Notes under the pieces: model-generated
What the model saw: the letters and a program-made list of their open reading frames with translations, nothing else
The model's database searches: none
What the model was told of the DNA's origin: nothing
Part shown: in pieces, positions 1 to 64,000 of the stretch
Layout of the letters: each line of letters opens with the position of its first letter
Position numbering within the stretch: position 1 is the first letter of the stretch
Translations under genes and position numbers: made by a program
Assembly: GCA_016787525.1 (NCBI GenBank)
Contig: JAEUUP010000089.1
Span: forward strand, 172,275-236,274
Reading direction: 5' to 3'
Source: Saprospiraceae bacterium
GTDB taxonomy: Bacteria > Bacteroidota > Bacteroidia > Chitinophagales > Saprospiraceae
DNA: 64,000 bases

Positions 1-1041
1 ATCACCGACGAGGCAATTCAGTGGTTGGATAAAGGGCGCGACAAATCAAAACCGTTCAGCCTTGTGATTGGTCACAAAGCACCACACCGCGAGTGGCAAC
101 CCGATGCACAAGACCTTCACGCCTTTGATGGCAAACAGTTTGATGTGCCAAAAACATTTTTTGACGATTATAAAGACCGAAAAGCTGCCCAACATCAACA
201 AATGGAGATTAAAGACTTGCGTTGGGACTGGGATTTGAAAGTTGGCGCGAGTGATGTCGGCTATGTGAAACGCATGAATAAAACCCAAAGAAAAGCATGG
301 GACGACTACTACGAAACCGAAAATGCTAAATTGGATACGACAAAAATGACTGCTAAAGAAATCGCCCTTTGGAAATATCAGCGGTATATGCACGATTACA
401 TGGCTTGTATTTTGTCGCTCGACCGCAATATTGGGCGTGTTTTAGACTATTTGGACAAAACGGGTTTGGCTGAAAATACGATTGTGATTTATGCTTCCGA
501 CCAAGGTTTTTACCTCGGCGAACATGGTTGGTACGACAAGCGATTCATGTACGAGGAATCGTTGCGGATGCCTTTCATCATGCGTTATCCTAAAATGGTG
601 AAACCCAATACAGTGGTAGATAATATGGTTGTCAATATTGATTTTGCACCGACAATTTTGCACGCGGCAGGCGTTCCTATTCCCAATGATATGCAAGGGA
701 AATCGGTTTTGCCCTTGGTTTCGAGCAAAAAGAAGCCTAAGGACTGGCGCAAATCTATGTATTATCACTACTACGAATACCCAGATGCGCATCGTGTGAT
801 GCCGCATTTTGGCATCAGAACGGAACGTTATAAATTGATTTATTACTACGGCAATGGGACATCGTGGGAATTGATTGATTTAAAAAATGACCCAGATGAA
901 GTAAAAAATGAAATCAATAATCCGAATTACAAAGCTGTGATTGCCAAATTGAAAAAAGAATTGAAGACTTTGATGATTCAATACAAAGACAATGAAGCTT
1001 TAGAACTGTTGGAAAAAGCGATGAAAACCCCTCAGTTGTAG
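1..1041 (+). CDS. Sulfatase, C-terminal part (truncated by window edge)
   Basis: The reading frame is open from base 1, so the start lies outside the window; 346 residues are visible. It belongs to the formylglycine-dependent arylsulfatase family (alkaline-phosphatase fold), which removes sulfate esters from glycans. Visible family features are GHKAPHREW near the start of the fragment, the metal-site segment SDQGFYLGEHGWYDKR in the middle, and the NIDFAPTILHAAGV segment. The Cys/Ser-x-Pro-x-Arg site that becomes formylglycine must be upstream, so activity cannot be judged here. The overall look is that of the N-acetylglucosamine-6-sulfatase/mucin sulfatase branch (inference). The last codons, KTPQL, contain a copy of the dispersed CCCCTCAGT word. 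Confidence 0.93.
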   Translation: MTDEAIQWLDKGRDKSKPFSLVIGHKAPHREWQPDAQDLHAFDGKQFDVPKTFFDDYKDRKAAQHQQMEIKDLRWDWDLKVGASDVGYVKRMNKTQRKAWDDYYETENAKLDTTKMTAKEIALWKYQRYMHDYMACILSLDRNIGRVLDYLDKTGLAENTIVIYASDQGFYLGEHGWYDKRFMYEESLRMPFIMRYPKMVKPNTVVDNMVVNIDFAPTILHAAGVPIPNDMQGKSVLPLVSSKKKPKDWRKSMYYHYYEYPDAHRVMPHFGIRTERYKLIYYYGNGTSWELIDLKNDPDEVKNEINNPNYKAVIAKLKKELKTLMIQYKDNEALELLEKAMKTPQL

Positions 1042-1265
1042 TGAAAAATAAACGATTGTTCAGAGTCATTGGTCATAAATCCTAAAAAGAATGACCAATG
1101 ACTTTTTGATGGTTAATATCCACAAAGCGTCGAATAAATATTGTTTTTAGCAAAAATGACAAAATTAATTCTCCCTTTAAGGCATCTTTAGTGTACTTTT
1201 ATTCGTCGAATATTAAGATATAGAAAAGTATATTTTTTTATTTATGGTTAAACGGGGACGCAATC

Positions 1266-3506
1266 ATGTGGAACAAACACTTTTTAGGTATTGCAGTTGG
1301 TTGTTTTTTATGTTTTCTGCCTTTCTTACTGAGGGGTAGTCATATCATTGGCGGGGAAATTTATTATAAGTTTGTCAATCGGGTAGGTAACAAAATTCAG
1401 TACCATTTTACGATGCGCATGTACAAAGATGTATTCAACGCACGTGCAACAGCTGACTTCGACAATCCTGCGGTCATTGGTATTTACTTGCAAACACCAA
1501 CAGGTTATACTTTATTTGGTGACAACAACAACGGACAAGGAATTTCAGTACCGCTTTACAACCGAAAAATGGTGAACCCAAACGAAATCCCTTGCCTCAT
1601 TCCACCTTCTAACGTCATTGTCGAAGAAGCTTTGTATGAATGGGATGCTACTTTGATTGATACAAACTTTAGTTATATCATTTCTTCTCAAAAGTGTTGT
1701 CGCAATATGACGATTGCGAATATTTATTCGCCGAGCACCGCAGGTTCAACTTACAGTATCGAAATCACACCTGAATCGCAGCATTTGAACAATAGTAGTC
1801 CTTATTTTAAAACTTTGCCGCCGATTTTCATTTGTGTGAATGAACCGTTGAAGTATAATCATGCCGCTGAAGACCAAGAAGGTGATCAAATTGTATATCG
1901 TTTTTGCACTGCCTATACTTCTCCTTCAGGAGGCAATGCCTCGCAAGGACGATTGCCACCACCGCCACCTTACACACCTGTATCTTACAAACAACCTGAA
2001 TATACCGATTCTGCGCCTATGGGTGGTGACCCTGTTGTGAAAATAGATGCCAATACGGGTCTAATTTACGGTACACCCAATTTAATCAATCAGTATGTGG
2101 TGACAGTCTGTGTCGAAGAGTATCGAAATGGTGTGCTGTTGTCCAGAATGTTTCGAGATTTTCAATTCAATGTACTTCAATGCCAAAAATTGGTAGATGC
2201 TGTGGTGAGTGCAGATTCTGTCTCGGGAAAAAAGTTTTTTTTGTATGGTTGTGAAAATGTGGATTTGACTATCAAAAACTTGAGTTATGAACGCGCTCAA
2301 ATACGCAGTTTCAGATGGGAATTTGATGTGAGAGGTAATATACAACGGCCCTCTGATTGGAGTCCGTCATTGATGTTTCGAGATACAGGTCACTATAAAG
2401 GCGTTTTGTATTTGAATGAAAACTCTCAATGCAACGATTCGGCTTTGATTAATATTCAAATCGGCGGCAAAATCAGCACCAACTTTACGGCTAAATACGA
2501 TACTTGTGTCGCAGGACCTGTTAAGTTCAAAGGCGTATTTAGCTCTGCTTATGCCACTAAGCAGATTTCATGGGAATACAACGACGGTTTGTGGAGTTAC
2601 GATAGTCTTGAAACCAGTCACCGCTATCAATCGCCAGGTATTCGGAATGTGACTTTTGCCGTTACTGACCAATTCAATTGTGTTGGCAAAACAACAAAGC
2701 AAGTGGCTTGGCAACCCGCACCTGACATCATTGTTGTTGAACCAAGTTCTTTTATTGGTTGTGCGCCAGCGAAAGTCTTTTTCAACAATAAATCATATCC
2801 AATTGATACCACCTATAATATCACATGGGATTTTGGCGATGGTAAAACAAGCAAAGCCATCAGTCCGACACATATCTACGAGAAAGGAGGCACTTATAAT
2901 GTGCGACTCAATATCGTCTCGCCTTTGGGTTGCAAAAAAGACGGTTATTTTAGCAATTGGATAAAAGTGAAACCTTCGCCACAAGCTGATTTTGAGTATG
3001 CGCCAACCCGTGTGTCGAATATGACACCGACCGTTTTTTTCAAAGATAAATCAGTCAATGCGATTAATTGGGAATGGATGGTCAATCATTTAGGATTTTC
3101 GTTGAAACAAAACCCTGTTTACACCTTCAAAGATACAGGCAAACACACCATTACTTTGAGGGCGCGCAATACTGAGGGGTGTGTGGATTCTATCACAAAA
3201 ATAGTTGATGTTGAACCACTTGTCACCTACTATATGCCCAATGTTTTCACGCCTAACGACGATTCTAATAATGATATTTTCAAAGGCGCGGGTTTTACTG
3301 AGGGGATGAAAAGTTTTAGTTTTCGCATTGCCAATCGTTGGGGTGAAGTCATATTTGAGTCTAAAGACCCCAGTTTAGGGTGGAATGGTCGAAAAAACAA
3401 TGATGGACAACCTTCTCCGCAAGGCGTGTATTTGTATGAAATCAGCTATGTAAACCCACGTTTAGAGCAAATTAATTTACATGGGTTTGTTACTTTGTTG
3501 CGGTAA
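1266..3506 (+). CDS. Secreted PKD-domain protein with T9SS type B sorting domain
   Basis: 746 residues. A signal peptide ([23 protein letters not shown]) is followed by [11 protein letters not shown], a start typical of large gliding-motility-associated surface proteins. Residues about 500-565 hold a PKD-like beta sandwich (WDFGDGKTS, then [13 protein letters not shown]), preceded and followed by weaker similar modules. The last ~90 residues ([39 protein letters not shown]) match the T9SS type B / gliding motility-associated C-terminal domain, so export through the outer membrane and surface anchoring are expected. Three copies of the dispersed decamer lie inside, read as LLRG, NTEG and FTEG; the first forms the end of the signal peptide. 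Substrate or partner is unknown. Confidence 0.9.
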
Positions 3507-3523
3507 AACGTTGTTTAGGATAT

Positions 3524-3569
3524 AAAAAAGCTCTGAACTTCCTATGTTAGAAAATTCAGAGCTTTTTTT
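3524..3569. terminator. Bidirectional intrinsic terminator
   Basis: Inverted repeat with arms AAAAAGCTCTGAA and TTCAGAGCTTTTTTT around a 17-base loop, lying between the convergent PKD-protein gene and aspS. The T run on one strand and A run on the other fit termination of both. Confidence 0.85.
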
Positions 3570-3594
3570 ATACTAAAAATGACTAATCAACTCA

Positions 3595-5358
3595 TTACAC
3601 CTTCTCCACCGTTACATCAATATTCAATTCAGCCAATTGTGAATCTTCGATGAATGAAGGTGCGTCAATCATCACATCGCGCCCTTGATTGTTTTTCGGG
3701 AAGGCGATGAAGTCTCGAATCGAATTGCTACCCGACATCACAGCACACAAACGGTCGAAACCGAAGGCAATACCACCGTGTGGTGGCGCACCAAACTCAA
3801 AAGCACCGAGCAAAAAGCCGAATTTTGACTCTGCTTCTTCTTCAGCCATGCCCAAGAGTTTGAAGTTTTTAGATTGCAAATCGCGGTCATAAATCCGAAT
3901 CGAACCGCCGCCAATTTCTACACCATTCAACACCAAGTCGTAAGCATCGGCACGGAGGTTTTTCATAGTTTCGTGGTCGCCGTTGAGCATACTAGCGATT
4001 TGGTCGCGTTTAGGCGATGTGAACGGGTGGTGCATCGCGTAGAAACGTTGCGTATCGTCATCCCACTCCAAAAGCGGGAAATCCACAACCCACAAAGGCT
4101 TGAATACTGAGGGGTTGCGTAAGCCTAAACGGTTGCCCAACTCGAGGCGCAATTCGCTGAGTTGTTTGCGCGTTTTTTCTGCTTCACCTGACAGAATGAA
4201 AATGATGTCGCCTTTTTTTGCACCACATTTGTCTGCCCAAGTTTTGAAATCTTCTTCTGTAAAAAACTTCGATAACGGCGATTTGATGCTGCCATCTTCT
4301 TCAAATTTGACATATGCCAAACCCTTTGCACCAATTTGTGGTCGTTTGACCCATTCTGTCAACTCATTGATGGTTTTGTTAGAATACTGCGAAGCAACCC
4401 TCTCAGTATTGATAGCCACCACCAACTCCGCACCATCAAAGACAGGAAACCCTTTGCCTTTTGCCACATCTGTCAACTCCACGAAAGGCATACCGAAACG
4501 CACATCGGGTTTGTCAGACCCATACAAAGACATCGCTTCGTCGTATGTCATGCGTGGAAAATCAGGCAAATCAATATTCAAACAGGTCTTAAACAAGTGT
4601 TTTGTCAGACCTTCAAAAGTATTCAAAATGTCCTCTTGCGTCACAAACGACATTTCACAGTCAATCTGCGTAAACTCGGGTTGACGATCGGCACGCAAGT
4701 CTTCGTCGCGGAAACATTTCACGATTTGGAAATATTTGTCGAAACCCGACACCATCAACAGCTGCTTAAAAGTCTGTGGCGATTGCGGCAAAGCGTAGAA
4801 TTGTCCTGCATTCATACGGCTTGGCACAACAAAGTCGCGCGCACCTTCGGGCGTTGATTTTATCAAATTGGGCGTTTCAACCTCAATAAAGTTTTGTCCT
4901 GCCAAATATTTGCGCGTCTCAATCGCTACTTGCGAACGGAAAAACAAGTTTTTCTGCACCGCACCACGACGCAAATCGAGATAGCGGTATTTCATGCGAA
5001 TATCGTCGCCGCCATCCGTTTCATCTTTGATGGTAAAAGGCGGTGTTTTTGATACATTCAACACTGTCAATTCCGTTGCCACGATTTCAATATCGCCTGT
5101 TGCACGATTGGGGTTTTTTGCCATACGTTCGCGCACAGTACCTTCCACTTTCACCACAAATTCGCGTCCTAAAGCCATCGCTTGTTTGTTAAGGTCTTCA
5201 TTATTTTCAAAAACCACTTGTGTAATGCCATATCGGTCGCGTAAATCCACAAAAGTCATCGGTCCAAAAGCACGAGAAGCGTCAACCCAACCACTCAAAG
5301 TGACCGTTTTATTAACATCTGAAATGCGGAGTTCTCCGCAGGTATGTGTACGATACAT
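3595..5358 (-). CDS. aspS: Aspartate--tRNA ligase
   Basis: 587 residues, the usual length of bacterial AspRS, which charges tRNA-Asp (or tRNA-Asp and tRNA-Asn) in the cytoplasm. The N-terminal anticodon-binding OB fold ([22 protein letters not shown]) is followed by class II motif 2 ([18 protein letters not shown]), the bacterial GAD insertion in the middle, and motif 3 ([14 protein letters not shown]) near the C-terminus. The start at [10 protein letters not shown] is the standard one. It is a single gene, convergent with its upstream-coordinate neighbour. One dispersed decamer (4106) is read on the coding strand as NPSVF, just before the conserved KPLWVVDFP segment. Discriminating from nondiscriminating type cannot be told by eye. 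Confidence 0.98.
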
Positions 5359-5582
5359 AGTTTCTATTGATATTTTTTTATTGATAATTGCATATTTTTT
5401 ACGATAAAACGTACTTTTTGTTCACTCAAAAAAGGCGTATCGTTGAAAATGGGTGCAAAATTACGACAGTTTCAGTCGTAAGTGTCAAAAAAGTGGTAGA
5501 AACTTTTTGACTTATCAAAGGTTGTGAAAGGAATTAAAGGAAACTGTGCTTTAGGAATGAAAAAATTTATTAATCGAGATTT
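5359..5582. other. Intergenic region upstream of aspS
   Basis: AT-rich spacer containing the aspS upstream region. I see no open frame with coding character and no clear promoter box. It ends at the left edge of the inverted-repeat element. Confidence 0.5.
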
Positions 5583-5797
5583 AAGTAATCAGAAATAAGT
5601 TTTCGCGTGTTTGATACTCACTGTTTTGCGCTATGCGCAAAAGACGTACTCTGAAAGTTTTTCTATTGGAGCGAGCGATTTTTTGATTAAAATTTTGGCA
5701 AAGCCCAAATTTTAATCAAAAAATCGCTCGCTCCTCAAAGTCCTTTTCGCCGCCAAAGGCGGCGGTTAAAATGCGCAAAGACTTATTTTTGACTACT
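5583..5797. mobile_element. MITE-like inverted-repeat element, copy 1
   Basis: About 215 bp bounded by imperfect ~24-bp terminal inverted repeats (left AAGTAATCAGAAATAAG, right CTTATTTTTGACTACTT). Inside are a GCGC hairpin (TTTTGCGC-TAT-GCGCAAAA), a perfect 28-bp-arm palindrome at 5668-5734 beginning GGAGCGAGCG, and a GCCGCC hairpin at about 5752-5767. The stretch GGCGGCG-AAAA-GGACTTTGAGGAG (minus strand) matches GGCGGCGGAGTGGACTTTTTGGAG in the element at 61068-61259, so the two are related and in opposite orientation. No coding capacity and no clear target-site duplication here. A non-autonomous element moved by a transposase in trans is the likely nature (inference). Confidence 0.6.
5668..5734. 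repeat. Perfect long palindrome
   Basis: Arms 5668-5695 and 5707-5734 are exact reverse complements (GGAGCGAGCGATTTTTTG at the outer end), with an 11-base loop rich in GGC/GCC. It would form a stem of about 28 bp. It forms the core of the MITE-like element. Confidence 0.9.
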
Positions 5798-5923
5798 TAT
5801 GAGTAGGCTCAAATGAACACGCCGTCAGAATCCCTCCTCAGTAAAAGTGGCGCAGTTGCAACGCTTTGAACAATGTTGTCACTGTGCCACCACTATATTT
5901 TACGACAGGTTGCCAATGTGTTC

Positions 5924-5957
5924 TTTGGACAGTATCTCCACCTTTTTACTATCTTTG
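5924..5957 (+). promoter_or_regulatory. Bacteroidota-type promoter for the haloperoxidase-like gene
   Basis: A TTTG at 5924-5927 is followed 22 bases later by TATCTTTG at 5950-5957, matching the Bacteroidota TTTG / TAnnTTTG pattern. The inferred transcript start is about 30 bases before the ATG at 5991. Confidence 0.6.
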
Positions 5958-5990
5958 TGTCAGTTTATTCAACTTTTAAAAGTGACAACA

Positions 5991-7340
5991 ATGAATGTAT
6001 TGAAAACAACACGTACAACTTGCGTTTTGGCTCTACTCCTATTGGTTTGGAGTTGCCAAACAGCCGAAAAATCAAACCCAAACTATCAGAAGGAGGCTGC
6101 CAATCCTGAGTTTCTGCACCAATCACTTGTGAGTTTGACAAAGGTTATCAAGCACGACCTTTTTGCGCCTATGATTGCAGCACGTATTTATACGTATGCG
6201 CAAATCGCTGCTTATGAGGCACTGAACGCGCAGACCCCTCAGTATCAGAGTCTCGCAGGGCAAATCAAAGACTTGCCTGAAATGCCCAAAGCAGAAGCGG
6301 GCAAAGACGTTTGTCTGCCTTTGGCAGCTGTGAAAGCTTATTTCAAAGTGGGCAAACAGCTGACATTCTCGGGTGACAGCATGGATGTGGAATGGGGGAA
6401 AATGATGACAGAATTTAAAAAAGTAGGTATTCCGAAAGAGGTATTCGACCGTTCGATTGCCTTAGGTGACACCATCGGCGGCACTATTTTGAAATGGTCG
6501 GCAGGCGACAACTATGCACCCACCCGTTCGATGCCCAAATACACCATCAAACAGCAAAATCCAGCGACTTGGCGACCAACCATGCCAGATTATGCGGATG
6601 CACTTGAGCCAAACTGGAATAAGATTCGCCCCTTACTGATGGATTCAGCAGCACAATTTAAGCCTACACGCCCAACCACTTACGATTCATCGAAAACGAG
6701 TAAGTTCTACAAAGAGGCTTTTGAAGTTTATAAAACGGTGGCTGACTCAACGCCTGAACGTATTGCCACGGCATGGTATTGGGACGACAACCCGATTGCA
6801 ACGCTCAATGCAGGGCATTTTAATATCATCAGAAAAAAAGTGACACCAACGGGCCATTGGATGTGGATTACGATGTACGCATGTCGTCAGCAAAGCAAGG
6901 ATATATTTGAAACCTCAGAAGCCTATGTCAAAGTCGCCATTGGTTTATTCGATGCTTTCATCAGTTGTTGGGACGAAAAATACCGTTCAGAGGTGGTGCG
7001 CCCTGAGACATATATCGGGCAATTCATCGCACCGCAGTGGACCCCCATTATTGTAACACCACCTTTTCCTGAATATACAAGTGGTCACTCATGCGTTTCA
7101 GGGGCAAGTTCGACGATTTTAACGGATGTTTTCAAGACCAATACAGCATTTACAGATAGCACAGAGGTGCAATTTGGCATTCCTCCTCGTTCGTTCAAAT
7201 CCTTTGACGAAGCAGCCCAACAAGCAGCCATCAGTCGGATGTATGCAGGTATTCACTATCGTCCTGCTTGCGACAATGGTATCACACAAGGTCAAGCTGT
7301 TGGCAAACAAGTGTTGGCTAAGGTGAAAACCAAGAAGTAA
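5991..7340 (+). CDS. Vanadium-haloperoxidase/PAP2-like lipoprotein
   Basis: 449 residues from the ATG at 5991; the frame is open further upstream but that part precedes the promoter. The N-terminus is a lipoprotein signal with lipobox LVWSC, so the protein should be membrane anchored. The C-terminal half has the phosphate/vanadate-pocket pattern of the PAP2/vanadium haloperoxidase superfamily: PFPEYTSGHSCVSG, then GIHYRPACDNGITQG, where the SGHS histidine and the downstream histidine would be active-site residues. Members either oxidise halides or act as phosphatases; which applies is not decidable here. A second family member is at 33572-34933. One dispersed decamer is read as TPQY. Confidence 0.85.
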   Translation: MNVLKTTRTTCVLALLLLVWSCQTAEKSNPNYQKEAANPEFLHQSLVSLTKVIKHDLFAPMIAARIYTYAQIAAYEALNAQTPQYQSLAGQIKDLPEMPKAEAGKDVCLPLAAVKAYFKVGKQLTFSGDSMDVEWGKMMTEFKKVGIPKEVFDRSIALGDTIGGTILKWSAGDNYAPTRSMPKYTIKQQNPATWRPTMPDYADALEPNWNKIRPLLMDSAAQFKPTRPTTYDSSKTSKFYKEAFEVYKTVADSTPERIATAWYWDDNPIATLNAGHFNIIRKKVTPTGHWMWITMYACRQQSKDIFETSEAYVKVAIGLFDAFISCWDEKYRSEVVRPETYIGQFIAPQWTPIIVTPPFPEYTSGHSCVSGASSTILTDVFKTNTAFTDSTEVQFGIPPRSFKSFDEAAQQAAISRMYAGIHYRPACDNGITQGQAVGKQVLAKVKTKK

Positions 7341-7379
7341 ATGTGTGACAACGAGTAAAGAACAACACCAATAAAAATG

Positions 7380-7417
7380 GAAAAAGCGACCCCTCAGTAA
7401 GGAGTCGCTTTTTTCAT
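7380..7417. terminator. Intrinsic terminator with the dispersed decamer in its loop
   Basis: Stem AAAAAGCGAC / GTCGCTTTTTT between the convergent haloperoxidase-like and FN3 genes. The apical part of the hairpin is the CCCCTCAGTA word (7390-7399), whose CC is paired by the following GG. Confidence 0.85.
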
Positions 7418-7446
7418 GTTTGACATTTATATGTCATGATCCCGAC

Positions 7447-10080
7447 CTACTGTTTTTGCCATTTTTGCGTACTGACCACTTTGCCATTCGCTTTGATAAC
7501 AACCATGTAGAGACCTGTGTTGAGGTTCGATAAATTGTCCAAAGTTTGAATATAGCTGCCCATATCTTGGTTGCCACCATCCAAACGACTGACAACTTGA
7601 CCTTGGAGATTCATCAATTCGACTTTTACATTGGCTTCTTTCGATAGCGTGTAAGCGACTTGAACAGATTCAGAGCCAGGGTTCGGATACACACCAAATT
7701 CGCTGATATATTGCGGCATATCTGTACCTTGTGCTGCAAATTCATCATCGCCAAAGCAGTTTGCACCGAATCGGAATTGTTTGGTCACCCAATCGCTCGC
7801 CTGCCCGTTGCTACAAATAGATCTCACTTGAACAATATAGTAACGACATTGTACGAGTTCTCTCATTACAAAAGCATTGGTCGAAACCCTAACGGGTGTT
7901 GCATTGAAGACAGATGAATCGGCTGCCGCTGCGTATCGCACTTCATAGGTTAAGCCTGTCGCAGGCATAATCCACGTTAATTTGGCAGAATCGGCAAGGT
8001 AGTTAGACACAACAAGGTCACGCGGAACGCTTGCGCATGGTGTAGGGCAGCCTTTTGTCGTAAATGTTGCGCTTGCACTTTCTATAATGCTTGTAGCAGA
8101 GCAATTGGTCAACACACGCCATTGATAAGTTGTGCATTTAAGTAAACCTGTCACACGCACAGGTAAAGCACTGGCATTGATTGAATTATACTGAATAGAT
8201 GTCCAGTTAGCAGTACCTGCCACACGATACTGAATAGTATAAGTCGGCGCGCCAGTCAGACTGAATTTCAAAAAGACAGCTGTATCATTCACAATTTCAG
8301 AAGCTAATGCAGTAGAAGCTACACATGGTCTTGGACAGCCTGTTGTTGTGAATGTGAAATTCGTATAACCCGAAATACCTGTTGAACAAACTGAAGCAAT
8401 GCGTATCATATACGTTTTGCATGTTTGCAAATTGCTTAATGTAATGGTATTAGCCGTGGTAGAGTCACGCTTCCATGCAGCTAAGCTATCCGCCAAAAGT
8501 TTGTATTCAACATAATATTTAACAGCACCCATATTCGCCCATTTCACAACAACTTTGTTAGAGTCTGTGGCAAAACTTATTTCTCTCGGTGTGCCACAAG
8601 GTTCTGGGCAACCACGTGTTTCAATAGTTGCTGTGACGATTTCGCTTGTTGACGATGAAGAACAGACCGTTTTAAGCTGAATTTTATACTTTTTGCAACG
8701 CTCTAAACCTGTCAAAGTGTAGACAGTACCTGTCACATTCGCTTCTCTAATGACAGTTCCTGCCTCATTTGTTACAATCAATCGGAAATTATTGACACTA
8801 CTTGCTGTAACCCATGAGACGAGTGCAACCGTATCAGCCACATACACTTTCAAATTTTTAGGTGCTAAACAAACAGCCGCACAACCACCTGTTTTGAAAC
8901 GAATAGGAGAACTCCACACACTGCTTGAAGTCGTTGTACAGTTTGTTTTGACGCGGAAAGAGTAATAACTACAAGCCGTCAAACCTGTGAACGCATACTG
9001 ATTGCCACGTACGCCTTCAACGGTGCGCCAAGTGCTGTCGCGAGGACCGAGAATTTGGAGCGTATAAGTAGCACCAGCCGTAGTATCCCATTTGACCACT
9101 GCTCCTGTTTCTGTTACGGTATAACTCAAACGGCTTGGTGCGTTGCAACGGACACACCCCTCAGTATTGACAGATATTGTTGCACTCCATTCGCTGTAAA
9201 CAGGAGCTGTCGATGTGCCACAAATGCTACGTACTTTGAATTTGTAGGTTTTACAAGTAGCAACGTTGCCGAGTGTCAAAAAACTTGATGTGCTGGTGAC
9301 TGTACGTGCCGCAGAGTCGCCAATGGAGTACATGATTTCATAAGCGGTTGCGCCTGTTGCGACCCATTTCACTAAAATCCCACCATTGACATTCACCGCA
9401 ACTACTTCGCGTGGCGTGCTGCATGGTGCAACGCAACCACTTGTCTTAAACTTGATGCTTTCTGAGTAAGCACTTGTTTCGGTATTAGAACAAACCGTTG
9501 CAACGCGGAATTGGTATTCCGTACAAGGTTGTAAACCGTTGATTAATAACGAGTTGGTAGAAGATGTTTGCTCGCGCCATGTTGAATCGAGGCGTGATTT
9601 CCATTGGATTTTGTACGTTCTGCCAGTACCCATATTCGACCAATTGAGCGAAGCCGCACTGTCGCGTGTTGCAGCGAACAAAGAAGATGGCGCGCGACAA
9701 GGTTCGACGCAACCTACAGTTTTGAATTCAGCTGTTCTCCAATCACTCACTTCTGTGGCAGAGCAATTGGCACGAAGCCGAACGACATAACATTTGCAAG
9801 CCGTCAAATTCCCCAACGTATAGATTCCTGTATCACGTAGAGTTGTTCCTGCTGTGATGTTGTTAACAGTCGTCCAAGCACTGTCGCTACATGCACGATA
9901 TTGCAAAGTGTAGTTGAGTGGCGGCGTTGCAGCCGTGGATATCCAAATCACCTTGCCAATTGTTGCTTCGGTAGAATAAGCCCCCACATAAGGTGCTGTG
10001 CATACAAGTTCAGGCGCATCTTGTGCGATGGCAAAGAAACTTGAAATAAAAAAACTGAGAAAAAGTATGACTTTTTTCAT
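7447..10080 (-). CDS. Multi-fibronectin-III secreted protein with T9SS type A sorting domain
   Basis: 877 residues from the ATG at 10080, chosen because MKKVILFLSFFISSFFAIAQ is a clean signal peptide; 54 further open codons upstream look untranslated. The body is about eight fibronectin type III modules of ~90 residues joined by a repeated cysteine linker (GCVEPC, GCVAPC, GCVRC, GCAAVC, GCPEPC, GCPRPC, GCPTPC). Each module has the TNYTIQ/YKVRV-like strand pattern typical of these domains. The C-terminal ~85 residues (GVYPNPGSESVQV, NLQGQVVS, GLYMVVIKANGK) are a T9SS type A signal. A cell-surface adhesive or scaffold role is inferred. One decamer is read as NTEGC inside a linker, matching the linker pattern. 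Confidence 0.92.
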   Translation of the reverse strand: MKKVILFLSFFISSFFAIAQDAPELVCTAPYVGAYSTEATIGKVIWISTAATPPLNYTLQYRACSDSAWTTVNNITAGTTLRDTGIYTLGNLTACKCYVVRLRANCSATEVSDWRTAEFKTVGCVEPCRAPSSLFAATRDSAASLNWSNMGTGRTYKIQWKSRLDSTWREQTSSTNSLLINGLQPCTEYQFRVATVCSNTETSAYSESIKFKTSGCVAPCSTPREVVAVNVNGGILVKWVATGATAYEIMYSIGDSAARTVTSTSSFLTLGNVATCKTYKFKVRSICGTSTAPVYSEWSATISVNTEGCVRCNAPSRLSYTVTETGAVVKWDTTAGATYTLQILGPRDSTWRTVEGVRGNQYAFTGLTACSYYSFRVKTNCTTTSSSVWSSPIRFKTGGCAAVCLAPKNLKVYVADTVALVSWVTASSVNNFRLIVTNEAGTVIREANVTGTVYTLTGLERCKKYKIQLKTVCSSSSTSEIVTATIETRGCPEPCGTPREISFATDSNKVVVKWANMGAVKYYVEYKLLADSLAAWKRDSTTANTITLSNLQTCKTYMIRIASVCSTGISGYTNFTFTTTGCPRPCVASTALASEIVNDTAVFLKFSLTGAPTYTIQYRVAGTANWTSIQYNSINASALPVRVTGLLKCTTYQWRVLTNCSATSIIESASATFTTKGCPTPCASVPRDLVVSNYLADSAKLTWIMPATGLTYEVRYAAAADSSVFNATPVRVSTNAFVMRELVQCRYYIVQVRSICSNGQASDWVTKQFRFGANCFGDDEFAAQGTDMPQYISEFGVYPNPGSESVQVAYTLSKEANVKVELMNLQGQVVSRLDGGNQDMGSYIQTLDNLSNLNTGLYMVVIKANGKVVSTQKWQKQ

Positions 10081-10234
10081 GTCAGATTTTGATTGTGATA
10101 AATTAAGTACGGTTATTTCGATGTCAAATATTTTGATTTTGGCATACCCAAAGAGTTTAAAAAGAACAAGATTACTGAGGGGGTATGTTTTTGTCAAGCG
10201 TGTAATATACCAACCACTGTCCTTTCTGAGTAGA

Positions 10235-10444
10235 TACGACAAAGTTATTTTTCGTTGCTTGATGGTTTATTTTTTTCAAAAAAATTCTTCTCTCCTTTTT
10301 TAACGACATTTTGACAACAACTTTTTGAAATTACTAAAATACGACAAAGTTATTTTTCGTTGCTTGATGGTTTATTTTTTTCAAAAAAATCCTTCTCTCC
10401 TTTTTTAACGACATTTTGACAACAACTTTTGGAAATTACTAAAA
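10235..10444. repeat. 105-bp tandem duplication upstream of the FN3 gene
   Basis: Bases 10235-10339 are repeated at 10340-10444 with two visible mismatches (ATTCTT/ATCCTT and TTTTTGAAA/TTTTGGAAA). The unit starts TACGACAAAGTTATTTTTCG and is AT rich without coding capacity. It looks like a recent duplication. Confidence 0.93.
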
Positions 10445-10449
10445 AAGGA

Positions 10450-10602
10450 ATGGCTATTGCTGTACATTTGCAGCGATTTTTAAAATTAGGTTATTCGTTG
10501 GCGCATCTCATACCACTTTTGGCTAAAAATGTGTCAACTTATCTCTCTGATGCACAGCCAATCAGCCAATTTTTTATCAATACAAGTGCCAAGGTTCAAT
10601 AA
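10450..10602 (+). CDS. Possible small ORF, 50 residues
   Basis: ATG at 10450 after the purine-rich AAAAAAGG, ending TAA at 10600-10602. The product begins MAIAVHLQRFLKLGYSLAHL and is amphipathic to hydrophobic in its first half. I do not recognise it. A TACATTTG box at 10463-10470 lies inside the frame and could instead be the promoter of the dehydrogenase gene, which would argue against translation. Low confidence. Confidence 0.2.
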   Translation: MAIAVHLQRFLKLGYSLAHLIPLLAKNVSTYLSDAQPISQFFINTSAKVQ

Positions 10603-10717
10603 AATTATTTTTTGACAAAACTATTGATAAACAGCCTTTTATCACTCAAATTGTTCTCAAAATATTGAGTCTTCGTACTTAGATTCTATCTTAATACACA
10701 ATATTTATTACTCAATT

Positions 10718-11671
10718 ATGGTAAGAATTCTTGTAAACGACGGCATAGAAGCCGATGGAAAATTGCTTCTCGAAGAAGCAGGTTACGAAGTCAACACGAC
10801 AAAAGTACCTCAAGACGAATTGATGAAAGAGTTGCCAAAATACGATGTTATCATCGTCCGCTCGGCGACTCAAGTGCGCAAAGATTTGATTGATGCTTGT
10901 CCAAATCTCAAAATCATCGCTCGTGGTGGTGTAGGTACAGACAATATTGACGTGGACTATGCGCGCTCAAAAGGTATCGAAATCATCACTACCCCTGCCG
11001 CATCGTCTCAATCCGTAGCGGAGTTGGCGATGGGCCATATTTTCATGTTGTCTCGCTTTTTGCACCGTTCAAACCGCGAAATGTCGGGTGGCGACTTCAA
11101 AAAACTCAAATCGGCTTATGCGGAGGGTATCCAACTCAAAGGCAAAACTTTGGGTATCGTTGGTTTCGGGCGCATCGGTCAAGAGTTGGCACGCATCGCT
11201 TTGGCAATGGGCATGAATGTGATGGCAAGTGACCCTTTCATCAAAGAAACAGACTTGACAATCGGTTTATACAATTCAAAAGATGTAAAGTTGAGCGTCC
11301 ATTTGCGCTCTTATCCGTTGACAGAGGTGTTGAAAAATTGCGATTTTATCAGTCTGCACACGCCTGCTTTGAGTAAGCCGCTCATCGGTGCCGAAGAAAT
11401 AGCGATGATGAAAAAGGGAGCTATCATTGTCAATTGCGCCCGTGGTGGTGTCATTGACGAACAAGCTTTGCTCGATGCTTTGGAAAGCGGACAATTGGGC
11501 GGTGCTGGTCTCGATGCGTTCAAAAATGAGCCAAATCCTCGTGCTGATTTGCTCAATCACCCACGCATTTCGGTTTCGCCACATATCGGAGCTTCTACTG
11601 TTGAGGCACAAGCCAATATTGGTTTGGAGTTAGCAGATAAAATCATCGCTTTTTTCGGCGACGATAAATAG
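10718..11671 (+). CDS. serA: D-3-phosphoglycerate dehydrogenase-like 2-hydroxyacid dehydrogenase
   Basis: 317 residues. NAD-dependent D-isomer 2-hydroxyacid dehydrogenase; the closest role is oxidation of 3-phosphoglycerate in the first step of serine synthesis. The N-terminal substrate domain (ILVNDGIEADGKLLLEEAGYEV) is followed by catalytic Arg in ARGGVGTDNID, the Rossmann GFGRIG motif, and the catalytic His in SPHIGAST near the C-terminus, with the acidic residue in FKNEPNP. There is no C-terminal ACT domain, as in the short Bacteroidota SerA type. Single gene; serC is not adjacent in this window, so substrate is inferred. Confidence 0.88.
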   Translation: MVRILVNDGIEADGKLLLEEAGYEVNTTKVPQDELMKELPKYDVIIVRSATQVRKDLIDACPNLKIIARGGVGTDNIDVDYARSKGIEIITTPAASSQSVAELAMGHIFMLSRFLHRSNREMSGGDFKKLKSAYAEGIQLKGKTLGIVGFGRIGQELARIALAMGMNVMASDPFIKETDLTIGLYNSKDVKLSVHLRSYPLTEVLKNCDFISLHTPALSKPLIGAEEIAMMKKGAIIVNCARGGVIDEQALLDALESGQLGGAGLDAFKNEPNPRADLLNHPRISVSPHIGASTVEAQANIGLELADKIIAFFGDDK

Positions 11672-11826
11672 TGAGCCACGAATTACGCGAATTAACGGAT
11701 TTGACGAATTATTACAATTCTTTATCTCAATTCGTCAAATCTGTTAATTCACATAATTCGTAGTTCAAAAAAAACAATTCAAAATCCCCAATTCGTACAA
11801 TCCGTTAATTCGTATAATTCGTGGCT
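11672..11826. repeat. AATTCGT-rich inverted and direct repeats
   Basis: The gap between the convergent serA-like and GSCFA genes is almost entirely repeats: GCCACGAATTACGCGAATTA at the left, then AATTCGTCAAATCTGTTAAT, AATTCGTACAATCCGTTAAT, and a last partial copy. The first unit is the reverse complement of the later ones, so a long hairpin can form. It may act as a bidirectional terminator but lacks a clean T run. Confidence 0.8.
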
Positions 11827-12813
11827 CTATAAATTCGTAAAATCTATTAATTCGTAGCTCAAAAACGGATATTTCTCCAACGCATTTTTCACCTTCTCAT
11901 CCAACTGCTTTTTGAATTTTTGATACCCCTCAGTATCAACCCCGTGCAAAGGACGATGCGCCCGCATCTGATTGATTTTTTCTACTTCTTCAATAATACT
12001 CTTCGTTTTTTTATCGAAAAAAGTATCTGAAAACTGCTGCCAAATGTAGTCAATCGCCACAGCGTTGGGGTGAATCATATCGCGCTCGTAGAAACGGTAG
12101 TCGCGCAAATCGTCCATTACAAGTTCGTAAGCAGGAAAATAATAAATAGGTGAAAAACGCTGACAAAGAGCTTCGCAAGCCAAAAGTAGAACCGCCTTTG
12201 ACCGATTGTTTTCAACCAAACCATCTCTTGTATGACGGATAGGACTGACAGTCAAAATGATGCGACAATCAGGGTTTTGTAAGAAAATTTTCTCAAAAAC
12301 AGGTGTGAATGCCTCTACAATCTCTGCCACAGAAAGTCGTTTAGGCGTAAAATACTGAGGGGGTATCTTGTGACAATTGGCGACAACAGCATCGGTTTCT
12401 TTCCAAACAAAAGTATTGGCTGTACCCAAAGTAAGGAACAAGCGATTTGTTTTTTGGGCAAAAACACGTGCTTTTTCAATGTTTTCATTGATGTTGTGCA
12501 AAACCAGTGTCTGGTTTTCACCTGAAAAGTGACCATGATGTTGTAGCGAATGCCACAAACCGTTCTGTTGAACGAGGTCTTTTTCTGTAAAAAAAACAGG
12601 TGTTTCGGAAGAAAAAATGGTCGCTAATTGTTGCGCCATACTGAGGGGGTTGTAAACGATGCCAAAAGGATTCTGTAAAAAAGGCAATTGCCTTGCACTG
12701 AGCATTGACCCCATGTTTTCGATAAAACAAGAGCCAATGCCCAGCATAAAGCATTGATAGTCAATTGAAAAAGGAGCAGACCGCGGCTTGAGTTCTGTCC
12801 GAAATGTTTGCAT
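11827..12813 (-). CDS. GSCFA-domain protein
   Basis: 328 residues. The N-terminus carries the family signature GIGSCFIENMG at about residues 26-36 and NPFGIVYNPLS shortly after; the middle has TLGTANTFVWKE and ILTVSPIRHTRDG, typical of this GDSL/SGNH-like family of Bacteroidota and Proteobacteria. The biochemical role of GSCFA proteins is not known to me; a lipase/acyl-esterase-like fold is suspected for the family. It starts 6 bases after the end of the GCS2-CBS gene, so the two are co-transcribed. Three decamers fall inside (DTEGY, PPQYF, NPLSM). Confidence 0.85.
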   Translation of the reverse strand: MQTFRTELKPRSAPFSIDYQCFMLGIGSCFIENMGSMLSARQLPFLQNPFGIVYNPLSMAQQLATIFSSETPVFFTEKDLVQQNGLWHSLQHHGHFSGENQTLVLHNINENIEKARVFAQKTNRLFLTLGTANTFVWKETDAVVANCHKIPPQYFTPKRLSVAEIVEAFTPVFEKIFLQNPDCRIILTVSPIRHTRDGLVENNRSKAVLLLACEALCQRFSPIYYFPAYELVMDDLRDYRFYERDMIHPNAVAIDYIWQQFSDTFFDKKTKSIIEEVEKINQMRAHRPLHGVDTEGYQKFKKQLDEKVKNALEKYPFLSYELIDFTNL

Positions 12814-12819
12814 AATCTT

Positions 12820-14751
12820 TTATTTTTCAACCCGTTCAATCAACCGTACAGAGATGCGCAGAAAATCCATTTCTGTGATGATACCCACCAACTCGCCCGA
12901 CTTGTTGACCACAGGCAAACAACCAATGCGATTATCGCGCATGATTTTCAAGGCTTCTATGAGTGTGGCATCGGGAGTGATGGTTTTCGGGTTTTCAATC
13001 ATAATTTCTGCGACAGTGCTTTGTTTCACATTGTCCAAATTATTATTTTGTGTCAATGCACGCAACAATAAACGCGATGTCACCAAACCCACCAGTTGAC
13101 CTTTGGAATCCTCAATAGGCATAAAACGGATGTTGCGCCAGTCCATCAACTGTGCTACAAACTCGATGATGTCTTCTTTTTGAGCTGTAAAAAGGTCTGT
13201 TTGCATAAACTCTTCCACTTTCAATTTAGAAGGCATATAGTGTTCGAGCGCACTCGGCTCGGGTAGCGTCCAAGTATGTACTGGTTTTTCAGCCCATTGA
13301 TTTTGTGCGATGGCAGCCGTCATAGTTGTTACAGCTTCGTCGGTCGTCACCTCTTTGGTGAGTTTCGTGAAGGCACGCAATTGCCAGCGTGCGCCTGTCA
13401 TGTGTGCCTTCGCACGCTCTTCGATGATGTCCATGTAGCGCGAAATATCGGCTTCGTCAACCCCCCTCAGTGTCAGACCTTCGCGAGCAATAGGCAACAA
13501 CTCATTGAGAATCAAATCCTGTGGACTCACTTTTCGGTCATTGAACCAAGTGTATTTAGTATCGAAACCAAACTTAGCGGCTTTGTCAAAATTATCTCTA
13601 ATGTCTTCAAAACCAATGTGTTTGGTGACATCACCATAGTTTTTGGCATAACCTATCATCAAACCGAGCCAGAACGCTGCATTCGCTGTCGAATCCACCA
13701 CCGATGGTCCCGCAGGCAACACACGGCACTCAATGCGCAAATGAGGTTTGCCATTGGGTGAAATACCATAACATGGACGATTCCAACGATACACCGTTGA
13801 GTTGAAAATTTGCAAAGCACGCAGTTTAGGTGTTTTGCCTTTAGCAATCATTTCCAGTGAATCTTCTTCAATCACATCACCCAACAAAACCCTAAAACGT
13901 GAAATATCGTCGCGATGAATTTCCAAAATGCTTTCGTGCAACCAGTCGTTGCCAAAATTGACACGTGGGCGGCGTTCGCGCAGATGCTCATGCGAGGTTC
14001 GGGTATCGAGGGCTTGTTGGAACAAAGCAATCCGCGTCTCGTGCCACAATCGCCGTCCAAAAACCAGTGGCGAGTTGGCTGAAATGGAGATGATGGGCGC
14101 AAGCAGCATTTGAGCAATATTGTACATTTTGACATATTCCTTCGGCGAAACCTGCAAATGCACCTGAAAACTTGTGTTACAAGCCTCCAAAAGTGGTGAA
14201 TCGTGGCGAATATGCAGCTCATCAATGCCATCGAGTCGCAATTCAAAATGTTCATCGCCCCGCAACGAATGCTCTTTGATGCTTTCCATCAGAGCCAAAT
14301 AGCGAGGTTTGGGTGTTAGGTTCGACAAATCGAGGTCAGATTTGCGCAATGTTGGCAAAATACCTGTCAACACAACCTCTGCGCCCATCTCACGTACAAC
14401 ATCCCGAATTTTCTGTAACCCCTCAGTATTTTCGCGTTCCATTTCACGCAAACAATTGCCTTTAAATTCAAGCGGCGTTAAATTGGTTTCGAGGTTAAAT
14501 TGTGCCAGTTCGGTGGTGACCCAGTCCCAACCTTTCATTTTTTCCAAAGCAGCCATGTTGATGCAGGCGGGTTTGAAAGTGTCTTTGTTGACAAGGCACA
14601 TCTCTTGTTCTGCCCCGATGCGTGTGATGTCGGACTCAAACCAGTCATTTTTGAGCATATAATCGAATGCGTCAACGTCACGAAGCAAATGGCGCACAAA
14701 ATTTTGCATTTGCTTTTGGTCTCTGACCACTTTTACTTTGGCTTCTCCCAT
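12820..14751 (-). CDS. Glutamate--cysteine ligase-type (GCS2) protein fused to a CBS pair
   Basis: 643 residues. Residues about 30-480 belong to the GCS2 ATP-dependent carboxylate-amine ligase family (IGAEQEMCLVN at the start of the domain, NLTPLEF, later LRIECRVLPAGPSVVDSTANAAFW). Residues about 515-640 form two CBS modules (MQTDLFTAQKEDIIEFVAQLM and IMIENPKTITPDATL, GCLPVVNKSGELVGIITEMDFLR), which usually bind adenosine nucleotides. The family may make a gamma-glutamyl conjugate, but the product is not determined; regulation by nucleotides through the CBS pair is inferred. It heads an operon with the GSCFA gene. Decamers are read as TLRG and NTEG. Confidence 0.85.
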   Translation of the reverse strand: MGEAKVKVVRDQKQMQNFVRHLLRDVDAFDYMLKNDWFESDITRIGAEQEMCLVNKDTFKPACINMAALEKMKGWDWVTTELAQFNLETNLTPLEFKGNCLREMERENTEGLQKIRDVVREMGAEVVLTGILPTLRKSDLDLSNLTPKPRYLALMESIKEHSLRGDEHFELRLDGIDELHIRHDSPLLEACNTSFQVHLQVSPKEYVKMYNIAQMLLAPIISISANSPLVFGRRLWHETRIALFQQALDTRTSHEHLRERRPRVNFGNDWLHESILEIHRDDISRFRVLLGDVIEEDSLEMIAKGKTPKLRALQIFNSTVYRWNRPCYGISPNGKPHLRIECRVLPAGPSVVDSTANAAFWLGLMIGYAKNYGDVTKHIGFEDIRDNFDKAAKFGFDTKYTWFNDRKVSPQDLILNELLPIAREGLTLRGVDEADISRYMDIIEERAKAHMTGARWQLRAFTKLTKEVTTDEAVTTMTAAIAQNQWAEKPVHTWTLPEPSALEHYMPSKLKVEEFMQTDLFTAQKEDIIEFVAQLMDWRNIRFMPIEDSKGQLVGLVTSRLLLRALTQNNNLDNVKQSTVAEIMIENPKTITPDATLIEALKIMRDNRIGCLPVVNKSGELVGIITEMDFLRISVRLIERVEK

Positions 14752-14832
14752 AATTTGATTCTTTTTGGTTTGTTTTATGACCTAAAATTTTGTTTTGAAT
14801 ATTCTAATACCCCCTCAGTATTTCGATTGTTT

Positions 14833-16314
14833 TTACTTCCCACCGAACAATTCGTTCCAAGCTTTTTCATATTTATCGCCAGCTATCCATTTAGGCGGTG
14901 TGGCTCGATTGGCTATCAATCGCGCCGCATAGGCGTAGGCTTGGCAATATTTATGCAAATATGGGAAATCAATCGTTTCAGGATTGTCCGATGTTTGATG
15001 ATAATATTTCATGATTTCCCCACCAAATGTCTTCATACCTGGGGCAAAATTGGGCGCAGGAATGCCTTTTGCAGCAAAATTTACATTGTCAGAACGGTCA
15101 AACAGGTTCTGCTCAGGCGCAGAGTCATCAATGATTTTAAGCCCAAAAGCTTTAGCGGATGTTTCCAGTTCTGCCTTTGCGTCAGTTCGACTCAACCCTA
15201 TTGTGGTTAATAAACTTGTGTCATCATAGCCTGCGCCATCACAATTGAGATTAAAAACGCACTGTTTCAAAGGTACAAGTGGGTGTTCCACGTAGTATTT
15301 ACTTCCTAACAAACCAATCTCTTCGCCTGTATAGCCGATGAACAAAATCGAACGCTTCGTGCACATTTGGCTGAATGCCTTAGCCGCAAACAGCATAGCT
15401 GTTACACCAAACGCATTGTCTCTTGCACCGTTTGAAATAGAGTCCGTTTTGTTGGTGCGATTGATGCCAATATGGTCAAAATGCGCTGATAGTACGATGT
15501 ATTCCTTCTTCAAAACAGGGTCAGTTCCCTCCAAAACACCCGCTACATTGTAGGACACCACATTGGTTTCCTTTTTTTCGCTTGTGTGCATCGTCAAAGA
15601 TTTGAGTTTATCTTTTGAAAAAGCACCGCCTCGGGCAGCGTTCACCCACAAGTGAGGAATCGAACTTTCGGTTTTGTCAGAAGCCAATCGGAGGCTTTCA
15701 GACGTAAAAAAGCGCAGCAAATTTTTCCAAGGAATCTGTGCTGTAAATATTTCAACGACAGCTACGGCACCTCTATCAGCTGCAAATTTCGCTTTAGCAT
15801 CTGATGCTTGGATGGCTTCAAATGGCTTTTTCGTATCGGGTGTACCCAATTGAATGACAACAATTTTACCTTTCACATCGAGGTCTTTGTAGTCGTCGTA
15901 ACCTTTGCCATCAATCCAACCATAATTTGCAAAAACCACAGGGACATTGTGCATATCGGCTGATTTACCATCGAAAACAATAAAATCATCTAAAATTTTA
16001 AGTGTCGAATCACCTGCCACGATAGACCCCTCAGTAGCGGGCTTGGTACTCTTAAATGGCACAAGCTGCATATACGAATCGCCTCCTGCGGGTTTCAAAC
16101 CCAATAGACGAAACTGTTCAGTGATGTATCGTGCGGCTACGAGATTGCCTTGTTCGCCCGTTTTTCGCCCCATCAATTCATCGGAAGCGATAAAACGCAG
16201 ATGGGTTTCTGTCTCAATAGCAGGAATTTTCGATTCGGGTAGTTTGTTCAGCTTTTGCCCAAATGATTGTGTAGTGCAAAATAAAATTACAAGTAGTAAT
16301 AGTTTTTTCATCAT
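14833..16314 (-). CDS. Secreted M28-family zinc aminopeptidase
   Basis: 494 residues from the ATG at 16314 (or 16311), where MMKKLLLLVILFCTTQSFGQ forms a signal peptide; 26 open codons upstream look like leader. The M28 catalytic domain has its zinc ligands visible in order: SAHFDH, GARDNAFGV, GEEIGLLGS, NCDGAG and YHQTSDNPETID. A protease-associated (PA) insert precedes the catalytic part (VPVVFANYGWIDG, VQLGTPDTKK). It likely degrades exported peptides in the periplasm or outside. One decamer is read as ATEGS. Confidence 0.93.
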   Translation of the reverse strand: MMKKLLLLVILFCTTQSFGQKLNKLPESKIPAIETETHLRFIASDELMGRKTGEQGNLVAARYITEQFRLLGLKPAGGDSYMQLVPFKSTKPATEGSIVAGDSTLKILDDFIVFDGKSADMHNVPVVFANYGWIDGKGYDDYKDLDVKGKIVVIQLGTPDTKKPFEAIQASDAKAKFAADRGAVAVVEIFTAQIPWKNLLRFFTSESLRLASDKTESSIPHLWVNAARGGAFSKDKLKSLTMHTSEKKETNVVSYNVAGVLEGTDPVLKKEYIVLSAHFDHIGINRTNKTDSISNGARDNAFGVTAMLFAAKAFSQMCTKRSILFIGYTGEEIGLLGSKYYVEHPLVPLKQCVFNLNCDGAGYDDTSLLTTIGLSRTDAKAELETSAKAFGLKIIDDSAPEQNLFDRSDNVNFAAKGIPAPNFAPGMKTFGGEIMKYYHQTSDNPETIDFPYLHKYCQAYAYAARLIANRATPPKWIAGDKYEKAWNELFGGK

Positions 16315-16445
16315 TTTTGATTGATTTTTATAGTTTGTGACAAACTTATAAAAAGCCTTAGATTTTTTTAAAAATTGCCTCAAATACTTCATTAATATTT
16401 ACTTTTCACTAAAATTGTAGTTTTAGGATATGTGTCTTTACAATA

Positions 16446-16489
16446 AAAAAAAGCGTGATGATACCCCTCAGTATCATCACGCTTTTCGA
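16446..16489. terminator. Terminator hairpin whose loop is the dispersed decamer
   Basis: Perfect stem AAAAGCGTGATGATA / TATCATCACGCTTTT enclosing CCCCTCAG (16464-16471), followed by a T run. It lies just downstream of the minus-strand gene ending at 16518. The flanking ATA...TAT of the decamer is part of the stem. Confidence 0.9.
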
Positions 16490-16517
16490 CTAAAAATCTA
16501 CTTTCTTTCTCTAAAGT

Positions 16518-17198
16518 TTATCTGTTTGGACCTAAAGCCCTTTTATTAGTCGCAACATTGATTTTTGACTCTACTTCGTCCAATGATTTTCGAATCACTA
16601 AAGTTTCATCTTCTTTGCCCATTGACACCACCAACTTATATGTCCCTTCGCGGTGTGCTGAGAGGTCAACGGTGATATTGTTCAGACCCGCAACCATTTT
16701 TTGTGTGCCTTGCCATACTTGTTTGCCGCTTGCATCTTGTAATTTCAAAGTTGCATTGCCTTCTACCATCGCATCAATCATGCACGCAAACAAACGAGAG
16801 GTTGTTTCACTCGTCATTTGAACGACGATGAGGTTATTGTCCAATTTTTTATTCACAACCAAGACTTCGCTAAAACTATAAGTACCATCGAAGTCCACTT
16901 GTTTGAGACGATAAAATATTTTTTTCGCCGTGGCTTGTACGTCCAAAAAGTTGTAAGCCTTTTTGTCACGTGTGGTACCATTCGCTTTGACGTTGCCAAC
17001 GTTGCTGAAAGTTGTGCCATTTTCTGATTTTTCGACGATAAATGTCTGATTGTTAATTTCAGAAGATGTACGCCAAGTCAGCATCAAACCAACGCCAAAT
17101 TCCTTCGCTTCTAAACCTTGTTCAAAAACACAATCAGCTTTGACAACAAAAGCCAAAAGCGAAAGAATAAGACTCAGTTTTATATGTAGTTTTCTCAT
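16518..17198 (-). CDS. Secreted FN3-like protein, hypothetical
   Basis: 226 residues with signal peptide MRKLHIKLSLILSLLAFVVKA. Residues about 30-110 show the pattern common in Bacteroidota cell-surface proteins just before a sorting domain: LTWRTSSEINNQTFIVEKSENGTTFSNVGNV, then FYRLKQVDFDGTYSFSEVLVV. The C-terminal half is sorting-domain-like in strand pattern (GKQVWQGTQKMVAGLNNITVDL, GTYKLVV) but is followed by a ~30-residue charged tail, which is unusual for T9SS cargo. Function unknown. It is followed by the hairpin at 16446-16489. Confidence 0.8.
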   Translation of the reverse strand: MRKLHIKLSLILSLLAFVVKADCVFEQGLEAKEFGVGLMLTWRTSSEINNQTFIVEKSENGTTFSNVGNVKANGTTRDKKAYNFLDVQATAKKIFYRLKQVDFDGTYSFSEVLVVNKKLDNNLIVVQMTSETTSRLFACMIDAMVEGNATLKLQDASGKQVWQGTQKMVAGLNNITVDLSAHREGTYKLVVSMGKEDETLVIRKSLDEVESKINVATNKRALGPNR

Positions 17199-17479
17199 AG
17201 TTTACTTCGATTAGTTATTCCTTTATTTTCTTTTACAGTTTCTTGGTTTTGAATTTTTATGAAATCAAATATAAAGCCACCTTACTCTTTTATTGTTCTC
17301 TCTGGAATCAATATTGTGACGTTAAATTCTGTTAAGAAGCGTTAAGACAAATTTAAACTTTTGGACAAATCGCTTTTTTGTTTTTAACTTAGCTTGAAAA
17401 TTGTTGTCAAACTTTATGTTTCCTAATCAAATAATATTCTATTGACTATCAATTACTTTTAAACTTAAATTTTCAATAA
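17199..17479. other. Divergent intergenic region
   Basis: AT-rich, 281 bp between divergently transcribed secreted-protein genes. I see no clear gene, repeat or TAnnTTTG box. Confidence 0.4.
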
Positions 17480-18028
17480 ATGAAACATTCAATCAACCTT
17501 TTTTTCGCTGCATTTTTCATTATTTCGCTCTCATCATGTGGTCGTGAATTGCGTCCTTTCACCACCAATATCCTTCGAGAAGGCAATTGGAGTGACAGCG
17601 AACTAAGCAAAATTCAATTTTATTTATCAGATGATATTGTCATTCGCCGCAAACTGACTGAGGGGTCCAATGAAATTTCTTCAGGCGGTAGCATCAAAAT
17701 CGTGAAAGGTGAAAAGGTGGAAGAAGTACGCGTCAAGGCAGGTACACCAGGGGTGTTTTTGTTCAGAGCCAACGACAACCATTTTGCTATTGGCTTTGAC
17801 GCAACGAACGACAAACGGTATCTAATGTTTGGAGCTAATCCAAAGCGGCAAGGCTCATATGTTTTGTTAGCTTCCGAATGGAAAGATCGCTATGGCAAAG
17901 TGCGCTATGACGACCGTTTCTTTTTCACAGATGAGCAAAGTGCGATTGCCTCGCTTTTGGTGGACTTCAGAAAAATCAGACATACAGAAGTTTCTTCGAG
18001 AACAGAACGCGGTCGAAAAGTTCAATAA
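17480..18028 (+). CDS. Putative lipoprotein, hypothetical
   Basis: 182 residues. The signal peptide ends in lipobox LSSCG, so the mature protein should be lipid anchored. The rest is a mixed beta-rich sequence with RPFTTNILREGNWSDSELSKIQFYLSDDIVIRR and a glycine-poor C-terminus ending in basic residues; similar lipoproteins occur across Bacteroidota, but I do not know a function. Single gene followed by its own terminator. One decamer is read as LTEGS. Confidence 0.8.
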   Translation: MKHSINLFFAAFFIISLSSCGRELRPFTTNILREGNWSDSELSKIQFYLSDDIVIRRKLTEGSNEISSGGSIKIVKGEKVEEVRVKAGTPGVFLFRANDNHFAIGFDATNDKRYLMFGANPKRQGSYVLLASEWKDRYGKVRYDDRFFFTDEQSAIASLLVDFRKIRHTEVSSRTERGRKVQ

Positions 18029-18053
18029 TTTTTAGGATTGAAATATCAAAAGC

Positions 18054-18092
18054 AAACGCCTTTCGTCTTATATCCGAAAGGCGTTTCTTTTT
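18054..18092 (+). terminator. Intrinsic terminator
   Basis: Stem AAACGCCTTTCG / CGAAAGGCGTTT around a short loop, followed by CTTTTTTT, 25 bases after the lipoprotein stop. Confidence 0.9.
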
Positions 18093-18223
18093 TTATGTTT
18101 GTCTAAAAAAATAAACAGTATTTTTTTAAAGGCGTAAAACAACCTCAAGACACAAAAACTGTCTTATTTTTACGAAAAAAAATCGGAAATCATTTTCTAA
18201 AATCGTAACAAACCAATCCTTAG

Positions 18224-20602
18224 ATGAAAAAAACAATACAAAGTTGCCTCGTTTGGGCTCTTTTTGCCTGTTTGATGCCTTCTATACTGAGGGGTCAAGA
18301 AGTGAAAAAAATTGAACCTTTTGACGATAAATTCCGCCAATTGGAGGAAATTTTGCCAACTGCCAACAACTACCGCACAGCATCAGGCGCACCTGGGCAT
18401 GAATATTGGCAACAACAAGCCGACTACAAAATCAAAGCCGAGTTGAACGACAACAATCAATCTATGTCAGGTGAAGAAACCATCACCTATACCAACAACT
18501 CGCCTGATGTGTTGACTTATCTTTGGTTACAACTTGACCAAAATAACCACGATCCAAAAGGCATCGCCACGCAGATTGACCAACAGAAAATGGACGAAAA
18601 AATGTCCGCTCGTCAACTCAAAGCGATGTCTGCAACAGATGACTATGGCTTCAAAGTCGAGTGGGTTCGCGATGCTTCGGACAAAGCTTTGTCGTTCACA
18701 ATCGTTGAAACCATGATGCGTGTGGACTTACCCAAGCCTTTGCGCAAAGGAGAAAAAATGGTTTTCAAAGTAAAATGGAATTTCAATATCGTTGACCGCT
18801 TGCGTACAGGCTCTCGTGGCGGTTGGGAGTATTTTCCAGAAGATAACAACTATCTTTATACTGTTGCTCAGTGGTTTCCACGCATGTGCGTCTATTCAGA
18901 TGTAACAGGTTGGCAACACAAACAGTTTCTTGGCGCAGGAGAATTTACGTTGGCTTTTGGCAACTATGATGTGGCTTTGACTGTCCCTGCTGACCATATT
19001 GTAGGTGCAACAGGTGTTTTACAAAATGCACGTGAAGTACTGACTGCCAATCAGTTATCTCGTTTCGAGAAAGCTAAAACAAGTTTTGATGCTCCTGTCA
19101 TCATCGCTACTGAGGGGGAGGCTCGCGAAGCTGAAAAGTCAAAATCAACCGCTAAAAAAACATGGGTTTTCAAAGCAGACAATGTGCGTGACTTCGCTTT
19201 TGCAACTTCGCGCAAGTTCATTTGGGATGCAATGGCAGTGAAACAAGAGGACGGCACAACACCTTTGGCAATGTCTTACTACCCAAAAGAAGGTAATCCG
19301 CTTTGGGAAAAATACTCGACCAAATCGGTGGCGCATACTTTGAAATGGTACTCTCACTATACGTTCCCGTATCCTTATCCTGTGGCAATTTCGGTGCACA
19401 CTGACCAAATCGGTATGGAATATCCGATGATTTGCTTCAATGGTGGTCGTCCTGAAAAAGATGGCACTTATTCAGAAAGAACAAAATACGGTTTGATTTC
19501 TGTTGTCATACATGAAGTGGGACACAATTATTTCCCAATGATTGTCAACTCAGATGAGCGTCAATGGACTTGGATGGACGAGGGCTTGAACTCATTTTTG
19601 CAATACTTGGCAGAGCAACAATGGGAACGCGACTACCCAAGCCGCCGTGGCCCAGCCGCCAATTTGACAGACTATATGCGGGGCGATAGAGGCAAATTAG
19701 AACCCATTATGACGAACTCTGAATCATTGCGCCAATTTGGCAATAATGCTTATGGCAAACCCGCTACGGCTTTGAACATCTTGCGTGAAACAGTGATGGG
19801 ACGTGAATTATTCGATTTTGCTTTCAAAACCTATTCTCGTCGTTGGATGTTCAAACATCCGATGCCTGCCGACTTGTTCCGCACGATGGAAGATGCTTCG
19901 GGCGTTGACCTCGATTGGTTCTGGCGCGGTTGGTTCTACACAACGGACAATGTGGATATCGCAATTGACAATGTGAAAACTTATCGCATCAATTCAAAAA
20001 ATCCAGAAAAAGAAATGGCGGCTCGCAAAGCAGAAGAAGATGCCAAACCACGCAATATCACAAGCATTCGCAACGAAAAAGCCATTGCAAAAACTCAAGA
20101 AGACATTGACCCAACGATAAAAGATATTTATTCGGGCAATGAATTGGATTATCAAACAACGATTTTGGATAAGGAAGAATACCAAAAATACCTCGCATCG
20201 TTGAGCAAAGACGAAAAAGCTATTTTGGAATCAGGTTTAAATTTCCATGAAATAACTTTCGCTATGAAAGGGGAGTTGTTGTCACCTATTTGTGTAGAAT
20301 TGCAATACACCGATGGCTCGAAAGAGTATTTCAAAATCCCAGCCGAAATCTGGCGTTTGGGCGACCGCAAAGTGACTAAAGTATTCCGTTCTACAAAAGA
20401 ATTGAAGCAAGTGGTACTTGACCCAATGCTCGAAACCTGCGATGTCAACGAGGAGAACAATTACTTCCCGCCTAAACCGCAGATGTCTCGTTTTGAGATT
20501 TACAAAAACAGCCAACGTAATTTTGGTGGCGGTGAAAACCCAATGCAAAAATTAAAACGCGCAAAAGAACGTGAAAAGCAAGTAGGTGGCGGCGGCAATT
20601 AA
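18224..20602 (+). CDS. Secreted M1-family zinc metallopeptidase
   Basis: 792 residues. A signal peptide (SCLVWALFACLMPSILRGQ) precedes an N-terminal beta domain and the gluzincin catalytic domain. The zinc site is HEVGHN at residues 430-435 with the third ligand in WMDEGLN about residue 453, the usual M1 spacing. A Gly-x-Met-Glu-Asn motif is replaced by IGMEYPM at about residue 403, as in many bacterial M1 homologues. It probably trims peptides outside the cytoplasm. No T9SS domain is seen at the C-terminus, which is rich in Lys/Arg. Two decamers are read as ILRG (end of the signal peptide) and ATEG. Confidence 0.93.
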   Translation: MKKTIQSCLVWALFACLMPSILRGQEVKKIEPFDDKFRQLEEILPTANNYRTASGAPGHEYWQQQADYKIKAELNDNNQSMSGEETITYTNNSPDVLTYLWLQLDQNNHDPKGIATQIDQQKMDEKMSARQLKAMSATDDYGFKVEWVRDASDKALSFTIVETMMRVDLPKPLRKGEKMVFKVKWNFNIVDRLRTGSRGGWEYFPEDNNYLYTVAQWFPRMCVYSDVTGWQHKQFLGAGEFTLAFGNYDVALTVPADHIVGATGVLQNAREVLTANQLSRFEKAKTSFDAPVIIATEGEAREAEKSKSTAKKTWVFKADNVRDFAFATSRKFIWDAMAVKQEDGTTPLAMSYYPKEGNPLWEKYSTKSVAHTLKWYSHYTFPYPYPVAISVHTDQIGMEYPMICFNGGRPEKDGTYSERTKYGLISVVIHEVGHNYFPMIVNSDERQWTWMDEGLNSFLQYLAEQQWERDYPSRRGPAANLTDYMRGDRGKLEPIMTNSESLRQFGNNAYGKPATALNILRETVMGRELFDFAFKTYSRRWMFKHPMPADLFRTMEDASGVDLDWFWRGWFYTTDNVDIAIDNVKTYRINSKNPEKEMAARKAEEDAKPRNITSIRNEKAIAKTQEDIDPTIKDIYSGNELDYQTTILDKEEYQKYLASLSKDEKAILESGLNFHEITFAMKGELLSPICVELQYTDGSKEYFKIPAEIWRLGDRKVTKVFRSTKELKQVVLDPMLETCDVNEENNYFPPKPQMSRFEIYKNSQRNFGGGENPMQKLKRAKEREKQVGGGGN

Positions 20603-20622
20603 TGAAAGCCTTTCAATACCAT

Positions 20623-20662
20623 AAAAAACGTCGGTAGGAGTATTCTTACCGACGTTTTTTTT
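20623..20662. terminator. Bidirectional intrinsic terminator
   Basis: Stem AAAAAACGTCGGTA / TACCGACGTTTTTT between the convergent M1 peptidase and GH32 genes (one bulge near the loop). Confidence 0.9.
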
Positions 20663-20687
20663 ATATGCTGAATGTTGGTAAAATATT

Positions 20688-22205
20688 TTATTTCAGTTGC
20701 CAAAACACACATTTTTCTAAAAAAGTAGAGCCATTTTTGCTAAAAATAGCCGTTTTATTAAAATCTTCATTAGGGAAAAATATATCCGTCATGGCAGTCA
20801 AACCATCGTCGGCGATGAGTTCGACAGAAGCTACATCTATAAAAATGGATAATTTTAAGAGATTGTCTTTTGACAACCGCGGGGCATAATGCCTTTTGGC
20901 AAAGCCTTTATGAAAATCCTTTTTACCCCCCTCAGTACGGTCAATGAAAAAGCGTTGGGTTGTTTTTTCATAACCAATCCATACTTTTTCGCCCTTTGAG
21001 TTGACTAATTCGATACCAAAATCGGAAGCTGTTGTTTTTGATAAATCGAAAGTGAGTGAGATTTCCTGACCTTTACCTTTTGTTTTTAAGCCCAAAGTCG
21101 AAGCAATCACTTGCTTGGAAAGCGTGTTTTTATCCCCCCTCAGTATTTCGACTTCTTTTACAGGTTTTTGTATCAGTCGGACACCTTGATGGGTATTCAC
21201 CAAACCCAATTCACGTGGCAAAGTCATTGCGCTGCGCCAAGTTTGAGTGGGTACAATCTGTGCATATTGCCAATTGCTCATCCAACCCAACGAAAGACGT
21301 TTCTGGTTGGGCGCATCGGCCCACGTAACAGTAGCATAATTATCTGTTCCATAATCAAGCCACAAGATGTCAGAGGGTTTATTGTCGTTTTTAAAGGTTT
21401 TTCCATCGAATTCGCCAATAAAATACTGCCCGCCCGAGCCACCATTGGGTGCTCCATTGCCAATATTGACAATGAGAACCCATTTCTGTGTTTTACCGCC
21501 ATCAACAGGCAACTGGAACAAATCTGGACATTCCCATACGCCACCATGCGACCCCTCAGTATGACCAAATTCTCCTGTTTGCGCCCAGTTTTTCAAATCT
21601 TTGGATGTATAAAATTCAACGTGGTTGGCAACAGCTAAGGTCATAATCCACTGTTGCGTTGGCTCGTACCACATCACTTTGGGGTCTCGAAAATCCCGTT
21701 TCCCAGTGTTTTTGATGACAGGATTGTGGGCATATTTGACCCAAGTTCGCCCTTTGTCCAAGCTGTAAGCGATGCCTTGCGATTGAAAATCGTTGCGATT
21801 GGCGCGTTCACCCTCGAAATTGTGGTAAGTAAAAATGGCGACAAGTGGACTTTCTCCGCCCTTTTTGCCAAAACCAGACGTGTTTTTAACATCTACGACG
21901 GCACTTCCCGAAAAAATGCAACCAATCGAGTCAGGAAACAAGGCAATCGGCAGATGCTCCCACCGCATCAAATCTTTGCTCACGGCATGACCCCAGTGCA
22001 TAGGTCCCCAAACCGTGCTGTCGGGATAGTGTTGATAAAAAAGATGGTATTCGCCTTTGTAATAGACCATGCCATTGGGGTCATTCATCCAACCCGTTTT
22101 GGGCGTAAAGTGAAATAGAGGACGATGTGGTTCAACCGATGTCTGAGCGAAAAGTATATTGGATAGCAATAGATAGAAAAGGTAGAGTTGTTTTTTCATT
22201 GACAC
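20688..22205 (-). CDS. Glycoside hydrolase family 32 (fructan hydrolase)
   Basis: 505 residues with signal peptide MKKQLYLFYLLLSNILFAQ. The five-blade propeller catalytic domain shows the GH32 triad: nucleophile Asp42 in WMNDPNG, Asp174 in FRDPK, and acid/base Glu225 in WECPDLF. The C-terminal beta sandwich follows (ISLTFDLSKT, LLKLSIFIDVASVELIADDG). The protein should split beta-fructosides such as levan, inulin or sucrose outside the cytoplasm; the exact substrate is not readable. It stands alone, not in a visible SusCD locus. Three decamers are read as RTEGG, ILRGD and HTEGS. Confidence 0.95.
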   Translation of the reverse strand: MSMKKQLYLFYLLLSNILFAQTSVEPHRPLFHFTPKTGWMNDPNGMVYYKGEYHLFYQHYPDSTVWGPMHWGHAVSKDLMRWEHLPIALFPDSIGCIFSGSAVVDVKNTSGFGKKGGESPLVAIFTYHNFEGERANRNDFQSQGIAYSLDKGRTWVKYAHNPVIKNTGKRDFRDPKVMWYEPTQQWIMTLAVANHVEFYTSKDLKNWAQTGEFGHTEGSHGGVWECPDLFQLPVDGGKTQKWVLIVNIGNGAPNGGSGGQYFIGEFDGKTFKNDNKPSDILWLDYGTDNYATVTWADAPNQKRLSLGWMSNWQYAQIVPTQTWRSAMTLPRELGLVNTHQGVRLIQKPVKEVEILRGDKNTLSKQVIASTLGLKTKGKGQEISLTFDLSKTTASDFGIELVNSKGEKVWIGYEKTTQRFFIDRTEGGKKDFHKGFAKRHYAPRLSKDNLLKLSIFIDVASVELIADDGLTAMTDIFFPNEDFNKTAIFSKNGSTFLEKCVFWQLK

Positions 22206-22259
22206 GCTATTTTTAAGTTTTGATTAGGAGCAAATATAAAAATTTGCTGAATCAACCCA

Positions 22260-23810
22260 CTATCCATGCGGTATTTCGTAAATGACATATTTGTCGTTTT
22301 CGGCGATTTTAGGAAAAGTCAACAACACGTTTTTAAAGGTTAGCACATGAGTAATATGTTGATTATTAGCAAATTCTAAAAAATCAGTTTCTTTTAAATT
22401 TTGAAAGTGTTGATTAGCCAAAGCTGTCAAATCCGCACCATTCAAACGGTCTGCAAGGCTGATTTTATACACTTTTTGGATTCTGTCGTACCATTCTTGG
22501 AATGCTGCTTGGCGATGATTGGTGGCTTTGTAATCAATAAATGAAGAGCGTTCGGACCAAAAACGAAATTCGGATAGGTCAGCAGGGATTAAAAACAGCG
22601 CATTTTGGGATGTTTTTTCCTTGGCTAATTGCGAAATTCTGACCTCCGCATTTTCATTATTGAAAAATGGCAACTCATAAGGCTTCTCTTTGAGCAAACG
22701 ATACTGAGGGGTCATCAAAATAATGGAAAGTACGGTAGCAACTAATAAACCATTGAAAAAGAATGTATTAGAAGTTAATTTTTGCAACAAAAAATAATCT
22801 TTAGGTTTAAATTTTGCCATAAAGATTTCCACAAAAGAGAGAAAAATAAGAAATGAAAAAGTCTTGACCCAAACCGTCGTCGAAAACCATTGGGTACTGA
22901 GGGGTGTCGGACTTTTCAAAATATAAACACCTGCAATATAAACGAGAAGACCTATCGCAATCCACCGAAAAACGAATTTGACGATGCTATCGGAAGCACG
23001 CCAACCGACATAGAAAGGAAAAGCCAAAATCAGCCAATGACTCAGAGGAAAAGTGTGTGGTAAATAGTGGTGCGGGGCGCGAAAGCGAATAATATCAAAA
23101 AATACTGCGCTATCTGGGTTGCCCGAATCGTAGCCGTTTTTAATTTTATAAATCAAAATGCCTGCCGAAAAAAAGTATAACAAATTGAAAATCAATAAAC
23201 CAATGAGTAAAGATTTTTTGTTATCCAGCAAAATCATCACGATAAGCGATAAGGTCATCAGCAGCCACAACTGAACGCCAATCAGTGGATGCACGTAGGT
23301 TGCCAACATCAAAAGGACATACATCGGCAAAATTTTGCCACCCATAGCATATAAAAACACCCACAATCCGATGACTTGTGCCACATAACTGGGTAAAAAA
23401 GTGTTGTAATACAACTCATTGCCACCCAAGTTGACACCATAAAAGACCATTACAGGTACTAAAGTTGCCAACCATTGTGCGTTTGGGTGATGTAAACCCT
23501 TGACGGCCAAACGATAAAGACCCAATACAAGCAACATGGTGGCTATAATGTGAAGAATAAAAATACCCCATTCCAAATAATCGCCCAAATAGGAAAGCAA
23601 CCACGAAAAGATATAACGCTCGTTGGGTACAGAAGAGGCGATACTTTGAATATAAAAATCGGAGGGGTATAAAGTATTGTCAAACAAATATTTAGCGTAG
23701 GGAAGCATCTCAGATTGGTCGCCCGAGCCAAAAGTATAGCCATGCCGAAACAAAAGCAGAATCGTACATGCCAAACAAGCTAAAAAAATTCTAAGATGCG
23801 GATTTTCCAT
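22260..23810 (-). CDS. Polytopic membrane protein, GT-C-like, hypothetical
   Basis: 516 residues with about 9-11 hydrophobic segments and a C-terminal soluble part of ~120 residues. The first loop after TM1 has GSGDQSEMLPYAKYLFDNTLYPSDFY, the acidic first-loop pattern seen in GT-C glycosyltransferases and related DUF proteins. It is divergent from, and 41 bp apart from, another GT-C-like gene, hinting at a shared role in polysaccharide or lipid glycosylation (inference). Two decamers are read as TPQY and TPLS. Confidence 0.7.
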   Translation of the reverse strand: MENPHLRIFLACLACTILLLFRHGYTFGSGDQSEMLPYAKYLFDNTLYPSDFYIQSIASSVPNERYIFSWLLSYLGDYLEWGIFILHIIATMLLVLGLYRLAVKGLHHPNAQWLATLVPVMVFYGVNLGGNELYYNTFLPSYVAQVIGLWVFLYAMGGKILPMYVLLMLATYVHPLIGVQLWLLMTLSLIVMILLDNKKSLLIGLLIFNLLYFFSAGILIYKIKNGYDSGNPDSAVFFDIIRFRAPHHYLPHTFPLSHWLILAFPFYVGWRASDSIVKFVFRWIAIGLLVYIAGVYILKSPTPLSTQWFSTTVWVKTFSFLIFLSFVEIFMAKFKPKDYFLLQKLTSNTFFFNGLLVATVLSIILMTPQYRLLKEKPYELPFFNNENAEVRISQLAKEKTSQNALFLIPADLSEFRFWSERSSFIDYKATNHRQAAFQEWYDRIQKVYKISLADRLNGADLTALANQHFQNLKETDFLEFANNQHITHVLTFKNVLLTFPKIAENDKYVIYEIPHG

Positions 23811-23851
23811 TTTTTGATTTACTTTGTTGCTGTAATTCTGCTCAAAATTAG

Positions 23852-25372
23852 TTGAAAAATTTAAAAAGCCACGTTTTAGCCACGGCTGTCAAGATTTTGA
23901 ACAATCCAAGTGCCTTGACTTTGCCTTTTTTCGCCTTTGTTGCATGGGCAACATGGGCTGCGCGAACGCATTTTTTCTTTTGGGATACTGTTCAATTGGG
24001 GTCGCAACATGCGCAATTTTTCTACAATTCTTCTTTTTCGACCTTTCTTTTGCCCGATGACATGGATTCTGGGCATCCTCCAACATTTGGTTTTTATTTA
24101 GCTATTGTTTGGAAAATTATGGGTAAATCATTAGAAAACAGTCATTTAGCCATGCTGCCTTTTCTATTCGGCATCGTATGGCAAGCATGGCGATTGGGTG
24201 AAAAGCTGTTGGGCGAAGGTTGGGCTTATGTGTTCATGCTTTTGTTATGGGTCAATCCTGTTGTGGCGAGTCAATGTGTTTTGGTGTCGCCTGATGTCGC
24301 TTTGCTATTTTTCTTTTTGATGGCTTTGAATTGTCTATTTCGTGAGCAAAAGACGCTGTTGGCTTTAGCTATTTTGGGTTTGGCAGCGGTCAGTATGCGC
24401 GGCATGATGGTCGTAGCGGCTTTATTTTTCTTTCATATTTTGAAGGATAGATTGGTGAAAAGGATAAAACTTGTGCCATCCGAGGCAAAATTTGCGACAC
24501 ATACTGAGGGGGGAGACTTTAGCCCAAAAGCCTTGTTTTTTAATATTATATCTGTGGCTACGCCTTATTTTTTGGGTGTTTCATTTGCTGTGGGCTTTTT
24601 TTTATATCATTTTACCCACAAAGGGTGGATAGGCTATTTTGCAGGTTCGTCGTGGGCAGAGTCGTTTCAATTGGTTGATTTTAAAGGTTTTATAAAAAAT
24701 ATTGTTTTGCTGATTTGGCGACTTTTCGACTTTGGGCATGTGTTTGTTTTTATCTTTATTCTGTTTTTAAGCCTTAAAATTAAGCGTAAAACACTTCCTT
24801 TCTTTGCTACGACGCAAAAACTTTGGTTGTTGCTGTGTGTGTTGATTGTGGTTTTAACGCCGACTTTATTGGCTTATCAAGCCTTGCTGAATCACCGTTA
24901 TTTGTTGCCAATTTATGTTGTGGCTTGTCTGTTGTGCGTCAAATTGATTTCGGATATGAAAGAATGGCGGCAGCAAATGGTCTTTTCAATCATCCTCGTT
25001 TTAGGTCTCGGAAGTGGCAATTTTTGGGTTTATCCACAACCCATTGCAACGGGCTGGGATTCTACTTTGGCGCATCTACCTTACTATCACCTGCGCAATA
25101 GTATGATACAATACATTGATAACCAAGGAATTAACCATTCGAAAATTGGTACAGCGTTTCCGAATTTGCGTTCATTCGATTTGATAGACTTAAAAAATAC
25201 CCCCCCAGTACAAAGTTTCGCAAGACTTGATTTGTCGAAAAACCGATATGTATTTTACAGCAATGTGATGAATGAACTAACGGCTGACCAACTTAATGAA
25301 CTGCGACAAACTTGGTCAGTTGAGAAAATACTGAGGGGGGGGCAGATAGAAGTCATTTTGTATAAAAAATGA
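23852..25372 (+). CDS. GT-C (family 39-like) membrane glycosyltransferase
   Basis: 506 residues with roughly 9-10 transmembrane segments. The first extracytoplasmic loop has HFFFWDTVQLGSQHAQFFY and then PDDMDSGHPPTFGFYLA, matching the acidic catalytic loop and the second conserved loop of dolichyl/undecaprenyl-phosphate sugar transferases (ArnT/PMT type). It would transfer a sugar from a lipid carrier to an exported acceptor; donor and acceptor are unknown. The gene ends with the longest decamer copy seen, ACTG followed by A and eight G (25330), read as ILRGG in the penultimate segment. Confidence 0.78.
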   Translation: MKNLKSHVLATAVKILNNPSALTLPFFAFVAWATWAARTHFFFWDTVQLGSQHAQFFYNSSFSTFLLPDDMDSGHPPTFGFYLAIVWKIMGKSLENSHLAMLPFLFGIVWQAWRLGEKLLGEGWAYVFMLLLWVNPVVASQCVLVSPDVALLFFFLMALNCLFREQKTLLALAILGLAAVSMRGMMVVAALFFFHILKDRLVKRIKLVPSEAKFATHTEGGDFSPKALFFNIISVATPYFLGVSFAVGFFLYHFTHKGWIGYFAGSSWAESFQLVDFKGFIKNIVLLIWRLFDFGHVFVFIFILFLSLKIKRKTLPFFATTQKLWLLLCVLIVVLTPTLLAYQALLNHRYLLPIYVVACLLCVKLISDMKEWRQQMVFSIILVLGLGSGNFWVYPQPIATGWDSTLAHLPYYHLRNSMIQYIDNQGINHSKIGTAFPNLRSFDLIDLKNTPPVQSFARLDLSKNRYVFYSNVMNELTADQLNELRQTWSVEKILRGGQIEVILYKK

Positions 25373-25386
25373 CCTTCAATAACAAC

Positions 25387-25884
25387 TCAACGTCCACGCA
25401 AACCCAATTCTACGACCTCCAAATGTTGAATTTTTCCTTCCAAAATATCGAATTGCACCAATGTTTTGACCCGATGAAAACCTTCGTTGCCACAAGCACC
25501 CGGGTTGATGTGCAGCAAATTCAACTCATGGTCGGGCATAACTTTCAAAATATGAGAATGACCGCAGATGAATAAGTGTGGTTTTTCTTCTCTCAGAAGA
25601 TTTTTGACACGTGCAGGATATTTGGACGGATAACCACCAATATGCGTCATCAGAATTTTAACCCCCTCAGTATGCCATATCAAATTTTCGGGATACAAAT
25701 GTCTAAGTTCTTGATTGTCAATGTTTCCAAAGACAGCGCGAAAAGGCTTAAATGCCTCCAACGCTTTTGCTACTTCAAGGCTACCAATATCGCCGGCGTG
25801 CCAAATTTCGTCAACTTCCGCAAAGTGTTCAAACACACGTTTGTCCAAAAAACTATGTGTGTCGCTCATTAAACCTATTTTCAT
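25387..25884 (-). CDS. YfcE/MJ0936-type metallophosphoesterase
   Basis: 165 residues, single calcineurin-like domain with the metal ligands in order: Asp8/His10 in MSDTH, HAGDIG, GNID, the His of MTHIGGYP, and GHSH. Such enzymes hydrolyse phosphodiesters in the cytoplasm. It converges with the GT-C-like gene (14 bp between stops) and is 21 bp downstream of the alkA-like gene, probably co-transcribed with it. One decamer is read as HTEGV. Confidence 0.92.
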   Translation of the reverse strand: MKIGLMSDTHSFLDKRVFEHFAEVDEIWHAGDIGSLEVAKALEAFKPFRAVFGNIDNQELRHLYPENLIWHTEGVKILMTHIGGYPSKYPARVKNLLREEKPHLFICGHSHILKVMPDHELNLLHINPGACGNEGFHRVKTLVQFDILEGKIQHLEVVELGLRGR

Positions 25885-25905
25885 ATCACAGATTTTGACA
25901 GATTT

Positions 25906-26511
25906 CTAAATGATGGTGTCTTTCCATTTCCAAACATAGCGGCAAGCAACGCTGCGATAGGGTCGCCATTGGTCAGAAATTTCGTGTAAACGTTTCAGCA
26001 GGTCTTTACCCGTTTCTTCGATGCCGTATATTTTTATCATACCTTGCCGAATGCCCAAATCATCAATCGGGAACACATCGAGGCGGTTGAGGCGGAACAT
26101 CAAAATCATCTGGACTGTCCACTTGCCTACGCCTTTGATGGGTGTCAAAGTGGCTATGATGTCATCGTCGCTCATGGATAGCCAATCTATTGTATTCAAT
26201 TGATTGTCAATCCAATAAGCTGCAATGTTTTTCATGTATGAAGCTTTCTGATTCGACAAACCAACACCCCTCAGTACATCGTGTTCAGTAGCCAACACAA
26301 GTTCGGGTAAGGGTTTTTGATTGGGAAATAGGTTGAGAAAGCGGTTTTCGATGGTGGCGGCAGCTTTGACAGACAATTGTTGAGAGATGATGCTACCGAG
26401 CAAGTCGGCGTAAATATCGTTGTGGGTTTCGATCTCAGGCAGCGAAATGAGTGGTAAAATAGTCGCTAAACGAGCGTCGTTCGCCAAGTGATTGAGTATT
26501 TCTTGCTTCAT
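25906..26511 (-). CDS. DNA-3-methyladenine glycosylase II-type (HhH-GPD)
   Basis: 201 residues. The helix-hairpin-helix GPD core is visible: ISQQLSVKAA early, then LTPIKGVGKWTVQM at about 122-135 and the catalytic Asp region DVFPIDDLGIR at 145-155. This is base-excision repair of alkylated purines. It lacks the N-terminal extension of E. coli AlkA, as in many short homologues. No Fe-S cluster cysteines, so not MutY/Nth. One decamer is read as VLRGVG in the conserved GLS turn. Confidence 0.9.
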   Translation of the reverse strand: MKQEILNHLANDARLATILPLISLPEIETHNDIYADLLGSIISQQLSVKAAATIENRFLNLFPNQKPLPELVLATEHDVLRGVGLSNQKASYMKNIAAYWIDNQLNTIDWLSMSDDDIIATLTPIKGVGKWTVQMILMFRLNRLDVFPIDDLGIRQGMIKIYGIEETGKDLLKRLHEISDQWRPYRSVACRYVWKWKDTII

Positions 26512-26682
26512 AAATTGTAACGAATTGAGTGAGAAAATGCTTGTTTGATTGTACGGACTCTCGAACTCAATCCTGCTTTGCTTTTTTGACAGATAAATGT
26601 AAGGCGTTTTGGCGAAGCCAACGCAAATTTTTGCAAATTTGTGTTTTTAAAATCTAAAATTACTTTCAATACAAACCAAAAA

Positions 26683-28437
26683 ATGGAAAAAATGAATTTG
26701 AGACGTTTCTTTTTCTTTGTCACCTATGCTTTCATGTCGTTCGTCGCAACGGCACAAACAGGACAGTCGAAAATACACCCCTCAGTATTTGAGCAATTGC
26801 GCGGTCAAAAAGAGGTTGAAATCCTTGTTTTGATGCATGAGCAAGCCGATATTTCGGCGGCTGAACGTTTGACAACTAAGGAAGAAAAAGGGCAATTTGT
26901 GTTCAACACATTGAAGAATCATGCAGAGCGTACGCAAAGTGGCATTCAACAGTTTTTGAATGCACAAAACACTGTTTTTCAATCCTATTGGTTAGTCAAT
27001 AGCCTTTATTTGAAAGCGAATTTAAGTCTGATTCAGCAGATAGCCGATAGGAATGATGTAGCTGAAATAATGAATAACCCGCATACAAAAATAGATTTAG
27101 TCCCTGATTTATCTCCTCAGCCTGAAGGTGTTGTCATCACTTGGGGGATTAAAAAAATCCGAGCTGATAGCGTTTGGTCGTTGGGTTATAAAGGTCAAAA
27201 TGTGGTGATTGGTGGCGAAGATACAGGTTATGAATGGACGCACCCTGCACTAAAACCCAAATATCGGGGCTGGAATACGACAACAAGTGTCGCAGACCAC
27301 AACTACAATTGGCACGATGCCATCCATCCCGATTCGATTACTAATTCAAATCCTTGTGGCACAAATACGACTGCGCCTTGCGACGACCACTCGCACGGAA
27401 CGCATACGATGGGGACTATGACGGGGGCATTCGATACGCTTTTGATTGGAGTTGCGCCCAATGCAAAATGGATTGGTGCGCGCAATATGGACAGGGGCGA
27501 TGGTACATTGGCGCGCTATGTTGAGTGTTTTCAGTTTTTCGTAGCACCTACGAATTTAGCTGGACTACTGCCCAAACCTGCTTTGGCACCGCATGTCATC
27601 AATAACTCTTGGTCATGTCCAACTACTGAGGGGTGCAACACGAGTAATTTTGCGATGATGGATGCCGCAGTGAAAGCTGTTCGCATGGCAGGTATTGTGC
27701 CTGTGATTTCAGCAGGTAATTCTGGACCGAACTGTTCGACTATCAACGCGCCGCCTGCGACTCATGCGCCGGGATTTGCAGTTGGTGCGACAGCTTCTAA
27801 CGATACAATTGCAGGTTTTAGTAGCCGAGGTCCTGTCACAGTTGATGGGAGTGGACGACTCAAACCCGATGTGTCTGCACCGGGCGTTGGGGTTTATTCG
27901 AGTGTTTTGAATGGCGGTTATGCCAATTATAGTGGCACGAGTATGGCAGGGCCGCATGTGGCTGGTGTAGTCGCATTAATGATTTCTGCCAATCCAAAAT
28001 TAGCTGGTCAGGTGGATACGATTGAGAACATTCTGAAACGGACGGCTAAACCGATGATAACAGCTCAAAATTGTGGCAATGTGTTGGGTACAACAATTCC
28101 CAATAACACTTATGGTTATGGTCGTATTGATGCGTTGAGTGCCGTTTTGGAAGGTTTAAAATATAAGCCGTCTAAAGCTGAACAGATTGATAACCAGTTT
28201 GTTGTAAAAGTGTATCCGAACCCATTTAGTTCTGATTTCACAATTTATACTGAGGGGGTCGTTGGTGAAGCCGTAGTAGAAATTGTGAATGCGCAAGGGC
28301 AAATCATTTATCGCAAAAAAGAAAACTTTGTGGATAAAATGCAAACAAAAGTTGTATTGGGTAGCGTGCCTTCGGGTATTTATTTTTACAGTGTCAAGAA
28401 CGAAAACATAAATTTAACTGGGAAAGTTGTTAAATAA
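26683..28437 (+). CDS. Subtilisin-family S8 serine protease with T9SS type A sorting domain
   Basis: 584 residues from the ATG at 26683, giving the signal peptide FFFFVTYAFMSFVATAQ. A propeptide (residues ~25-140) precedes the catalytic domain with the triad Asp180 (GGEDTG), His238 (HGTH) and Ser420 (GTSMAGPHVAG). The C-terminal ~80 residues (VKVYPNPFSSDF, NAQGQIIYRK, SGIYFYSVKNEN) are a T9SS type A domain, so the enzyme is exported and anchored or released. Three decamers lie in the gene: HPSVF, TTEGC, and YTEGV within the sorting domain. Confidence 0.96.
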   Translation: MEKMNLRRFFFFVTYAFMSFVATAQTGQSKIHPSVFEQLRGQKEVEILVLMHEQADISAAERLTTKEEKGQFVFNTLKNHAERTQSGIQQFLNAQNTVFQSYWLVNSLYLKANLSLIQQIADRNDVAEIMNNPHTKIDLVPDLSPQPEGVVITWGIKKIRADSVWSLGYKGQNVVIGGEDTGYEWTHPALKPKYRGWNTTTSVADHNYNWHDAIHPDSITNSNPCGTNTTAPCDDHSHGTHTMGTMTGAFDTLLIGVAPNAKWIGARNMDRGDGTLARYVECFQFFVAPTNLAGLLPKPALAPHVINNSWSCPTTEGCNTSNFAMMDAAVKAVRMAGIVPVISAGNSGPNCSTINAPPATHAPGFAVGATASNDTIAGFSSRGPVTVDGSGRLKPDVSAPGVGVYSSVLNGGYANYSGTSMAGPHVAGVVALMISANPKLAGQVDTIENILKRTAKPMITAQNCGNVLGTTIPNNTYGYGRIDALSAVLEGLKYKPSKAEQIDNQFVVKVYPNPFSSDFTIYTEGVVGEAVVEIVNAQGQIIYRKKENFVDKMQTKVVLGSVPSGIYFYSVKNENINLTGKVVK

Positions 28438-28701
28438 AGATTGTCGTAATTTTCTTAAAAACAGTTGAAAAAAATGGACGAATACAGCAACCGTTTTCTT
28501 TGTTGATTCGTTATTTCTATTGTAATTTTGGGAGCGAATCTTGAAAACTTTACGAAATTAATTCATTGATAGAACGAATTGAGTTTTGAAGCAATAGCAA
28601 GCAAGAAAATAAAACTAAATCACTCCAGTGCGAATTGTAAATCTATGATAGTCAAATAGTTTAAAATAAATAATCGTTATTCATATTTCGTATTTCAGGA
28701 A

Positions 28702-29373
28702 ATGTCTTTTCAATCTAAAATAGAGCAATCCTCATTATTTCGGAGCTTCAAAGCGATTGACGCAGGGGAGTTTAGGCAGATTGTACGCTATTATGAACGG
28801 TATGAACAAGAAGTCTTACAACTTGAGTTTGATGAATATTTCGAGATTTTGGTAGCTTATACAAATGCTTTATTTGAAATAAGTGAATATAAAAAGCATA
28901 TCAAATTAGCTGATATTGTGATAGAAACTTCGATTATAGAAAATATCAGTGAGGTCAATGGACAGGAGATATTCCAGTCAACATTATTCAAAAAAGCTTC
29001 GTCACATTACAATCTTTTTGAGTACAAAAAAGCCATTCATGTTTTACAAGAATTATTAAAGATTGACCCAACTGATACTGACTCATCACACTTTTTGGAG
29101 CATTGCCTGCGAGAAGACAAACCTCAAATAGCCCATCATTCGCGTGCTATATCTGTTCTATTTTTTCTTTTAGCTGCTTTTACTGTGGCTATCGAAATGA
29201 TAGTTGTTCGCAACTTTTATCCAGATTTGGTATCAAAAATCGAGTTTTTACGCAATGCTATGTTTGTTTTGGGCTTGAATATATTGGTCTTAGGGGTTTT
29301 GTGGCATCGGCTTAAAATCTACAACGAAGTTCAACAATTTATTAACTGTGTGAAAAAAACGAAGAAGAAATAA
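28702..29373 (+). CDS. TPR-like protein with two transmembrane helices, hypothetical
   Basis: 223 residues. The first ~140 are helical with a TPR-like repeat (FKKASSHYNLFEYKKAIHVLQELLKIDPTD), followed by two hydrophobic helices (ISVLFFLLAAFTVAIEMIVV and NAMFVLGLNILVLGVLW) and a short basic tail. The N-terminal domain would be cytoplasmic. I know no function; no operon partners. Base composition is more AT rich than that of the neighbours. It is followed by a terminator-like hairpin. Confidence 0.75.
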   Translation: MSFQSKIEQSSLFRSFKAIDAGEFRQIVRYYERYEQEVLQLEFDEYFEILVAYTNALFEISEYKKHIKLADIVIETSIIENISEVNGQEIFQSTLFKKASSHYNLFEYKKAIHVLQELLKIDPTDTDSSHFLEHCLREDKPQIAHHSRAISVLFFLLAAFTVAIEMIVVRNFYPDLVSKIEFLRNAMFVLGLNILVLGVLWHRLKIYNEVQQFINCVKKTKKK

Positions 29374-29400
29374 TTTTTTGCCATATGAAATATTGATCAA

Positions 29401-29450
29401 AAAAAAGTAAGAAAATAGCTTTCTAAAAGCTCATTTCTTGCTTTTTTTTG
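29401..29450 (+). terminator. Probable terminator
   Basis: Imperfect hairpin AAGTAAGAAAATAGCTTT / AAGCTCATTTCTTGCTT followed by eight T. Confidence 0.7.
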
Positions 29451-29621
29451 TTTCCAAAATTCATTCTTATATTTTTTTTATAGAATTAATTAAAATATGA
29501 CCTATTTAGGGTATAAACTTTTCCTTCATTTGGCATCATTATTGAAAATTTAGAGGTGTAACAGTGAATATTTTAGCCTTATGTCGGATATACATGTAAT
29601 TCTCATAATCATGTTAATAAG

Positions 29622-29729
29622 ATGTTCGATGTTAATGATATTCAAATGTCACGATTTTACGTTTTTTTTTCAAAAACTTTTCGTTTATTTGAATCATTAT
29701 TGCAGATAGAAGTGCAATCGGTTCAATGA
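29622..29729 (+). other. Short frame (35 codons) abutting the next small ORF
   Basis: ATG at 29622 to TGA at 29727-29729, coding MFDVNDIQMSRFYVFFSKTF and on. The TGA is directly followed in the same frame by the ATG of the 57-codon ORF, so read-through would give a 93-residue product. It may be the 5' half of a broken gene, or non-coding. Confidence 0.25.
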
Positions 29730-29903
29730 ATGGTGTTAGTAAAAACCGATTTAGAACACGTATTTTCCACATTCTCAAATCTAATTCGTCAAATGTTAGG
29801 CACTACGCAAATTTTTAGCATCAAACAGCATGTAAACTGCTCTCGCAATGGTGGAGGCAGTGGTGGAGGAACCAACGATGGTGGTTATATCTGGGTTGGA
29901 TAA
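29730..29903 (+). CDS. Small ORF with glycine-rich C-terminus
   Basis: 57 residues: an amphipathic N-terminal part (MVLVKTDLEHVFSTFSNLIRQMLG) then VNCSRNGGGSGGGTNDGGYI and WVG. The layout (helical leader, compact Gly-rich tail with one Cys and aromatic residues) resembles a secreted or modified peptide precursor, but no modification enzyme is next to it, so this is inference. A strong hairpin terminator follows 39 bases after the stop, supporting transcription of this stretch. I do not recognise a family. Confidence 0.4.
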   Translation: MVLVKTDLEHVFSTFSNLIRQMLGTTQIFSIKQHVNCSRNGGGSGGGTNDGGYIWVG

Positions 29904-29942
29904 ATCCTGCTGTACTACTCTGACAAAAAGTGTGAAATTTTA

Positions 29943-29995
29943 AAAAGTAAAGCGGCTTATTCAACATTAGTTGAGTAAGCCGCTTTACTTTTGTG
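29943..29995. terminator. Strong hairpin terminator
   Basis: Near-perfect stem of about 23 bp (outer AAAAGTAAAGCGGCTTA / TAAGCCGCTTTACTTTT) with a 4-5-base loop, ending just before the DUF2064 gene start at 30003. Confidence 0.85.
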
Positions 29996-30002
29996 TAAAA
30001 AA

Positions 30003-30635
30003 ATGGAAAATGCATTAATAATTTTTATTAAAAACCCAGAGATAGGGAAAGTAAAAACCCGATTAGCTCGTACAGTTGGCGATATCGAGGCTCTGTCAAT
30101 TTATCTCCGACTATTGGAAATCACACGAGAAATGGCTTTGATACTGAGGGGGGTAAAAGTTTATGTATTTTACTCAGATTTTGTAGAACAAGATGATGAA
30201 TGGGCGAATGATTATTTTGAAAAATACGTTCAAAATGGATCGGATTTGGGATTAAGAATGTCAAATGCATTCAGTTTTGTAATTGAACAGCATTCAAAAG
30301 TTTGCATTATCGGTAGCGATTGCCCGACTCTTTCAGCGGATATTGTAGAACAAGCCTTTTGGGAACTACAAATCAATGATTATGTTTTGGGTCCTTCAAC
30401 TGATGGGGGTTATTATCTCTTGGGGCTTAGAAAGAACGAAAAGCACGCATCCAACACTCAAAATCACCACCAATTTTTGTTTGAGAATATGGAGTGGAGT
30501 ACATCGAAAGTTTTGTTACAAAGCCTTGATCGTATTAAAGAAAAGGGTAAAACGGTTTTTCTATTACCCGCTTTGACAGATATTGACGAAGAAACGGATT
30601 GGATTAATTTTCAAAAAAACAGTCAACCCAATTAG
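30003..30635 (+). CDS. DUF2064-family glycosyltransferase (TIGR04282-like)
   Basis: 210 residues from the ATG at 30003. The N-terminus ALIIFIKNPEIGKVKTRLA is the nucleotide-sugar/NTP-binding start of this GT-A family, with GSDCPTLSADI and GPSTDGGYYLLGL as further signatures. Members are found in arsenosugar and other glycolipid pathways; which acceptor is used here cannot be told. One decamer is read as LILRGV. It is about 50 bp upstream of prs but prs has its own promoter box. Confidence 0.85.
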   Translation: MENALIIFIKNPEIGKVKTRLARTVGDIEALSIYLRLLEITREMALILRGVKVYVFYSDFVEQDDEWANDYFEKYVQNGSDLGLRMSNAFSFVIEQHSKVCIIGSDCPTLSADIVEQAFWELQINDYVLGPSTDGGYYLLGLRKNEKHASNTQNHHQFLFENMEWSTSKVLLQSLDRIKEKGKTVFLLPALTDIDEETDWINFQKNSQPN

Positions 30636-30656
30636 CAAGCTATTCGTCGAAGAACC

Positions 30657-30664
30657 TAACTTTG
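30657..30664 (+). promoter_or_regulatory. Promoter box (TAACTTTG) for prs
   Basis: TAACTTTG matches the Bacteroidota TAnnTTTG box, 21 bases before the prs ATG. No clear TTTG is seen at the -33 position. Confidence 0.55.
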
Positions 30665-30685
30665 CCCCATCAAACATTAATTATC

Positions 30686-31633
30686 ATGTCTTTAGTAAAA
30701 ATCTTCTCGGGTTCTGCTTCCCGTTATCATGCAGAAAAAATCGCTGAGGAATACGATATAAAGCTCGGTGACTTAACCCTCAACAAATTCAGCGACGGCG
30801 AAATGCAGCCTGTTATCAACGAAAGTGTACGTGGTGAATTCGTCTTTTTTGTCCAATCTACTTTTGCGCCTTCCGACAATCTAATGGAACTTTTGCTGAT
30901 GATTGATGCTGCCAAACGGGCTTCGGCTGGCTATATCACGGCTGTGATTCCATTTTTTGGTTATGCAAGGCAGGATAGAAAAGACAAGCCGCGTGTTCCG
31001 ATTTCCGCGCGCCTCATTGCCAATATGCTCGAAGCGGCGGGTGTCAATCGCCTGATGACGATGGACTTTCACGCCGACCAGTTGCAGGGTTTTTTCGATA
31101 TTCCTGTTGACCATCTGCGCAGTGAACCGATTTTTGTCAAATACCTGCAATCGCTCGACCCTAAAACCTTTGACATCAACAATGTCCTTTTTGCATCGCC
31201 CGACTTGGGTGGTATCAAAAGAGCCAGAAATTTCGGTCGTGTCTTGGGTCGTGAGTTCGTCACGTGTTCAAAATACCGCAAAAAAGCCAATGAAATCGCC
31301 GAAATGAACGTCATTGGCGATGTGGAAGGCAAAGATGTGGTGCTTGTGGACGACCTTGTGGACACGGCTGGCACTCTCTGCAAAGCGGCAGAGGTCATCA
31401 TGAACAAGGGCGCAAAAAGTGTGCGTGCGATGGCGACTCACCCTGTTTTGTCGGGCAAGGCTTATGAGAATATCAATAATTCGGTTTTGACAGAATTGGT
31501 CGTGTGCGATACGATTCCGCTGAAACAAGAATCTCCTAAAATAAAAATGGTGTCAACGGCTAAACTATTTGCCCGTGCTATTCGCAACACCCACGAAAAT
31601 CGCTCTATTGAGGCTTTGTTTGAGTTAGATTAA
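30686..31633 (+). CDS. prs: Ribose-phosphate pyrophosphokinase
   Basis: 315 residues from MSLVKIFSG at 30686, the normal length. The enzyme makes PRPP from ribose 5-phosphate and ATP for nucleotide, His, Trp and NAD synthesis. Conserved segments: FSDGEMQPVINESVRG, FFGYARQDRKDKPR, the divalent-cation signature MDFHADQLQGFFDIPVDHL and the PRPP loop VLVDDLVDTAGT. No decamer lies inside the gene, but one sits in the terminator behind it. The earlier open codons (from 30662) overlap the promoter and are not used. Confidence 0.97.
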   Translation: MSLVKIFSGSASRYHAEKIAEEYDIKLGDLTLNKFSDGEMQPVINESVRGEFVFFVQSTFAPSDNLMELLLMIDAAKRASAGYITAVIPFFGYARQDRKDKPRVPISARLIANMLEAAGVNRLMTMDFHADQLQGFFDIPVDHLRSEPIFVKYLQSLDPKTFDINNVLFASPDLGGIKRARNFGRVLGREFVTCSKYRKKANEIAEMNVIGDVEGKDVVLVDDLVDTAGTLCKAAEVIMNKGAKSVRAMATHPVLSGKAYENINNSVLTELVVCDTIPLKQESPKIKMVSTAKLFARAIRNTHENRSIEALFELD

Positions 31634-31648
31634 TAGTCAATTAGTTGA

Positions 31649-31702
31649 TTGGTCATTAGTCATTTTATACCCCTCAGTAAAATGATTAATGACCAATCAA
31701 TA
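31649..31702. terminator. Bidirectional terminator with the dispersed decamer in its loop
   Basis: Arms TGATTGGTCATTAGTCATTT and AAATGATTAATGACCAATCA pair with one mismatch around ATACCCCTCAGTA (31668-31679). It separates the convergent prs and amidohydrolase genes. Confidence 0.85.
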
Positions 31703-31718
31703 ATTAATCAACCAATCA

Positions 31719-33296
31719 CTATTTCATCCCAGGTTGTTTGAATTGCCATTTTGGATTGTCGGCTTTCTCTTTTTCAACCATTTTGCGGACATCTTCCAAT
31801 AATTTTTTAGCGTCGTAAACGATGCCGTCTTTGACCGTGTATTTTACGCCACCGACGCGAATGACTTCATTATTATCATCCAGTTTTATCGCCCCTGTGC
31901 CGTAGAGCACTTGTAAGTTTTCTAAAGGATTTTGGTCAATAATCACAAAATCTGCCAGTTTTCCGACTTCAACAGAACCCAAATCTTTGTCCAAACCCAA
32001 AGCCTCTGCACCGTGCAGTGTGGCTGAACGAATGATTTCGAGAGGATGAAAACCCGCCTCACGCAACAATTCTAACTCGCGGATATAGGCAAAACCGTAG
32101 AGTTGAAAAATAAAACCAGAGTCCGAACCTGTTGTCACACGGCCACCGCGATTTTTGTATTCATTCACGAATTGCATCCAAATCAGATAGTTTTCGCGCC
32201 AGTTCACTTCTTGTTCTGTTCCCCACTTGTGCCAATGCGAGCCGTGTGAGATGCGGCTGGGTTGATAGAACTGCCACAATTTGGGCATGGTATAGAGCGG
32301 ATGCCACTCAGCTGTGCGGGCGCGCATGACATCGCGGTTGGCTTCATAGATATTGAACGTCGGGTCAATCGTGAAATCCAGTTTCAAAAGCGTGTCCATC
32401 ACAGCATTCCAGCGCGGGGAATTGGGCTTGGCGGCTTGTTTCCACAATCTGCCTGCTTCGCCAAAGCGGTCGCCTTCGTTTTGATAATTATACTGAGGGG
32501 GGTAATTCTGCACGGTTTTGTCGTCAAAAAGAGCTTCGGGCAAGCCGTACCAATGCTCCATAGAGGTCAAACCTGCTTTGGCGGACTTAACGACATTCCA
32601 GCGTCCGACATCCATCTGAGCATGGTGGCAAGCTGACCGCAGACCCAATTTTTTGTTCTCATCCAAAGCGGCAAACATGACTTCGGGGCTTGCGCCAAAA
32701 AACTTGATGCCATCGGCACCGCGCTCTTTGTTTTTGCGCACCCAAGCGCGGGCTTGTTCGGCGGTCGCAATGGGTTCTTCGCTGCCCATGCCGAAGGAGG
32801 TGTAAGCCAGAATGCGGGGCGCAGTGATTTCATTGGCGGCCGATTTTTTCTTTTGGTCGAGTACCCAATCCAGACCATTGCCCGCCGAAGGGTCGCGGAT
32901 GGTCGTGATGCCGTGTCCCATCCACAATTTGAACACATATTCTGCATCAGCCCCTTGCGACCGTCCGCCGATGTGTCCGTGCATGTCCACAAAGCCAGGC
33001 ATGAGGTACATACCCGAGCAGTCGAGTTCTTTGCCGCCCGCTTTGAGTTTGGGACGGCGCGATGAGTCAATCGGAACGCCTGGGAAACCGACCACATCAA
33101 TGTCTTTGATTCGATTTTTTTCAATCACAATGTCCACAGGACCAATCGGCGGCGCACCCGTCGAGTTGACGAGTGTTACACCTCGGATGATGAGTTGTGG
33201 CCAAGGGCCATCGCCTTCTGCGCGAGGGGGTGCTTTTTTCACTTGTGCTTGAAGTGTGAAAACTGAGAAAACGATTAGGAAAAGTAGGTTTTTCAT
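31719..33296 (-). CDS. Exported amidohydrolase-family protein
   Basis: 525 residues with signal peptide MKNLLFLIVFSVFTLQAQ. The metal-dependent hydrolase fold is shown by PGFVDMHGHIGG (HxH motif), GIKFFGASP (position of the bridging Lys), SACHHAQ, MEHWYGL and the late TTGSDSGF (metal Asp). The C-terminal segment LGSVEVGKLADFVIIDQNPLENL is typical of the imidazolonepropionase/dipeptidase-like secreted amidohydrolases of Bacteroidota. Substrate is unknown. One decamer is read as YPPQYN. Confidence 0.92.
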   Translation of the reverse strand: MKNLLFLIVFSVFTLQAQVKKAPPRAEGDGPWPQLIIRGVTLVNSTGAPPIGPVDIVIEKNRIKDIDVVGFPGVPIDSSRRPKLKAGGKELDCSGMYLMPGFVDMHGHIGGRSQGADAEYVFKLWMGHGITTIRDPSAGNGLDWVLDQKKKSAANEITAPRILAYTSFGMGSEEPIATAEQARAWVRKNKERGADGIKFFGASPEVMFAALDENKKLGLRSACHHAQMDVGRWNVVKSAKAGLTSMEHWYGLPEALFDDKTVQNYPPQYNYQNEGDRFGEAGRLWKQAAKPNSPRWNAVMDTLLKLDFTIDPTFNIYEANRDVMRARTAEWHPLYTMPKLWQFYQPSRISHGSHWHKWGTEQEVNWRENYLIWMQFVNEYKNRGGRVTTGSDSGFIFQLYGFAYIRELELLREAGFHPLEIIRSATLHGAEALGLDKDLGSVEVGKLADFVIIDQNPLENLQVLYGTGAIKLDDNNEVIRVGGVKYTVKDGIVYDAKKLLEDVRKMVEKEKADNPKWQFKQPGMK

Positions 33297-33571
33297 GTCG
33301 AATTGGTTTTTAATTTTGAAAACATCTGTAAAAATACATTTTTGTTTTCAACAACAGTTTAGGAAAATTCATCTGAAAAGCACCTTTGAAGAAAGTTGAC
33401 ACAACTTGACACACAGACGTGACTTATATTTTCCATACCCTCCCCTCAGTATTTTTATCTAAAAATTGAAAAAAAACCTTGTTAGGACGGCTTTTAAAGG
33501 CAATTCGATGTACTTTTGAAGTCTAAAACAAGCAACCAACACTATTTTTGAATACTTTAAATTATGATTCT

Positions 33572-34933
33572 ATGAAAGCTTTCTTTCGATTTTTGGGTGT
33601 TTCGAGTGTTCTCCTATTCTTTCTTTTTATGGCTGGTTGCAAACCTGATAAAGTAACGGAAGTTGAACTACAGTTTGACCCCGACAACGCAGAGGTTGCC
33701 ACAAAATGGGCGGATATGACTCTCCGAATGATTTACCGATTGCCAGGCAACTCACCGACTTACTGTTCACGGGCTTTGGGCTACTTAGGTTTGACGATGT
33801 ATGAAAGTGTCGTTCAAGGCAGCAAAACGCATCAATCCATTGCCAAAAAACTAAGCAACCCAGCAACTATGCCACAAGCAGAGATTGGCAAACGCTACAA
33901 TTGGTATCTGTCGCTCAATGCAGGTCAAGCTTTGATGTTGAAAAAACTTTATGCCTTCTCGTCCACACAAGTCGCAGCTATTGATTCATTGGAAAAAGCT
34001 TTGGCAACCCAATATGCAGCAACTGAAACAGCTGATGTTGTGGAACGCTCGAAAGCCTTTGGACAAAATGTCGCCAATGTTATTTTCACATGGTCAACAG
34101 TAGATGGTGGTTTTGAGGGTTATTTGAAGAATTTCCCAACCGACTATGTGATACCAACGGGTCCCGGCAAATGGCAACCGCCTAAAAAAAGCCAGTCCAC
34201 ATCGCAACGCCCGCTGCATCCTTATTGGGGCAGCAACCGTACGTTTGTGGCAAACGATGCTACGATTCCTGTGCCTGACATCATTCCGTACTCGACCAGT
34301 CGTTTTTCGCAATGTTATGCTCAGTTTTTGGAGGTGTATGCCAAAAACTTTAACTTGACACAAGAGGAGCGCGAAATCGGTGCTTGGTGGAGCGACGACC
34401 CTTCGGAAGTGTATTCGCCACCGGGGCATTCTTACAATCTCGGGACGATTGCCATTCGGACGGCCAAAGCCAATCTGACGGTGGCGGCTGAGACTTATGC
34501 CCGCGTGGGTCTGGGTGTGGCCGATGCTTTTATCAATTGTTGGAAAATAAAATACACCTTTTTCAGCGAACGGCCTTCGACTTATGTGCGCGACAATATT
34601 GATGCTTCTTTTGTGCAGTACTGGCCTGAGCCACCTTTCCCTGCCTACTCGTCGGGTCACTCTACCCAAGCGGCGGCGGCAGCGGTGGTTTTGGAAGACA
34701 TTTATGGCGAACCTTTCCCTTTTACGGACAATACGCATGAAAAACGCGAACGCGATACGGCACAACAGGTGGATTTTAAGGTTCGCAAGTTCAATACATT
34801 TTGGGAAATGGCTGAGGAATGTGGCTACTCCCGCATCTTGGGCGGCATCCATACACAACAAGACAATAAACAAGGCTTGGCGATTGGACGCAAAGTGGGT
34901 GTGAATGTGAACAGCCTCGGTTGGCGCAAGTGA
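33572..34933 (+). CDS. Vanadium-haloperoxidase/PAP2-like lipoprotein, second copy
   Basis: 453 residues from the ATG at 33572, giving a lipoprotein signal with lipobox LFMAGC. The fold signature is PFPAYSSGHSTQAAAAAVVL followed by GGIHTQQDNKQGLAIGRKVG, the two histidine-bearing segments of the vanadate/phosphate pocket. It parallels the gene at 5991-7340 (same layout, similar W-x-x-P and TFFSERPSTY / SEVVRPETYI segments), so the two are paralogues. No decamer falls inside this gene, unlike most neighbours, although GC in its last third is higher. Halide oxidation versus phosphatase activity is open. Confidence 0.85.
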   Translation: MKAFFRFLGVSSVLLFFLFMAGCKPDKVTEVELQFDPDNAEVATKWADMTLRMIYRLPGNSPTYCSRALGYLGLTMYESVVQGSKTHQSIAKKLSNPATMPQAEIGKRYNWYLSLNAGQALMLKKLYAFSSTQVAAIDSLEKALATQYAATETADVVERSKAFGQNVANVIFTWSTVDGGFEGYLKNFPTDYVIPTGPGKWQPPKKSQSTSQRPLHPYWGSNRTFVANDATIPVPDIIPYSTSRFSQCYAQFLEVYAKNFNLTQEEREIGAWWSDDPSEVYSPPGHSYNLGTIAIRTAKANLTVAAETYARVGLGVADAFINCWKIKYTFFSERPSTYVRDNIDASFVQYWPEPPFPAYSSGHSTQAAAAAVVLEDIYGEPFPFTDNTHEKRERDTAQQVDFKVRKFNTFWEMAEECGYSRILGGIHTQQDNKQGLAIGRKVGVNVNSLGWRK

Positions 34934-34956
34934 TGGAACATTGCGGCATGTTGTCC

Positions 34957-35013
34957 TAAAAAATAGGCTCAATGATGATAGCGAGAATCATGATTGAGCC
35001 TATTTTTTTTTAT
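34957..35013. terminator. Bidirectional intrinsic terminator
   Basis: Stem AAAAAATAGGCTCAAT / ATTGAGCCTATTTTTTTT between the convergent haloperoxidase-like gene and the minus-strand hypothetical gene. Confidence 0.88.
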
Positions 35014-35035
35014 TGTACGATTGATGGTCACGCCT

Positions 35036-35947
35036 CTATGCGGCGATGGCTGTCGCTTGCATCTGGATGCGCACGTCGGTGACTTGACCGCGTTTGATTT
35101 TTTTTACCGTCACTTCTTGGTTCATAAAACCTGCTTTACTGACTTTGAGTACCACCTCTTTTTTCGCGCCTGTTTTTACAGACCATTTGCCGCTGGCATC
35201 GGTGATATTGGTGTAGGAAGGCTCGATGGACTCAATGGTGACTTCGGCGATGGGATTGTCGGATTCGTCAACCGCCACGACGGACAATTTGGTCGGTGAT
35301 ACTGAGGGGGTCTTGCCTGTGCTGACCGCTGCGTATTCTTTCGCAAAATCGGGATATTTCTCCTGCGTTTTTTCTATGGCTAAGGGCAATACTTTGGCGA
35401 CAAACTCTTTCATCTGTTCAAACAATTCGTCTTGATTGCCTTTGATGATGGAGGCTTTGGAGCGTTCGCGGCTGAGGATGGGCTTCATCTGGTTGAATGT
35501 CTCGATGTCGTTGCCTATGGCGGTGCGATACGCGGCAGTGAGTTCGTAACGATCCAATACTGAGGGGTATAGGAGCAGTCGTTTGTATTCCTCGCGTGCC
35601 AAAGTCAAAAAATCGGCTTCTGAACACCGCATAAAGGCTGTGACAGTTGTGCCGCAGGCTGTTTTCAAGTCCTTATTTTTGTCTTTGATGGCTTGGGCAA
35701 CCAGCACATCCAAGCCTTTGCGGATGTTTTGTGCGATTTTGGTGCGCAGAGCTTGTTTGTCGGCGGGGGTGATGGTGCGGGCTTTGGCGTGGTCGCTGCC
35801 TTTGCTGTCAATGGCTTCCAAAAAGGCTTTGAAGGATTCAACATCTTCTTTGAGTAAAGGGAACTCCTCGATGAGGTCTCCGTATTCATCAAAAAAATTG
35901 TCCATGACCCTGTAGGTCTCGAGGTTTAAAACATATTCTTGTCTCAT
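35036..35947 (-). CDS. Helical protein with C-terminal carboxypeptidase-regulatory-like domain
   Basis: 303 residues without signal peptide. Residues 1-200 are predicted helical (DNFFDEYGDLIEEFPLLKEDVESFKAFL, KNIRKGLDVLVAQAIKDKNKDL); the last ~90 form a beta-sandwich like the CarboxypepD regulatory domain (KLSVVAVDESDNPIAEVTIESI, ITDASGKWSVKTGAKKEVVLKVSKAGF). I do not know a function. Similar proteins are often species-specific multigene families in Saprospiria (recollection, not checked). Two decamers are read as TPSVS and YPSVL, the first at the junction of the two domains. Confidence 0.75.
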   Translation of the reverse strand: MRQEYVLNLETYRVMDNFFDEYGDLIEEFPLLKEDVESFKAFLEAIDSKGSDHAKARTITPADKQALRTKIAQNIRKGLDVLVAQAIKDKNKDLKTACGTTVTAFMRCSEADFLTLAREEYKRLLLYPSVLDRYELTAAYRTAIGNDIETFNQMKPILSRERSKASIIKGNQDELFEQMKEFVAKVLPLAIEKTQEKYPDFAKEYAAVSTGKTPSVSPTKLSVVAVDESDNPIAEVTIESIEPSYTNITDASGKWSVKTGAKKEVVLKVSKAGFMNQEVTVKKIKRGQVTDVRIQMQATAIAA

Positions 35948-36130
35948 TTTTTTGTTTTTTTATAAGTTGAAAGATTTAGATTTCAGCTTATTTAAAATGG
36001 GTATCGTATTTCGTTTTTACTTATAACTCTTATCGTTTGTCAGTTGTTACGTTTTTATATTTTTTTAACTAAAAAATATCTCATATTTTATTCTTTGGGT
36101 TTATTTTTATGCCAATAAAAAAACAAGTGT

Positions 36131-36233
36131 ATGAACCACACCCAAAATTTTATCTCTCGCATCCGCAACCTTATCGCCCAAGATGATTTCACAACGGCTA
36201 TCCAACAATTGTCTGCTTTCTTGAAAAACAGCG
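36131..36233 (+). pseudogene. EAD11-like domain remnant
   Basis: Begins MNHTQNFISRIRNLIAQDDF and continues TTAIQQLSAFLKNS, which I recognise as the start of the effector-associated domain 11-type helical adaptor found beside NTPase/TPR/protease effectors in multicellular-type Bacteroidota. After 34 codons the frame enters the inverted repeat at 36234 and loses homology (SLRAKRSNLLRGK is repeat-encoded). An intact family member would continue for ~60 more residues and then an effector domain; neither is seen. I call it a 5' remnant. Confidence 0.6.
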
Positions 36234-36340
36234 CGTCATTGCGAGCGAAGCGAAGCAATCTGTTAAGAGGCAAGCGCAAAAACCCAATGAGCGTGTGCGC
36301 CCGCCTTTTAACAGATTGCTTCGCTTCGCTCGCAATGACG
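36234..36340. repeat. REP/MITE-like inverted repeat, 33-bp arms
   Basis: Arms 36234-36266 and 36308-36340 are exact reverse complements, beginning CGTCATTGCGAGCGAAGCGA and ending TGACG. This is a sequence type I know as a widespread dispersed repeat in bacteria. It interrupts the EAD11-like remnant after codon 34. Confidence 0.9.
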
Positions 36341-36458
36341 GACACCATTTTTACTGAGGGGGTCTCTTTTTTGTATCTTTTACAGTCGCCTTTTCGTATG
36401 AATAGACTCAGGATTGGATAAACAATGATGGTTTCACAAAAAAAAACAAATCGAAAGC

Positions 36459-37235
36459 ATGGCAAAGAAGAAGAGTCAAAAACAGAAAAAATATGCCGAC
36501 TACGAAACGGTCGCGAAGATTAGTTTCGGCGAGATGGACTATGAGATATCGGACTTAACGTTTGCTTATACGTTCACGCAAGAACCCATTTTCAAGATGG
36601 GGGTGACGGTGAAAGTGCCAGATGATGTGTATGAGGAGGCGATTCGGATGGAAATCCCTCTGTCGGAGGCTTTGCCCGTCTTGTCGCACAAACATCCTGC
36701 GATGGCAGAGTATGTCGAAAAGACGATTGAGGGTTTCGATGACCCGCATTTTAAGGAGGAATTGGCGATTGAGGCTTTGAAAGAGGAGGGGTTTGACATT
36801 GAGCATTTTGCCCGCTGTGTGTTGAATGGCTTGGAGGTTGAGATGTTCTGGGACCCCGATTTGCCACCGCCTACACCGCAAATCAAGAATGTGCAATTGG
36901 GGGCATTGGATTATAAGATTCCGAATATAGATATTAGTTATGGCGATGATGAAGCGGCCCCTGTTTTTACCTTCCACGCGACGGTGGAATTGCCCAAACA
37001 TGTGATAGACAAAACCATTATTGTCAATATGCCCTTGCATAAGGTGTTGGAGGAAGTCCAAAAATACAATGCGCCGATGGTGGATTATGTCGAACAGACT
37101 TTGGCTGACCATGCCCACGAGCCTGACCCTGAGGTGGTGGCGATTCAGTCTTTGGCTGCTGAGGGCTTCGATTTGCGCCAGTTTCTGAAATATGCGCTGA
37201 ATGATTTTGAGTTTCAAATTAAGAAAAATGACTGA
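36459..37235 (+). CDS. Hypothetical protein made of two tandem copies of a ~110-residue domain
   Basis: 258 residues, starting with a very basic MAKKKSQKQKKY. Residues ~18-130 and ~145-255 align with each other: DYEISDLTFAY / DYKIPNIDISY, VTVKVPDDVYEEAI / ATVELPKHVIDKTI, IPLSEALPVL / MPLHKVLEEV, MAEYVEKTIEGF / MVDYVEQTLADH, ALKEEGFDIEHFARCVLNGLEVEMF / SLAAEGFDLRQFLKYALNDFEFQI. No signal peptide. I do not recognise the domain. The stop codon TGA is supplied by the decamer itself (gACTGAGGGGG at 37231): the last codons are AAT GAC TGA. Confidence 0.8.
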   Translation: MAKKKSQKQKKYADYETVAKISFGEMDYEISDLTFAYTFTQEPIFKMGVTVKVPDDVYEEAIRMEIPLSEALPVLSHKHPAMAEYVEKTIEGFDDPHFKEELAIEALKEEGFDIEHFARCVLNGLEVEMFWDPDLPPPTPQIKNVQLGALDYKIPNIDISYGDDEAAPVFTFHATVELPKHVIDKTIIVNMPLHKVLEEVQKYNAPMVDYVEQTLADHAHEPDPEVVAIQSLAAEGFDLRQFLKYALNDFEFQIKKND

Positions 37236-37278
37236 GGGGGTGTTTAGAACGTTATTGTTAATCAATGGGTTCGCGCTG

Positions 37279-37316
37279 ACGTATCGGATTTTTTGAAAAA
37301 ATCCGATACGTTTTTT
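37279..37316 (+). terminator. Intrinsic terminator
   Basis: Stem ACGTATCGGATTTTT / AAAAATCCGATACGT with loop TGA, followed by TTTTTT, 43 bases after the duplicated-domain gene. Confidence 0.9.
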
Positions 37317-37322
37317 GTGTTT

Positions 37323-37573
37323 GCTACCATAATGTTATGCCTACGGCATTTTTTAGGCAAATTGGATACTTTTTGCGTTGCTACCATAATGTTATGCCTA
37401 CGGCATTTTTTAGGCAAATTATTTTTTGCGTTGCTACCATAATGTTATGCCTACGGCATTTTTTGGGCAAATTATTTTTTGTTTGCTACCATAATGTTAT
37501 GCCTACGGCATTTTTTGGGCAAATTGTTTTTGCGTTTGCTACCATAATGTTATGCCTACGGCATTTTTTAGGT
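37323..37573 (+). repeat. Five tandem ~53-bp units
   Basis: Units start at 37323, 37380, 37433, 37485 and 37538, each with GCTACCATAATGTTATGCCT and then ACGGCATTTTTTAGGCAAAT plus a variable T-rich tail. Each unit contains the small hairpin ATGCC-TAC-GGCAT. An open frame runs through but only encodes the repeat. Confidence 0.95.
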
Positions 37574-37685
37574 TTACTCCTGACTCGTTCTGTGTTACTC
37601 CTGATTCGTTCTGCGTTACTCCTGACTCGTTCTGCTTTACTCCTGATTCGTTCTGCTTTACTCCTGATTCGTTCTGCGTTACTCT
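37574..37685 (+). repeat. Five 21-bp tandem units
   Basis: Repeats of TTACTCCTGAYTCGTTCTGC plus one base, directly abutting the 53-bp array, with C/T alternation at one position and a degenerate final copy. Confidence 0.92.
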
Positions 37686-37703
37686 TGAAAGGTGGGTGGG
37701 CAA

Positions 37704-37744
37704 AAAATAACGGTCGGTGCGATTGTGGTGCGCACCGACCGTTG
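37704..37744 (-). terminator. Terminator of the sortilin/BNR gene
   Basis: Stem AACGGTCGGTGCG / CGCACCGACCGTT; on the minus strand it is followed by ATTTTTTG, 17 bases after the stop of the minus-strand gene. Confidence 0.85.
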
Positions 37745-37760
37745 TACGGGTTGGGTGTTT

Positions 37761-40673
37761 TTATTCTATTACCAATTCCTTTTCTATTTTGACACCGTCT
37801 TTCTCAATGTCGAGGGTGTACTTGCCTTTTTGGAGGTAGTATTTGCCGTCGTCGCCTTTTTTCAGTTCGATGTCCTTTTCTTCTTTGTCTTTTTTATTGC
37901 TGTTCAACCAGGTGGTGTACTGAGGGGTCTGTGCCGCATCCACAATCATTTCGATTTCTGGATAGGTCAGACCTTTCGACACTTTGAGGGTTGATTTCAA
38001 CAAGACTAAATCTTTTCCTGCGCGAATGGTGATGGTGGCGTTGCCACTGTTTTTGGCATAGCAGGGGATTTGAGCGGTGACGGGTTTCATGTCTTCCCAT
38101 TTGTTGCGCTGGATGCCCCAACCGCGATTCGTTTGTTTTTTCAAATCGAATACGACAAAGTCTTTCGCCAGAGTTTTGTCGTCGAGTTGCTGAACGTGTT
38201 GCACATCGGCAACAAACAATGAGCGTCCGTGCGTGCCAACCACGAGTTCGCGGTCGCGAGGATGCACGACCACATCGTGAATGGCGACGTGCGGCAAGCC
38301 GTTGCCCATGGTTTGGAATGTTTTGCCTTTGTCGAGTGAGACGTAGAGGTAGTGGTCAGTGCCGACGTAGAGGATGTTTGGATTTTTCGGGTCTTCTTTC
38401 ACGACATTGATAGGCTCGGCGGGCAAATCGGTGCCGATGCGCGTCCAAGTGTCGCCATAATTGGTCGAGACATAGAGATACGCATTGAAATCGTCCCAAC
38501 GGTAGCCATTGAGTGAGGCATAAACCGTGGCTTTGTCGTGGCTGCTGGCTTGTACACGGCTCACCCACAAGTCGTTGGGCAACCCCTCAGTAATTTTCTT
38601 CCAAGAGTTGCCACCGTCTTTTGAGATGTGAATGAAACCATCGTCACTACCGACATAGAGCAAACCAAATTTGAACGAAGACTCGCTGATGCTCGTCAAA
38701 GTCCCGTAAGGTACATTGCCTTTTTTGCCGCCTTTGGTCAAATCGTCGCTGATGCGTTCCCAATTATCACCTTTATCGAGCGAACGATAGAGCTTATTTG
38801 CGCCAAAATACAGCACATCTTGATTGTGTTGCGACAACAAAATAGGCGTTTGCCAATTGAATCGAAGCGGCTTATCTCCCAAATCGTGTTTGGGTGTGAT
38901 GAACTTGGGTCTGCCTGCGTTTTGTCGGGTCGTCGTGCGCGCATACACCCCGAATTGGAAACCCGTATAGACTGTGGCATTGTCGCGGGTGTCTATCATG
39001 GTTTGCATACCGTCACCGCCCATCAAACGGCGATATTCGTTGTGGCCTGAATCGTGCCAGTCCACATTGGGTTCTGTTTTTGAACTACCGAACCAAACGC
39101 CATTGTCTTGCAAACCGCCATAGACATTGTACGGCTCATTCATGTCCACATTGATGTGGTAGAATTGACCGACAGGCGGATTGTTACATTTGAACCATGT
39201 TTTGCCGTCGTCGTAAGTGATATTGATACCGCCATCGTTGCCATTGATGAGGTGTCCTTTGCGGTTGGGATTGACCCAAAGAGCATGGTGGTCGGCGTGA
39301 ACGTTGTCTTTGTCGAGATTGCGCCAAGTTTTACCACCGTCGTTTGAGCCGATGGCATTGAAGCCCAGCACGTAGATTTTTTCGGGATAAGTTGGGTTCA
39401 CCCGAATCTGAGCGAAATAGTAACCATAAGTGAAAAACTGGTCTGGAATCGGGTTGTCGTGTGTGCGTTTCCACGTTTTACCGCCATCTTCGGAGTTGTA
39501 AACCTCTGCGCCAATCAATCCGAGGCGATTGGCAAAACCATCGTCGCCAGTGTCCACGTAGTCGTACAAAGTTTGAACAGTGATTTTGCCTGATTTGATT
39601 TGTTCGATGATGTCGTCAGCTTTATACTTTTCGGGATAACCATTTGCACGCAAGTAAGCAGCGACTTTCTTTTTAGGCAGAGCCAAAAATGCGTCTTTGC
39701 TCATGCCTTTGAGTTCTTCTTTTTTGAGTTCATCGCTGACAGGTTCGGCTGTTTTCTGTGGTTTCGAGCCTTGATTGTCAATGACGGCGTACACGAGCGT
39801 ATTGTTGCCTTTTTTTGCCAAAGCCAAACCAATACGTCCTGCATCTGCACCTGTTGGAAAACCTGCCCCAGCGGGGGTGACGAGTTTCCAACTGACACCG
39901 CCATCCGTTGATTTATAGATGCCTGAACTTTTGCCCGACTCTTCAAAATTCCAAGCGCGGCGTTCTTTCATCCACATGGCAGCGTACAATACTGAGGGGT
40001 TCGTTTCGTCCACCACAATATCAATCGCGCCTGTGTTGTCGTCCACAAAGAGGGTTTGTTGCCATGTTTTGCCACCATCTTTGGTCATATAGACACCCCG
40101 TTCTTTGTTGGGCGAATACAAATGCCCTAAAGCCGCTACCCACACGATGTCGGGATTGGTCGGATGCAACACGATGCGCCCGATGTGGTGTGTTTCTTCC
40201 AAACCGAGATGCTGCCAAGTCTTGCCATCGTCGGTTGACTTATAAACGCCTGCACCTGCATAACTCGAACGGCTCGAATTATTTTCGCCAGAGCCAAGCC
40301 AAATGATGTTTTTATTCCAGTTGACAGCCACATCGCCGATGGTCATAACGGCTTGATTGTCAAAGATGGGTGTCATATCTGCACCATTCGATTCTGTTTT
40401 CCACAAGCCACCCGATGCGTAACAGATGTAAAATACTGAGGGGTCCTTTGGATTCACGTCCACATCCACGACACGTCCGCTTTGTACCGTTGGCCCGATG
40501 TTTCGATAAGTTACCCCATTGAGCAACGAGTTGTCTGTCAATGCCTTACGCTTATCCAAAGCCATGATACGGTCTTTGCCAGAGGAAGCAGAAACAGAAT
40601 TGGGTTGCGTTTGATATTGAGCCAAAAGAGAAGATGCGCACAATGTAAACGCACAGATTTTTATGATTTTCAT
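37761..40673 (-). CDS. Secreted sortilin/VPS10- and BNR-repeat beta-propeller protein
   Basis: 970 residues with signal peptide MKIIKICAFTLCASSLLAQ. Many Asp-box repeats are visible (STDDGKTWQ, TKDGGKTWQ, STDGGVSWK, SEDGGKTWK, SNDGGKTWR, YDDGKTWF, SKDGGNSWK, STNYGDTWT), building two seven-to-ten-blade propellers as in the VPS10/sortilin and WD40/YVTN/BNR-like families. The last ~120 residues are a beta domain (ITIRAGKDLVLLKSTLKVSKG, KGKYTLDIEKDGVKIEK). Often annotated as glycosyl hydrolase, but no catalytic residues are certain. Four decamers lie inside: DPSVF, NPSVL, ITEGL, TPQYT. Confidence 0.88.
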   Translation of the reverse strand: MKIIKICAFTLCASSLLAQYQTQPNSVSASSGKDRIMALDKRKALTDNSLLNGVTYRNIGPTVQSGRVVDVDVNPKDPSVFYICYASGGLWKTESNGADMTPIFDNQAVMTIGDVAVNWNKNIIWLGSGENNSSRSSYAGAGVYKSTDDGKTWQHLGLEETHHIGRIVLHPTNPDIVWVAALGHLYSPNKERGVYMTKDGGKTWQQTLFVDDNTGAIDIVVDETNPSVLYAAMWMKERRAWNFEESGKSSGIYKSTDGGVSWKLVTPAGAGFPTGADAGRIGLALAKKGNNTLVYAVIDNQGSKPQKTAEPVSDELKKEELKGMSKDAFLALPKKKVAAYLRANGYPEKYKADDIIEQIKSGKITVQTLYDYVDTGDDGFANRLGLIGAEVYNSEDGGKTWKRTHDNPIPDQFFTYGYYFAQIRVNPTYPEKIYVLGFNAIGSNDGGKTWRNLDKDNVHADHHALWVNPNRKGHLINGNDGGINITYDDGKTWFKCNNPPVGQFYHINVDMNEPYNVYGGLQDNGVWFGSSKTEPNVDWHDSGHNEYRRLMGGDGMQTMIDTRDNATVYTGFQFGVYARTTTRQNAGRPKFITPKHDLGDKPLRFNWQTPILLSQHNQDVLYFGANKLYRSLDKGDNWERISDDLTKGGKKGNVPYGTLTSISESSFKFGLLYVGSDDGFIHISKDGGNSWKKITEGLPNDLWVSRVQASSHDKATVYASLNGYRWDDFNAYLYVSTNYGDTWTRIGTDLPAEPINVVKEDPKNPNILYVGTDHYLYVSLDKGKTFQTMGNGLPHVAIHDVVVHPRDRELVVGTHGRSLFVADVQHVQQLDDKTLAKDFVVFDLKKQTNRGWGIQRNKWEDMKPVTAQIPCYAKNSGNATITIRAGKDLVLLKSTLKVSKGLTYPEIEMIVDAAQTPQYTTWLNSNKKDKEEKDIELKKGDDGKYYLQKGKYTLDIEKDGVKIEKELVIE

Positions 40674-40855
40674 AAGTTGGTTGATATGATTGGTTGAAAA
40701 AAGACTTTTATACCGACGTAAATTTAGAGTTTTATAGCAAAACCCAAAAAGAAAAGTCTTTTTACTGAGGGGGGCAAAATCGAGGTTTATCCAAATTGGA
40801 TTTTGATTGTTTTTGAATTTAGGTTTGTCGTTGCTTATTTGAAGGTTGTCCGTTA

Positions 40856-40892
40856 AACAAAAATGGCGAAGTTGTTCACTTCGCCATTTTTA
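40856..40892. terminator. Intrinsic terminator of the DksA-like gene
   Basis: Stem AAAAATGGCGAAGT / ACTTCGCCATTTTT with a five-base loop, 20 bases beyond the stop of the DksA-like gene on the minus strand. Confidence 0.88.
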
Positions 40893-40910
40893 ATACCTTG
40901 AAAAATCATT

Positions 40911-41408
40911 TTATTCGTTGCCAAAAAACTCTTTTTGCAATTCAGCCGTCTCTTCAACAGGGTCAGTGCTGGGTGTGTCGTCCTCAACACGGCGCAATTT
41001 TGGATCAGCTGCAGCATGAGTTGCTGTATTTGGAACAGGGCGTGCATTTTTAGCTTCGACACTTTTAGTCGCATGAGGAACGAGTTTCAGACGTTCTTTG
41101 CTAATGAGCTGACCTGTCATACTGCAAATGCCGTAGGTTTTATTTTGAATACGAATAATAGCATTTTCGAGATTGCGAATAAACTGTTGCTGACGAGCCA
41201 GCATATTATTCAACATTTCCATTTCAGTATGGCTTGAACTTTCATCAGTCCAATCGCCACTTTGTTGATTGGCACTGTTTTCGTTGATTTCTAACATCTG
41301 TTCGCGCAGAAACTGAACTTCTTTGCGCGCAGCGGCGAGTTTCTCGTCAATAAGCACTTTGAATTCGTGCAATTCTTCATCCGAATATCTTACAGCAGGT
41401 ATAGCCAT
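40911..41408 (-). CDS. TraR/DksA-family protein lacking zinc-finger cysteines
   Basis: 165 residues. An N-terminal coiled coil (FKVLIDEKLAAARKEVQFLREQM, LNNMLARQQQFIRNLENAIIRIQN) is followed by the globular TraR/DksA part YGICSMTGQLISKERLKLVPHATKSVEA. In zinc-bearing DksA this segment has four Cys; here only one remains (GICSMT) and the second pair is replaced by His-Ala-Thr. This cysteine-poor form is common in Bacteroidota. It would bind RNA polymerase through the secondary channel and modulate transcription (family knowledge). The C-terminal ~45 residues are acidic and disordered. Confidence 0.88.
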   Translation of the reverse strand: MAIPAVRYSDEELHEFKVLIDEKLAAARKEVQFLREQMLEINENSANQQSGDWTDESSSHTEMEMLNNMLARQQQFIRNLENAIIRIQNKTYGICSMTGQLISKERLKLVPHATKSVEAKNARPVPNTATHAAADPKLRRVEDDTPSTDPVEETAELQKEFFGNE

Positions 41409-41849
41409 ATTTATTCTATTTTGAAAAGGTTAAAGAATTATTGTTTCAAATTAATGACGGTTGGGTAAAAACCGTGCCAAATAAAATAGCCTCAAATGTG
41501 TGCAAGTGAATAGAAGTATTGGTGAAAGTCTCAAGCAGTTTTGGATTGTGTAATTTTCAACTACGCTGTTTTTTTAACCTTCTAAAAAGCTAAACTTTTA
41601 AACTTATTTAATTCTCTCAATGCACTATATTTTTTTATTATTACAAAAATATAATTATTTCATGTTTGTGTCAAACCAATTCATTAAAAATGGCGTAAAT
41701 TACCCTTTTTGAATTATCATTTTGCAATAGCCGGAATTGCAAAATTTTATAATGGGCGCAAAATTACACTCTTTTCTGAAATTCAAGCCTTTGTACTTAA
41801 AAATTTATCTTAAATAAATCTTAAAACTAAAAAATCACCTTTCTCTCAT
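41409..41849. other. Intergenic region between divergent genes
   Basis: AT-rich region of about 440 bp. I see no gene, repeat or decamer in it. It should hold the promoters for the DksA-like gene and the aldehyde dehydrogenase. Confidence 0.45.
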
Positions 41850-41857
41850 TAATTTTG
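41850..41857 (+). promoter_or_regulatory. Promoter box (TAATTTTG) for the ALDH gene
   Basis: TAATTTTG fits TAnnTTTG, 33 bases before the ATG at 41891. No clear -33 TTTG. Confidence 0.5.
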
Positions 41858-41890
41858 TACCGTTTCATTATTCAATCATACCTATTACTC

Positions 41891-43438
41891 ATGTCAGTTC
41901 TAACCAAATCAGAATCGAAATCAATTGATTTTTTAAGAAAATTAGGCTTAAAACAAGTCAATCACGGCACCTCAACAGGCTTAAATACTGAGGGGGGACG
42001 TAAATCTATCAAAAGCCACTCCCCTGTTGATGGAGCGTTTATCGGTAGCGTTACAGTCACAAATCGTGAGCAATATGAAGCCGTCATTGTGAAAGCCAGC
42101 GAGGCGTTCAAAGTGTGGCGCAATGTTCCTGCACCCAAAAGAGGCGAAATTGTCCGTCAATACGGCGAAGAATTGCGTAAGCACAAAGACGCACTCGGTC
42201 GCCTCGTCAGCTACGAAATGGGTAAGAGCCTACAAGAAGGCTGGGGAGAAGTGCAAGAGATGATTGATATTTGCGATTTCGCTGTTGGTTTGAGCCGCCA
42301 ACTCTATGGCTTGACGATGCACTCGGAACGTGCTAGCCACCGCATGTACGAGCAATGGCATCCGCTGGGCATCGTGGGTATCATTTCAGCGTTCAATTTC
42401 CCTGTTGCTGTTTGGTCGTGGAATGCGGCTTTAGCTTGGGTTTGTGGCAATGTTACTGTTTGGAAGGCTTCCGAAAAAACGCCTCTTTGCAGTGTTGCTT
42501 GTCAGAATATTTTACAAAAAGTATTGAAAGCCAATGATATACCCGAAGGCGTTTCGTGCATCATCAACGGTGACTACAAGGTCGGCGAATATATGACCAA
42601 AGACGAGCGAGTCGCTTTGGTATCAGCGACAGGCTCTACACGCATGGGCAAAATTGTGAATGCCACTGTTGCTGCTCGCTTGGGCAAAACGATTTTGGAA
42701 TTGGGAGGCAACAACGCTATCATCATCACGCCATCGGCTGATTTGGAGGTGGTTGTTCCCGCTACTGTTTTTGGAGCAGTTGGTACAGCAGGACAACGCT
42801 GCACTTCGACACGTCGCTTAATCATCCATGAAAGCCTTTATGAAAACGTCAAAACACGTTTGGCAAAGGCTTATACGCAACTCAAAATCGGCAATCCATT
42901 GGATACGAACAACCATGTTGGACCACTTATTGACCATTTGGCCGTTGAAAACTATCTGTCTGCGATTGAAAAGGTGAAAGCGGCAGGTGGTAACTTCGTC
43001 GTAGAAGGCGGTGTTTTGGAAGGTTTTGAGTCGGGTTGCTATGTCAAACCGTGCATCGCAGAAGTACAAAACGAGTGGGACATCGTGCAACATGAAACTT
43101 TTGCACCCATTTTATATTTGATGAAATATGCGACTATTGACGAAGCCATTGCGCTACAAAATGGTGTACCTCAAGGCTTGAGTTCTGCCATTATGACCGA
43201 TAGTGTGCGCGAAGCTGAACAGTTTTTGAGTGTTGCAGGGTCAGATTGTGGCATCGCCAATGTCAATATTGGTACTTCAGGAGCTGAAATCGGTGGCGCA
43301 TTTGGTGGTGAAAAAGAAACTGGTGGTGGACGTGAATCGGGCAGCGATGCGTGGAAAGCCTATATGCGTCGTCAAACGAACACGATTAATTACGGTCGCC
43401 AATTGCCTTTGGCACAAGGGATAAAGTTTGACCTTTAG
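41891..43438 (+). CDS. ALDH7-type aldehyde dehydrogenase (aminoadipate-semialdehyde dehydrogenase-like)
   Basis: 515 residues from the ATG at 41891 ([10 protein letters not shown]); the first twelve codons of the longer frame overlap the promoter. NAD-dependent oxidation of an aldehyde to an acid. The active-site Glu lies in LELGGNNAI and the catalytic Cys in [13 protein letters not shown]; the substrate-binding C-terminus has [26 protein letters not shown], typical for the ALDH7/piperideine-6-carboxylate dehydrogenase branch, so a role in lysine degradation is likely. Single gene. One decamer is read as NTEGG. Confidence 0.92.
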
Positions 43439-43456
43439 TTAGAAAAAGGATGGAAG

Positions 43457-43489
43457 TCAAGTTAGGGAAATAGTTGAAATTTCCCTAAC
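43457..43489. terminator. Possible bidirectional terminator
   Basis: Stem GTTAGGGAAAT / ATTTCCCTAAC between convergent ALDH and dipeptidase genes; no T run, so weaker. Confidence 0.5.
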
Positions 43490-43510
43490 TGACAACTCCT
43501 GAAATTTATT

Positions 43511-44581
43511 TTAAGACCAATGTTTTTTCAAAAACCTTAAAAAATTACCGTGCATTATCCCTTCAATATCCCCCTCAGTATAACCACGTTTTTTCAACAA
43601 ATCGGGCATTTTTTGCAAATCTGCGATTGTTTCAAGGTCATAAGGACATTGTTCATTGCCAAAAGCACCATCCAAATCTGAGCCAATACCCACATGTAGG
43701 GCATTGCCTGCAATTTGACAAATATGGTCAATGTGATCAATCACTTTCTCCATATTACACTGCATACTGAGGGGTGTTGATGCGCCTCGCACCCAATTTG
43801 GCACAATCATCCAAGCATCGAAAGCTGCTCCTATGACTGCGTCGCGTTCAATCAAAGCCTTAATCTGCTCGTCAGAATACTGCCGATTGTGGTCAACAAG
43901 AGTTCTACAAAGATTATGACTTGCCCAAATTGCTCCATCAAAATGCGACATTGCCTGCCAAAAAGCATCGTCACACAAGTGCGTCGCATCTAAAATCATG
44001 CGGAGTGAAGCCATTTTTTTTAACAAATCCAGACCATTTTGCCCCATTTTGCCTGTGGCATCTGTGCCGTTGGCGTAGCGACCTGCGCCATAGTGGGCAG
44101 GACCGATGGCACGAAGACCATATTCATAAGCTTTTTCGACATAATCAATAGAAATCAAAGAATCAGCTCCTTCTAAACTCAAAATATAGCCAACGGGTTT
44201 GCGGTCGTTGGGTTCTCCGTTTTGCCACAATGCCAGATGTTGCGCCAAACCGACCCCCTCAGTAATTTGTACCATTTCTCCTTCTGCTTCCATCGCTTTG
44301 TACCAAGCCAATTGCCCTTGCGTTTGCGCCCAAGCCTGTTGTGGCGAATGCCAACCCGGCAATGGACTATCTGGTGCGACAAATCGGGCAATTTGAGTAG
44401 CGACGACAATACCAATATTGCCTTTTCGCAAGTCAGGCAAGCTCACGACAGCTCGCCCGCGGTCGGGTTTGTCGGTCATACCTTTTTCTCGTGCATTGAT
44501 GCTGTCAATAGGTTGTCGCAGGTCGCGATTCCATTCCAAAGCATTCATGCTGAGGTCGAGATGAGCATCGAAAATGAGCAT
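43511..44581 (-). CDS. Renal-dipeptidase-like (M19) membrane dipeptidase
   Basis: 356 residues from the ATG at 44581 (MLIFDAHLDLSM); 27 further open codons upstream overlap the gap to the preceding gene and are not conserved. Zinc-site residues are visible: DAHLDL (HxD), SLEGADSL, DATHLCD, ASHNLCR and GIGSDLDGAFG. No signal peptide, so cytoplasmic. It cleaves dipeptides, including those with a D-residue at the C-side. It is the third gene of the RidA - D-threonine aldolase-like - dipeptidase operon, consistent with D-amino-acid turnover. Three decamers are read as YTEGD, STPLS and ITEGV. Confidence 0.9.
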   Translation of the reverse strand: MLIFDAHLDLSMNALEWNRDLRQPIDSINAREKGMTDKPDRGRAVVSLPDLRKGNIGIVVATQIARFVAPDSPLPGWHSPQQAWAQTQGQLAWYKAMEAEGEMVQITEGVGLAQHLALWQNGEPNDRKPVGYILSLEGADSLISIDYVEKAYEYGLRAIGPAHYGAGRYANGTDATGKMGQNGLDLLKKMASLRMILDATHLCDDAFWQAMSHFDGAIWASHNLCRTLVDHNRQYSDEQIKALIERDAVIGAAFDAWMIVPNWVRGASTPLSMQCNMEKVIDHIDHICQIAGNALHVGIGSDLDGAFGNEQCPYDLETIADLQKMPDLLKKRGYTEGDIEGIMHGNFLRFLKKHWS

Positions 44582-44662
44582 TTTATGATGGTTTTGACTG
44601 TTAAAACGATTGAAAACACAGTTTTCTGAAATAATCAAAATTCCAGAACCCCCTCTAAGCAC

Positions 44663-45784
44663 TTAACAAGTTATTTTTCTATCTCTTGCAATTGTCAACC
44701 ATTCGCCGCTGACATGACCATTTTCGATTGTGAAAACCCGTTCAAAAAGAGCCACAGTCGGGCAAATATGATAAGGCAAACCGTATAAAACATCGCCCAC
44801 TTTGTAAGCATGTCCTTCGCCCGCTTCCAAAACCAAATGTTCTTCGCTCTGACTGAGGGGTACAAGTTCGGGTGCATTCAAAAAGAAAACACGATTGTTG
44901 ATACTGTTTTCAGAAGCAACAGATTTATGACCTAAATCAAGACAAATTTTAGTGGCATCGGGCAAAGAAATGACCCTCGTAACCAATAAAGCAGCATGTT
45001 GAAAAGGCTGCTCGGCACACAAATCGCCATAGCCTTTGTCCCAGTAAATGAATGTACCGGGGCTACATTCGACATTTTCGCGCTTAGAATGTACCGAAAA
45101 CGAAGGCGAACCGCCCGAAACAATGGTCAATTGATTGATTTTACCCCCCCTCAGTATTTCAGCTTCCACGGACTTCAATTTGTCAAAAGCGGCATCACAG
45201 TCCGCTTTTCGAACTGCCCAATCGAGGTTTCTCAGATGCCCATCGTAGCCATGTAAACCGACGACGTGAATACCTTTTAGCGTCGAACAAGCCTCAAAAA
45301 GAGCGATTGCCGATTCATCGGGCGCAATACCTGTGCGGTTTTGACCCAAATTGAGGTCAATAAAGACAGGAATATCGAGATTTGCGGCTTCAAAAGCAAC
45401 AGATTGAGCTTGTGCCGCCGCCACATTATCAATCAAGCAAGCATAACGTGTCGTCGGATATTTTTTTATCACTTCGATAAATCGGCTCAATTTGGGACCA
45501 ATCGGTTGATAAGCCAACAACACATCGGGCGCACCAACTATGCCCAACATTTCGGCTTCTGCAATCGTGGCACACTTAAACTTTGAAATACCCGCAGCCA
45601 ACATCAGTCGAGCCACATCAGGAGATTTATGTGTTTTGATATGCGGGCGCAAACGACTTGCATCGCCCACCATATTGATAGCTAAATCAATATTGTGTTG
45701 CACTCGTTCGGGATAGACGACCAGCGTAGGCGTGTCTAAATGATTGACGTTTTGTATTTTATAGTCGAATTTCGGAAGATTCAT
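44663..45784 (-). CDS. D-threonine aldolase / D-serine dehydratase-like PLP enzyme
   Basis: 373 residues. Alanine-racemase-like barrel with the PLP lysine in RPHIKTHKS (Lys50 or Lys53) and the C-terminal domain that carries the metal pair in GLPYHICPTVAL (His-x-Cys), as in the fold-type III D-threonine aldolases and D-serine dehydratases. It would cleave or dehydrate D-beta-hydroxy amino acids in the cytoplasm. It is 34 bp from the RidA gene and 81 bp from the dipeptidase gene, all in one direction. Two decamers are read as VPLSQ and EILRGG. Confidence 0.9.
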   Translation of the reverse strand: MNLPKFDYKIQNVNHLDTPTLVVYPERVQHNIDLAINMVGDASRLRPHIKTHKSPDVARLMLAAGISKFKCATIAEAEMLGIVGAPDVLLAYQPIGPKLSRFIEVIKKYPTTRYACLIDNVAAAQAQSVAFEAANLDIPVFIDLNLGQNRTGIAPDESAIALFEACSTLKGIHVVGLHGYDGHLRNLDWAVRKADCDAAFDKLKSVEAEILRGGKINQLTIVSGGSPSFSVHSKRENVECSPGTFIYWDKGYGDLCAEQPFQHAALLVTRVISLPDATKICLDLGHKSVASENSINNRVFFLNAPELVPLSQSEEHLVLEAGEGHAYKVGDVLYGLPYHICPTVALFERVFTIENGHVSGEWLTIARDRKITC

Positions 45785-45818
45785 ATTGCAAAGTTCAAAT
45801 GCACTAAATTGCTATTTT

Positions 45819-46283
45819 TTAATCAATTTCAAAAATACCTTCAATCTCGACAGCGACATTATTGGGTAGCGACCCCATACCAACGGCACTGCGCACACCC
45901 AAACCAAAATCCTCGCCCCACAAATCGCGGAACAATTCGCTACATCCATTGATGACGATGGGGTGTTTTTCATAATCAGGCGTGGCATTGACCATGCCTA
46001 AAATCTTGACCACCCGTTTGATTTTGTCCAAATCGCCCAGATGTTTTTTCAGTGACACGAGCATCGCCAGACCACATTGACGGGCAGCGATTTTACCCTG
46101 CTCTTCATTGAGTTCTTGTCCCAATTTACCTTTGATAAAGATGCCCTCAGTTTGGATAGAGACATGACCCGACACATAAACAAGGTTGCCAATGGTCAAA
46201 CAGCTTTTGTAAATACCTTTGGAGGCAGGAAGGGTGGGCAAAGTCAAGCCCATCGCAGCTAATTTTTCTTCGATTTTTGACAT
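45819..46283 (-). CDS. RidA/YjgF-family enamine/imine deaminase
   Basis: 154 residues, the longer RidA subgroup. Conserved positions: VYVSGHV, GLAMLVSLKKHLGDLDKIKRVVKI, the catalytic-type Arg in GVRSAVGMGSLP, and EIEGIFEID at the end. Family members hydrolyse reactive 2-aminoacrylate-type enamines released by PLP enzymes. Leading an operon with a D-threonine aldolase/D-serine dehydratase-like enzyme fits that task directly. No decamer inside, but a one-base-short near copy (GCCCTCAGT) is at 46143. Confidence 0.92.
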   Translation of the reverse strand: MSKIEEKLAAMGLTLPTLPASKGIYKSCLTIGNLVYVSGHVSIQTEGIFIKGKLGQELNEEQGKIAARQCGLAMLVSLKKHLGDLDKIKRVVKILGMVNATPDYEKHPIVINGCSELFRDLWGEDFGLGVRSAVGMGSLPNNVAVEIEGIFEID

Positions 46284-46472
46284 AAAAAAGTGATATGTAA
46301 ATGATGAAATAGCGAAATTACTGAGGGGGTGATTGTTTTTAAAGGCATATCTACAAAAAAATTGTGGATAATCGCGATTTTTAAAGCCAGTTTTTTTTAA
46401 GTCATACTTTTATGTTTTTATCTTTACAAAACATAACAAATTCTCTTTCCCCTGTAAGTAGATAGGAAGTCA

Positions 46473-46589
46473 ATGCCAAAGAATACAGATGCGTTCACAG
46501 ATGCTGACTTAATTCGCATGATTTGCGGTCAATCACACGACCGCGAGAAGGCACTACATTATATTTTTGTTCATTCGGGGGAAATATGA
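46473..46589 (+). pseudogene. 5' remnant of an ECF-type sigma factor gene
   Basis: 38 codons (MPKNTDAFTDADLIRMICGQ, then SHDREKALHYIFVHSG) that resemble the start of ECF RNA polymerase sigma factors of this group (DADLI...ALHYIF region 2.1). Homology stops after VHSG and the frame ends in TGA at 46587. The remaining ~150 residues expected for a sigma factor are absent. I judge it a truncated gene fused to other material. Confidence 0.55.
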
Positions 46590-47182
46590 TTAAAGAAGGA
46601 ATAGGTCAAGTTTATATTCCGCAAATGATTTTAAGTACAACCAGTCAAATACAAATCAATCAAGGTGTTCTTGGATTAGGAAGTGGTAGCCAAACTATTC
46701 TAAAAGGTGCTATTACCGTTGCCGCCAATGCTTTTTTGGGGTTTGATGCTTTCGCTTCATTAGCTTCTGGTACTTCTATTGTTGGACAAGGAAGCTGTTA
46801 TATTGTTGGGACAATTACCCTAGACAATACGATCACTTTTAATATTGCTAACATAGATCTTTGGGCTGGTACATTGACTTTAAACAAAGACATTACATTA
46901 TCCAAATTAAATATGGGCGGCGGTGTAATCAGTGGCAGCGGAAAATTAACTATAACGGGTGACTTCCATTTCCAAGGTGGCGAAATTCGGAATCAAACGA
47001 TAGCAAATGGTAATACTTATATTGAAGGAGCAAACAATAGCCTATACGATGGCACAATCAACAACGGTAGAGGTATCGCAAACGGTGGCGAATTGACACT
47101 TAATGGCTCTATTACCTATTCTTATGATAACCGTTTTTCGATTCAAGGTAATTTGCACAAACGTTTATATCGAAGTGCATAA
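46586..47182 (+). pseudogene. Fragment of a beta-helix surface protein running into a repeat array
   Basis: 198 codons from the ATG at 46586 (MIKEGIGQVYIPQMILSTTS), with a repetitive beta-helix pattern (LGLGSGSQTILKGAITVAAN, GTITLDNTITFNIANIDLWAG, GGVISGSGKLTITGDFHFQGG). No signal peptide and no sorting domain. The coding character ends at about 47150, where the frame enters the 21/22-bp palindrome array. It is likely an internal piece of a large T9SS-type adhesin, whose C-terminal end may be the fragment at 48016-48463 (inference). Confidence 0.55.
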
Positions 47183-47512
47183 ACGTTTATATCGAAGTGC
47201 ATAAACGTTTATACCGAAGTGCATAAACGTTTATTCATTTTGTACAAACGTTTATACCGAAGTGCATAAACGTTTATTCATTTTGTACAAACGTTTATAC
47301 CGAAGTGCATAAACGTTTATTCATTTTGTATAAATGTTTATACATTTTGCATAAACGTTTATACATTTTGCATAAATGTTTATACATTTTGCATAAACGT
47401 TTATACATTTTGCACAAACGTTTATACCGAAGTGCATAAACGTTTATACATTTTGCATAAACGTTTATACATTTTGCACAAACGTTTATATCGAAGTGTA
47501 TAAACGTTTATA
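47156..47512. repeat. Array of 17 palindromes [TA]AAACGTTTAT with 21/22-bp spacing
   Basis: The palindrome AAACGTTT (or AAATGTTT in two copies) recurs 17 times between 47158 and 47511 at intervals of 21 or 22 bp. The 9-10-bp linkers come in two main types, ACCGAAGTGC and ACATTTTGC (with a TCATTTTGT variant), in irregular order. The 21-bp period equals two helical turns, so all palindromes face the same side. The mix of 21- and 22-bp units breaks any reading frame. It resembles an array of binding sites or iterons; no replication gene is near. Confidence 0.93.
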
Positions 47513-47514
47513 CA

Positions 47515-47553
47515 AAGCGACAACGAGGTTTAGAATGGCGTTGTCGCTTTTTT
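47515..47553 (+). terminator. Intrinsic terminator after the palindrome array
   Basis: Stem AAAGCGACAACG / CGTTGTCGCTTTTTT around a 13-base loop. Confidence 0.85.
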
Positions 47554-47661
47554 ATACTGAAAATGGTTTGCCTAAAAATGGTTACATAAAAAAGTGAAAA
47601 ACAATCGCTTACATTTTTCACTTTTCGTTTTTCACTTTTCACTCAGTATATTACTTTACAG

Positions 47662-47693
47662 ACCCCTCAGTATAACTGTTGTACTGAGGGGTA
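47662..47693. repeat. Inverted pair of dispersed decamers forming a hairpin
   Basis: ACCCCTCAGTA at 47662-47672 and TACTGAGGGGT at 47682-47692 face each other across nine bases. This is the only place in the window where two copies form a perfect 11-bp stem. It lies 3' of the histidine kinase remnant and could end its transcript. Confidence 0.9.
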
Positions 47694-47697
47694 TCGT

Positions 47698-48015
47698 TTA
47701 TTTCGCGGTAATATCTTCAACAGTCAGAACCACACGTGTACCGCGAGGTGAGCCATCTGCACCGATTAAATCTTGGATGTGAATATTGTTTTTATCCACA
47801 GCTTTGTTAATCAAACGCAACCGTTCTTCGCTGATAGTCACGCCTAACGATTGGCGACCGTTTTGTTGAGAGGTCTTGTTATGGGCATTCGAGCGACCAA
47901 CTCCGTCATCTTCAACCACAAAGGTAAGTTTGCCTTTTTCTTGTTTGACATCAATGGTCAGATGACCTTTTGTCGGCTTGTGTAGTAAGCCATGCCACAC
48001 AGCATTTTCAACAGC
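47698..48015 (-). pseudogene. C-terminal remnant of a LytS-type sensor histidine kinase
   Basis: About 105 codons. The fragment starts inside the ATPase N box (AVENAVWHGLLHK) and continues with VVEDDGVGRSNA (G1 box) and SLGVTISEERLRLIN to the natural C-terminus LTVEDITAK. The upstream transmembrane/helical half and the phospho-acceptor His region are missing; a stop codon lies a few codons before the N box. At about 48015 it abuts, head to head, an unrelated T9SS fragment on the other strand. A deletion or recombination joint is the simple explanation. Confidence 0.7.
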
Positions 48016-48463
48016 CCATGAGACCCATGCAAGTCATTTTAACATCGAACGGTCAACGGATGGTCAGAAGTTTGAAAAAATCGGCACAACTAAAGCTAAG
48101 GGCAAAGCTGCAACTTACGAATATCTGGACAGATACCCCCTCAGTATAACCACCTATTACCGATTGAAAATGAATGACTTGAATGAAAAAAATGATTATT
48201 CAAAAGTGGTGAGCGTGAGTCGAAGTAATGTAAGCAAAATTAAGATTTACCCCAACCCGACTAATAACCTTTTGACTATTGATTTGGGTAATATGCAACA
48301 CGCTACCGTAACGTTTTTAGATATACTGGGTAGGGTAATGTTTAATAAAGAATCGCAAACAAATCAGATGACACTTGATTTGTCGAACTTCGAAAGTGGC
48401 ATTTATATGTTGGAGGTCAAATCAAAAAATGTATCAATTCAAGAAAAAGTTATCAAACAATAA
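48016..48463 (+). pseudogene. C-terminal remnant of a T9SS type A cargo protein
   Basis: About 148 codons. It begins abruptly within a pre-sorting FN3-like module (ETHASHFNIERSTDGQKFEK, then YYRLKMNDLNEKNDYSKVVSV) and ends with a complete T9SS type A domain (IKIYPNPTNNLLTID, FLDILGRVMFNKE, SGIYMLEVKSKN). There is no start or signal peptide. The 5' joint is with the kinase remnant at about 48015. One decamer is read as YPLSI. A functional terminator-like hairpin follows. Confidence 0.75.
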
Positions 48464-48531
48464 TCAAACTCAATTTTAGGTGTAATGTGCTGAAAACTCT
48501 ATGAAATTCTTTTTACCTTGAATAATCAAAG

Positions 48532-48572
48532 CACTGAGGAGGATACCAGGTATGTCTTCCTCAGTTTTTTGT
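48532..48572 (+). terminator. Probable terminator with decamer-like stem
   Basis: ACTGAGGA-GGATACC pairs with GGTATGTC-TTCCTCAGT (one bulge), then TTTTTT. The stem begins with ACTGAGGA, one base from the dispersed word. Confidence 0.7.
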
Positions 48573-49075
48573 ATACCTAAAAAGATATTTGGCTAAGTCG
48601 GTTAACAGCTGCCGTGCCTGAGTTCAGGAATCAGCCCACTTGTAATGCGATTTTTATACTTATGCCATTTCTAATTATTTTAAATGAATTGAATCACAAA
48701 GTTCAAACCACTCAATCCCTTGGCTGATAATGTTTGAAAATATCAAAAACGCATTTCATCTTCAAAAGTTTACAGTGATTAAAATCTGTTAATACCCATT
48801 CACTCACTCAGAATGCTTGCTTACACACTTAATAAAGCAATTCACTCATTTTGGCTCATACCCCTCAGTATGTGATGCATCTTTGTATCATCAAAAGCAC
48901 ACAACACACGCACATTATACGCTATTGAAAATGGTTTATAATCAGTGAAAAGTAAAAAACTAAAAATGAAAAATTCAAGTCGGCGATTATCAATGATTCC
49001 AACTTTTCATTTTTCACTTTCTACGCTCAGAGTTATCATTAAAAATTTTAATAAAACTTTTAAAATCAAATAGTT
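48573..49075. other. Non-coding spacer with promoter-like segment
   Basis: No convincing gene. It contains a decamer at 48861 and, at 48879-48900, TCTTTGTATCATCAAAA, which is nearly identical to the start region of the RNA array at 51253 (CCTTTGTATCATCAAAA). This may be the promoter and start site for the two small secreted-protein genes. Short AAAGTGAAAA-type inverted repeats occur around 48945-49020. Confidence 0.5.
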
Positions 49076-49453
49076 ATGAAAATTAAATACATTCTTATCA
49101 GCACTTTGTTTGTGTTTTTAGTTACTGCCAGCAATGCGCAAAATTTCAGTACATGGATTCAAGATGCATCCCATAAAGGGCTTAAAGTACGATATGCCAT
49201 CAATAAAGATGCCTTTGGATATAACACTGTTATTTTAGAATTAACAAATACTATATTGTCCAGTATGGAAGTCACGACTTCAATCTGTAGTACTGAAGGT
49301 CAAGGTAAAAACGGTTGGCAACAGATAAGCATTCAGCCCAATAAAATAGTGAGGCTTTCCTTTAAAGTAAAAAACAACGCTTGTGTCAATGGCTGGTGGT
49401 GGTGGTATCGGAGTTATTCAGAGAGTAGATCTACAAATATTTTTGGCAACTAA
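49076..49453 (+). CDS. Small secreted protein, hypothetical (paralogue of next gene)
   Basis: 125 residues with signal peptide MKIKYILISTLFVFLVTASNAQ. The mature part has GLKVRYAINKDAFGYNTVILELTN and a Trp-rich stretch NGWWWWYRSY near the end, with two Cys. GLKV-x(2-3)-INK is shared with the next gene, so the two are probably diverged paralogues. I do not recognise a family. It is followed after 35 bp by the second gene, in the same direction. Confidence 0.7.
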   Translation: MKIKYILISTLFVFLVTASNAQNFSTWIQDASHKGLKVRYAINKDAFGYNTVILELTNTILSSMEVTTSICSTEGQGKNGWQQISIQPNKIVRLSFKVKNNACVNGWWWWYRSYSESRSTNIFGN

Positions 49454-49488
49454 AATACACTTCTTAATCTATTTAAAATCAAATAATT

Positions 49489-50016
49489 ATGAAAAAGATA
49501 ATTGTTTTTCTTCTTGTGACTTTGTCATCTATTTCATTACTGCAAGCTCAACTTGATCGATCAAAATTGTCAACTCCAACAGTCAATACAACACCCTCAG
49601 GATTAAAGGTTGAAGTGCGCATCAATAAATCGAATATGATTATTCGCGAGCTTAGTAACCCTGTTAGTATGTTTACTTTCAAACTGTTTACCCCTACTTT
49701 TTCACCCAAAATGAATAATCCCCAATCGCTGTCAAACGATTGCATTTATCATGAAATATCAGGATTTAATGTAGTTTGCAAAAACAATGTTTCTATGATT
49801 GTGAATGGAGACATCGTCTATAATTTTATCTTAACGGGCCTCAGTACCGAAATGCTTTATGGTGTTGATGTTATCCCTTCCACGTATGCCTTCAAACCTA
49901 ATATTGGTTATGTATTGACGAAAACAGGTCAGGCAAGTAGTGGTTTTTGCAACAATTCAACGGTCAATGGGCAGACATTAAAAATATATATTTCGGCAGT
50001 CAATCCACCTAAATAG
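49489..50016 (+). CDS. Small secreted protein, hypothetical (paralogue of previous gene)
   Basis: 175 residues with signal peptide MKKIIVFLLVTLSSISLLQAQ. Mature part: SGLKVEVRINKSNMIIRELSN, and four Cys (NDCIYHE, VVCKNN, GFCNNS) that could form disulfides. Similar layout to the preceding gene, longer C-terminus. No sorting domain. Function unknown; co-transcription with the upstream gene is likely. Confidence 0.7.
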   Translation: MKKIIVFLLVTLSSISLLQAQLDRSKLSTPTVNTTPSGLKVEVRINKSNMIIRELSNPVSMFTFKLFTPTFSPKMNNPQSLSNDCIYHEISGFNVVCKNNVSMIVNGDIVYNFILTGLSTEMLYGVDVIPSTYAFKPNIGYVLTKTGQASSGFCNNSTVNGQTLKIYISAVNPPK

Positions 50017-50121
50017 GCCAATCTCAACCAAAGCAGTACTGAATGGGACTTATTTCCTAAAAATCAAAGATGGGTTTAGTTCTATTAAACGTAAAATTGT
50101 GAAAAGGCAGTTAGAAAAATA

Positions 50122-50152
50122 GGCGAGTATGCATTTTGTCACACACTCGCCT
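50122..50152. terminator. Bidirectional terminator
   Basis: Stem AGGCGAGT / ACTCGCCT with a 16-base loop between convergent genes, with ATTTTT on the plus side. Confidence 0.65.
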
Positions 50153-50848
50153 CTATTTTTCCCATTCAATATTCTCCATCTGCCACAAAATCCATCGCTG
50201 TCTTTTCAAAACGTAATCAGAAGGGTCGTTCACACGGTAGCGAATGGGATTGGGTAGGCAAGCAGCAATGCGGGCCGCTTCGTTGGCTGTGAGTTTGGAT
50301 GCAGGTTTTTTGTAAAAATGCAAAGCGGCGGCTTCTGCGCCAAAAATACCATCGCCCATTTCGGCTACGTTCAGATAGACTTCCAGAATGCGGTCTTTAC
50401 TCCAAAACAATTCAATCAAAAATGTCGAGTACAGCTCCAATCCTTTACGCAACCAATCACGGTTTTGCCACAAAAAAACATTTTTGGCAACTTGCTGCGA
50501 AATGGTACTCGCACCTTTTTTACGCTTGTGGTTTTTATTAAATTCCATAGCTTTTTCAATAGCATCCACATCAATGCCAAAATGGTTTTCAAATTCTTGG
50601 TCTTCAGAGGCAATCACAGCGTGTTGCATCGGAATTGAGATTTGGTCGAGGCTGACCCATTGTTTTTTGATGTCTTTGCCGTTCAACCATTGCCAGAAAA
50701 TAGTAGGCGTGGACACGACTGGAATGAAAATCAGCAATAGCGTATATATGAGGTGTGCGAAAAAGAGGGATAAAAAAATCCTTTTCACAATCCGATATAT
50801 TTTCAATAAAGTTGGATAGAGTGCAAAACGTGTTGACAAAAAACCCAT
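50153..50848 (-). CDS. mtgA: Monofunctional biosynthetic peptidoglycan transglycosylase
   Basis: 231 residues from the ATG at 50848 (MGFLSTRFALY); 31 open upstream codons are unlikely to be used. One N-terminal transmembrane helix (IFLSLFFAHLIYTLLLIFIPVV) and the GT51 domain. Catalytic Glu lies in ASEDQEFENHFGID; KKGASTISQQVAKNVFLW, LIELFWSKDRILEVYLNVAEMGDGIFGAEAAA are the further family motifs. It polymerises lipid II glycan strands at the outer face of the inner membrane. No transpeptidase domain, as expected. Confidence 0.96.
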   Translation of the reverse strand: MGFLSTRFALYPTLLKIYRIVKRIFLSLFFAHLIYTLLLIFIPVVSTPTIFWQWLNGKDIKKQWVSLDQISIPMQHAVIASEDQEFENHFGIDVDAIEKAMEFNKNHKRKKGASTISQQVAKNVFLWQNRDWLRKGLELYSTFLIELFWSKDRILEVYLNVAEMGDGIFGAEAAALHFYKKPASKLTANEAARIAACLPNPIRYRVNDPSDYVLKRQRWILWQMENIEWEK

Positions 50849-51227
50849 AATAGTATTGCGTTTTATGATTCGGTTCAAAAATAGTATTTCCACCTCGTTT
50901 CCCAATGAAATGAAGCAAAAAACTGTTGAAATACTCTCCAAAACCCTTCTTCTACTGAGGGGTATTGCTCTTTAAAATGAGCAAATCCAAACGATAAGTG
51001 GAGAAAAAAATAGCTTGTCAAGCCTTGAAGCAAAAAAAATAAAAAAAAATTTCAAAAAAAACTATTCACAGAAAGGGGGGAAAAATAATTTATTTTTCAC
51101 AATAGCGTTTTTTTGTCGGCAAGTTTTAAGTAAATAAAGCATTGATTATCAATTTATTAATTTAATCATAGTAAAATAATAAAATTATTTAGCCTTGAAT
51201 TTCAATTCACAATACCTTCAAAATGTC
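50849..51227. other. AT-rich intergenic region
   Basis: Holds the mtgA upstream region, one decamer (50954) and then a very AT-rich stretch (about 51010-51200) with A and T runs and GGGGGG at 51075. I see no gene. Confidence 0.5.
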
Positions 51228-51259
51228 TTTGCATAGCCAAAATTCTTGTCGCACCTTTG
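51228..51259 (+). promoter_or_regulatory. Bacteroidota-type promoter of the repeat RNA
   Basis: TTTG (51228-51231), 20 bases, then CACCTTTG (51252-51259), which fits TTTG-N19-21-TAnnTTTG except for the first two bases of the second box. Start is expected at about 51264. Confidence 0.6.
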
Positions 51260-51263
51260 TATC

Positions 51264-51938
51264 ATCAAAAAGAAAACAACTATAAGAGCAAGCTACACAA
51301 GATATGTTCATGGGATTATAATTTGCTGTCAGGGGTCGTCCCGACGTTGTTTCTAAAAAAGGTCGGGACGGCAATCTGGTTTTCAAATAAAATCTGAACA
51401 TTTGAAAAACGAAGAAATAAAGGCGCTGAAAAAGTCAGCGACGATAAGAAATATGTTCATGGGATTATAATTTGTTGTCGGGTTAGTCGTCTCGACATTC
51501 ACTTAAAAGTCGAGACGGCGAAACTGATTTCCTATGACAAAAGAAAAGCGAAGAAATAAAGGCACTGAAAAAGTCAGTGGCGATAAGAAATATGTTCATG
51601 GGATTATAATTTGTTGTCGGGTTAGTCGTCTCGACATTCACTTAAAAGTCGAGACGGCGAAACTGATTTTCCTGTGACAAAAGAAAAACGAAGAAATAAA
51701 GGCACTGAAAAAGTCAGTGGCGATAAGAAATATGTTCATGGGATTATAATTTGTTGTCGGGTTAGTCGTCTCGACATTCACTTAAAAGTCGAGACGGCAA
51801 AACTGATTTTCCTGTGACAAAAAAGAAACGAAGAAATAAAGGCACTGAAAAAAGTCAGTGGCGATAAGAAATATGTTCATGGGATTATAATTTGTTGTTA
51901 AGGCGTCCGAATCTGTTCAGATTCGGACGTTTTTTTTT
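51264..51938 (+). ncRNA. Tandem array of ~140-nt structured RNA units (candidate novel ncRNA)
   Basis: A conserved box (ATGTTCATGGGATTATAA) starts at 51302, 51451, 51590, 51730 and 51871, spacing 149, 139, 140, 141. Between boxes each unit has hairpin A (CGTCTCGAC ... GTCGAGACG) and hairpin B (CACTGA-AAAAG-TCAGTG). In unit 1 hairpin A is CGTCCCGAC/GTCGGGACG and hairpin B CGCTGA/TCAGCG: both changes keep pairing. After the fifth box, hairpin A is replaced by a terminator. There is no conserved open frame (each box only allows M-F-M-G-L-stop). A promoter lies upstream. The family is not known to me. Confidence 0.65.
51903..51938 (+). terminator. Terminator of the RNA array
   Basis: Stem CGTCCGAAT / ATTCGGACG with loop CTGTTCAG, then nine T; a decamer (51940) follows at once. 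The flanking CGTC...GACG ends resemble hairpin A of the array. Confidence 0.93.
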
Positions 51939-51981
51939 ACCCCTCAGTATAATCTGCTTTTTATACAGATTTTCTAACGAT

Positions 51982-53577
51982 TTATAGGATGGTATTTTGT
52001 AAGAACGGTTGCTCATTCGGATAATCTGTCGTGAAGTGCAGACCGCGACTTTCTCTACGAGTGGCTGCCGAGCGTGTTATCAAATAAGCAATTGTTACCA
52101 GATTCCTTAATTCACACAGTTGTGGCGAAATGGTCGTCGTATTATACAAATCTTCCGTTTCGCGATACAAAATAAACAAACGGTCGAGCGCACGTTTCAA
52201 ACGTACATTTGAGCGTACGATGCCAACGTAGTAGCTCATCAAATCTTTCAATTCTTTTGTACTTTGGGTTATCAAGACCATCTCTTGAGGGTCAGTTGTG
52301 CCAGCCGCATTCCAATTAGGAATACCTTTTTTAATTTCTTGACTATCAATATGTTCCAAAGTATCGTTCGCAATGCGATGGCCAAAGACGAGTGCTTCGA
52401 GCAGCGAGTTTGAAGCCAACCGATTTGCCCCGTGCAAACCTGTGCAACTGCATTCGCCGCAGGCATAGAGGTTTTTGATGCTGCTTTTGCCAATTTCATC
52501 CACCAAAATACCCCCGCATTGATAGTGACACGCAGGTACGACAGGAATCATATCCGTCATAGGGTCAATGCCAATGCTCTTACATTTATCGTAAATAGTT
52601 GGAAAATGCGCATAAAAAGCCTCTTTATCCAAGTGCCGGCAATCAAGATACATGCACTCCGACCCCCAAATTTTCATCTCAGAGTCAATCGCACGAGCAA
52701 CAATATCACGTGGCGCAAGTGATTTGCGGGGGTCATATTTTTCCATAAATTCCTTGCCATCAGGTGTTTTTAAAATCCCTCCAAAGCCACGAACGGCTTC
52801 AGAAACGAGGAAATTGGGATTGTCGCCACTTGGATTGTACAGAGCTGTCGGGTGGAATTGCACAAATTCCATATCTGAGACACGACCTTTGGCACGATAG
52901 ACCATCGCGATGCCATCACCTGTGGCGATGACAGGGTTAGTCGTATTTTTATAGACTTGACCTGTGCCACCCGTTGCCATCATGGTTGTTTTAGCCAAAA
53001 AAGTCTCAATTTCTCCCGTTTTTTTATTCAAGGCATAACAACCATAACATTCAATATCAGGTGTCAGTCGGGTGATATTCCAACCCAAATGATGCTGTGT
53101 GATGATGTCAACAGCAAAATAATGCTCATGGATATGGATATTGGCGTATCTTTTAGATTCAGCAACCAAAGCACGCTGTATTTCCCAACCTGTTAAATCT
53201 TTATAGTGTAAAATGCGATTTTCGGTATGCCCACCTTCTCTACCAAGGTCATAATCTTCTCCATGTTTGTCGAAACGAGTTCCCCAATCAATGATTTCTT
53301 GGACACGTTGAGGACCTTCATTCACGACTATTTCGACAATACTCTGCTTGCACAAACCGTCTCCTGCATCAAGTGTGTCTTCCACATGTTTTTGAAATGA
53401 ATCTTTGTCAAAATCCCAGACAGCGGCCACGCCACCTTGTGCATAGCGCGTATTCGATTCATTTTCAACTGTTTTTGTCAAAACATCAATACGCAAATCA
53501 CTTCTTTTCTGGGCAATTTTAATAGCGAAACTTAACCCCGCAATACCGCCACCTATGACGAGAATATCTGTTTTCAT
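51982..53577 (-). CDS. nadB: L-aspartate oxidase
   Basis: 531 residues. FAD enzyme that oxidises L-aspartate to iminoaspartate, the first step of de novo NAD synthesis. Signatures: FAD-binding VIGGGIAGLSFAI, NESNTRYAQGGVAAVW, substrate-site DLGREGGHTENRILHYKDLTG, MEFVQFHPTALY, SEAVRGFGG, PRDIVARAID, and GECSCTGLHGANRLASNSLLEALVFG. The C-terminal helical domain follows. The normal length and full motifs suggest an active enzyme. nadA/nadC are not in the window. No decamer is inside the gene; one lies in the spacer at 51940. Confidence 0.97.
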   Translation of the reverse strand: MKTDILVIGGGIAGLSFAIKIAQKRSDLRIDVLTKTVENESNTRYAQGGVAAVWDFDKDSFQKHVEDTLDAGDGLCKQSIVEIVVNEGPQRVQEIIDWGTRFDKHGEDYDLGREGGHTENRILHYKDLTGWEIQRALVAESKRYANIHIHEHYFAVDIITQHHLGWNITRLTPDIECYGCYALNKKTGEIETFLAKTTMMATGGTGQVYKNTTNPVIATGDGIAMVYRAKGRVSDMEFVQFHPTALYNPSGDNPNFLVSEAVRGFGGILKTPDGKEFMEKYDPRKSLAPRDIVARAIDSEMKIWGSECMYLDCRHLDKEAFYAHFPTIYDKCKSIGIDPMTDMIPVVPACHYQCGGILVDEIGKSSIKNLYACGECSCTGLHGANRLASNSLLEALVFGHRIANDTLEHIDSQEIKKGIPNWNAAGTTDPQEMVLITQSTKELKDLMSYYVGIVRSNVRLKRALDRLFILYRETEDLYNTTTISPQLCELRNLVTIAYLITRSAATRRESRGLHFTTDYPNEQPFLQNTIL

Positions 53578-53921
53578 AATTTCAAAAGATAATTGTTCAA
53601 GTGATGAATGATTAAAAATATAGACTTAGTTTAAAAACAAAACGAAGTTACAGGTTTTTAATTGCCAAGCAAAACTTTTTTTCAAAAGCCATTAAAAAAC
53701 TTTAACACACCCCTCAGTATGCAACAGAGGGAACACAAAAAAGGGCAACCACGACAGCGGTCACCCCTCACACTATGAAACACTATAATTTTTCTTTATG
53801 TACTCGGATAAAAATGAAATTTAGAGCCACAAATCTAACGTTTGATTTCTAAATCTAAAAGAAAAATCTTTTTTTAATACTAAAATTTGGCGAAACAAAA
53901 ATATAAATATATTTTATAATC
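53578..53921. other. Intergenic region with terminator
   Basis: AT-rich spacer with a decamer at 53710. The minus-strand hairpin GGGTGACC ... GGTTGCCC then TTTTTT at 53737-53766 could terminate the GNAT gene transcript. Nothing else seen. Confidence 0.5.
53737..53766 (-). terminator. Possible terminator for the GNAT gene
   Basis: Eight-bp stem with two G-T pairs and a following T6 on the minus strand; 156 bases from the stop. Confidence 0.5.
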
Positions 53922-54392
53922 TCAAATTTCTTTTAAAAATATTTTGCCGTTCCACCATTCTTTTTCGATAATCGCCTTATTTTTCTGATAAAAATTGACT
54001 GCAGGCGTGTTCCAATCCAAAACTTGCCATTTTGTCAAAAAGCAATCTTTTTGGCGCGCCACTTCTAAAAAGGTGTCGAAGAGTCGTTGACCGACACCAA
54101 ATTGGCGATATTTTTCAGTCACAACAAAGTCTTCCAAGTACAACATCCTCCCACGCCAAGTCGAATAAGCCATGTAGTAGAATATCATACCGACGATTTG
54201 CCCCCCCTCAGTATTTTCAGTGTCTATGGCAACCTGCGCTTCAAAAATGCCTGCTTCAAAATCGCGCCTATATTCTTCAATGGTAGCTGTGTGAGCTTGA
54301 GGCTCATTTTCATACACAGCTAACTCATATACGAGTGCATGAATCGCTGGTATGTCGTCAATAGTCGCTGGTCGGATGATGATATTTGGCAT
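53922..54392 (-). CDS. GNAT-family N-acetyltransferase (spermidine acetyltransferase-like)
   Basis: 156 residues. Acetyl-CoA-binding motif A is visible as EDFVVTEKYRQFGVGQRLFDTFLEVA (Q-x-x-G-x-G/A). The arrangement LVYELAVYENEPQAH, AYSTWRGRMLYLEDFVV and LDWNTPAVNFYQKNKA resembles the eukaryote-type diamine/spermidine acetyltransferase (SSAT) group, also found in bacteria; polyamine or thialysine is a plausible substrate. One decamer is read as NTEGGQ. Confidence 0.9.
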   Translation of the reverse strand: MPNIIIRPATIDDIPAIHALVYELAVYENEPQAHTATIEEYRRDFEAGIFEAQVAIDTENTEGGQIVGMIFYYMAYSTWRGRMLYLEDFVVTEKYRQFGVGQRLFDTFLEVARQKDCFLTKWQVLDWNTPAVNFYQKNKAIIEKEWWNGKIFLKEI

Positions 54393-54435
54393 CTCTTAAT
54401 GAAAATAAAGCTGATTCTGAATAATAAAACAAAAC

Positions 54436-54479
54436 TAGGAATAAGAAGTTTTCAAAAAAACTCCTTATTCCTTTGAGAA
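54436..54479 (-). terminator. Terminator of the T9SS gene
   Basis: On the minus strand AGGAATAAGGAGTTTT pairs with AAAACTTCTTATTCCT (one mismatch), followed by a T-rich tail, directly after the stop of the 54486-55496 gene. Confidence 0.8.
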
Positions 54480-54485
54480 TTTAAA

Positions 54486-55496
54486 TTACTGTTTTTCAAT
54501 GGTTTGTGTCACAAACCCTTGTTCTGAAACCAATCGGACAATATAAGTACCATTGGGTAAGAGGCTCAAATCCAGATTTTGATCCCCCTCAGTATTATCA
54601 TATTTTTTCGATAAAACAACCTGTCCTTGAACATTCACAACAGAAACAACTGCTTTTTCCCCTACTTTATCGAACGAGAGAGTCACCAAACCTCTTGTTA
54701 CTGAGGGGTACACTCTGAATGCCGATTTTTCGATTTGTTGTGTCGAAGACGTTTTCAAAACACTGCCTGCCCATGTCGTTGCCACACGAATACCATCCAT
54801 CGTCAATGTAATACTATCGCTGGCTGTGCCTTGGCGCAGAAAAAAGGCATTGATTTCGGTGGCATCTGAACCTGTTGCAAGACTCGCCAAATTGTTGACT
54901 GTATAAGCTGAAATCGCAGGCTCAATGGTTGTCGTTGATGCGGTTGGATGCACATAAAAAGCAACAGTGTCGTTGGTGGTCGCCGTTGTGTTAAAACCAT
55001 ATTTGATGGTCACAAGATAAGCTGTATTGGCTGTGTAGCGATTAGTGGAGTAAGTAGCCGCTGCAGTTCCTCTACCAATGCCCAAATAAAAGCCGCCCGC
55101 ACTATCACTTTTGACATAAAAACGCAGATTGTAGTTAGAACCAGAGGCACCAGATGTGAAACCTGTCACATAACTGCCAGCTGTCTTGGCAGCTGTTTTC
55201 AAATTCATCAAAAAGGAAGCATAAAGGCTGCCCGAAGTAACTGCCGATGTGAAATCCTTTTTCGAGTCCTCGCCACTGGCAACCATGTCAACAGCATTTC
55301 CGATGCCTGAATTGGCATAACCCGTGTGCGTCAAACCTGTGGCGCGCGCATACAGACCATTCGTTCCCCAAGCACTGACAGGTGTCCAACCTTGTTTTGT
55401 CAGCGAATCGGTGTAGTTAAAATCTTCTGACAAAAGGGCTTGCCCTTGTGCTGAGAATGCCATAAAAAGGCACAAAATAAGGGTGATGTTCTTCAT
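54486..55496 (-). CDS. Secreted T9SS type A cargo protein with jellyroll-like domain
   Basis: 336 residues with signal peptide MKNITLILCLFMAFSAQGQ. The body (LLSEDFNYTDSLTKQGWTPVSAWGTNG through TMDGIRVATTW) has the layout of secreted LamG/choice-of-anchor-like beta sandwiches of Bacteroidota. The end is a T9SS type A domain (FRVYPSVTRGLVTLSF, NVQGQVVLSKK, GTYIVRLVSEQG). Substrate unknown. Two decamers both lie inside the sorting domain: YPSVT and NTEGD. Confidence 0.85.
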   Translation of the reverse strand: MKNITLILCLFMAFSAQGQALLSEDFNYTDSLTKQGWTPVSAWGTNGLYARATGLTHTGYANSGIGNAVDMVASGEDSKKDFTSAVTSGSLYASFLMNLKTAAKTAGSYVTGFTSGASGSNYNLRFYVKSDSAGGFYLGIGRGTAAATYSTNRYTANTAYLVTIKYGFNTTATTNDTVAFYVHPTASTTTIEPAISAYTVNNLASLATGSDATEINAFFLRQGTASDSITLTMDGIRVATTWAGSVLKTSSTQQIEKSAFRVYPSVTRGLVTLSFDKVGEKAVVSVVNVQGQVVLSKKYDNTEGDQNLDLSLLPNGTYIVRLVSEQGFVTQTIEKQ

Positions 55497-55582
55497 AATG
55501 TTAAAAGTTTTGATTAATTAAAGTGACTAAATAGTAATTGATTATTGTTGATTGAATATGGGTTCAATACCATATTTCGCCC

Positions 55583-56143
55583 TCAATTGGGCTTCCATTT
55601 GATATTGCAACCACCACTTGGGTATTGTATTTCTGTCACAGTATCTCCCCTCAGTACAGCATCCAAAACGGCACGTAAATCTTCGCCAGTCACAGGTAAA
55701 TCGTTTTTAGGGCGTGAACCGTCTATCCGACCGCGATAAACCAGTCGTCGTTCGCCATCAAAAACATAAAAATCAGGCGTACAAGCAGCATCGTAAGCCT
55801 TAGCGACTTCTTGCGTTTCGTCGTATAGATATGGAAAAGTGTACCCCTCAGTATGTGCCACGATTTTCATCTTGTCGGGTGCGTCTTGTGGATAATTGTC
55901 CACATCGTTGGAGCTGATGCCGACAAACGATACACCTTTAGGCTGATAATCTTTTGCCAATGCCACAATGCCTGAGTTGACATGCAAGACATAAGGACAG
56001 TGGTTGCACAAAAACATGATGACCATTGCTACATCTGAAGCCACATCATCAAGCGTCAAAATGCGGTCGCTGACGGTATCTGGTAAGCTAAAAAAAGGAG
56101 CTTTTGTGCCGAGAGGAAGCATATTTGATTCTGTAAATGCCAT
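55583..56143 (-). CDS. Thioredoxin-fold (AhpC/TSA-like) protein
   Basis: 186 residues, no signal peptide. Peroxiredoxin-like fold with PLGTKAPFFSLPD at the start, the redox motif CNHCPYV (CxxC), GISSNDVDNYPQD and TPDFYVFDGERRLVYRGRIDGS. This DUF-type thioredoxin family is widespread; it likely acts in thiol redox reactions in the cytoplasm. It is followed upstream by the SET gene (28 bp gap), same direction. Two decamers are read as HTEGY and VLRGD. Confidence 0.9.
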   Translation of the reverse strand: MAFTESNMLPLGTKAPFFSLPDTVSDRILTLDDVASDVAMVIMFLCNHCPYVLHVNSGIVALAKDYQPKGVSFVGISSNDVDNYPQDAPDKMKIVAHTEGYTFPYLYDETQEVAKAYDAACTPDFYVFDGERRLVYRGRIDGSRPKNDLPVTGEDLRAVLDAVLRGDTVTEIQYPSGGCNIKWKPN

Positions 56144-56171
56144 ATTTAGTTGATTTTTAAGCTGAAAACGT

Positions 56172-56567
56172 TTATCTATCTTTTCCGTCAGTCATAAACC
56201 AAGTAGGAGAATTATCGTCTGGGTCGCCGTTATAATTAATGGTGATTTCTTCACCTGCTTCGATATCCCGAACAGCGAAGATTTCGATATATTGTTCGTC
56301 AAATTCCATGAAATAGTCGGCATTGGACGGGGCGAAATGGTTGTAAAGAGAGCCAAAACCCAGCGCAATGGCACATTCTTTTTGGTCATCACCCCAAAGG
56401 AAATAATAATCGTAGAGTGTTGTCGTGTCCAAAACAGCCATTTCCCCTTCTTTCATCACGATGACAGGACAGACTTCAATCATGTCTCCTTTTTTGATGG
56501 GTGAACCAGTGAAAACACCACGTCCGCCGAGTGCGCTCTGAGCGATATAAAGAGTTGGGTTTCTCAT
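56172..56567 (-). CDS. Stand-alone bacterial SET-domain protein
   Basis: 131 residues, just the SET fold. Motifs: ALGGRGVFTGSPIKKGDMIEV (N-flank, SAM-binding start), GFGSLYNHFAPSNADY (N-H motif of the SAM pocket) and AGEEITINYNGD (catalytic Tyr region). It is a lysine methyltransferase-type fold; the bacterial target is unknown. ATG directly follows the TAA of the upstream PepSY-like lipoprotein gene (TAAATG), so translation is probably coupled. Confidence 0.88.
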   Translation of the reverse strand: MRNPTLYIAQSALGGRGVFTGSPIKKGDMIEVCPVIVMKEGEMAVLDTTTLYDYYFLWGDDQKECAIALGFGSLYNHFAPSNADYFMEFDEQYIEIFAVRDIEAGEEITINYNGDPDDNSPTWFMTDGKDR

Positions 56568-57077
56568 TTATTTGTGATTTTGGTCAACACCTTCCTCTTC
56601 TTGTCTTTGAATTTCTTCATTACTGAGGGGGTGCTTTTCTTCTTTGAGTAATTTTCCAGATTCATCAAATTCCAAGTTGATATAATCTGTACTTGTTTCT
56701 AATTCAATTTGATAGGTTCTGCCTTTTTGGCTATCTATCTGCAAACTGACCGCTGCTGCATTTTGGTATTTTTTATCCAATACCTGTTGAATGGCTTTAG
56801 GCAAAGACTCTTGTTCTATAAAAGTTGCAGTATATTGATACACGCCTTTGGCATCGTAGAACGCTTTTTTCTCGATTTCATCATCTGTGAACAAGGCAGA
56901 AAAACCCACATCGAGCGTATCCCAAACGACATCTTGGGCATTAGGGCATCGTTTAGCGAAGTCTTCTTGCATCGGTACAATGGGTTGACCTACTGCCGTC
57001 GGAGGCGTTTTGGGCTGTTCTTTACAAGCCAAAAGACAGATGATTGCCGAAAATAGGGTGAAATAGCGCAATATCAT
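56568..57077 (-). CDS. PepSY-like lipoprotein
   Basis: 169 residues from the ATG at 57077 (MILRYFTLFSAIICLLACKE), giving a lipobox LLAC; the longer frame upstream is not used. The body resembles the BLIP/PepSY-like fold (VVWDTLDVGFSALFTDDEIEKKAFYDAKGVYQYT, LPKAIQQVLDKKYQNAAAVS, YQIELETSTDYINLEFDESGKLL). Such proteins are periplasmic or surface inhibitors/chaperones by family guess. Heads the lipoprotein - SET - thioredoxin-like operon. One decamer is read as HPLSN. Confidence 0.75.
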   Translation of the reverse strand: MILRYFTLFSAIICLLACKEQPKTPPTAVGQPIVPMQEDFAKRCPNAQDVVWDTLDVGFSALFTDDEIEKKAFYDAKGVYQYTATFIEQESLPKAIQQVLDKKYQNAAAVSLQIDSQKGRTYQIELETSTDYINLEFDESGKLLKEEKHPLSNEEIQRQEEEGVDQNHK

Positions 57078-57226
57078 AGATGGTATTTTGTATATCGGCA
57101 AAAATAGAGGGAAAATGTCAAACGGCAAAATATAAGGCGGTTTATGAGGTGGGAGGCAACGCTGTACCCCCTCAGTATTCTGTCTCAAAGACCATCGGAT
57201 GCTCATACTGAGGGGGAGAAAAAGAG

Positions 57227-58609
57227 CTATGATTTTATAATTTTCTTCACAATGAATTGGTTGTCTGACTTAATTTTTGCCATGAATACGCCGTTGGGTA
57301 AGTCTGAAAGTGGTAAAATATGCGATGAAGTATTTATTTCCAAATAGATGGTTTTTAATGTTTTACCTTGTAAATCAATGATTTCGACAGTTGTTTTTTC
57401 ATCCGTAGAAAAATTTAAATTTAAATCTGAGCTGAACGGAATAGGATAAAATATGGCTGTTTTTTCACTCAAATCACCTACGCCCACCGTAGGTGCAAGT
57501 GTAAACACCTTTTCAACTGTCTGTGACTTGAAATTTGCGACCACACGCCATGTACCAGCCGAACTATTTGGCAAAGTGAGCGACCAATACCACCAAGAAG
57601 CGTTGTAGGTACTCGGCGAGGTATGTGTCCAAGTGGCTGCTGTTGCACCTGTGGGTGAGTAAATTGTGTAAGTAGTCACGTCACCTTGCGATTGGTCGTG
57701 AAAATAAGCTGTTACATAGATTTTGCTGCCATAAGCAAACTGATAGGTATCGTTGGGTTGGTCATTATAGGTCACGCAATCGCCTTCAACGGCAGGCGTT
57801 TTGCCGAGTTGCAGACGATTGAGCGTTGGGTCGCGCCACGGTTTTTGGTTTGCCCACCAAGTGACCGAACTCAGTGCATTACACGAACCCACGAAAGGGT
57901 CAATCAATTTTCCTGCACTATTGTAAACTTCAAAATGCAAATGTGGTCCCGTCGAACAGCCAGAACTGCCCACCACGCCCAAATATTCTCCTTTGGCAAC
58001 TGATGCGCCAACGTTTTTTGTGGTTTGACTGTTTTTCTTCATGTGACCATACCACGACACCGAATTGTCGGCGTGGCGCACAGCAATAGCATTCCAATCG
58101 TAATTGACGCAAGAACAGTGTTTATCCTCAAAACCATCAATTTTATAAATAATTACACCCGCTTCTGCTGCAATAATGTGTAGTGAATTATCATCCATAC
58201 GCTTCCAGCCGAATGGATAGGTAAAAATGTCTGTACCTTTGTGACCATCGTAAGTTCTTGAGTTACAATTATAATCTTGCACACTACCTGTGGCGGTATT
58301 CTGATCAACAAAATTACTGATGCCGTAGTAGCTTGGATCGGCATCGAAACCCGAAGCTTGTTTCAGAGGCCAATCGAAAGCCACAACTTGTGGTGAACGC
58401 AACTGTGCAAATGCACCTTCACGCTCCAATCGCTCAATATTGGTCGCAATTTGGGTTTGCATCGCTTCTCTGATGGCAGGCGATACGCATTCGGTAGGCG
58501 TGTATTCTGCTGCGCCACCTTCAAAGAATTGTACTGAGGGGGTGCTATTCTGTGCCGAGATACAAAAAGAGAACAGAACAAAAACACCCACTGACAAATA
58601 ACGTTTCAT
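57227..58609 (-). CDS. M23 (LytM) peptidase with T9SS type A sorting domain
   Basis: 460 residues with signal peptide MKRYLSVGVFVLFSFCISAQ. Zinc ligands of the LytM fold: TYDGHKGTDIFTYPFG (His, Asp) and GPHLHFEVYN (HxH). A beta-sandwich domain (YGSKIYVTAYFHDQS ... WYWSLTLPNSSAGTWRVVANF) follows, then a T9SS type A end (IFYPIPFSSDLNLNF, DLQGKTLKTIYLE, GVFMAKIKSDNQ). It should cut peptide cross-links, of cell wall or of other proteins, at the cell surface. One decamer is read as TPSVQ just after the signal peptide. Confidence 0.94.
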   Translation of the reverse strand: MKRYLSVGVFVLFSFCISAQNSTPSVQFFEGGAAEYTPTECVSPAIREAMQTQIATNIERLEREGAFAQLRSPQVVAFDWPLKQASGFDADPSYYGISNFVDQNTATGSVQDYNCNSRTYDGHKGTDIFTYPFGWKRMDDNSLHIIAAEAGVIIYKIDGFEDKHCSCVNYDWNAIAVRHADNSVSWYGHMKKNSQTTKNVGASVAKGEYLGVVGSSGCSTGPHLHFEVYNSAGKLIDPFVGSCNALSSVTWWANQKPWRDPTLNRLQLGKTPAVEGDCVTYNDQPNDTYQFAYGSKIYVTAYFHDQSQGDVTTYTIYSPTGATAATWTHTSPSTYNASWWYWSLTLPNSSAGTWRVVANFKSQTVEKVFTLAPTVGVGDLSEKTAIFYPIPFSSDLNLNFSTDEKTTVEIIDLQGKTLKTIYLEINTSSHILPLSDLPNGVFMAKIKSDNQFIVKKIIKS

Positions 58610-58723
58610 ATTTTTTCGTTAGTTTGAATGACGTAAAAAGTTTTTGTTTACACGAACAAATACCTGATTTAGTTGCTTTTAGCCTGTTTTATTTCTTTTT
58701 TAATCATTGAAAATCAATTTTTT

Positions 58724-59653
58724 ATGCTTTTAAAAAACGTTTTTTTAGCTATTTTCTTAATCATGCAAACCTGTAGTGAACAATCTTCAAAAGGGCAAAA
58801 TACCGTGAGCGATGTCCTGCCCTACGATTTGTCGAAACCATCCACTTCTTTTGATTTGGCGACACCTTTGCACGAAATCTCTGGTCTGACAGCTTCTCCC
58901 AATGCCGAGCAATTGGCTTGTTTGCAAGATGAGATAGGACAATTGTTTTATATTGATAAAAAAACGGGCAAAGCGACCCCCTCAGTCATTTTCCAAAATT
59001 CAGGCGATTTTGAAGGTATTGAGTTTGTAGGCGACACGCTTTGGGCGGTTACGAGCAAAGGCAAATTGTTCAAAATGTGGCATTTAGACAAAACGCCGTT
59101 CGACATTCAAGTTTTCAAAGTTGAAAGTTTGCGAAATGCCAATATCGAAGGTTTAGGCTACAATCGGCAGACGCATCAATTATTACTCGCTGCCAAAGGT
59201 GAAAAAACAGATGGGGCAACTCTACGCACGATTTGGGCATTCGATACACAACAAACGACCCCCTCTCCAAAGGAGTCTATGACAGTATCAAAAGTATTTG
59301 ATGTGCAACTGGCTGATTTTCAATCGTTTTTAAAGCAAAAAACAGACAAACGCTACGCTAAACTCACAAAAGACTATATCGAAAACCCTACGCCTGCGGG
59401 TTTTGAGTTTGGTCCATCGGGCATTGCGGTTCAGCCACAAAACGGACATACATATATCGTGTCTGCAACCAATCGGACGCTCATTGTGTTAGATGCTGCG
59501 GGCAAAATTTTAGATATGGCAAAATTGGACAAAACGCTCTTCCCTCAACCCGAAGGTTTGTGCTTCGATGCGGACGGCACATTGTATATCAGCAACGAGG
59601 CAAAAGACGGCTCAAATGCTAATTTATTGGTTTTCAATAAGCAGGCAAAATAA
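58724..59653 (+). CDS. SdiA-regulated-domain-like beta-propeller lipoprotein
   Basis: 309 residues from the ATG at 58724; the first 17 codons of the longer frame do not give a better signal. Signal region VFLAIFLIMQTC suggests a lipoprotein. The body has SdiA-regulated-domain features: LHEISGLTASPNAEQLACLQDE, GDFEGIEFVGDTLWAVTSKGKL, NIEGLGYNRQTHQLLLAAKG, FGPSGIAVQPQNGHTYIVSATNR, PQPEGLCFDADGTLYISNEA. A six-bladed propeller outside the inner membrane is expected; role unknown. One decamer variant (ending in C) is read as TPSVI. Confidence 0.85.
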   Translation: MLLKNVFLAIFLIMQTCSEQSSKGQNTVSDVLPYDLSKPSTSFDLATPLHEISGLTASPNAEQLACLQDEIGQLFYIDKKTGKATPSVIFQNSGDFEGIEFVGDTLWAVTSKGKLFKMWHLDKTPFDIQVFKVESLRNANIEGLGYNRQTHQLLLAAKGEKTDGATLRTIWAFDTQQTTPSPKESMTVSKVFDVQLADFQSFLKQKTDKRYAKLTKDYIENPTPAGFEFGPSGIAVQPQNGHTYIVSATNRTLIVLDAAGKILDMAKLDKTLFPQPEGLCFDADGTLYISNEAKDGSNANLLVFNKQAK

Positions 59654-59822
59654 ACTTTGAACCGTTTTTGGAAGATTTTAAGAATGTTAGGGCAAAAGTT
59701 TGGTTTTCTGAGAACGTATATAGACTTTTGTATGTGTTTTTGAAAAGTACAGAAAATAACAGATTTTTCGGCACGACAGTCCGATAAAAGCAAAAAATTT
59801 AGCAATAATCAATAATAAAGAA

Positions 59823-61064
59823 ATGGCTGTTATAGAAATAAAAGTTCCGAGCATTGCGGAGTCCATCACAGAAGTCACCTTATCGCAATGGCTTAAAGAA
59901 GACGGTGCAATTATCAAAAGAGACGAACCTATTTGCGAATTTGAATCTGACAAAGCAACACTTGAGTTGCCAGCCGAAGTGGGGGGCAAGTTAATACATG
60001 TCGCTACTGAGGGGTCAGATTTGAAAATCGGTGATGTTGTTGCCAAAATTGATACCGATGCTGCTGCTGCCTCAGCTGCAACCGAAGTCACTAAAGCAGA
60101 AGTGGCAAGTCCAGCACCTGCAACGACTTCATCTGCAAGTAATTATGCAACAGGTACACCCTCACCCGCAGCTCAAAAAATATTGGCAGAAGGCGGTGTT
60201 TCGTCCAGCGATGTTAGTGGGACAGGTAGAGACGGGCGTATCACAAAGGACGATGCGCAAAAAGCAGTTGCCAATAAACCAGCACCAGAGCCAGCAAAAA
60301 TCGAAAAACCCGCACCTAAAGCCGAAGCACCTGTTGCTGTATCCGCAGGAGCGTTTAACAGAGGTGAGCGTCGAGTCAAAATGTCGCGTATGCGTCAAAC
60401 CATTGCCAAACGTTTGGTTTCTGCTAAAAATACAACAGCCATGTTGACCACATTCAACGAGGTGGACATGTCGGCGGTATTTGCATTACGGGAAAAATAT
60501 CAAGATAAATTTGTCAAAAAATACGGTATTAAGCTCGGTTTCATGTCCATTTTTGCCAAAGCTTGTGCTAAGGTTTTGTTGGAAATGCCTGATGTGAATG
60601 CTTTCATTGACAGCACAACGAATGAAATCATTTATCACGACTATGCCGACATTTCATTGGCCATTTCGACTCCGACAGGTTTGGTTGTGCCGCCGATTCG
60701 CAACGTTGAGTCTTTGAGTTTTGCCGATTTTGAGAAAAAATTGAAAGATTTGGCAGCTAAAGCACGTGATGGCAAATTGACTTTAGAAGAAATGTCTGGC
60801 GGTACGTTCACTATCACCAATGGTGGCGTATTTGGTTCTTTGATGTCCACACCGATTATCAATGAGCCGCAATCTGCCATTTTGGGTATGCACGCTATCA
60901 AAGACCGCCCTGTGGTGGTAGATGGTCAAATCGTAATTCGCCCGATGATGTACTTAGCGTTGAGCTACGATCACCGCATCATTGACGGTTCTACTTCCGT
61001 CACTTTCTTGGTAAAAGTAAAAGAATTGATTGAAGACCCAACAAGTTTGTTGTTGGATTTATAG
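59823..61064 (+). CDS. sucB: Dihydrolipoyllysine succinyltransferase (2-oxoglutarate dehydrogenase E2)
   Basis: 413 residues. The lipoyl domain (1-75) has lipoyl Lys44 in FESDKATLE; an Ala/Pro linker, the E1/E3-binding domain ([32 protein letters not shown], about 112-145), a second linker, and the catalytic domain (180-413) ending with the catalytic His in SYDHRIIDG. Length and linker type match OdhB/SucB. The E1 gene is not in the window. The TAG stop (61062-61064) lies within the probable target duplication of the adjacent MITE-like element. One decamer is read as ATEGS in the lipoyl domain. Confidence 0.95.
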
Positions 61065-61067
61065 TAT

Positions 61068-61259
61068 CAATACTTCGGTAGTTTTTTAAGCGTAAATAAC
61101 GCCGCCTGTGGCGGCGGAGTGGACTTTTTGGAGGGAAGGTTTAATTTTTTTCAAGTTCGGGCTGCGCCCGAACTTGAAAAAAATTAAACCTTCCCTCCAT
61201 TCCCCCTTTTTTCGGCGGCGAAGCAGCCGTTTTTCAACTAAAAAATTACCGAAGTATTG
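61068..61259. mobile_element. MITE-like inverted-repeat element, copy 2, with target duplication
   Basis: 192 bp. Terminal inverted repeats CAATACTTCGGTA (61068-61080) and TACCGAAGTATTG (61247-61259), extended by TTTTTT/AAAAAA. Direct repeat TAGTAT flanks both ends (61062-61067 and 61260-61265), typical of a target-site duplication. Inside are GCCGCC hairpins and a perfect 69-bp palindrome (61130-61198). No coding capacity. It shares GGCGGCG-GGACTTT-GGAG with the element at 5583-5797. Confidence 0.7.
61130..61198. repeat. Perfect 69-bp palindrome
   Basis: 33-bp arms starting GGAGGGAAGGTTTAATTTTT with loop TGC. The centre is GTTCGGGC-TGC-GCCCGAAC. Confidence 0.92.
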
Positions 61260-61279
61260 TAGTATCTGTAGTCAGAAAA

Positions 61280-61326
61280 AGGAATAGCCTCAATTTTCAG
61301 CACTGAAAGTTGAGGCTATTTTTTAT
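61280..61326. terminator. Intrinsic terminator
   Basis: Stem GAATAGCCTCAA / TTGAGGCTATTTTTT (inner part also paired as CAGCACTG), between the convergent sucB and T9SS genes. Confidence 0.88.
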
Positions 61327-61346
61327 GATATAATGTGCCAATAGAC

Positions 61347-62693
61347 TCACTGACTTATCACAATCGAACCCGTACTGAGGGGGGTATTATCTTTCATAAT
61401 TCTATAGAAATACACGCCCGAACTGAGGTTTTTGCGGTGGAAAAGTAGTTTTTCGCCCACAAAAGGTTCATTTCTGACCAATTTGCCTAAACCGTCAAAA
61501 AGTAAGAGTTGCACTTTGGTATCTGTTTTTATTTGTGTCTCAAACGTAGCCATTTCGACAATTGGGTTAGGATAAATCACCACTGTATTGTTAGACAACA
61601 TCGCCAATTGACCTTTTATACGACTTTCATTTTGTTTGACATTGGTTTGCAACGTTTGGCAAAGTGTGAATACAGAGGGAATACTCACAGCTTTCGGATA
61701 GCTATCAAAATACGCTGTTTGGAAAGCTTGCAATGCCAAACGGTTGACACCAAAGCTTGCTGATTCGTCGCTAAATATTTGACTATCAGACTTTTTGACA
61801 TTAGACGAGTCTATTTGGTTGGTTGATTGAATATCGCCATTGGTTGGCAAAATAAAAATAATGACATCTTCTATGATGATATGGTTCTTGCTGTATCTAG
61901 CTGTGTTTGCACCTGCTACCACCACCGACGACACTGCTGCTGCTCGTTGAATTGTAGCAGAACTAATCGTGTCTGGATAAATGTGTGCATCTGAGCAAAC
62001 GGTTTGGTTGATAGGAGCATAGGTTGAGCAGCTGGCTTTGGCTTTCACAGTGAAACGACCAACTCCATTGACAGGTACATCGCCTACGTTGAAACGCATG
62101 ATTTGACCTCTCTGCGATTGCGGCATCTGCGAAGCTTCCACAAAGGTCAAAGATGCATCGAGCACAAAATCAATGTAGGCGTTTTTAGCCAATGATGTAC
62201 CGTTGTTCGCATAGCGGATGGTGTAAACGTTTTCGGCACAATTTTGAAAATTTGGGGCTTTCACATCCACCTGCATAGCTGGGCTGGATGCAGCGGCTTT
62301 CATAGCAAAGTCGAGAGCAATTTCACTACCTTTTGAAGAAAATTTTGTATAAGTGTCTTGTTGGAAGGGCAGCCAGTAGCGATTGGGTGTGATGACGTTA
62401 ATTTTATATGTGCCTAACTCTAATTTGAATTGGTATTGACCTAATCTATCTGTCGCTGTCCAATAAATTTGTCCAGTTGTGGTGTTTTCGGCTTTTACAA
62501 ACCACCCCCTCAGTATCTGTTCATTGTCGAAAGCGGCATTTTGGTTTTGGTCAAAAAAAACTTTACCCGATAGGATATTCAAAGGATTGTCAGAAATTTT
62601 TTCCAGATAAATAGAAGCTTGTTGTTGCCCCCTCAGTAAAAAGGGCAAAAACAAAATGACACTACCGACGATTAAATAATATTTCTTTGCCAT
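61347..62693 (-). CDS. Secreted SdrD-B-like protein with T9SS type A sorting domain
   Basis: 448 residues from MAKKYYLIVGS at 62693 (an ATG two codons earlier is possible). Signal peptide [15 protein letters not shown]. Residues about 45-125 are an SdrD-B-like collagen-binding-type fold (GKVFFDQNQNAAFDNEQIL, DRLGQYQFKLELGTYKINVITP), then a DUF11-like repeat (YTIRYANNGTSLAKNAYIDFVLDASLTFVE). The end is a T9SS type A domain (VVIYPNPIVEMATFE, FDGLGKLVRNEPF, SGVYFYRIMKDN). Surface adhesin-like role is inferred. Three decamers: LLRGQ in the signal peptide, ILRGW, and TPLST three residues before the final strand. Confidence 0.88.
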   Translation of the reverse strand: MAKKYYLIVGSVILFLPFLLRGQQQASIYLEKISDNPLNILSGKVFFDQNQNAAFDNEQILRGWFVKAENTTTGQIYWTATDRLGQYQFKLELGTYKINVITPNRYWLPFQQDTYTKFSSKGSEIALDFAMKAAASSPAMQVDVKAPNFQNCAENVYTIRYANNGTSLAKNAYIDFVLDASLTFVEASQMPQSQRGQIMRFNVGDVPVNGVGRFTVKAKASCSTYAPINQTVCSDAHIYPDTISSATIQRAAAVSSVVVAGANTARYSKNHIIIEDVIIFILPTNGDIQSTNQIDSSNVKKSDSQIFSDESASFGVNRLALQAFQTAYFDSYPKAVSIPSVFTLCQTLQTNVKQNESRIKGQLAMLSNNTVVIYPNPIVEMATFETQIKTDTKVQLLLFDGLGKLVRNEPFVGEKLLFHRKNLSSGVYFYRIMKDNTPLSTGSIVISQ

Positions 62694-62699
62694 GGTCAA

Positions 62700-63200
62700 A
62701 TCCCCGATTTTTCTTTAAACTTATCTTCGAGTATCTCAACAATTTTAGTTTTTCTTTGCATACCGAAACTAAAATCTATTTTTTACTCACAATGGTACTT
62801 TTGGCAGGCTTTTGATGAGGTCAATCAATCAATGATAACGTATAAATGGTCCAATTCGCCGTTCTTATGAGAGAGGTATTTTTCCAATATCGCAAATTTC
62901 ACCTTATTTTCTGAGATAGCAAAATACAGATTTAATAGATTCTCAAATTTTAGTCGAAAATAATTATTGATAATCAATGTTTTATTGAATATAAAATCAA
63001 AACAGAAATGATATTAAAATGAGAATACGTCGAAAATCGCACCTCATTTTAGCTTTTATGAAAAAAACGCCAACTTCTGTCCCCATTTTTGTGGGCAATT
63101 GAACAAAACGAGTGGATTTTTCTTTTTGTAGAAGTTACCAATTATTCACCAGATTGTTTTTGTGAAAAAAATACCTGAATTAAGACCTAACGCTCATCTT
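62700..63200. other. Intergenic region between divergent genes
   Basis: 500 bp, AT rich, with no decamer and no gene visible. Promoters for the flanking divergent genes must lie here, but I find no convincing TTTG/TAnnTTTG pair. Confidence 0.4.
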
Positions 63201-64000
63201 ATGGCTCAAAATAAACCCAGTAGTTTCAAAGATCAATTTGCGGCTTTGAAACACATTCCAGCTCTCTTTCGCTTGATTTGGCGTACCAATCAATGGCTCA
63301 TGCTGTCGAATATCGTGCTGCGCCTGATACGTTCTGCTTTACCTTTGTTGACATTGATTGTTGCTAAAAATATCGTTGACGAAGTGGTTCGATTGGCGCA
63401 AACACACAGTGTATCGCATATCAGTTTCACAGCTTTTTTTACTGAGGGGTCGTGGCTATTGACTCTGATTGTTTTAGAATTTGGCATTGTCGCGCTTTCC
63501 GAAATCATCGGACGAGGTATTTCGTTGACTGAAATCTTGTTGGGCGACCTTTTTTCTAATCAATCTTCGATGGAAATCATTCGGCACGCGGCAACGCTCG
63601 ATTTGTATCAATTTGAAGACCCTCAGTTTTATGACAAATTGGAACGTGCCAGACGACAAACCACGGGACGAACGATACTGATGACACAGGTTTTTGAGCA
63701 AGCCCAAGACATCATCACCATTTTATTTTTAGGAGCAGGTTTGTTGTTTTTCAATCCCTGGCTGATTTTAATATTAGTTTTAGCCGTTATCCCGACCTTA
63801 TTTGGCGAGATTTATTTCAACCAAAAAGTCTATTCGCTCACGTTGAGTTGGACTCCCGAACGTCGCGAGTTGGACTACCTACGCTACATTGGCGCATCGG
63901 ACGAAACGGCGAAAGAAATCAAGATGTTTGGTCTTGCGGAGTTTCTGGCGAGCCGCTTCAAGACTATTTCAGACCGTTATTTTGAAGCCAATAAAAAAAT
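63201..64000 (+). CDS. ABC transporter membrane/ATPase protein, N-terminal part (cut by window end)
   Basis: The frame is open from ATG 63201 to the end of the window (266 codons). MAQNKPSSFKDQFAALKHIP then LFRLIWRTNQWLMLSNIVLRL and several transmembrane helices (ALPLLTLIVAKNIVDEVV, TLIVLEFGIVALSEIIGRGI, IITILFLGAGLLFFNPWLILILVLAVIPTLFGEIYF). The type I exporter coupling part RRELDYLRYIGASDETAKEIKMFGLAEFL is typical of the ABC transporter transmembrane domain; the nucleotide-binding domain should follow beyond the window. Cargo is unknown. One decamer is read as FTEGS. Confidence 0.85.
   Translation, partial: MAQNKPSSFKDQFAALKHIPALFRLIWRTNQWLMLSNIVLRLIRSALPLLTLIVAKNIVDEVVRLAQTHSVSHISFTAFFTEGSWLLTLIVLEFGIVALSEIIGRGISLTEILLGDLFSNQSSMEIIRHAATLDLYQFEDPQFYDKLERARRQTTGRTILMTQVFEQAQDIITILFLGAGLLFFNPWLILILVLAVIPTLFGEIYFNQKVYSLTLSWTPERRELDYLRYIGASDETAKEIKMFGLAEFLASRFKTISDRYFEANKK

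Follow-up and report, generated by a model that had tools for sequence, protein, structure and literature searches.

An oriented ten-base word with thousands of copies in one Saprospiraceae genome: a putative DNA-uptake word in Bacteroidota

The window, as the whole stretch of 64,000 bases analysed here will be called, contains among its genes aspS, a gene for a BNR-repeat protein (37761-40673) and a sucB-like gene, and it is peppered with a short word, ACTGAGGGG, present in 74 exact copies, 39 on the + and 35 on the - strand, the first starting at 1028 and the last ending at 63449. Dinucleotide shuffles of the window give a mean of 0.15 copies and at most 2. The base on the 5' side is T in 68 of the 74 copies; directly after GGGG come 37 T, 34 G, 3 A and no C. 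The run of at least four G after ACTGA is variable: in 420 kb of the genome it has 4 G in 178 cases, 5 in 174, 6 in 68, 7 in 21 and 8 in 4, and when exactly 4 G are present the next base is T in 161 cases, A in 17 and never C. The initial annotation had described an over-represented word with these counts, with T before nearly every copy and a G run of 4-8 often ending in T, on both strands and in coding as well as non-coding DNA; the recount reproduces this description.

A crude gene calling, based on frames of at least 120 codons, places 59 of the 74 words of the window in coding DNA. Several of these lie in genes that can be compared with relatives, namely 4106..4114 (+) in aspS, coding for NPSV where relatives have KEGD, KPGD and DRTK; 13463..13471 (-), TLRG against KSRK in a relative; 14419..14427 (-), TEG against HAF; 41987..41995 (+), TEG against SMD and TTG; and 60006..60014 (+) in the sucB-like gene, where TEG is the same in a relative. 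The gene for the BNR-repeat protein holds four copies, at 37919..37927 (+, coding for PQY), 38583..38591 (-, TEG), 39991..39999 (+, PSV) and 40435..40443 (+, PSV), and the frame 36459-37235 owes its stop codon to the word at 37231..37239 (+). Outside called genes are found 7390..7398, 16464..16472 and 31670..31678 (all -), which sit in the loops of stems at 7381-7411, 16451-16484 and 31649-31696, respectively, together with 14811..14819, 33442..33450, 48861..48869, 51940..51948 and 53710..53718 on the - strand and 40764..40772, 46320..46328 and 50954..50962 on the + strand. Two hairpins are each built from two inverted words: one at 47662..47692 (predicted at -22.3 kcal/mol on the + strand), with arms 47663..47671 (-) and 47683..47691 (+), and one at 57167..57216 (predicted at about -24 kcal/mol), with arms 57168..57176 (-) and 57207..57215 (+).

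The remaining exact matches on the + strand lie at 1328..1336, 3171..3179, 3297..3305, 10174..10182, 12354..12362, 12640..12648, 17657..17665, 18286..18294, 19109..19117, 22703..22711, 22896..22904, 24503..24511, 25330..25338, 27625..27633, 28249..28257, 30143..30151, 32492..32500, 35301..35309, 35559..35567, 36353..36361, 43766..43774, 44852..44860, 54700..54708, 56622..56630, 58533..58541, 61374..61382 and 63441..63449, and those on the - strand at 1028..1036, 6235..6243, 9157..9165, 11926..11934, 16027..16035, 20928..20936, 21136..21144, 21552..21560, 25663..25671, 26267..26275, 26778..26786, 43571..43579, 44255..44263, 45147..45155, 48137..48145, 54204..54212, 54585..54593, 55647..55655, 55844..55852, 58978..58986, 62506..62514 and 62629..62637. 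No coding word occupies the phase that would give an in-frame stop, but this follows from how reading frames are constructed and carries no weight as evidence. A second frequent palindrome of the window, AAACGTTT, was set aside as belonging mostly to a tandem array at 47159-47502.

The whole-genome count and the comparison with Markov expectation that the initial annotation had proposed as checks both extend the excess beyond the window. The 7.27-Mb genome contains ACTGAGGGG 7,346 times (3,680 forward and 3,666 reverse), against 7 occurrences (2 + 5) of the same letters read backwards, and the 10-mer TACTGAGGGG 6,920 times (3,457 + 3,463), about one per kilobase, against 1 + 2 for its backward reading. 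Compared with a second-order Markov model, the 9-mer is 418-fold and the 10-mer 1,808-fold in excess in 428 kb of the genome, a sample in which about 7.7 kb is counted twice. Over 376 kb, a crude gene calling gives 0.98 words per kilobase in coding DNA and 1.69 outside called genes. Among the word-poor stretches listed, one holds a transposase gene, which we take to be IS256-like, and others hold AT-rich genes.

In 420 kb there are 423 exact copies, 53 that are one base off and 107 that are two off, corresponding to 935-fold, 3.6-fold and 0.48-fold of what base composition predicts, with no excess at two mismatches; length-scaled DNA of the only congener compared (G001) has 0, 0 and 57.6, and relative to it the excess declines as mismatches increase. 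Masking the word leaves nothing similarly strong in these 420 kb, where the top-scoring remaining 10-mer, TACTGAGAGG, is itself a one-off form of the word.

The word is also spaced more evenly than chance in two contigs covering 376 kb. Gap lengths have a coefficient of variation of 0.81 in the contig of 236 kb and 0.72 in that of 140 kb, against 1.04 and 0.99 in random placements, and gaps under 100 bases number 8 and 1 instead of 26.7 and 14.8; none of 5,000 simulations attained these values in either contig. Two copies of the 10-mer in the same direction lie 3-30 bases from each other 6 times where density predicts about 92, and inverted, hairpin-forming sites, counted genome-wide in the orientation CCCCTCAGTA..TACTGAGGGG, occur 30 times where it predicts about 46. 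Five or more T in a row adjoin 4 of the 6 inverted-pair loci that were read. Words of the window fall in stem loops in 3 of 74 cases against 1.4 at random positions, which is no clear excess.

Relatives' proteins give a view of how the word sites may have come about. Among 25 distinct word sites aligned to relatives, 20 show no gap inside the word, i.e., residues are replaced. In two long conserved proteins the peptide encoded by the word is already present in the nearest homologue at 7 of 8 word sites, and the eighth reads DPSV against DPEV in three homologues. One homologue of a window protein (P0008, 82% identity) contains just two insertions, and both coincide precisely with word sites of the window's protein, which has four. 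Proteins P0122-P0124, at 90% identity, show that sister strains exist; extra TEG and PSV peptides in sister proteins are too few to tell whether the sister species share the word.

Among the family genomes searched, an excess of TACTGAGGGG is confined to this one: in the 397 others, the congener included, there are at most 14 copies per genome, so that a search of 398 family genomes yielded no second case. The word either arose recently in the species of the window or was lost elsewhere. Candidate words of the congener were rejected, as they resembled gene families or repeats, tandem or intergenic ones. Other Bacteroidota have other words. A Saprospiraceae pair (G060 and G120) carries GTTTTGGCGAAAGC; the Fibrella clade carries RGGTACGT, which in Fibrella is spelled out as CAGGTACGTT; and G088, a relative of that clade, has the one-base dialect RGGTACTT. 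The genomes behind these words were sequenced independently, and one is a named isolate, Fibrella forsythiae. Unlike TACTGAGGGG, the Fibrella word or its dialect is common to related genomes. Between two members of the clade, G061 and G062, words are shared at 44 of 77 ungapped sites, whereas control words are shared at 25 of 69; a single base makes the difference at 18 of the 33 unshared word sites. Spacing in the clade is less even (coefficient of variation 0.84-0.94), and in 20 kb of G088 the dialect is clustered (1.22). The occurrence of other words in other Bacteroidota points to lineage-specific passwords. Apart from the k-mer table in PMC7965970, no such Bacteroidota word is reported among the papers listed from the literature searched, which covers few subscription papers.

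The reading we prefer, with a probability of roughly 0.6, is that TACTGAGGGG is a putative DNA-uptake word that has piled up through biased uptake and recombination, in the manner of Neisseria and Haemophilus. The genome-wide excess, the spacing, the pair structure, the one-off forms compared with the congener, the mostly gapless substitution, the other words in Bacteroidota and the preference of Riemerella columbina for its own DNA fit this reading; uptake itself, the receptor and a causal role of biased recombination are inferred. A surface receptor would prefer free DNA fragments that contain TACTGAGGGG, and the cell would import them; ComEC would move a single strand inward after capture, and recombination proteins would integrate the imported strand. 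Incoming copies of the word would then repeatedly displace word-less sites, and the word would accumulate wherever the sequence tolerates it.

Recognition of the known uptake words is tied to type IV pili. A search for PF00437, the motor ATPase family of type IV pili and type II secretion, gave no match above the family cut-off in this genome and none in G060, G061, G062 or G064; 5 of 32 genomes have a match above it, three of them marginal and G017 a full one, and G120, a carrier of GTTTTGGCGAAAGC, has a partial match. The receptor would thus be of another type than the Neisseria pilin ComP, and the uptake or self-recognition word favoured by the initial annotation stands in so far as spacing, pairs, gapless substitution and other words agree with it, whereas the ComP-type pilin receptor named alongside it is not expected, since PF00437 is not matched above the cut-off. 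ComEC, which was likewise to be looked for, does have a match, as it does in all 32 genomes, and so does not single out word carriers. A competence protein of Riemerella contains the domain DUF5689, which has a weak match in this genome (4.5e-11) and occurs in 22 of 32 genomes in a pattern independent of the words; it was not found in G061, G062 and G064. Because no pilus motor ATPase exceeds the cut-off and the word is absent from relatives, the word is, on this genomic comparison, not a standard DUS.

Several observations were counted against the uptake reading: inverted pairs are below chance (30 against 46), two-off forms amount to half of the base-composition expectation, the word is restricted to one of 398 family genomes, the known receptor type is missing and ComEC and DUF5689 do not discriminate, the drop from exact to one-off copies is steeper than in the USS of A. 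pleuropneumoniae or in HIP1, and spacing is less even in the Fibrella clade and clustered in G088. For uptake words, the excess is reported to fall steadily with mismatches (PMC1939737).

Among the other explanations, the main rival, and one of the options in the initial annotation, is a methylation-linked word like the cyanobacterial HIP1. Its abundance would be maintained not by uptake but by a function of the whole chromosome connected with DNA methylation or repair; an enzyme would recognise the word, and sequence containing it would be favoured within the cell. The numbers of HIP1 are similar, its 10-base form having 5,648 copies in 3.57 Mb, and its drop to 1,830 one-off forms is nearer to that of our word than is the change seen in the A. 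pleuropneumoniae USS, with 438 exact and 947 one-off copies (PMC1939737). A link of HIP1 to orphan methylases is reported (PMC4390886), and occurrence in a single species would suit an enzyme gained or lost together with its word. HIP1 is a palindrome, however, whereas TACTGAGGGG differs from its own reverse complement and is equally frequent in both orientations (3,680/3,666), and a cell-internal function does not obviously explain a 15-fold shortfall of direct pairs at distances up to 30 bases alongside the persistence of inverted ones; we regard this explanation as unlikely. Rather more improbable is a recent burst of templated copying that overwrote thousands of sites with the whole word. 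The scarcity of near-misses beside 423 exact copies, the blocks of three or four residues that differ from relatives within conserved flanks, the confinement of the excess to one species and the two insertions in P0008 would all be in keeping with it. Copying of this kind does not predict the too-even spacing and the avoidance of close direct pairs, and it sits badly with 53 one-off forms against 0 in the length-scaled congener and with the Fibrella clade, where 18 of 33 unshared sites are one base apart. That the peptide pre-exists in the two conserved proteins at 7 of their 8 word sites is what base-by-base change under selection would give. It is on the grounds of spacing and of these already-fitting residues that the copying process, also listed in the initial annotation, has become less likely.

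A signal read by a translocating enzyme, either Chi-like for recombination or KOPS-like for segregation, would account for a word that is oriented, G-rich and present in coding and non-coding DNA. Chi has a strand bias along the replication arms and a modest excess. Here the strands are balanced genome-wide and within each of two long contigs, with counts of 125/132 and 74/75, in an assembly of 169 contigs in which replication arms are not assignable, and the excess is several hundred-fold, while the Chi of E. coli is present in 1,008 exact copies where 151 are expected, with 8,855 one-off forms (PMC1939737). With balanced strands and so high a density, a Chi-like or chromosome-organising site, another of the earlier suggestions, appears very improbable. 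The high copy number and the lack of the word in relatives might finally suggest a dispersed repeat (MITE, REP or similar) or an assembly artefact, and long shared flanks had been named at the outset as the sign of a repeat family. The flanks of the 74 copies in the window carry almost no information beyond positions -2 to +9, every contig looked at (C1-C8, C10 and C161) contains the word, long reading frames cross it and align with relatives, and other words behave alike in the independently sequenced genomes. This reading, the least credible of all, is already largely refuted, and a local or repeat-family origin is rejected because the flanks are unshared and the excess is genome-wide.

To return to uptake, we put forward tentatively, at somewhat less than even odds, that Bacteroidota have a putative pilus-independent, sequence-specific DNA import with a password for each lineage, a novel type of receptor and a word density reached through biased sex; the passwords would be TACTGAGGGG here, GTTTTGGCGAAAGC in the Saprospiraceae pair and RGGTACGT with RGGTACTT in the Fibrella clade. 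To our knowledge, uptake words have been demonstrated only in Neisseriaceae and Pasteurellaceae. If the uptake reading is true, self-recognition through a DNA word evolved independently in a third, distant phylum and a receptor of a new kind exists. The reason for the preference of competent Bacteroidota such as Riemerella columbina for self-DNA becomes testable, the origin and drive of words could be traced base by base through several lineages and their dialects, and the words would offer a practical key to transforming Bacteroidota that resist genetics.

Compared with known systems, the word resembles the DUS of Neisseriaceae, which is likewise short and oriented, exists in thousands of exact copies spread over both strands and has dialects in related lineages, as here in the Fibrella clade. 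It differs in belonging to another phylum, in being unrelated in sequence and in the lack of a pilus motor ATPase above the cut-off. Neisserial words are common to related species, and the word described here is not common to its congener. The scarcity of one-off forms also has a parallel in kingDUS, for which PMC3630211 gives 5,918 copies and +21% one-off forms, against 423 and 53 (+12.5%) in our 420 kb. With the USS of Pasteurellaceae the word shares an oriented core of 9-10 bases at about one per kilobase. The USS is evenly spaced and forms close inverted pairs that act as terminators, and here too spacing is even and inverted pairs occur, although the latter stay below the number that density predicts; the differences are the far fewer near-misses, the missing pilus motor and a follow-on part made of just G or T and the variable G run. 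HIP1 (GCGATCGC) is alike in its thousands of copies, its species-dependent abundance and its presence in coding DNA, and is unlike in being palindromic and linked to methylases, whereas TACTGAGGGG is non-palindromic. Finally, transformation in Riemerella offers a parallel within the phylum Bacteroidota itself: R. anatipestifer depends on four essential proteins that are not homologous to any known transformation machinery (PMC8459023), and R. columbina favours its own DNA although no word stands out convincingly (PMC7965970), the candidates given there being only A/T-rich k-mers, all of them weaker than the word of this genome.

The oriented 9-mer ACTGAGGGG occurs 74 times in exact form in the window, on both strands (39 forward, 35 reverse), where 0.15 copies are expected, and T precedes 68 of these copies, both in line with the initial annotation. 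GGGG is followed by T or G in 71 copies, by A in 3 and by C in none. Outside positions -2 to +9 the copies have almost no sequence in common, so they do not constitute one repeat family with long shared flanks. Nor is the word exceptional only locally: in the 7.27-Mb assembly that contains the window (G000; 169 contigs, 98% complete) the 9-mer occurs 7,346 times and the reversed word, i.e., the same letters read backwards, 7 times; for the 10-mer TACTGAGGGG the corresponding counts are 6,920 and 3. The variable G run also described earlier is borne out in 420 kb of G000, where runs of at least four G after ACTGA have lengths of 4 (178), 5 (174), 6 (68), 7 (21) and 8 (4); the next base after exactly four G is T in 161 cases, A in 17 and C in none. 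Judged from these flank and run statistics, the putative recognised unit is best written as (A)TACTGAGGGG with T or G as the next base.

The closest named relatives of the aspS of G000 are mostly Saprospiraceae, which would place G000 in this family. No excess of the word was found among relatives: the 10-mer has at most 14 copies in any of the 397 other family genomes, and the 9-mer at most 32 in any of 59 relatives searched. The 397 include G001, the sole congener compared, a distant one whose likely orthologues in sampled loci have roughly 45-82% protein identity; three of its loci (L123, L120 and L127) contain intergenic repeats based on ACACATAG and on CGCGTCATCCGCGTTCC.

The placement of the word is balanced between strands in two long contigs of G000 (125/132 and 74/75), and its spacing is more even than random, with coefficients of variation of the gaps of 0.81 and 0.72 against 1.04 and 0.99 for 5,000 random placements each, which also predict 26.7 and 14.8 gaps below 100 bases, compared with 8 and 1 observed. 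Throughout G000, direct pairs separated by 3-30 bases occur 6 times, about 92 being expected by density, and inverted CCCCTCAGTA..TACTGAGGGG pairs, counted in this inverted order alone, occupy 30 sites against about 46 expected. The seven pairs less than 60 bases apart in the two contigs comprise five in the CCCCTCAGTA..TACTGAGGGG order, two in the opposite inverted order and no direct pair. Close pairing is thus avoided, and most of the exceptions are hairpins, such as the two formed by inverted words at 47662-47692 and 57167-57216 of the window. The complementary stem of close inverted pairs is often longer than the word, and four of the six inverted-pair loci read have five or more consecutive T beside them. 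Three window words lie in stem loops (7381-7411, 16451-16484 and 31649-31696), the first two with a terminator-like T run after the stem; three of 74 is no clear excess over the 1.4 expected by chance.

Coding and noncoding DNA both carry the word, as had been noted, at 0.98 per kb inside and 1.69 per kb outside genes by crude gene calling. The 317 genic words are distributed as 109, 53, 46, 33 and 76 over five phases, the sixth being impossible because TGA would fall in frame; in one case the word supplies the stop codon of a gene. Other features seen along this DNA are a tandem array of 21-22-base units carrying the palindrome AAACGTTT (window 47159-47502), low-complexity frames with MPTAFFRQI-like and LLLIRSA-like repeat units (window 37337-37792; G000 contig 161 near 38500), and a word-poor stretch of another G000 locus (L107, 12987-16592) with a long low-complexity repeat frame and the gene of a transposase that we take to be IS256-like.

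How the words arose within proteins was examined in 273 word-bearing open frames, 58 of which had a relative among the compared loci. Matches of at least 42% identity gave 33 entries or, after removal of antisense frames and same-site repeats, 25 distinct sites; the word residues align to relatives without gaps at 20 and with gaps at 5. Gapless sites are often an altered block flanked by conserved residues, e.g., NPSV for KEGD in aspS, TEG for HAF, or TEG for AAG. For two long proteins, public metagenomes and genomes also supplied close homologues. A BNR-repeat protein (window 37761-40673) agrees with P0001, at 87% identity, at each of its four word peptides (TEG, PSV, PSV and PQY); leucyl-tRNA synthetase agrees with its three nearest homologues (90%) at three of four, and at the fourth all three homologues have DPEV for its DPSV. 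Words thus mostly exploit residues already allowed and sometimes alter them. Six further leucyl-tRNA synthetase homologues (P0127, P0128, P0132, P0133, P0141 and P0154) have short inserts in the loop that also carries one word, mostly Pro/Gly/Ala-rich and resembling translated repeats.

The 420 kb of G000 contain 423 exact, 53 one-mismatch and 107 two-mismatch forms, against 0, 0 and 57.6 in G001 scaled to this length; the reversed word gives 0, 9 and 165 in G000 and 1.6, 15.6 and 140 in G001, likewise scaled. Relative to the congener the excess falls with mismatch load, and relative to base composition one-mismatch forms exceed expectation 3.6-fold and two-mismatch forms reach half of it. By the latter test the word departs from the steady fall that PMC1939737 describes for uptake words, and its one-mismatch forms add 12.5%, compared with 21% for kingDUS in PMC3630211.

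We favour, with a probability of about 0.6, the reading that this is a DNA-uptake word spread via biased uptake and recombination, to which uptake itself, a receptor and the direction of conversion would belong as presumed steps. A DNA fragment would need one word to be taken up and a second close by would bring no gain, which would explain why close direct pairs are so few; their rarity is the most telling feature for this reading. The word, its distribution, the one-mismatch excess and the mostly gapless change are the parts of the mechanism that are directly observed. The main rival, a methylation-linked word resembling HIP1, appears unlikely, and less likely still is a one-step copying process that wrote the words into place, to which a protein-level comparison lends some weight: P0008, at 82% identity to the BNR-repeat protein, has no insertions other than one of 10 and one of 8 residues, and these coincide precisely with two of that protein's four word sites.

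As for machinery to serve an uptake word, ComEC, for which a check had been suggested, is matched in all 32 genomes searched, G000 included. PF00437, the family of type IV pilus and type II secretion motor ATPases, and the one pilus component covered by the search, exceeds the cut-off in five of the 32 and in none of the word carriers G000, G060, G061, G062 and G064, so that the known pilin receptor, of the ComP type suggested initially, is unlikely here. DUF5689, which occurs in a protein required for competence in Riemerella according to PMC8459023, is present in 22 of the 32, with a weak match in G000, and was not found in G061, G062 or G064. Riemerella columbina, of the same phylum, was shown to prefer its own DNA, and the candidate k-mers in the table of PMC7965970 are A/T-rich words alone.

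A k-mer scan of 77 of 80 aspS loci (those above 7 kb, top scores judged by eye) yielded two further words. In G060, an uncultured Saprospiraceae MAG (locus L024), GTTTTGGCG occurs 899 times in 3.3 Mb and its reversed form 47 times; the corresponding counts in the 4.1 Mb of the related G120 are 924 and 48. The extended consensus is GTTTTGGCGAAAGC, with about 900 copies of the first nine bases in each genome, and in none of 58 other relatives does GTTTTGGCG stand out, the maximum being about fourfold over control (53 against 14, 47 against 12). In Fibrella forsythiae (G061), TGGGTACGT has 1,633 copies in 7.8 Mb against 40 for the control, and among its relatives 2,291 in G064, 1,484 in G062, 283 in G063 and 267 in G065, with weaker signals in several others. 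The fuller word of this clade is RGGTACGT, often CAGGTACGTT, with densities of 86-102 copies per 100 kb across G061, G062 and G064, or about one per kb (loci L028 and L171-L185). A scan of 40 more loci, from 20 Fibrella relatives and 20 Saprospiraceae, added RGGTACTT in the Fibrella relative G088 (L240; 43 in 20 kb), a one-base dialect of RGGTACGT at twice the density. In a separate set of twenty family loci, those longer than 5 kb had no such word. GGTACTT is raised in G081 and G077 too. Even spacing is weaker than in G000 (coefficients of variation of 0.84 to 0.94 in G061, G062 and G064; 0.86 in G060) and absent from the 20 kb of G088 (1.22).

Over 80 kb aligned at 77.5% identity, G061 shares 44 of 77 ungapped word sites with G062 (6 further sites are gapped), against 25 of 69 (2 further gapped) for control words; viewed from G062 the figures are 44 of 69 and 25 of 74, and with G064 they are 5 of 7 and 0 of 6. 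One of the eight permuted controls overlaps the real word, so the comparison is conservative. Since 18 of the 33 unshared sites are one base apart, the Fibrella-clade words change largely base by base. Such words therefore recur in the phylum, differ among lineages and form dialects within a clade.

Among the literature matches listed, none reports a word like that of G000 in Bacteroidota. The G000 word is not classed as a DUS or USS, because those words are common to relatives and are tied to pilus machinery, whereas other family genomes have 14 copies of the 10-mer at most and G000 lacks a PF00437 match above cut-off; by analogy, the word would nonetheless work much as DUS and USS do.
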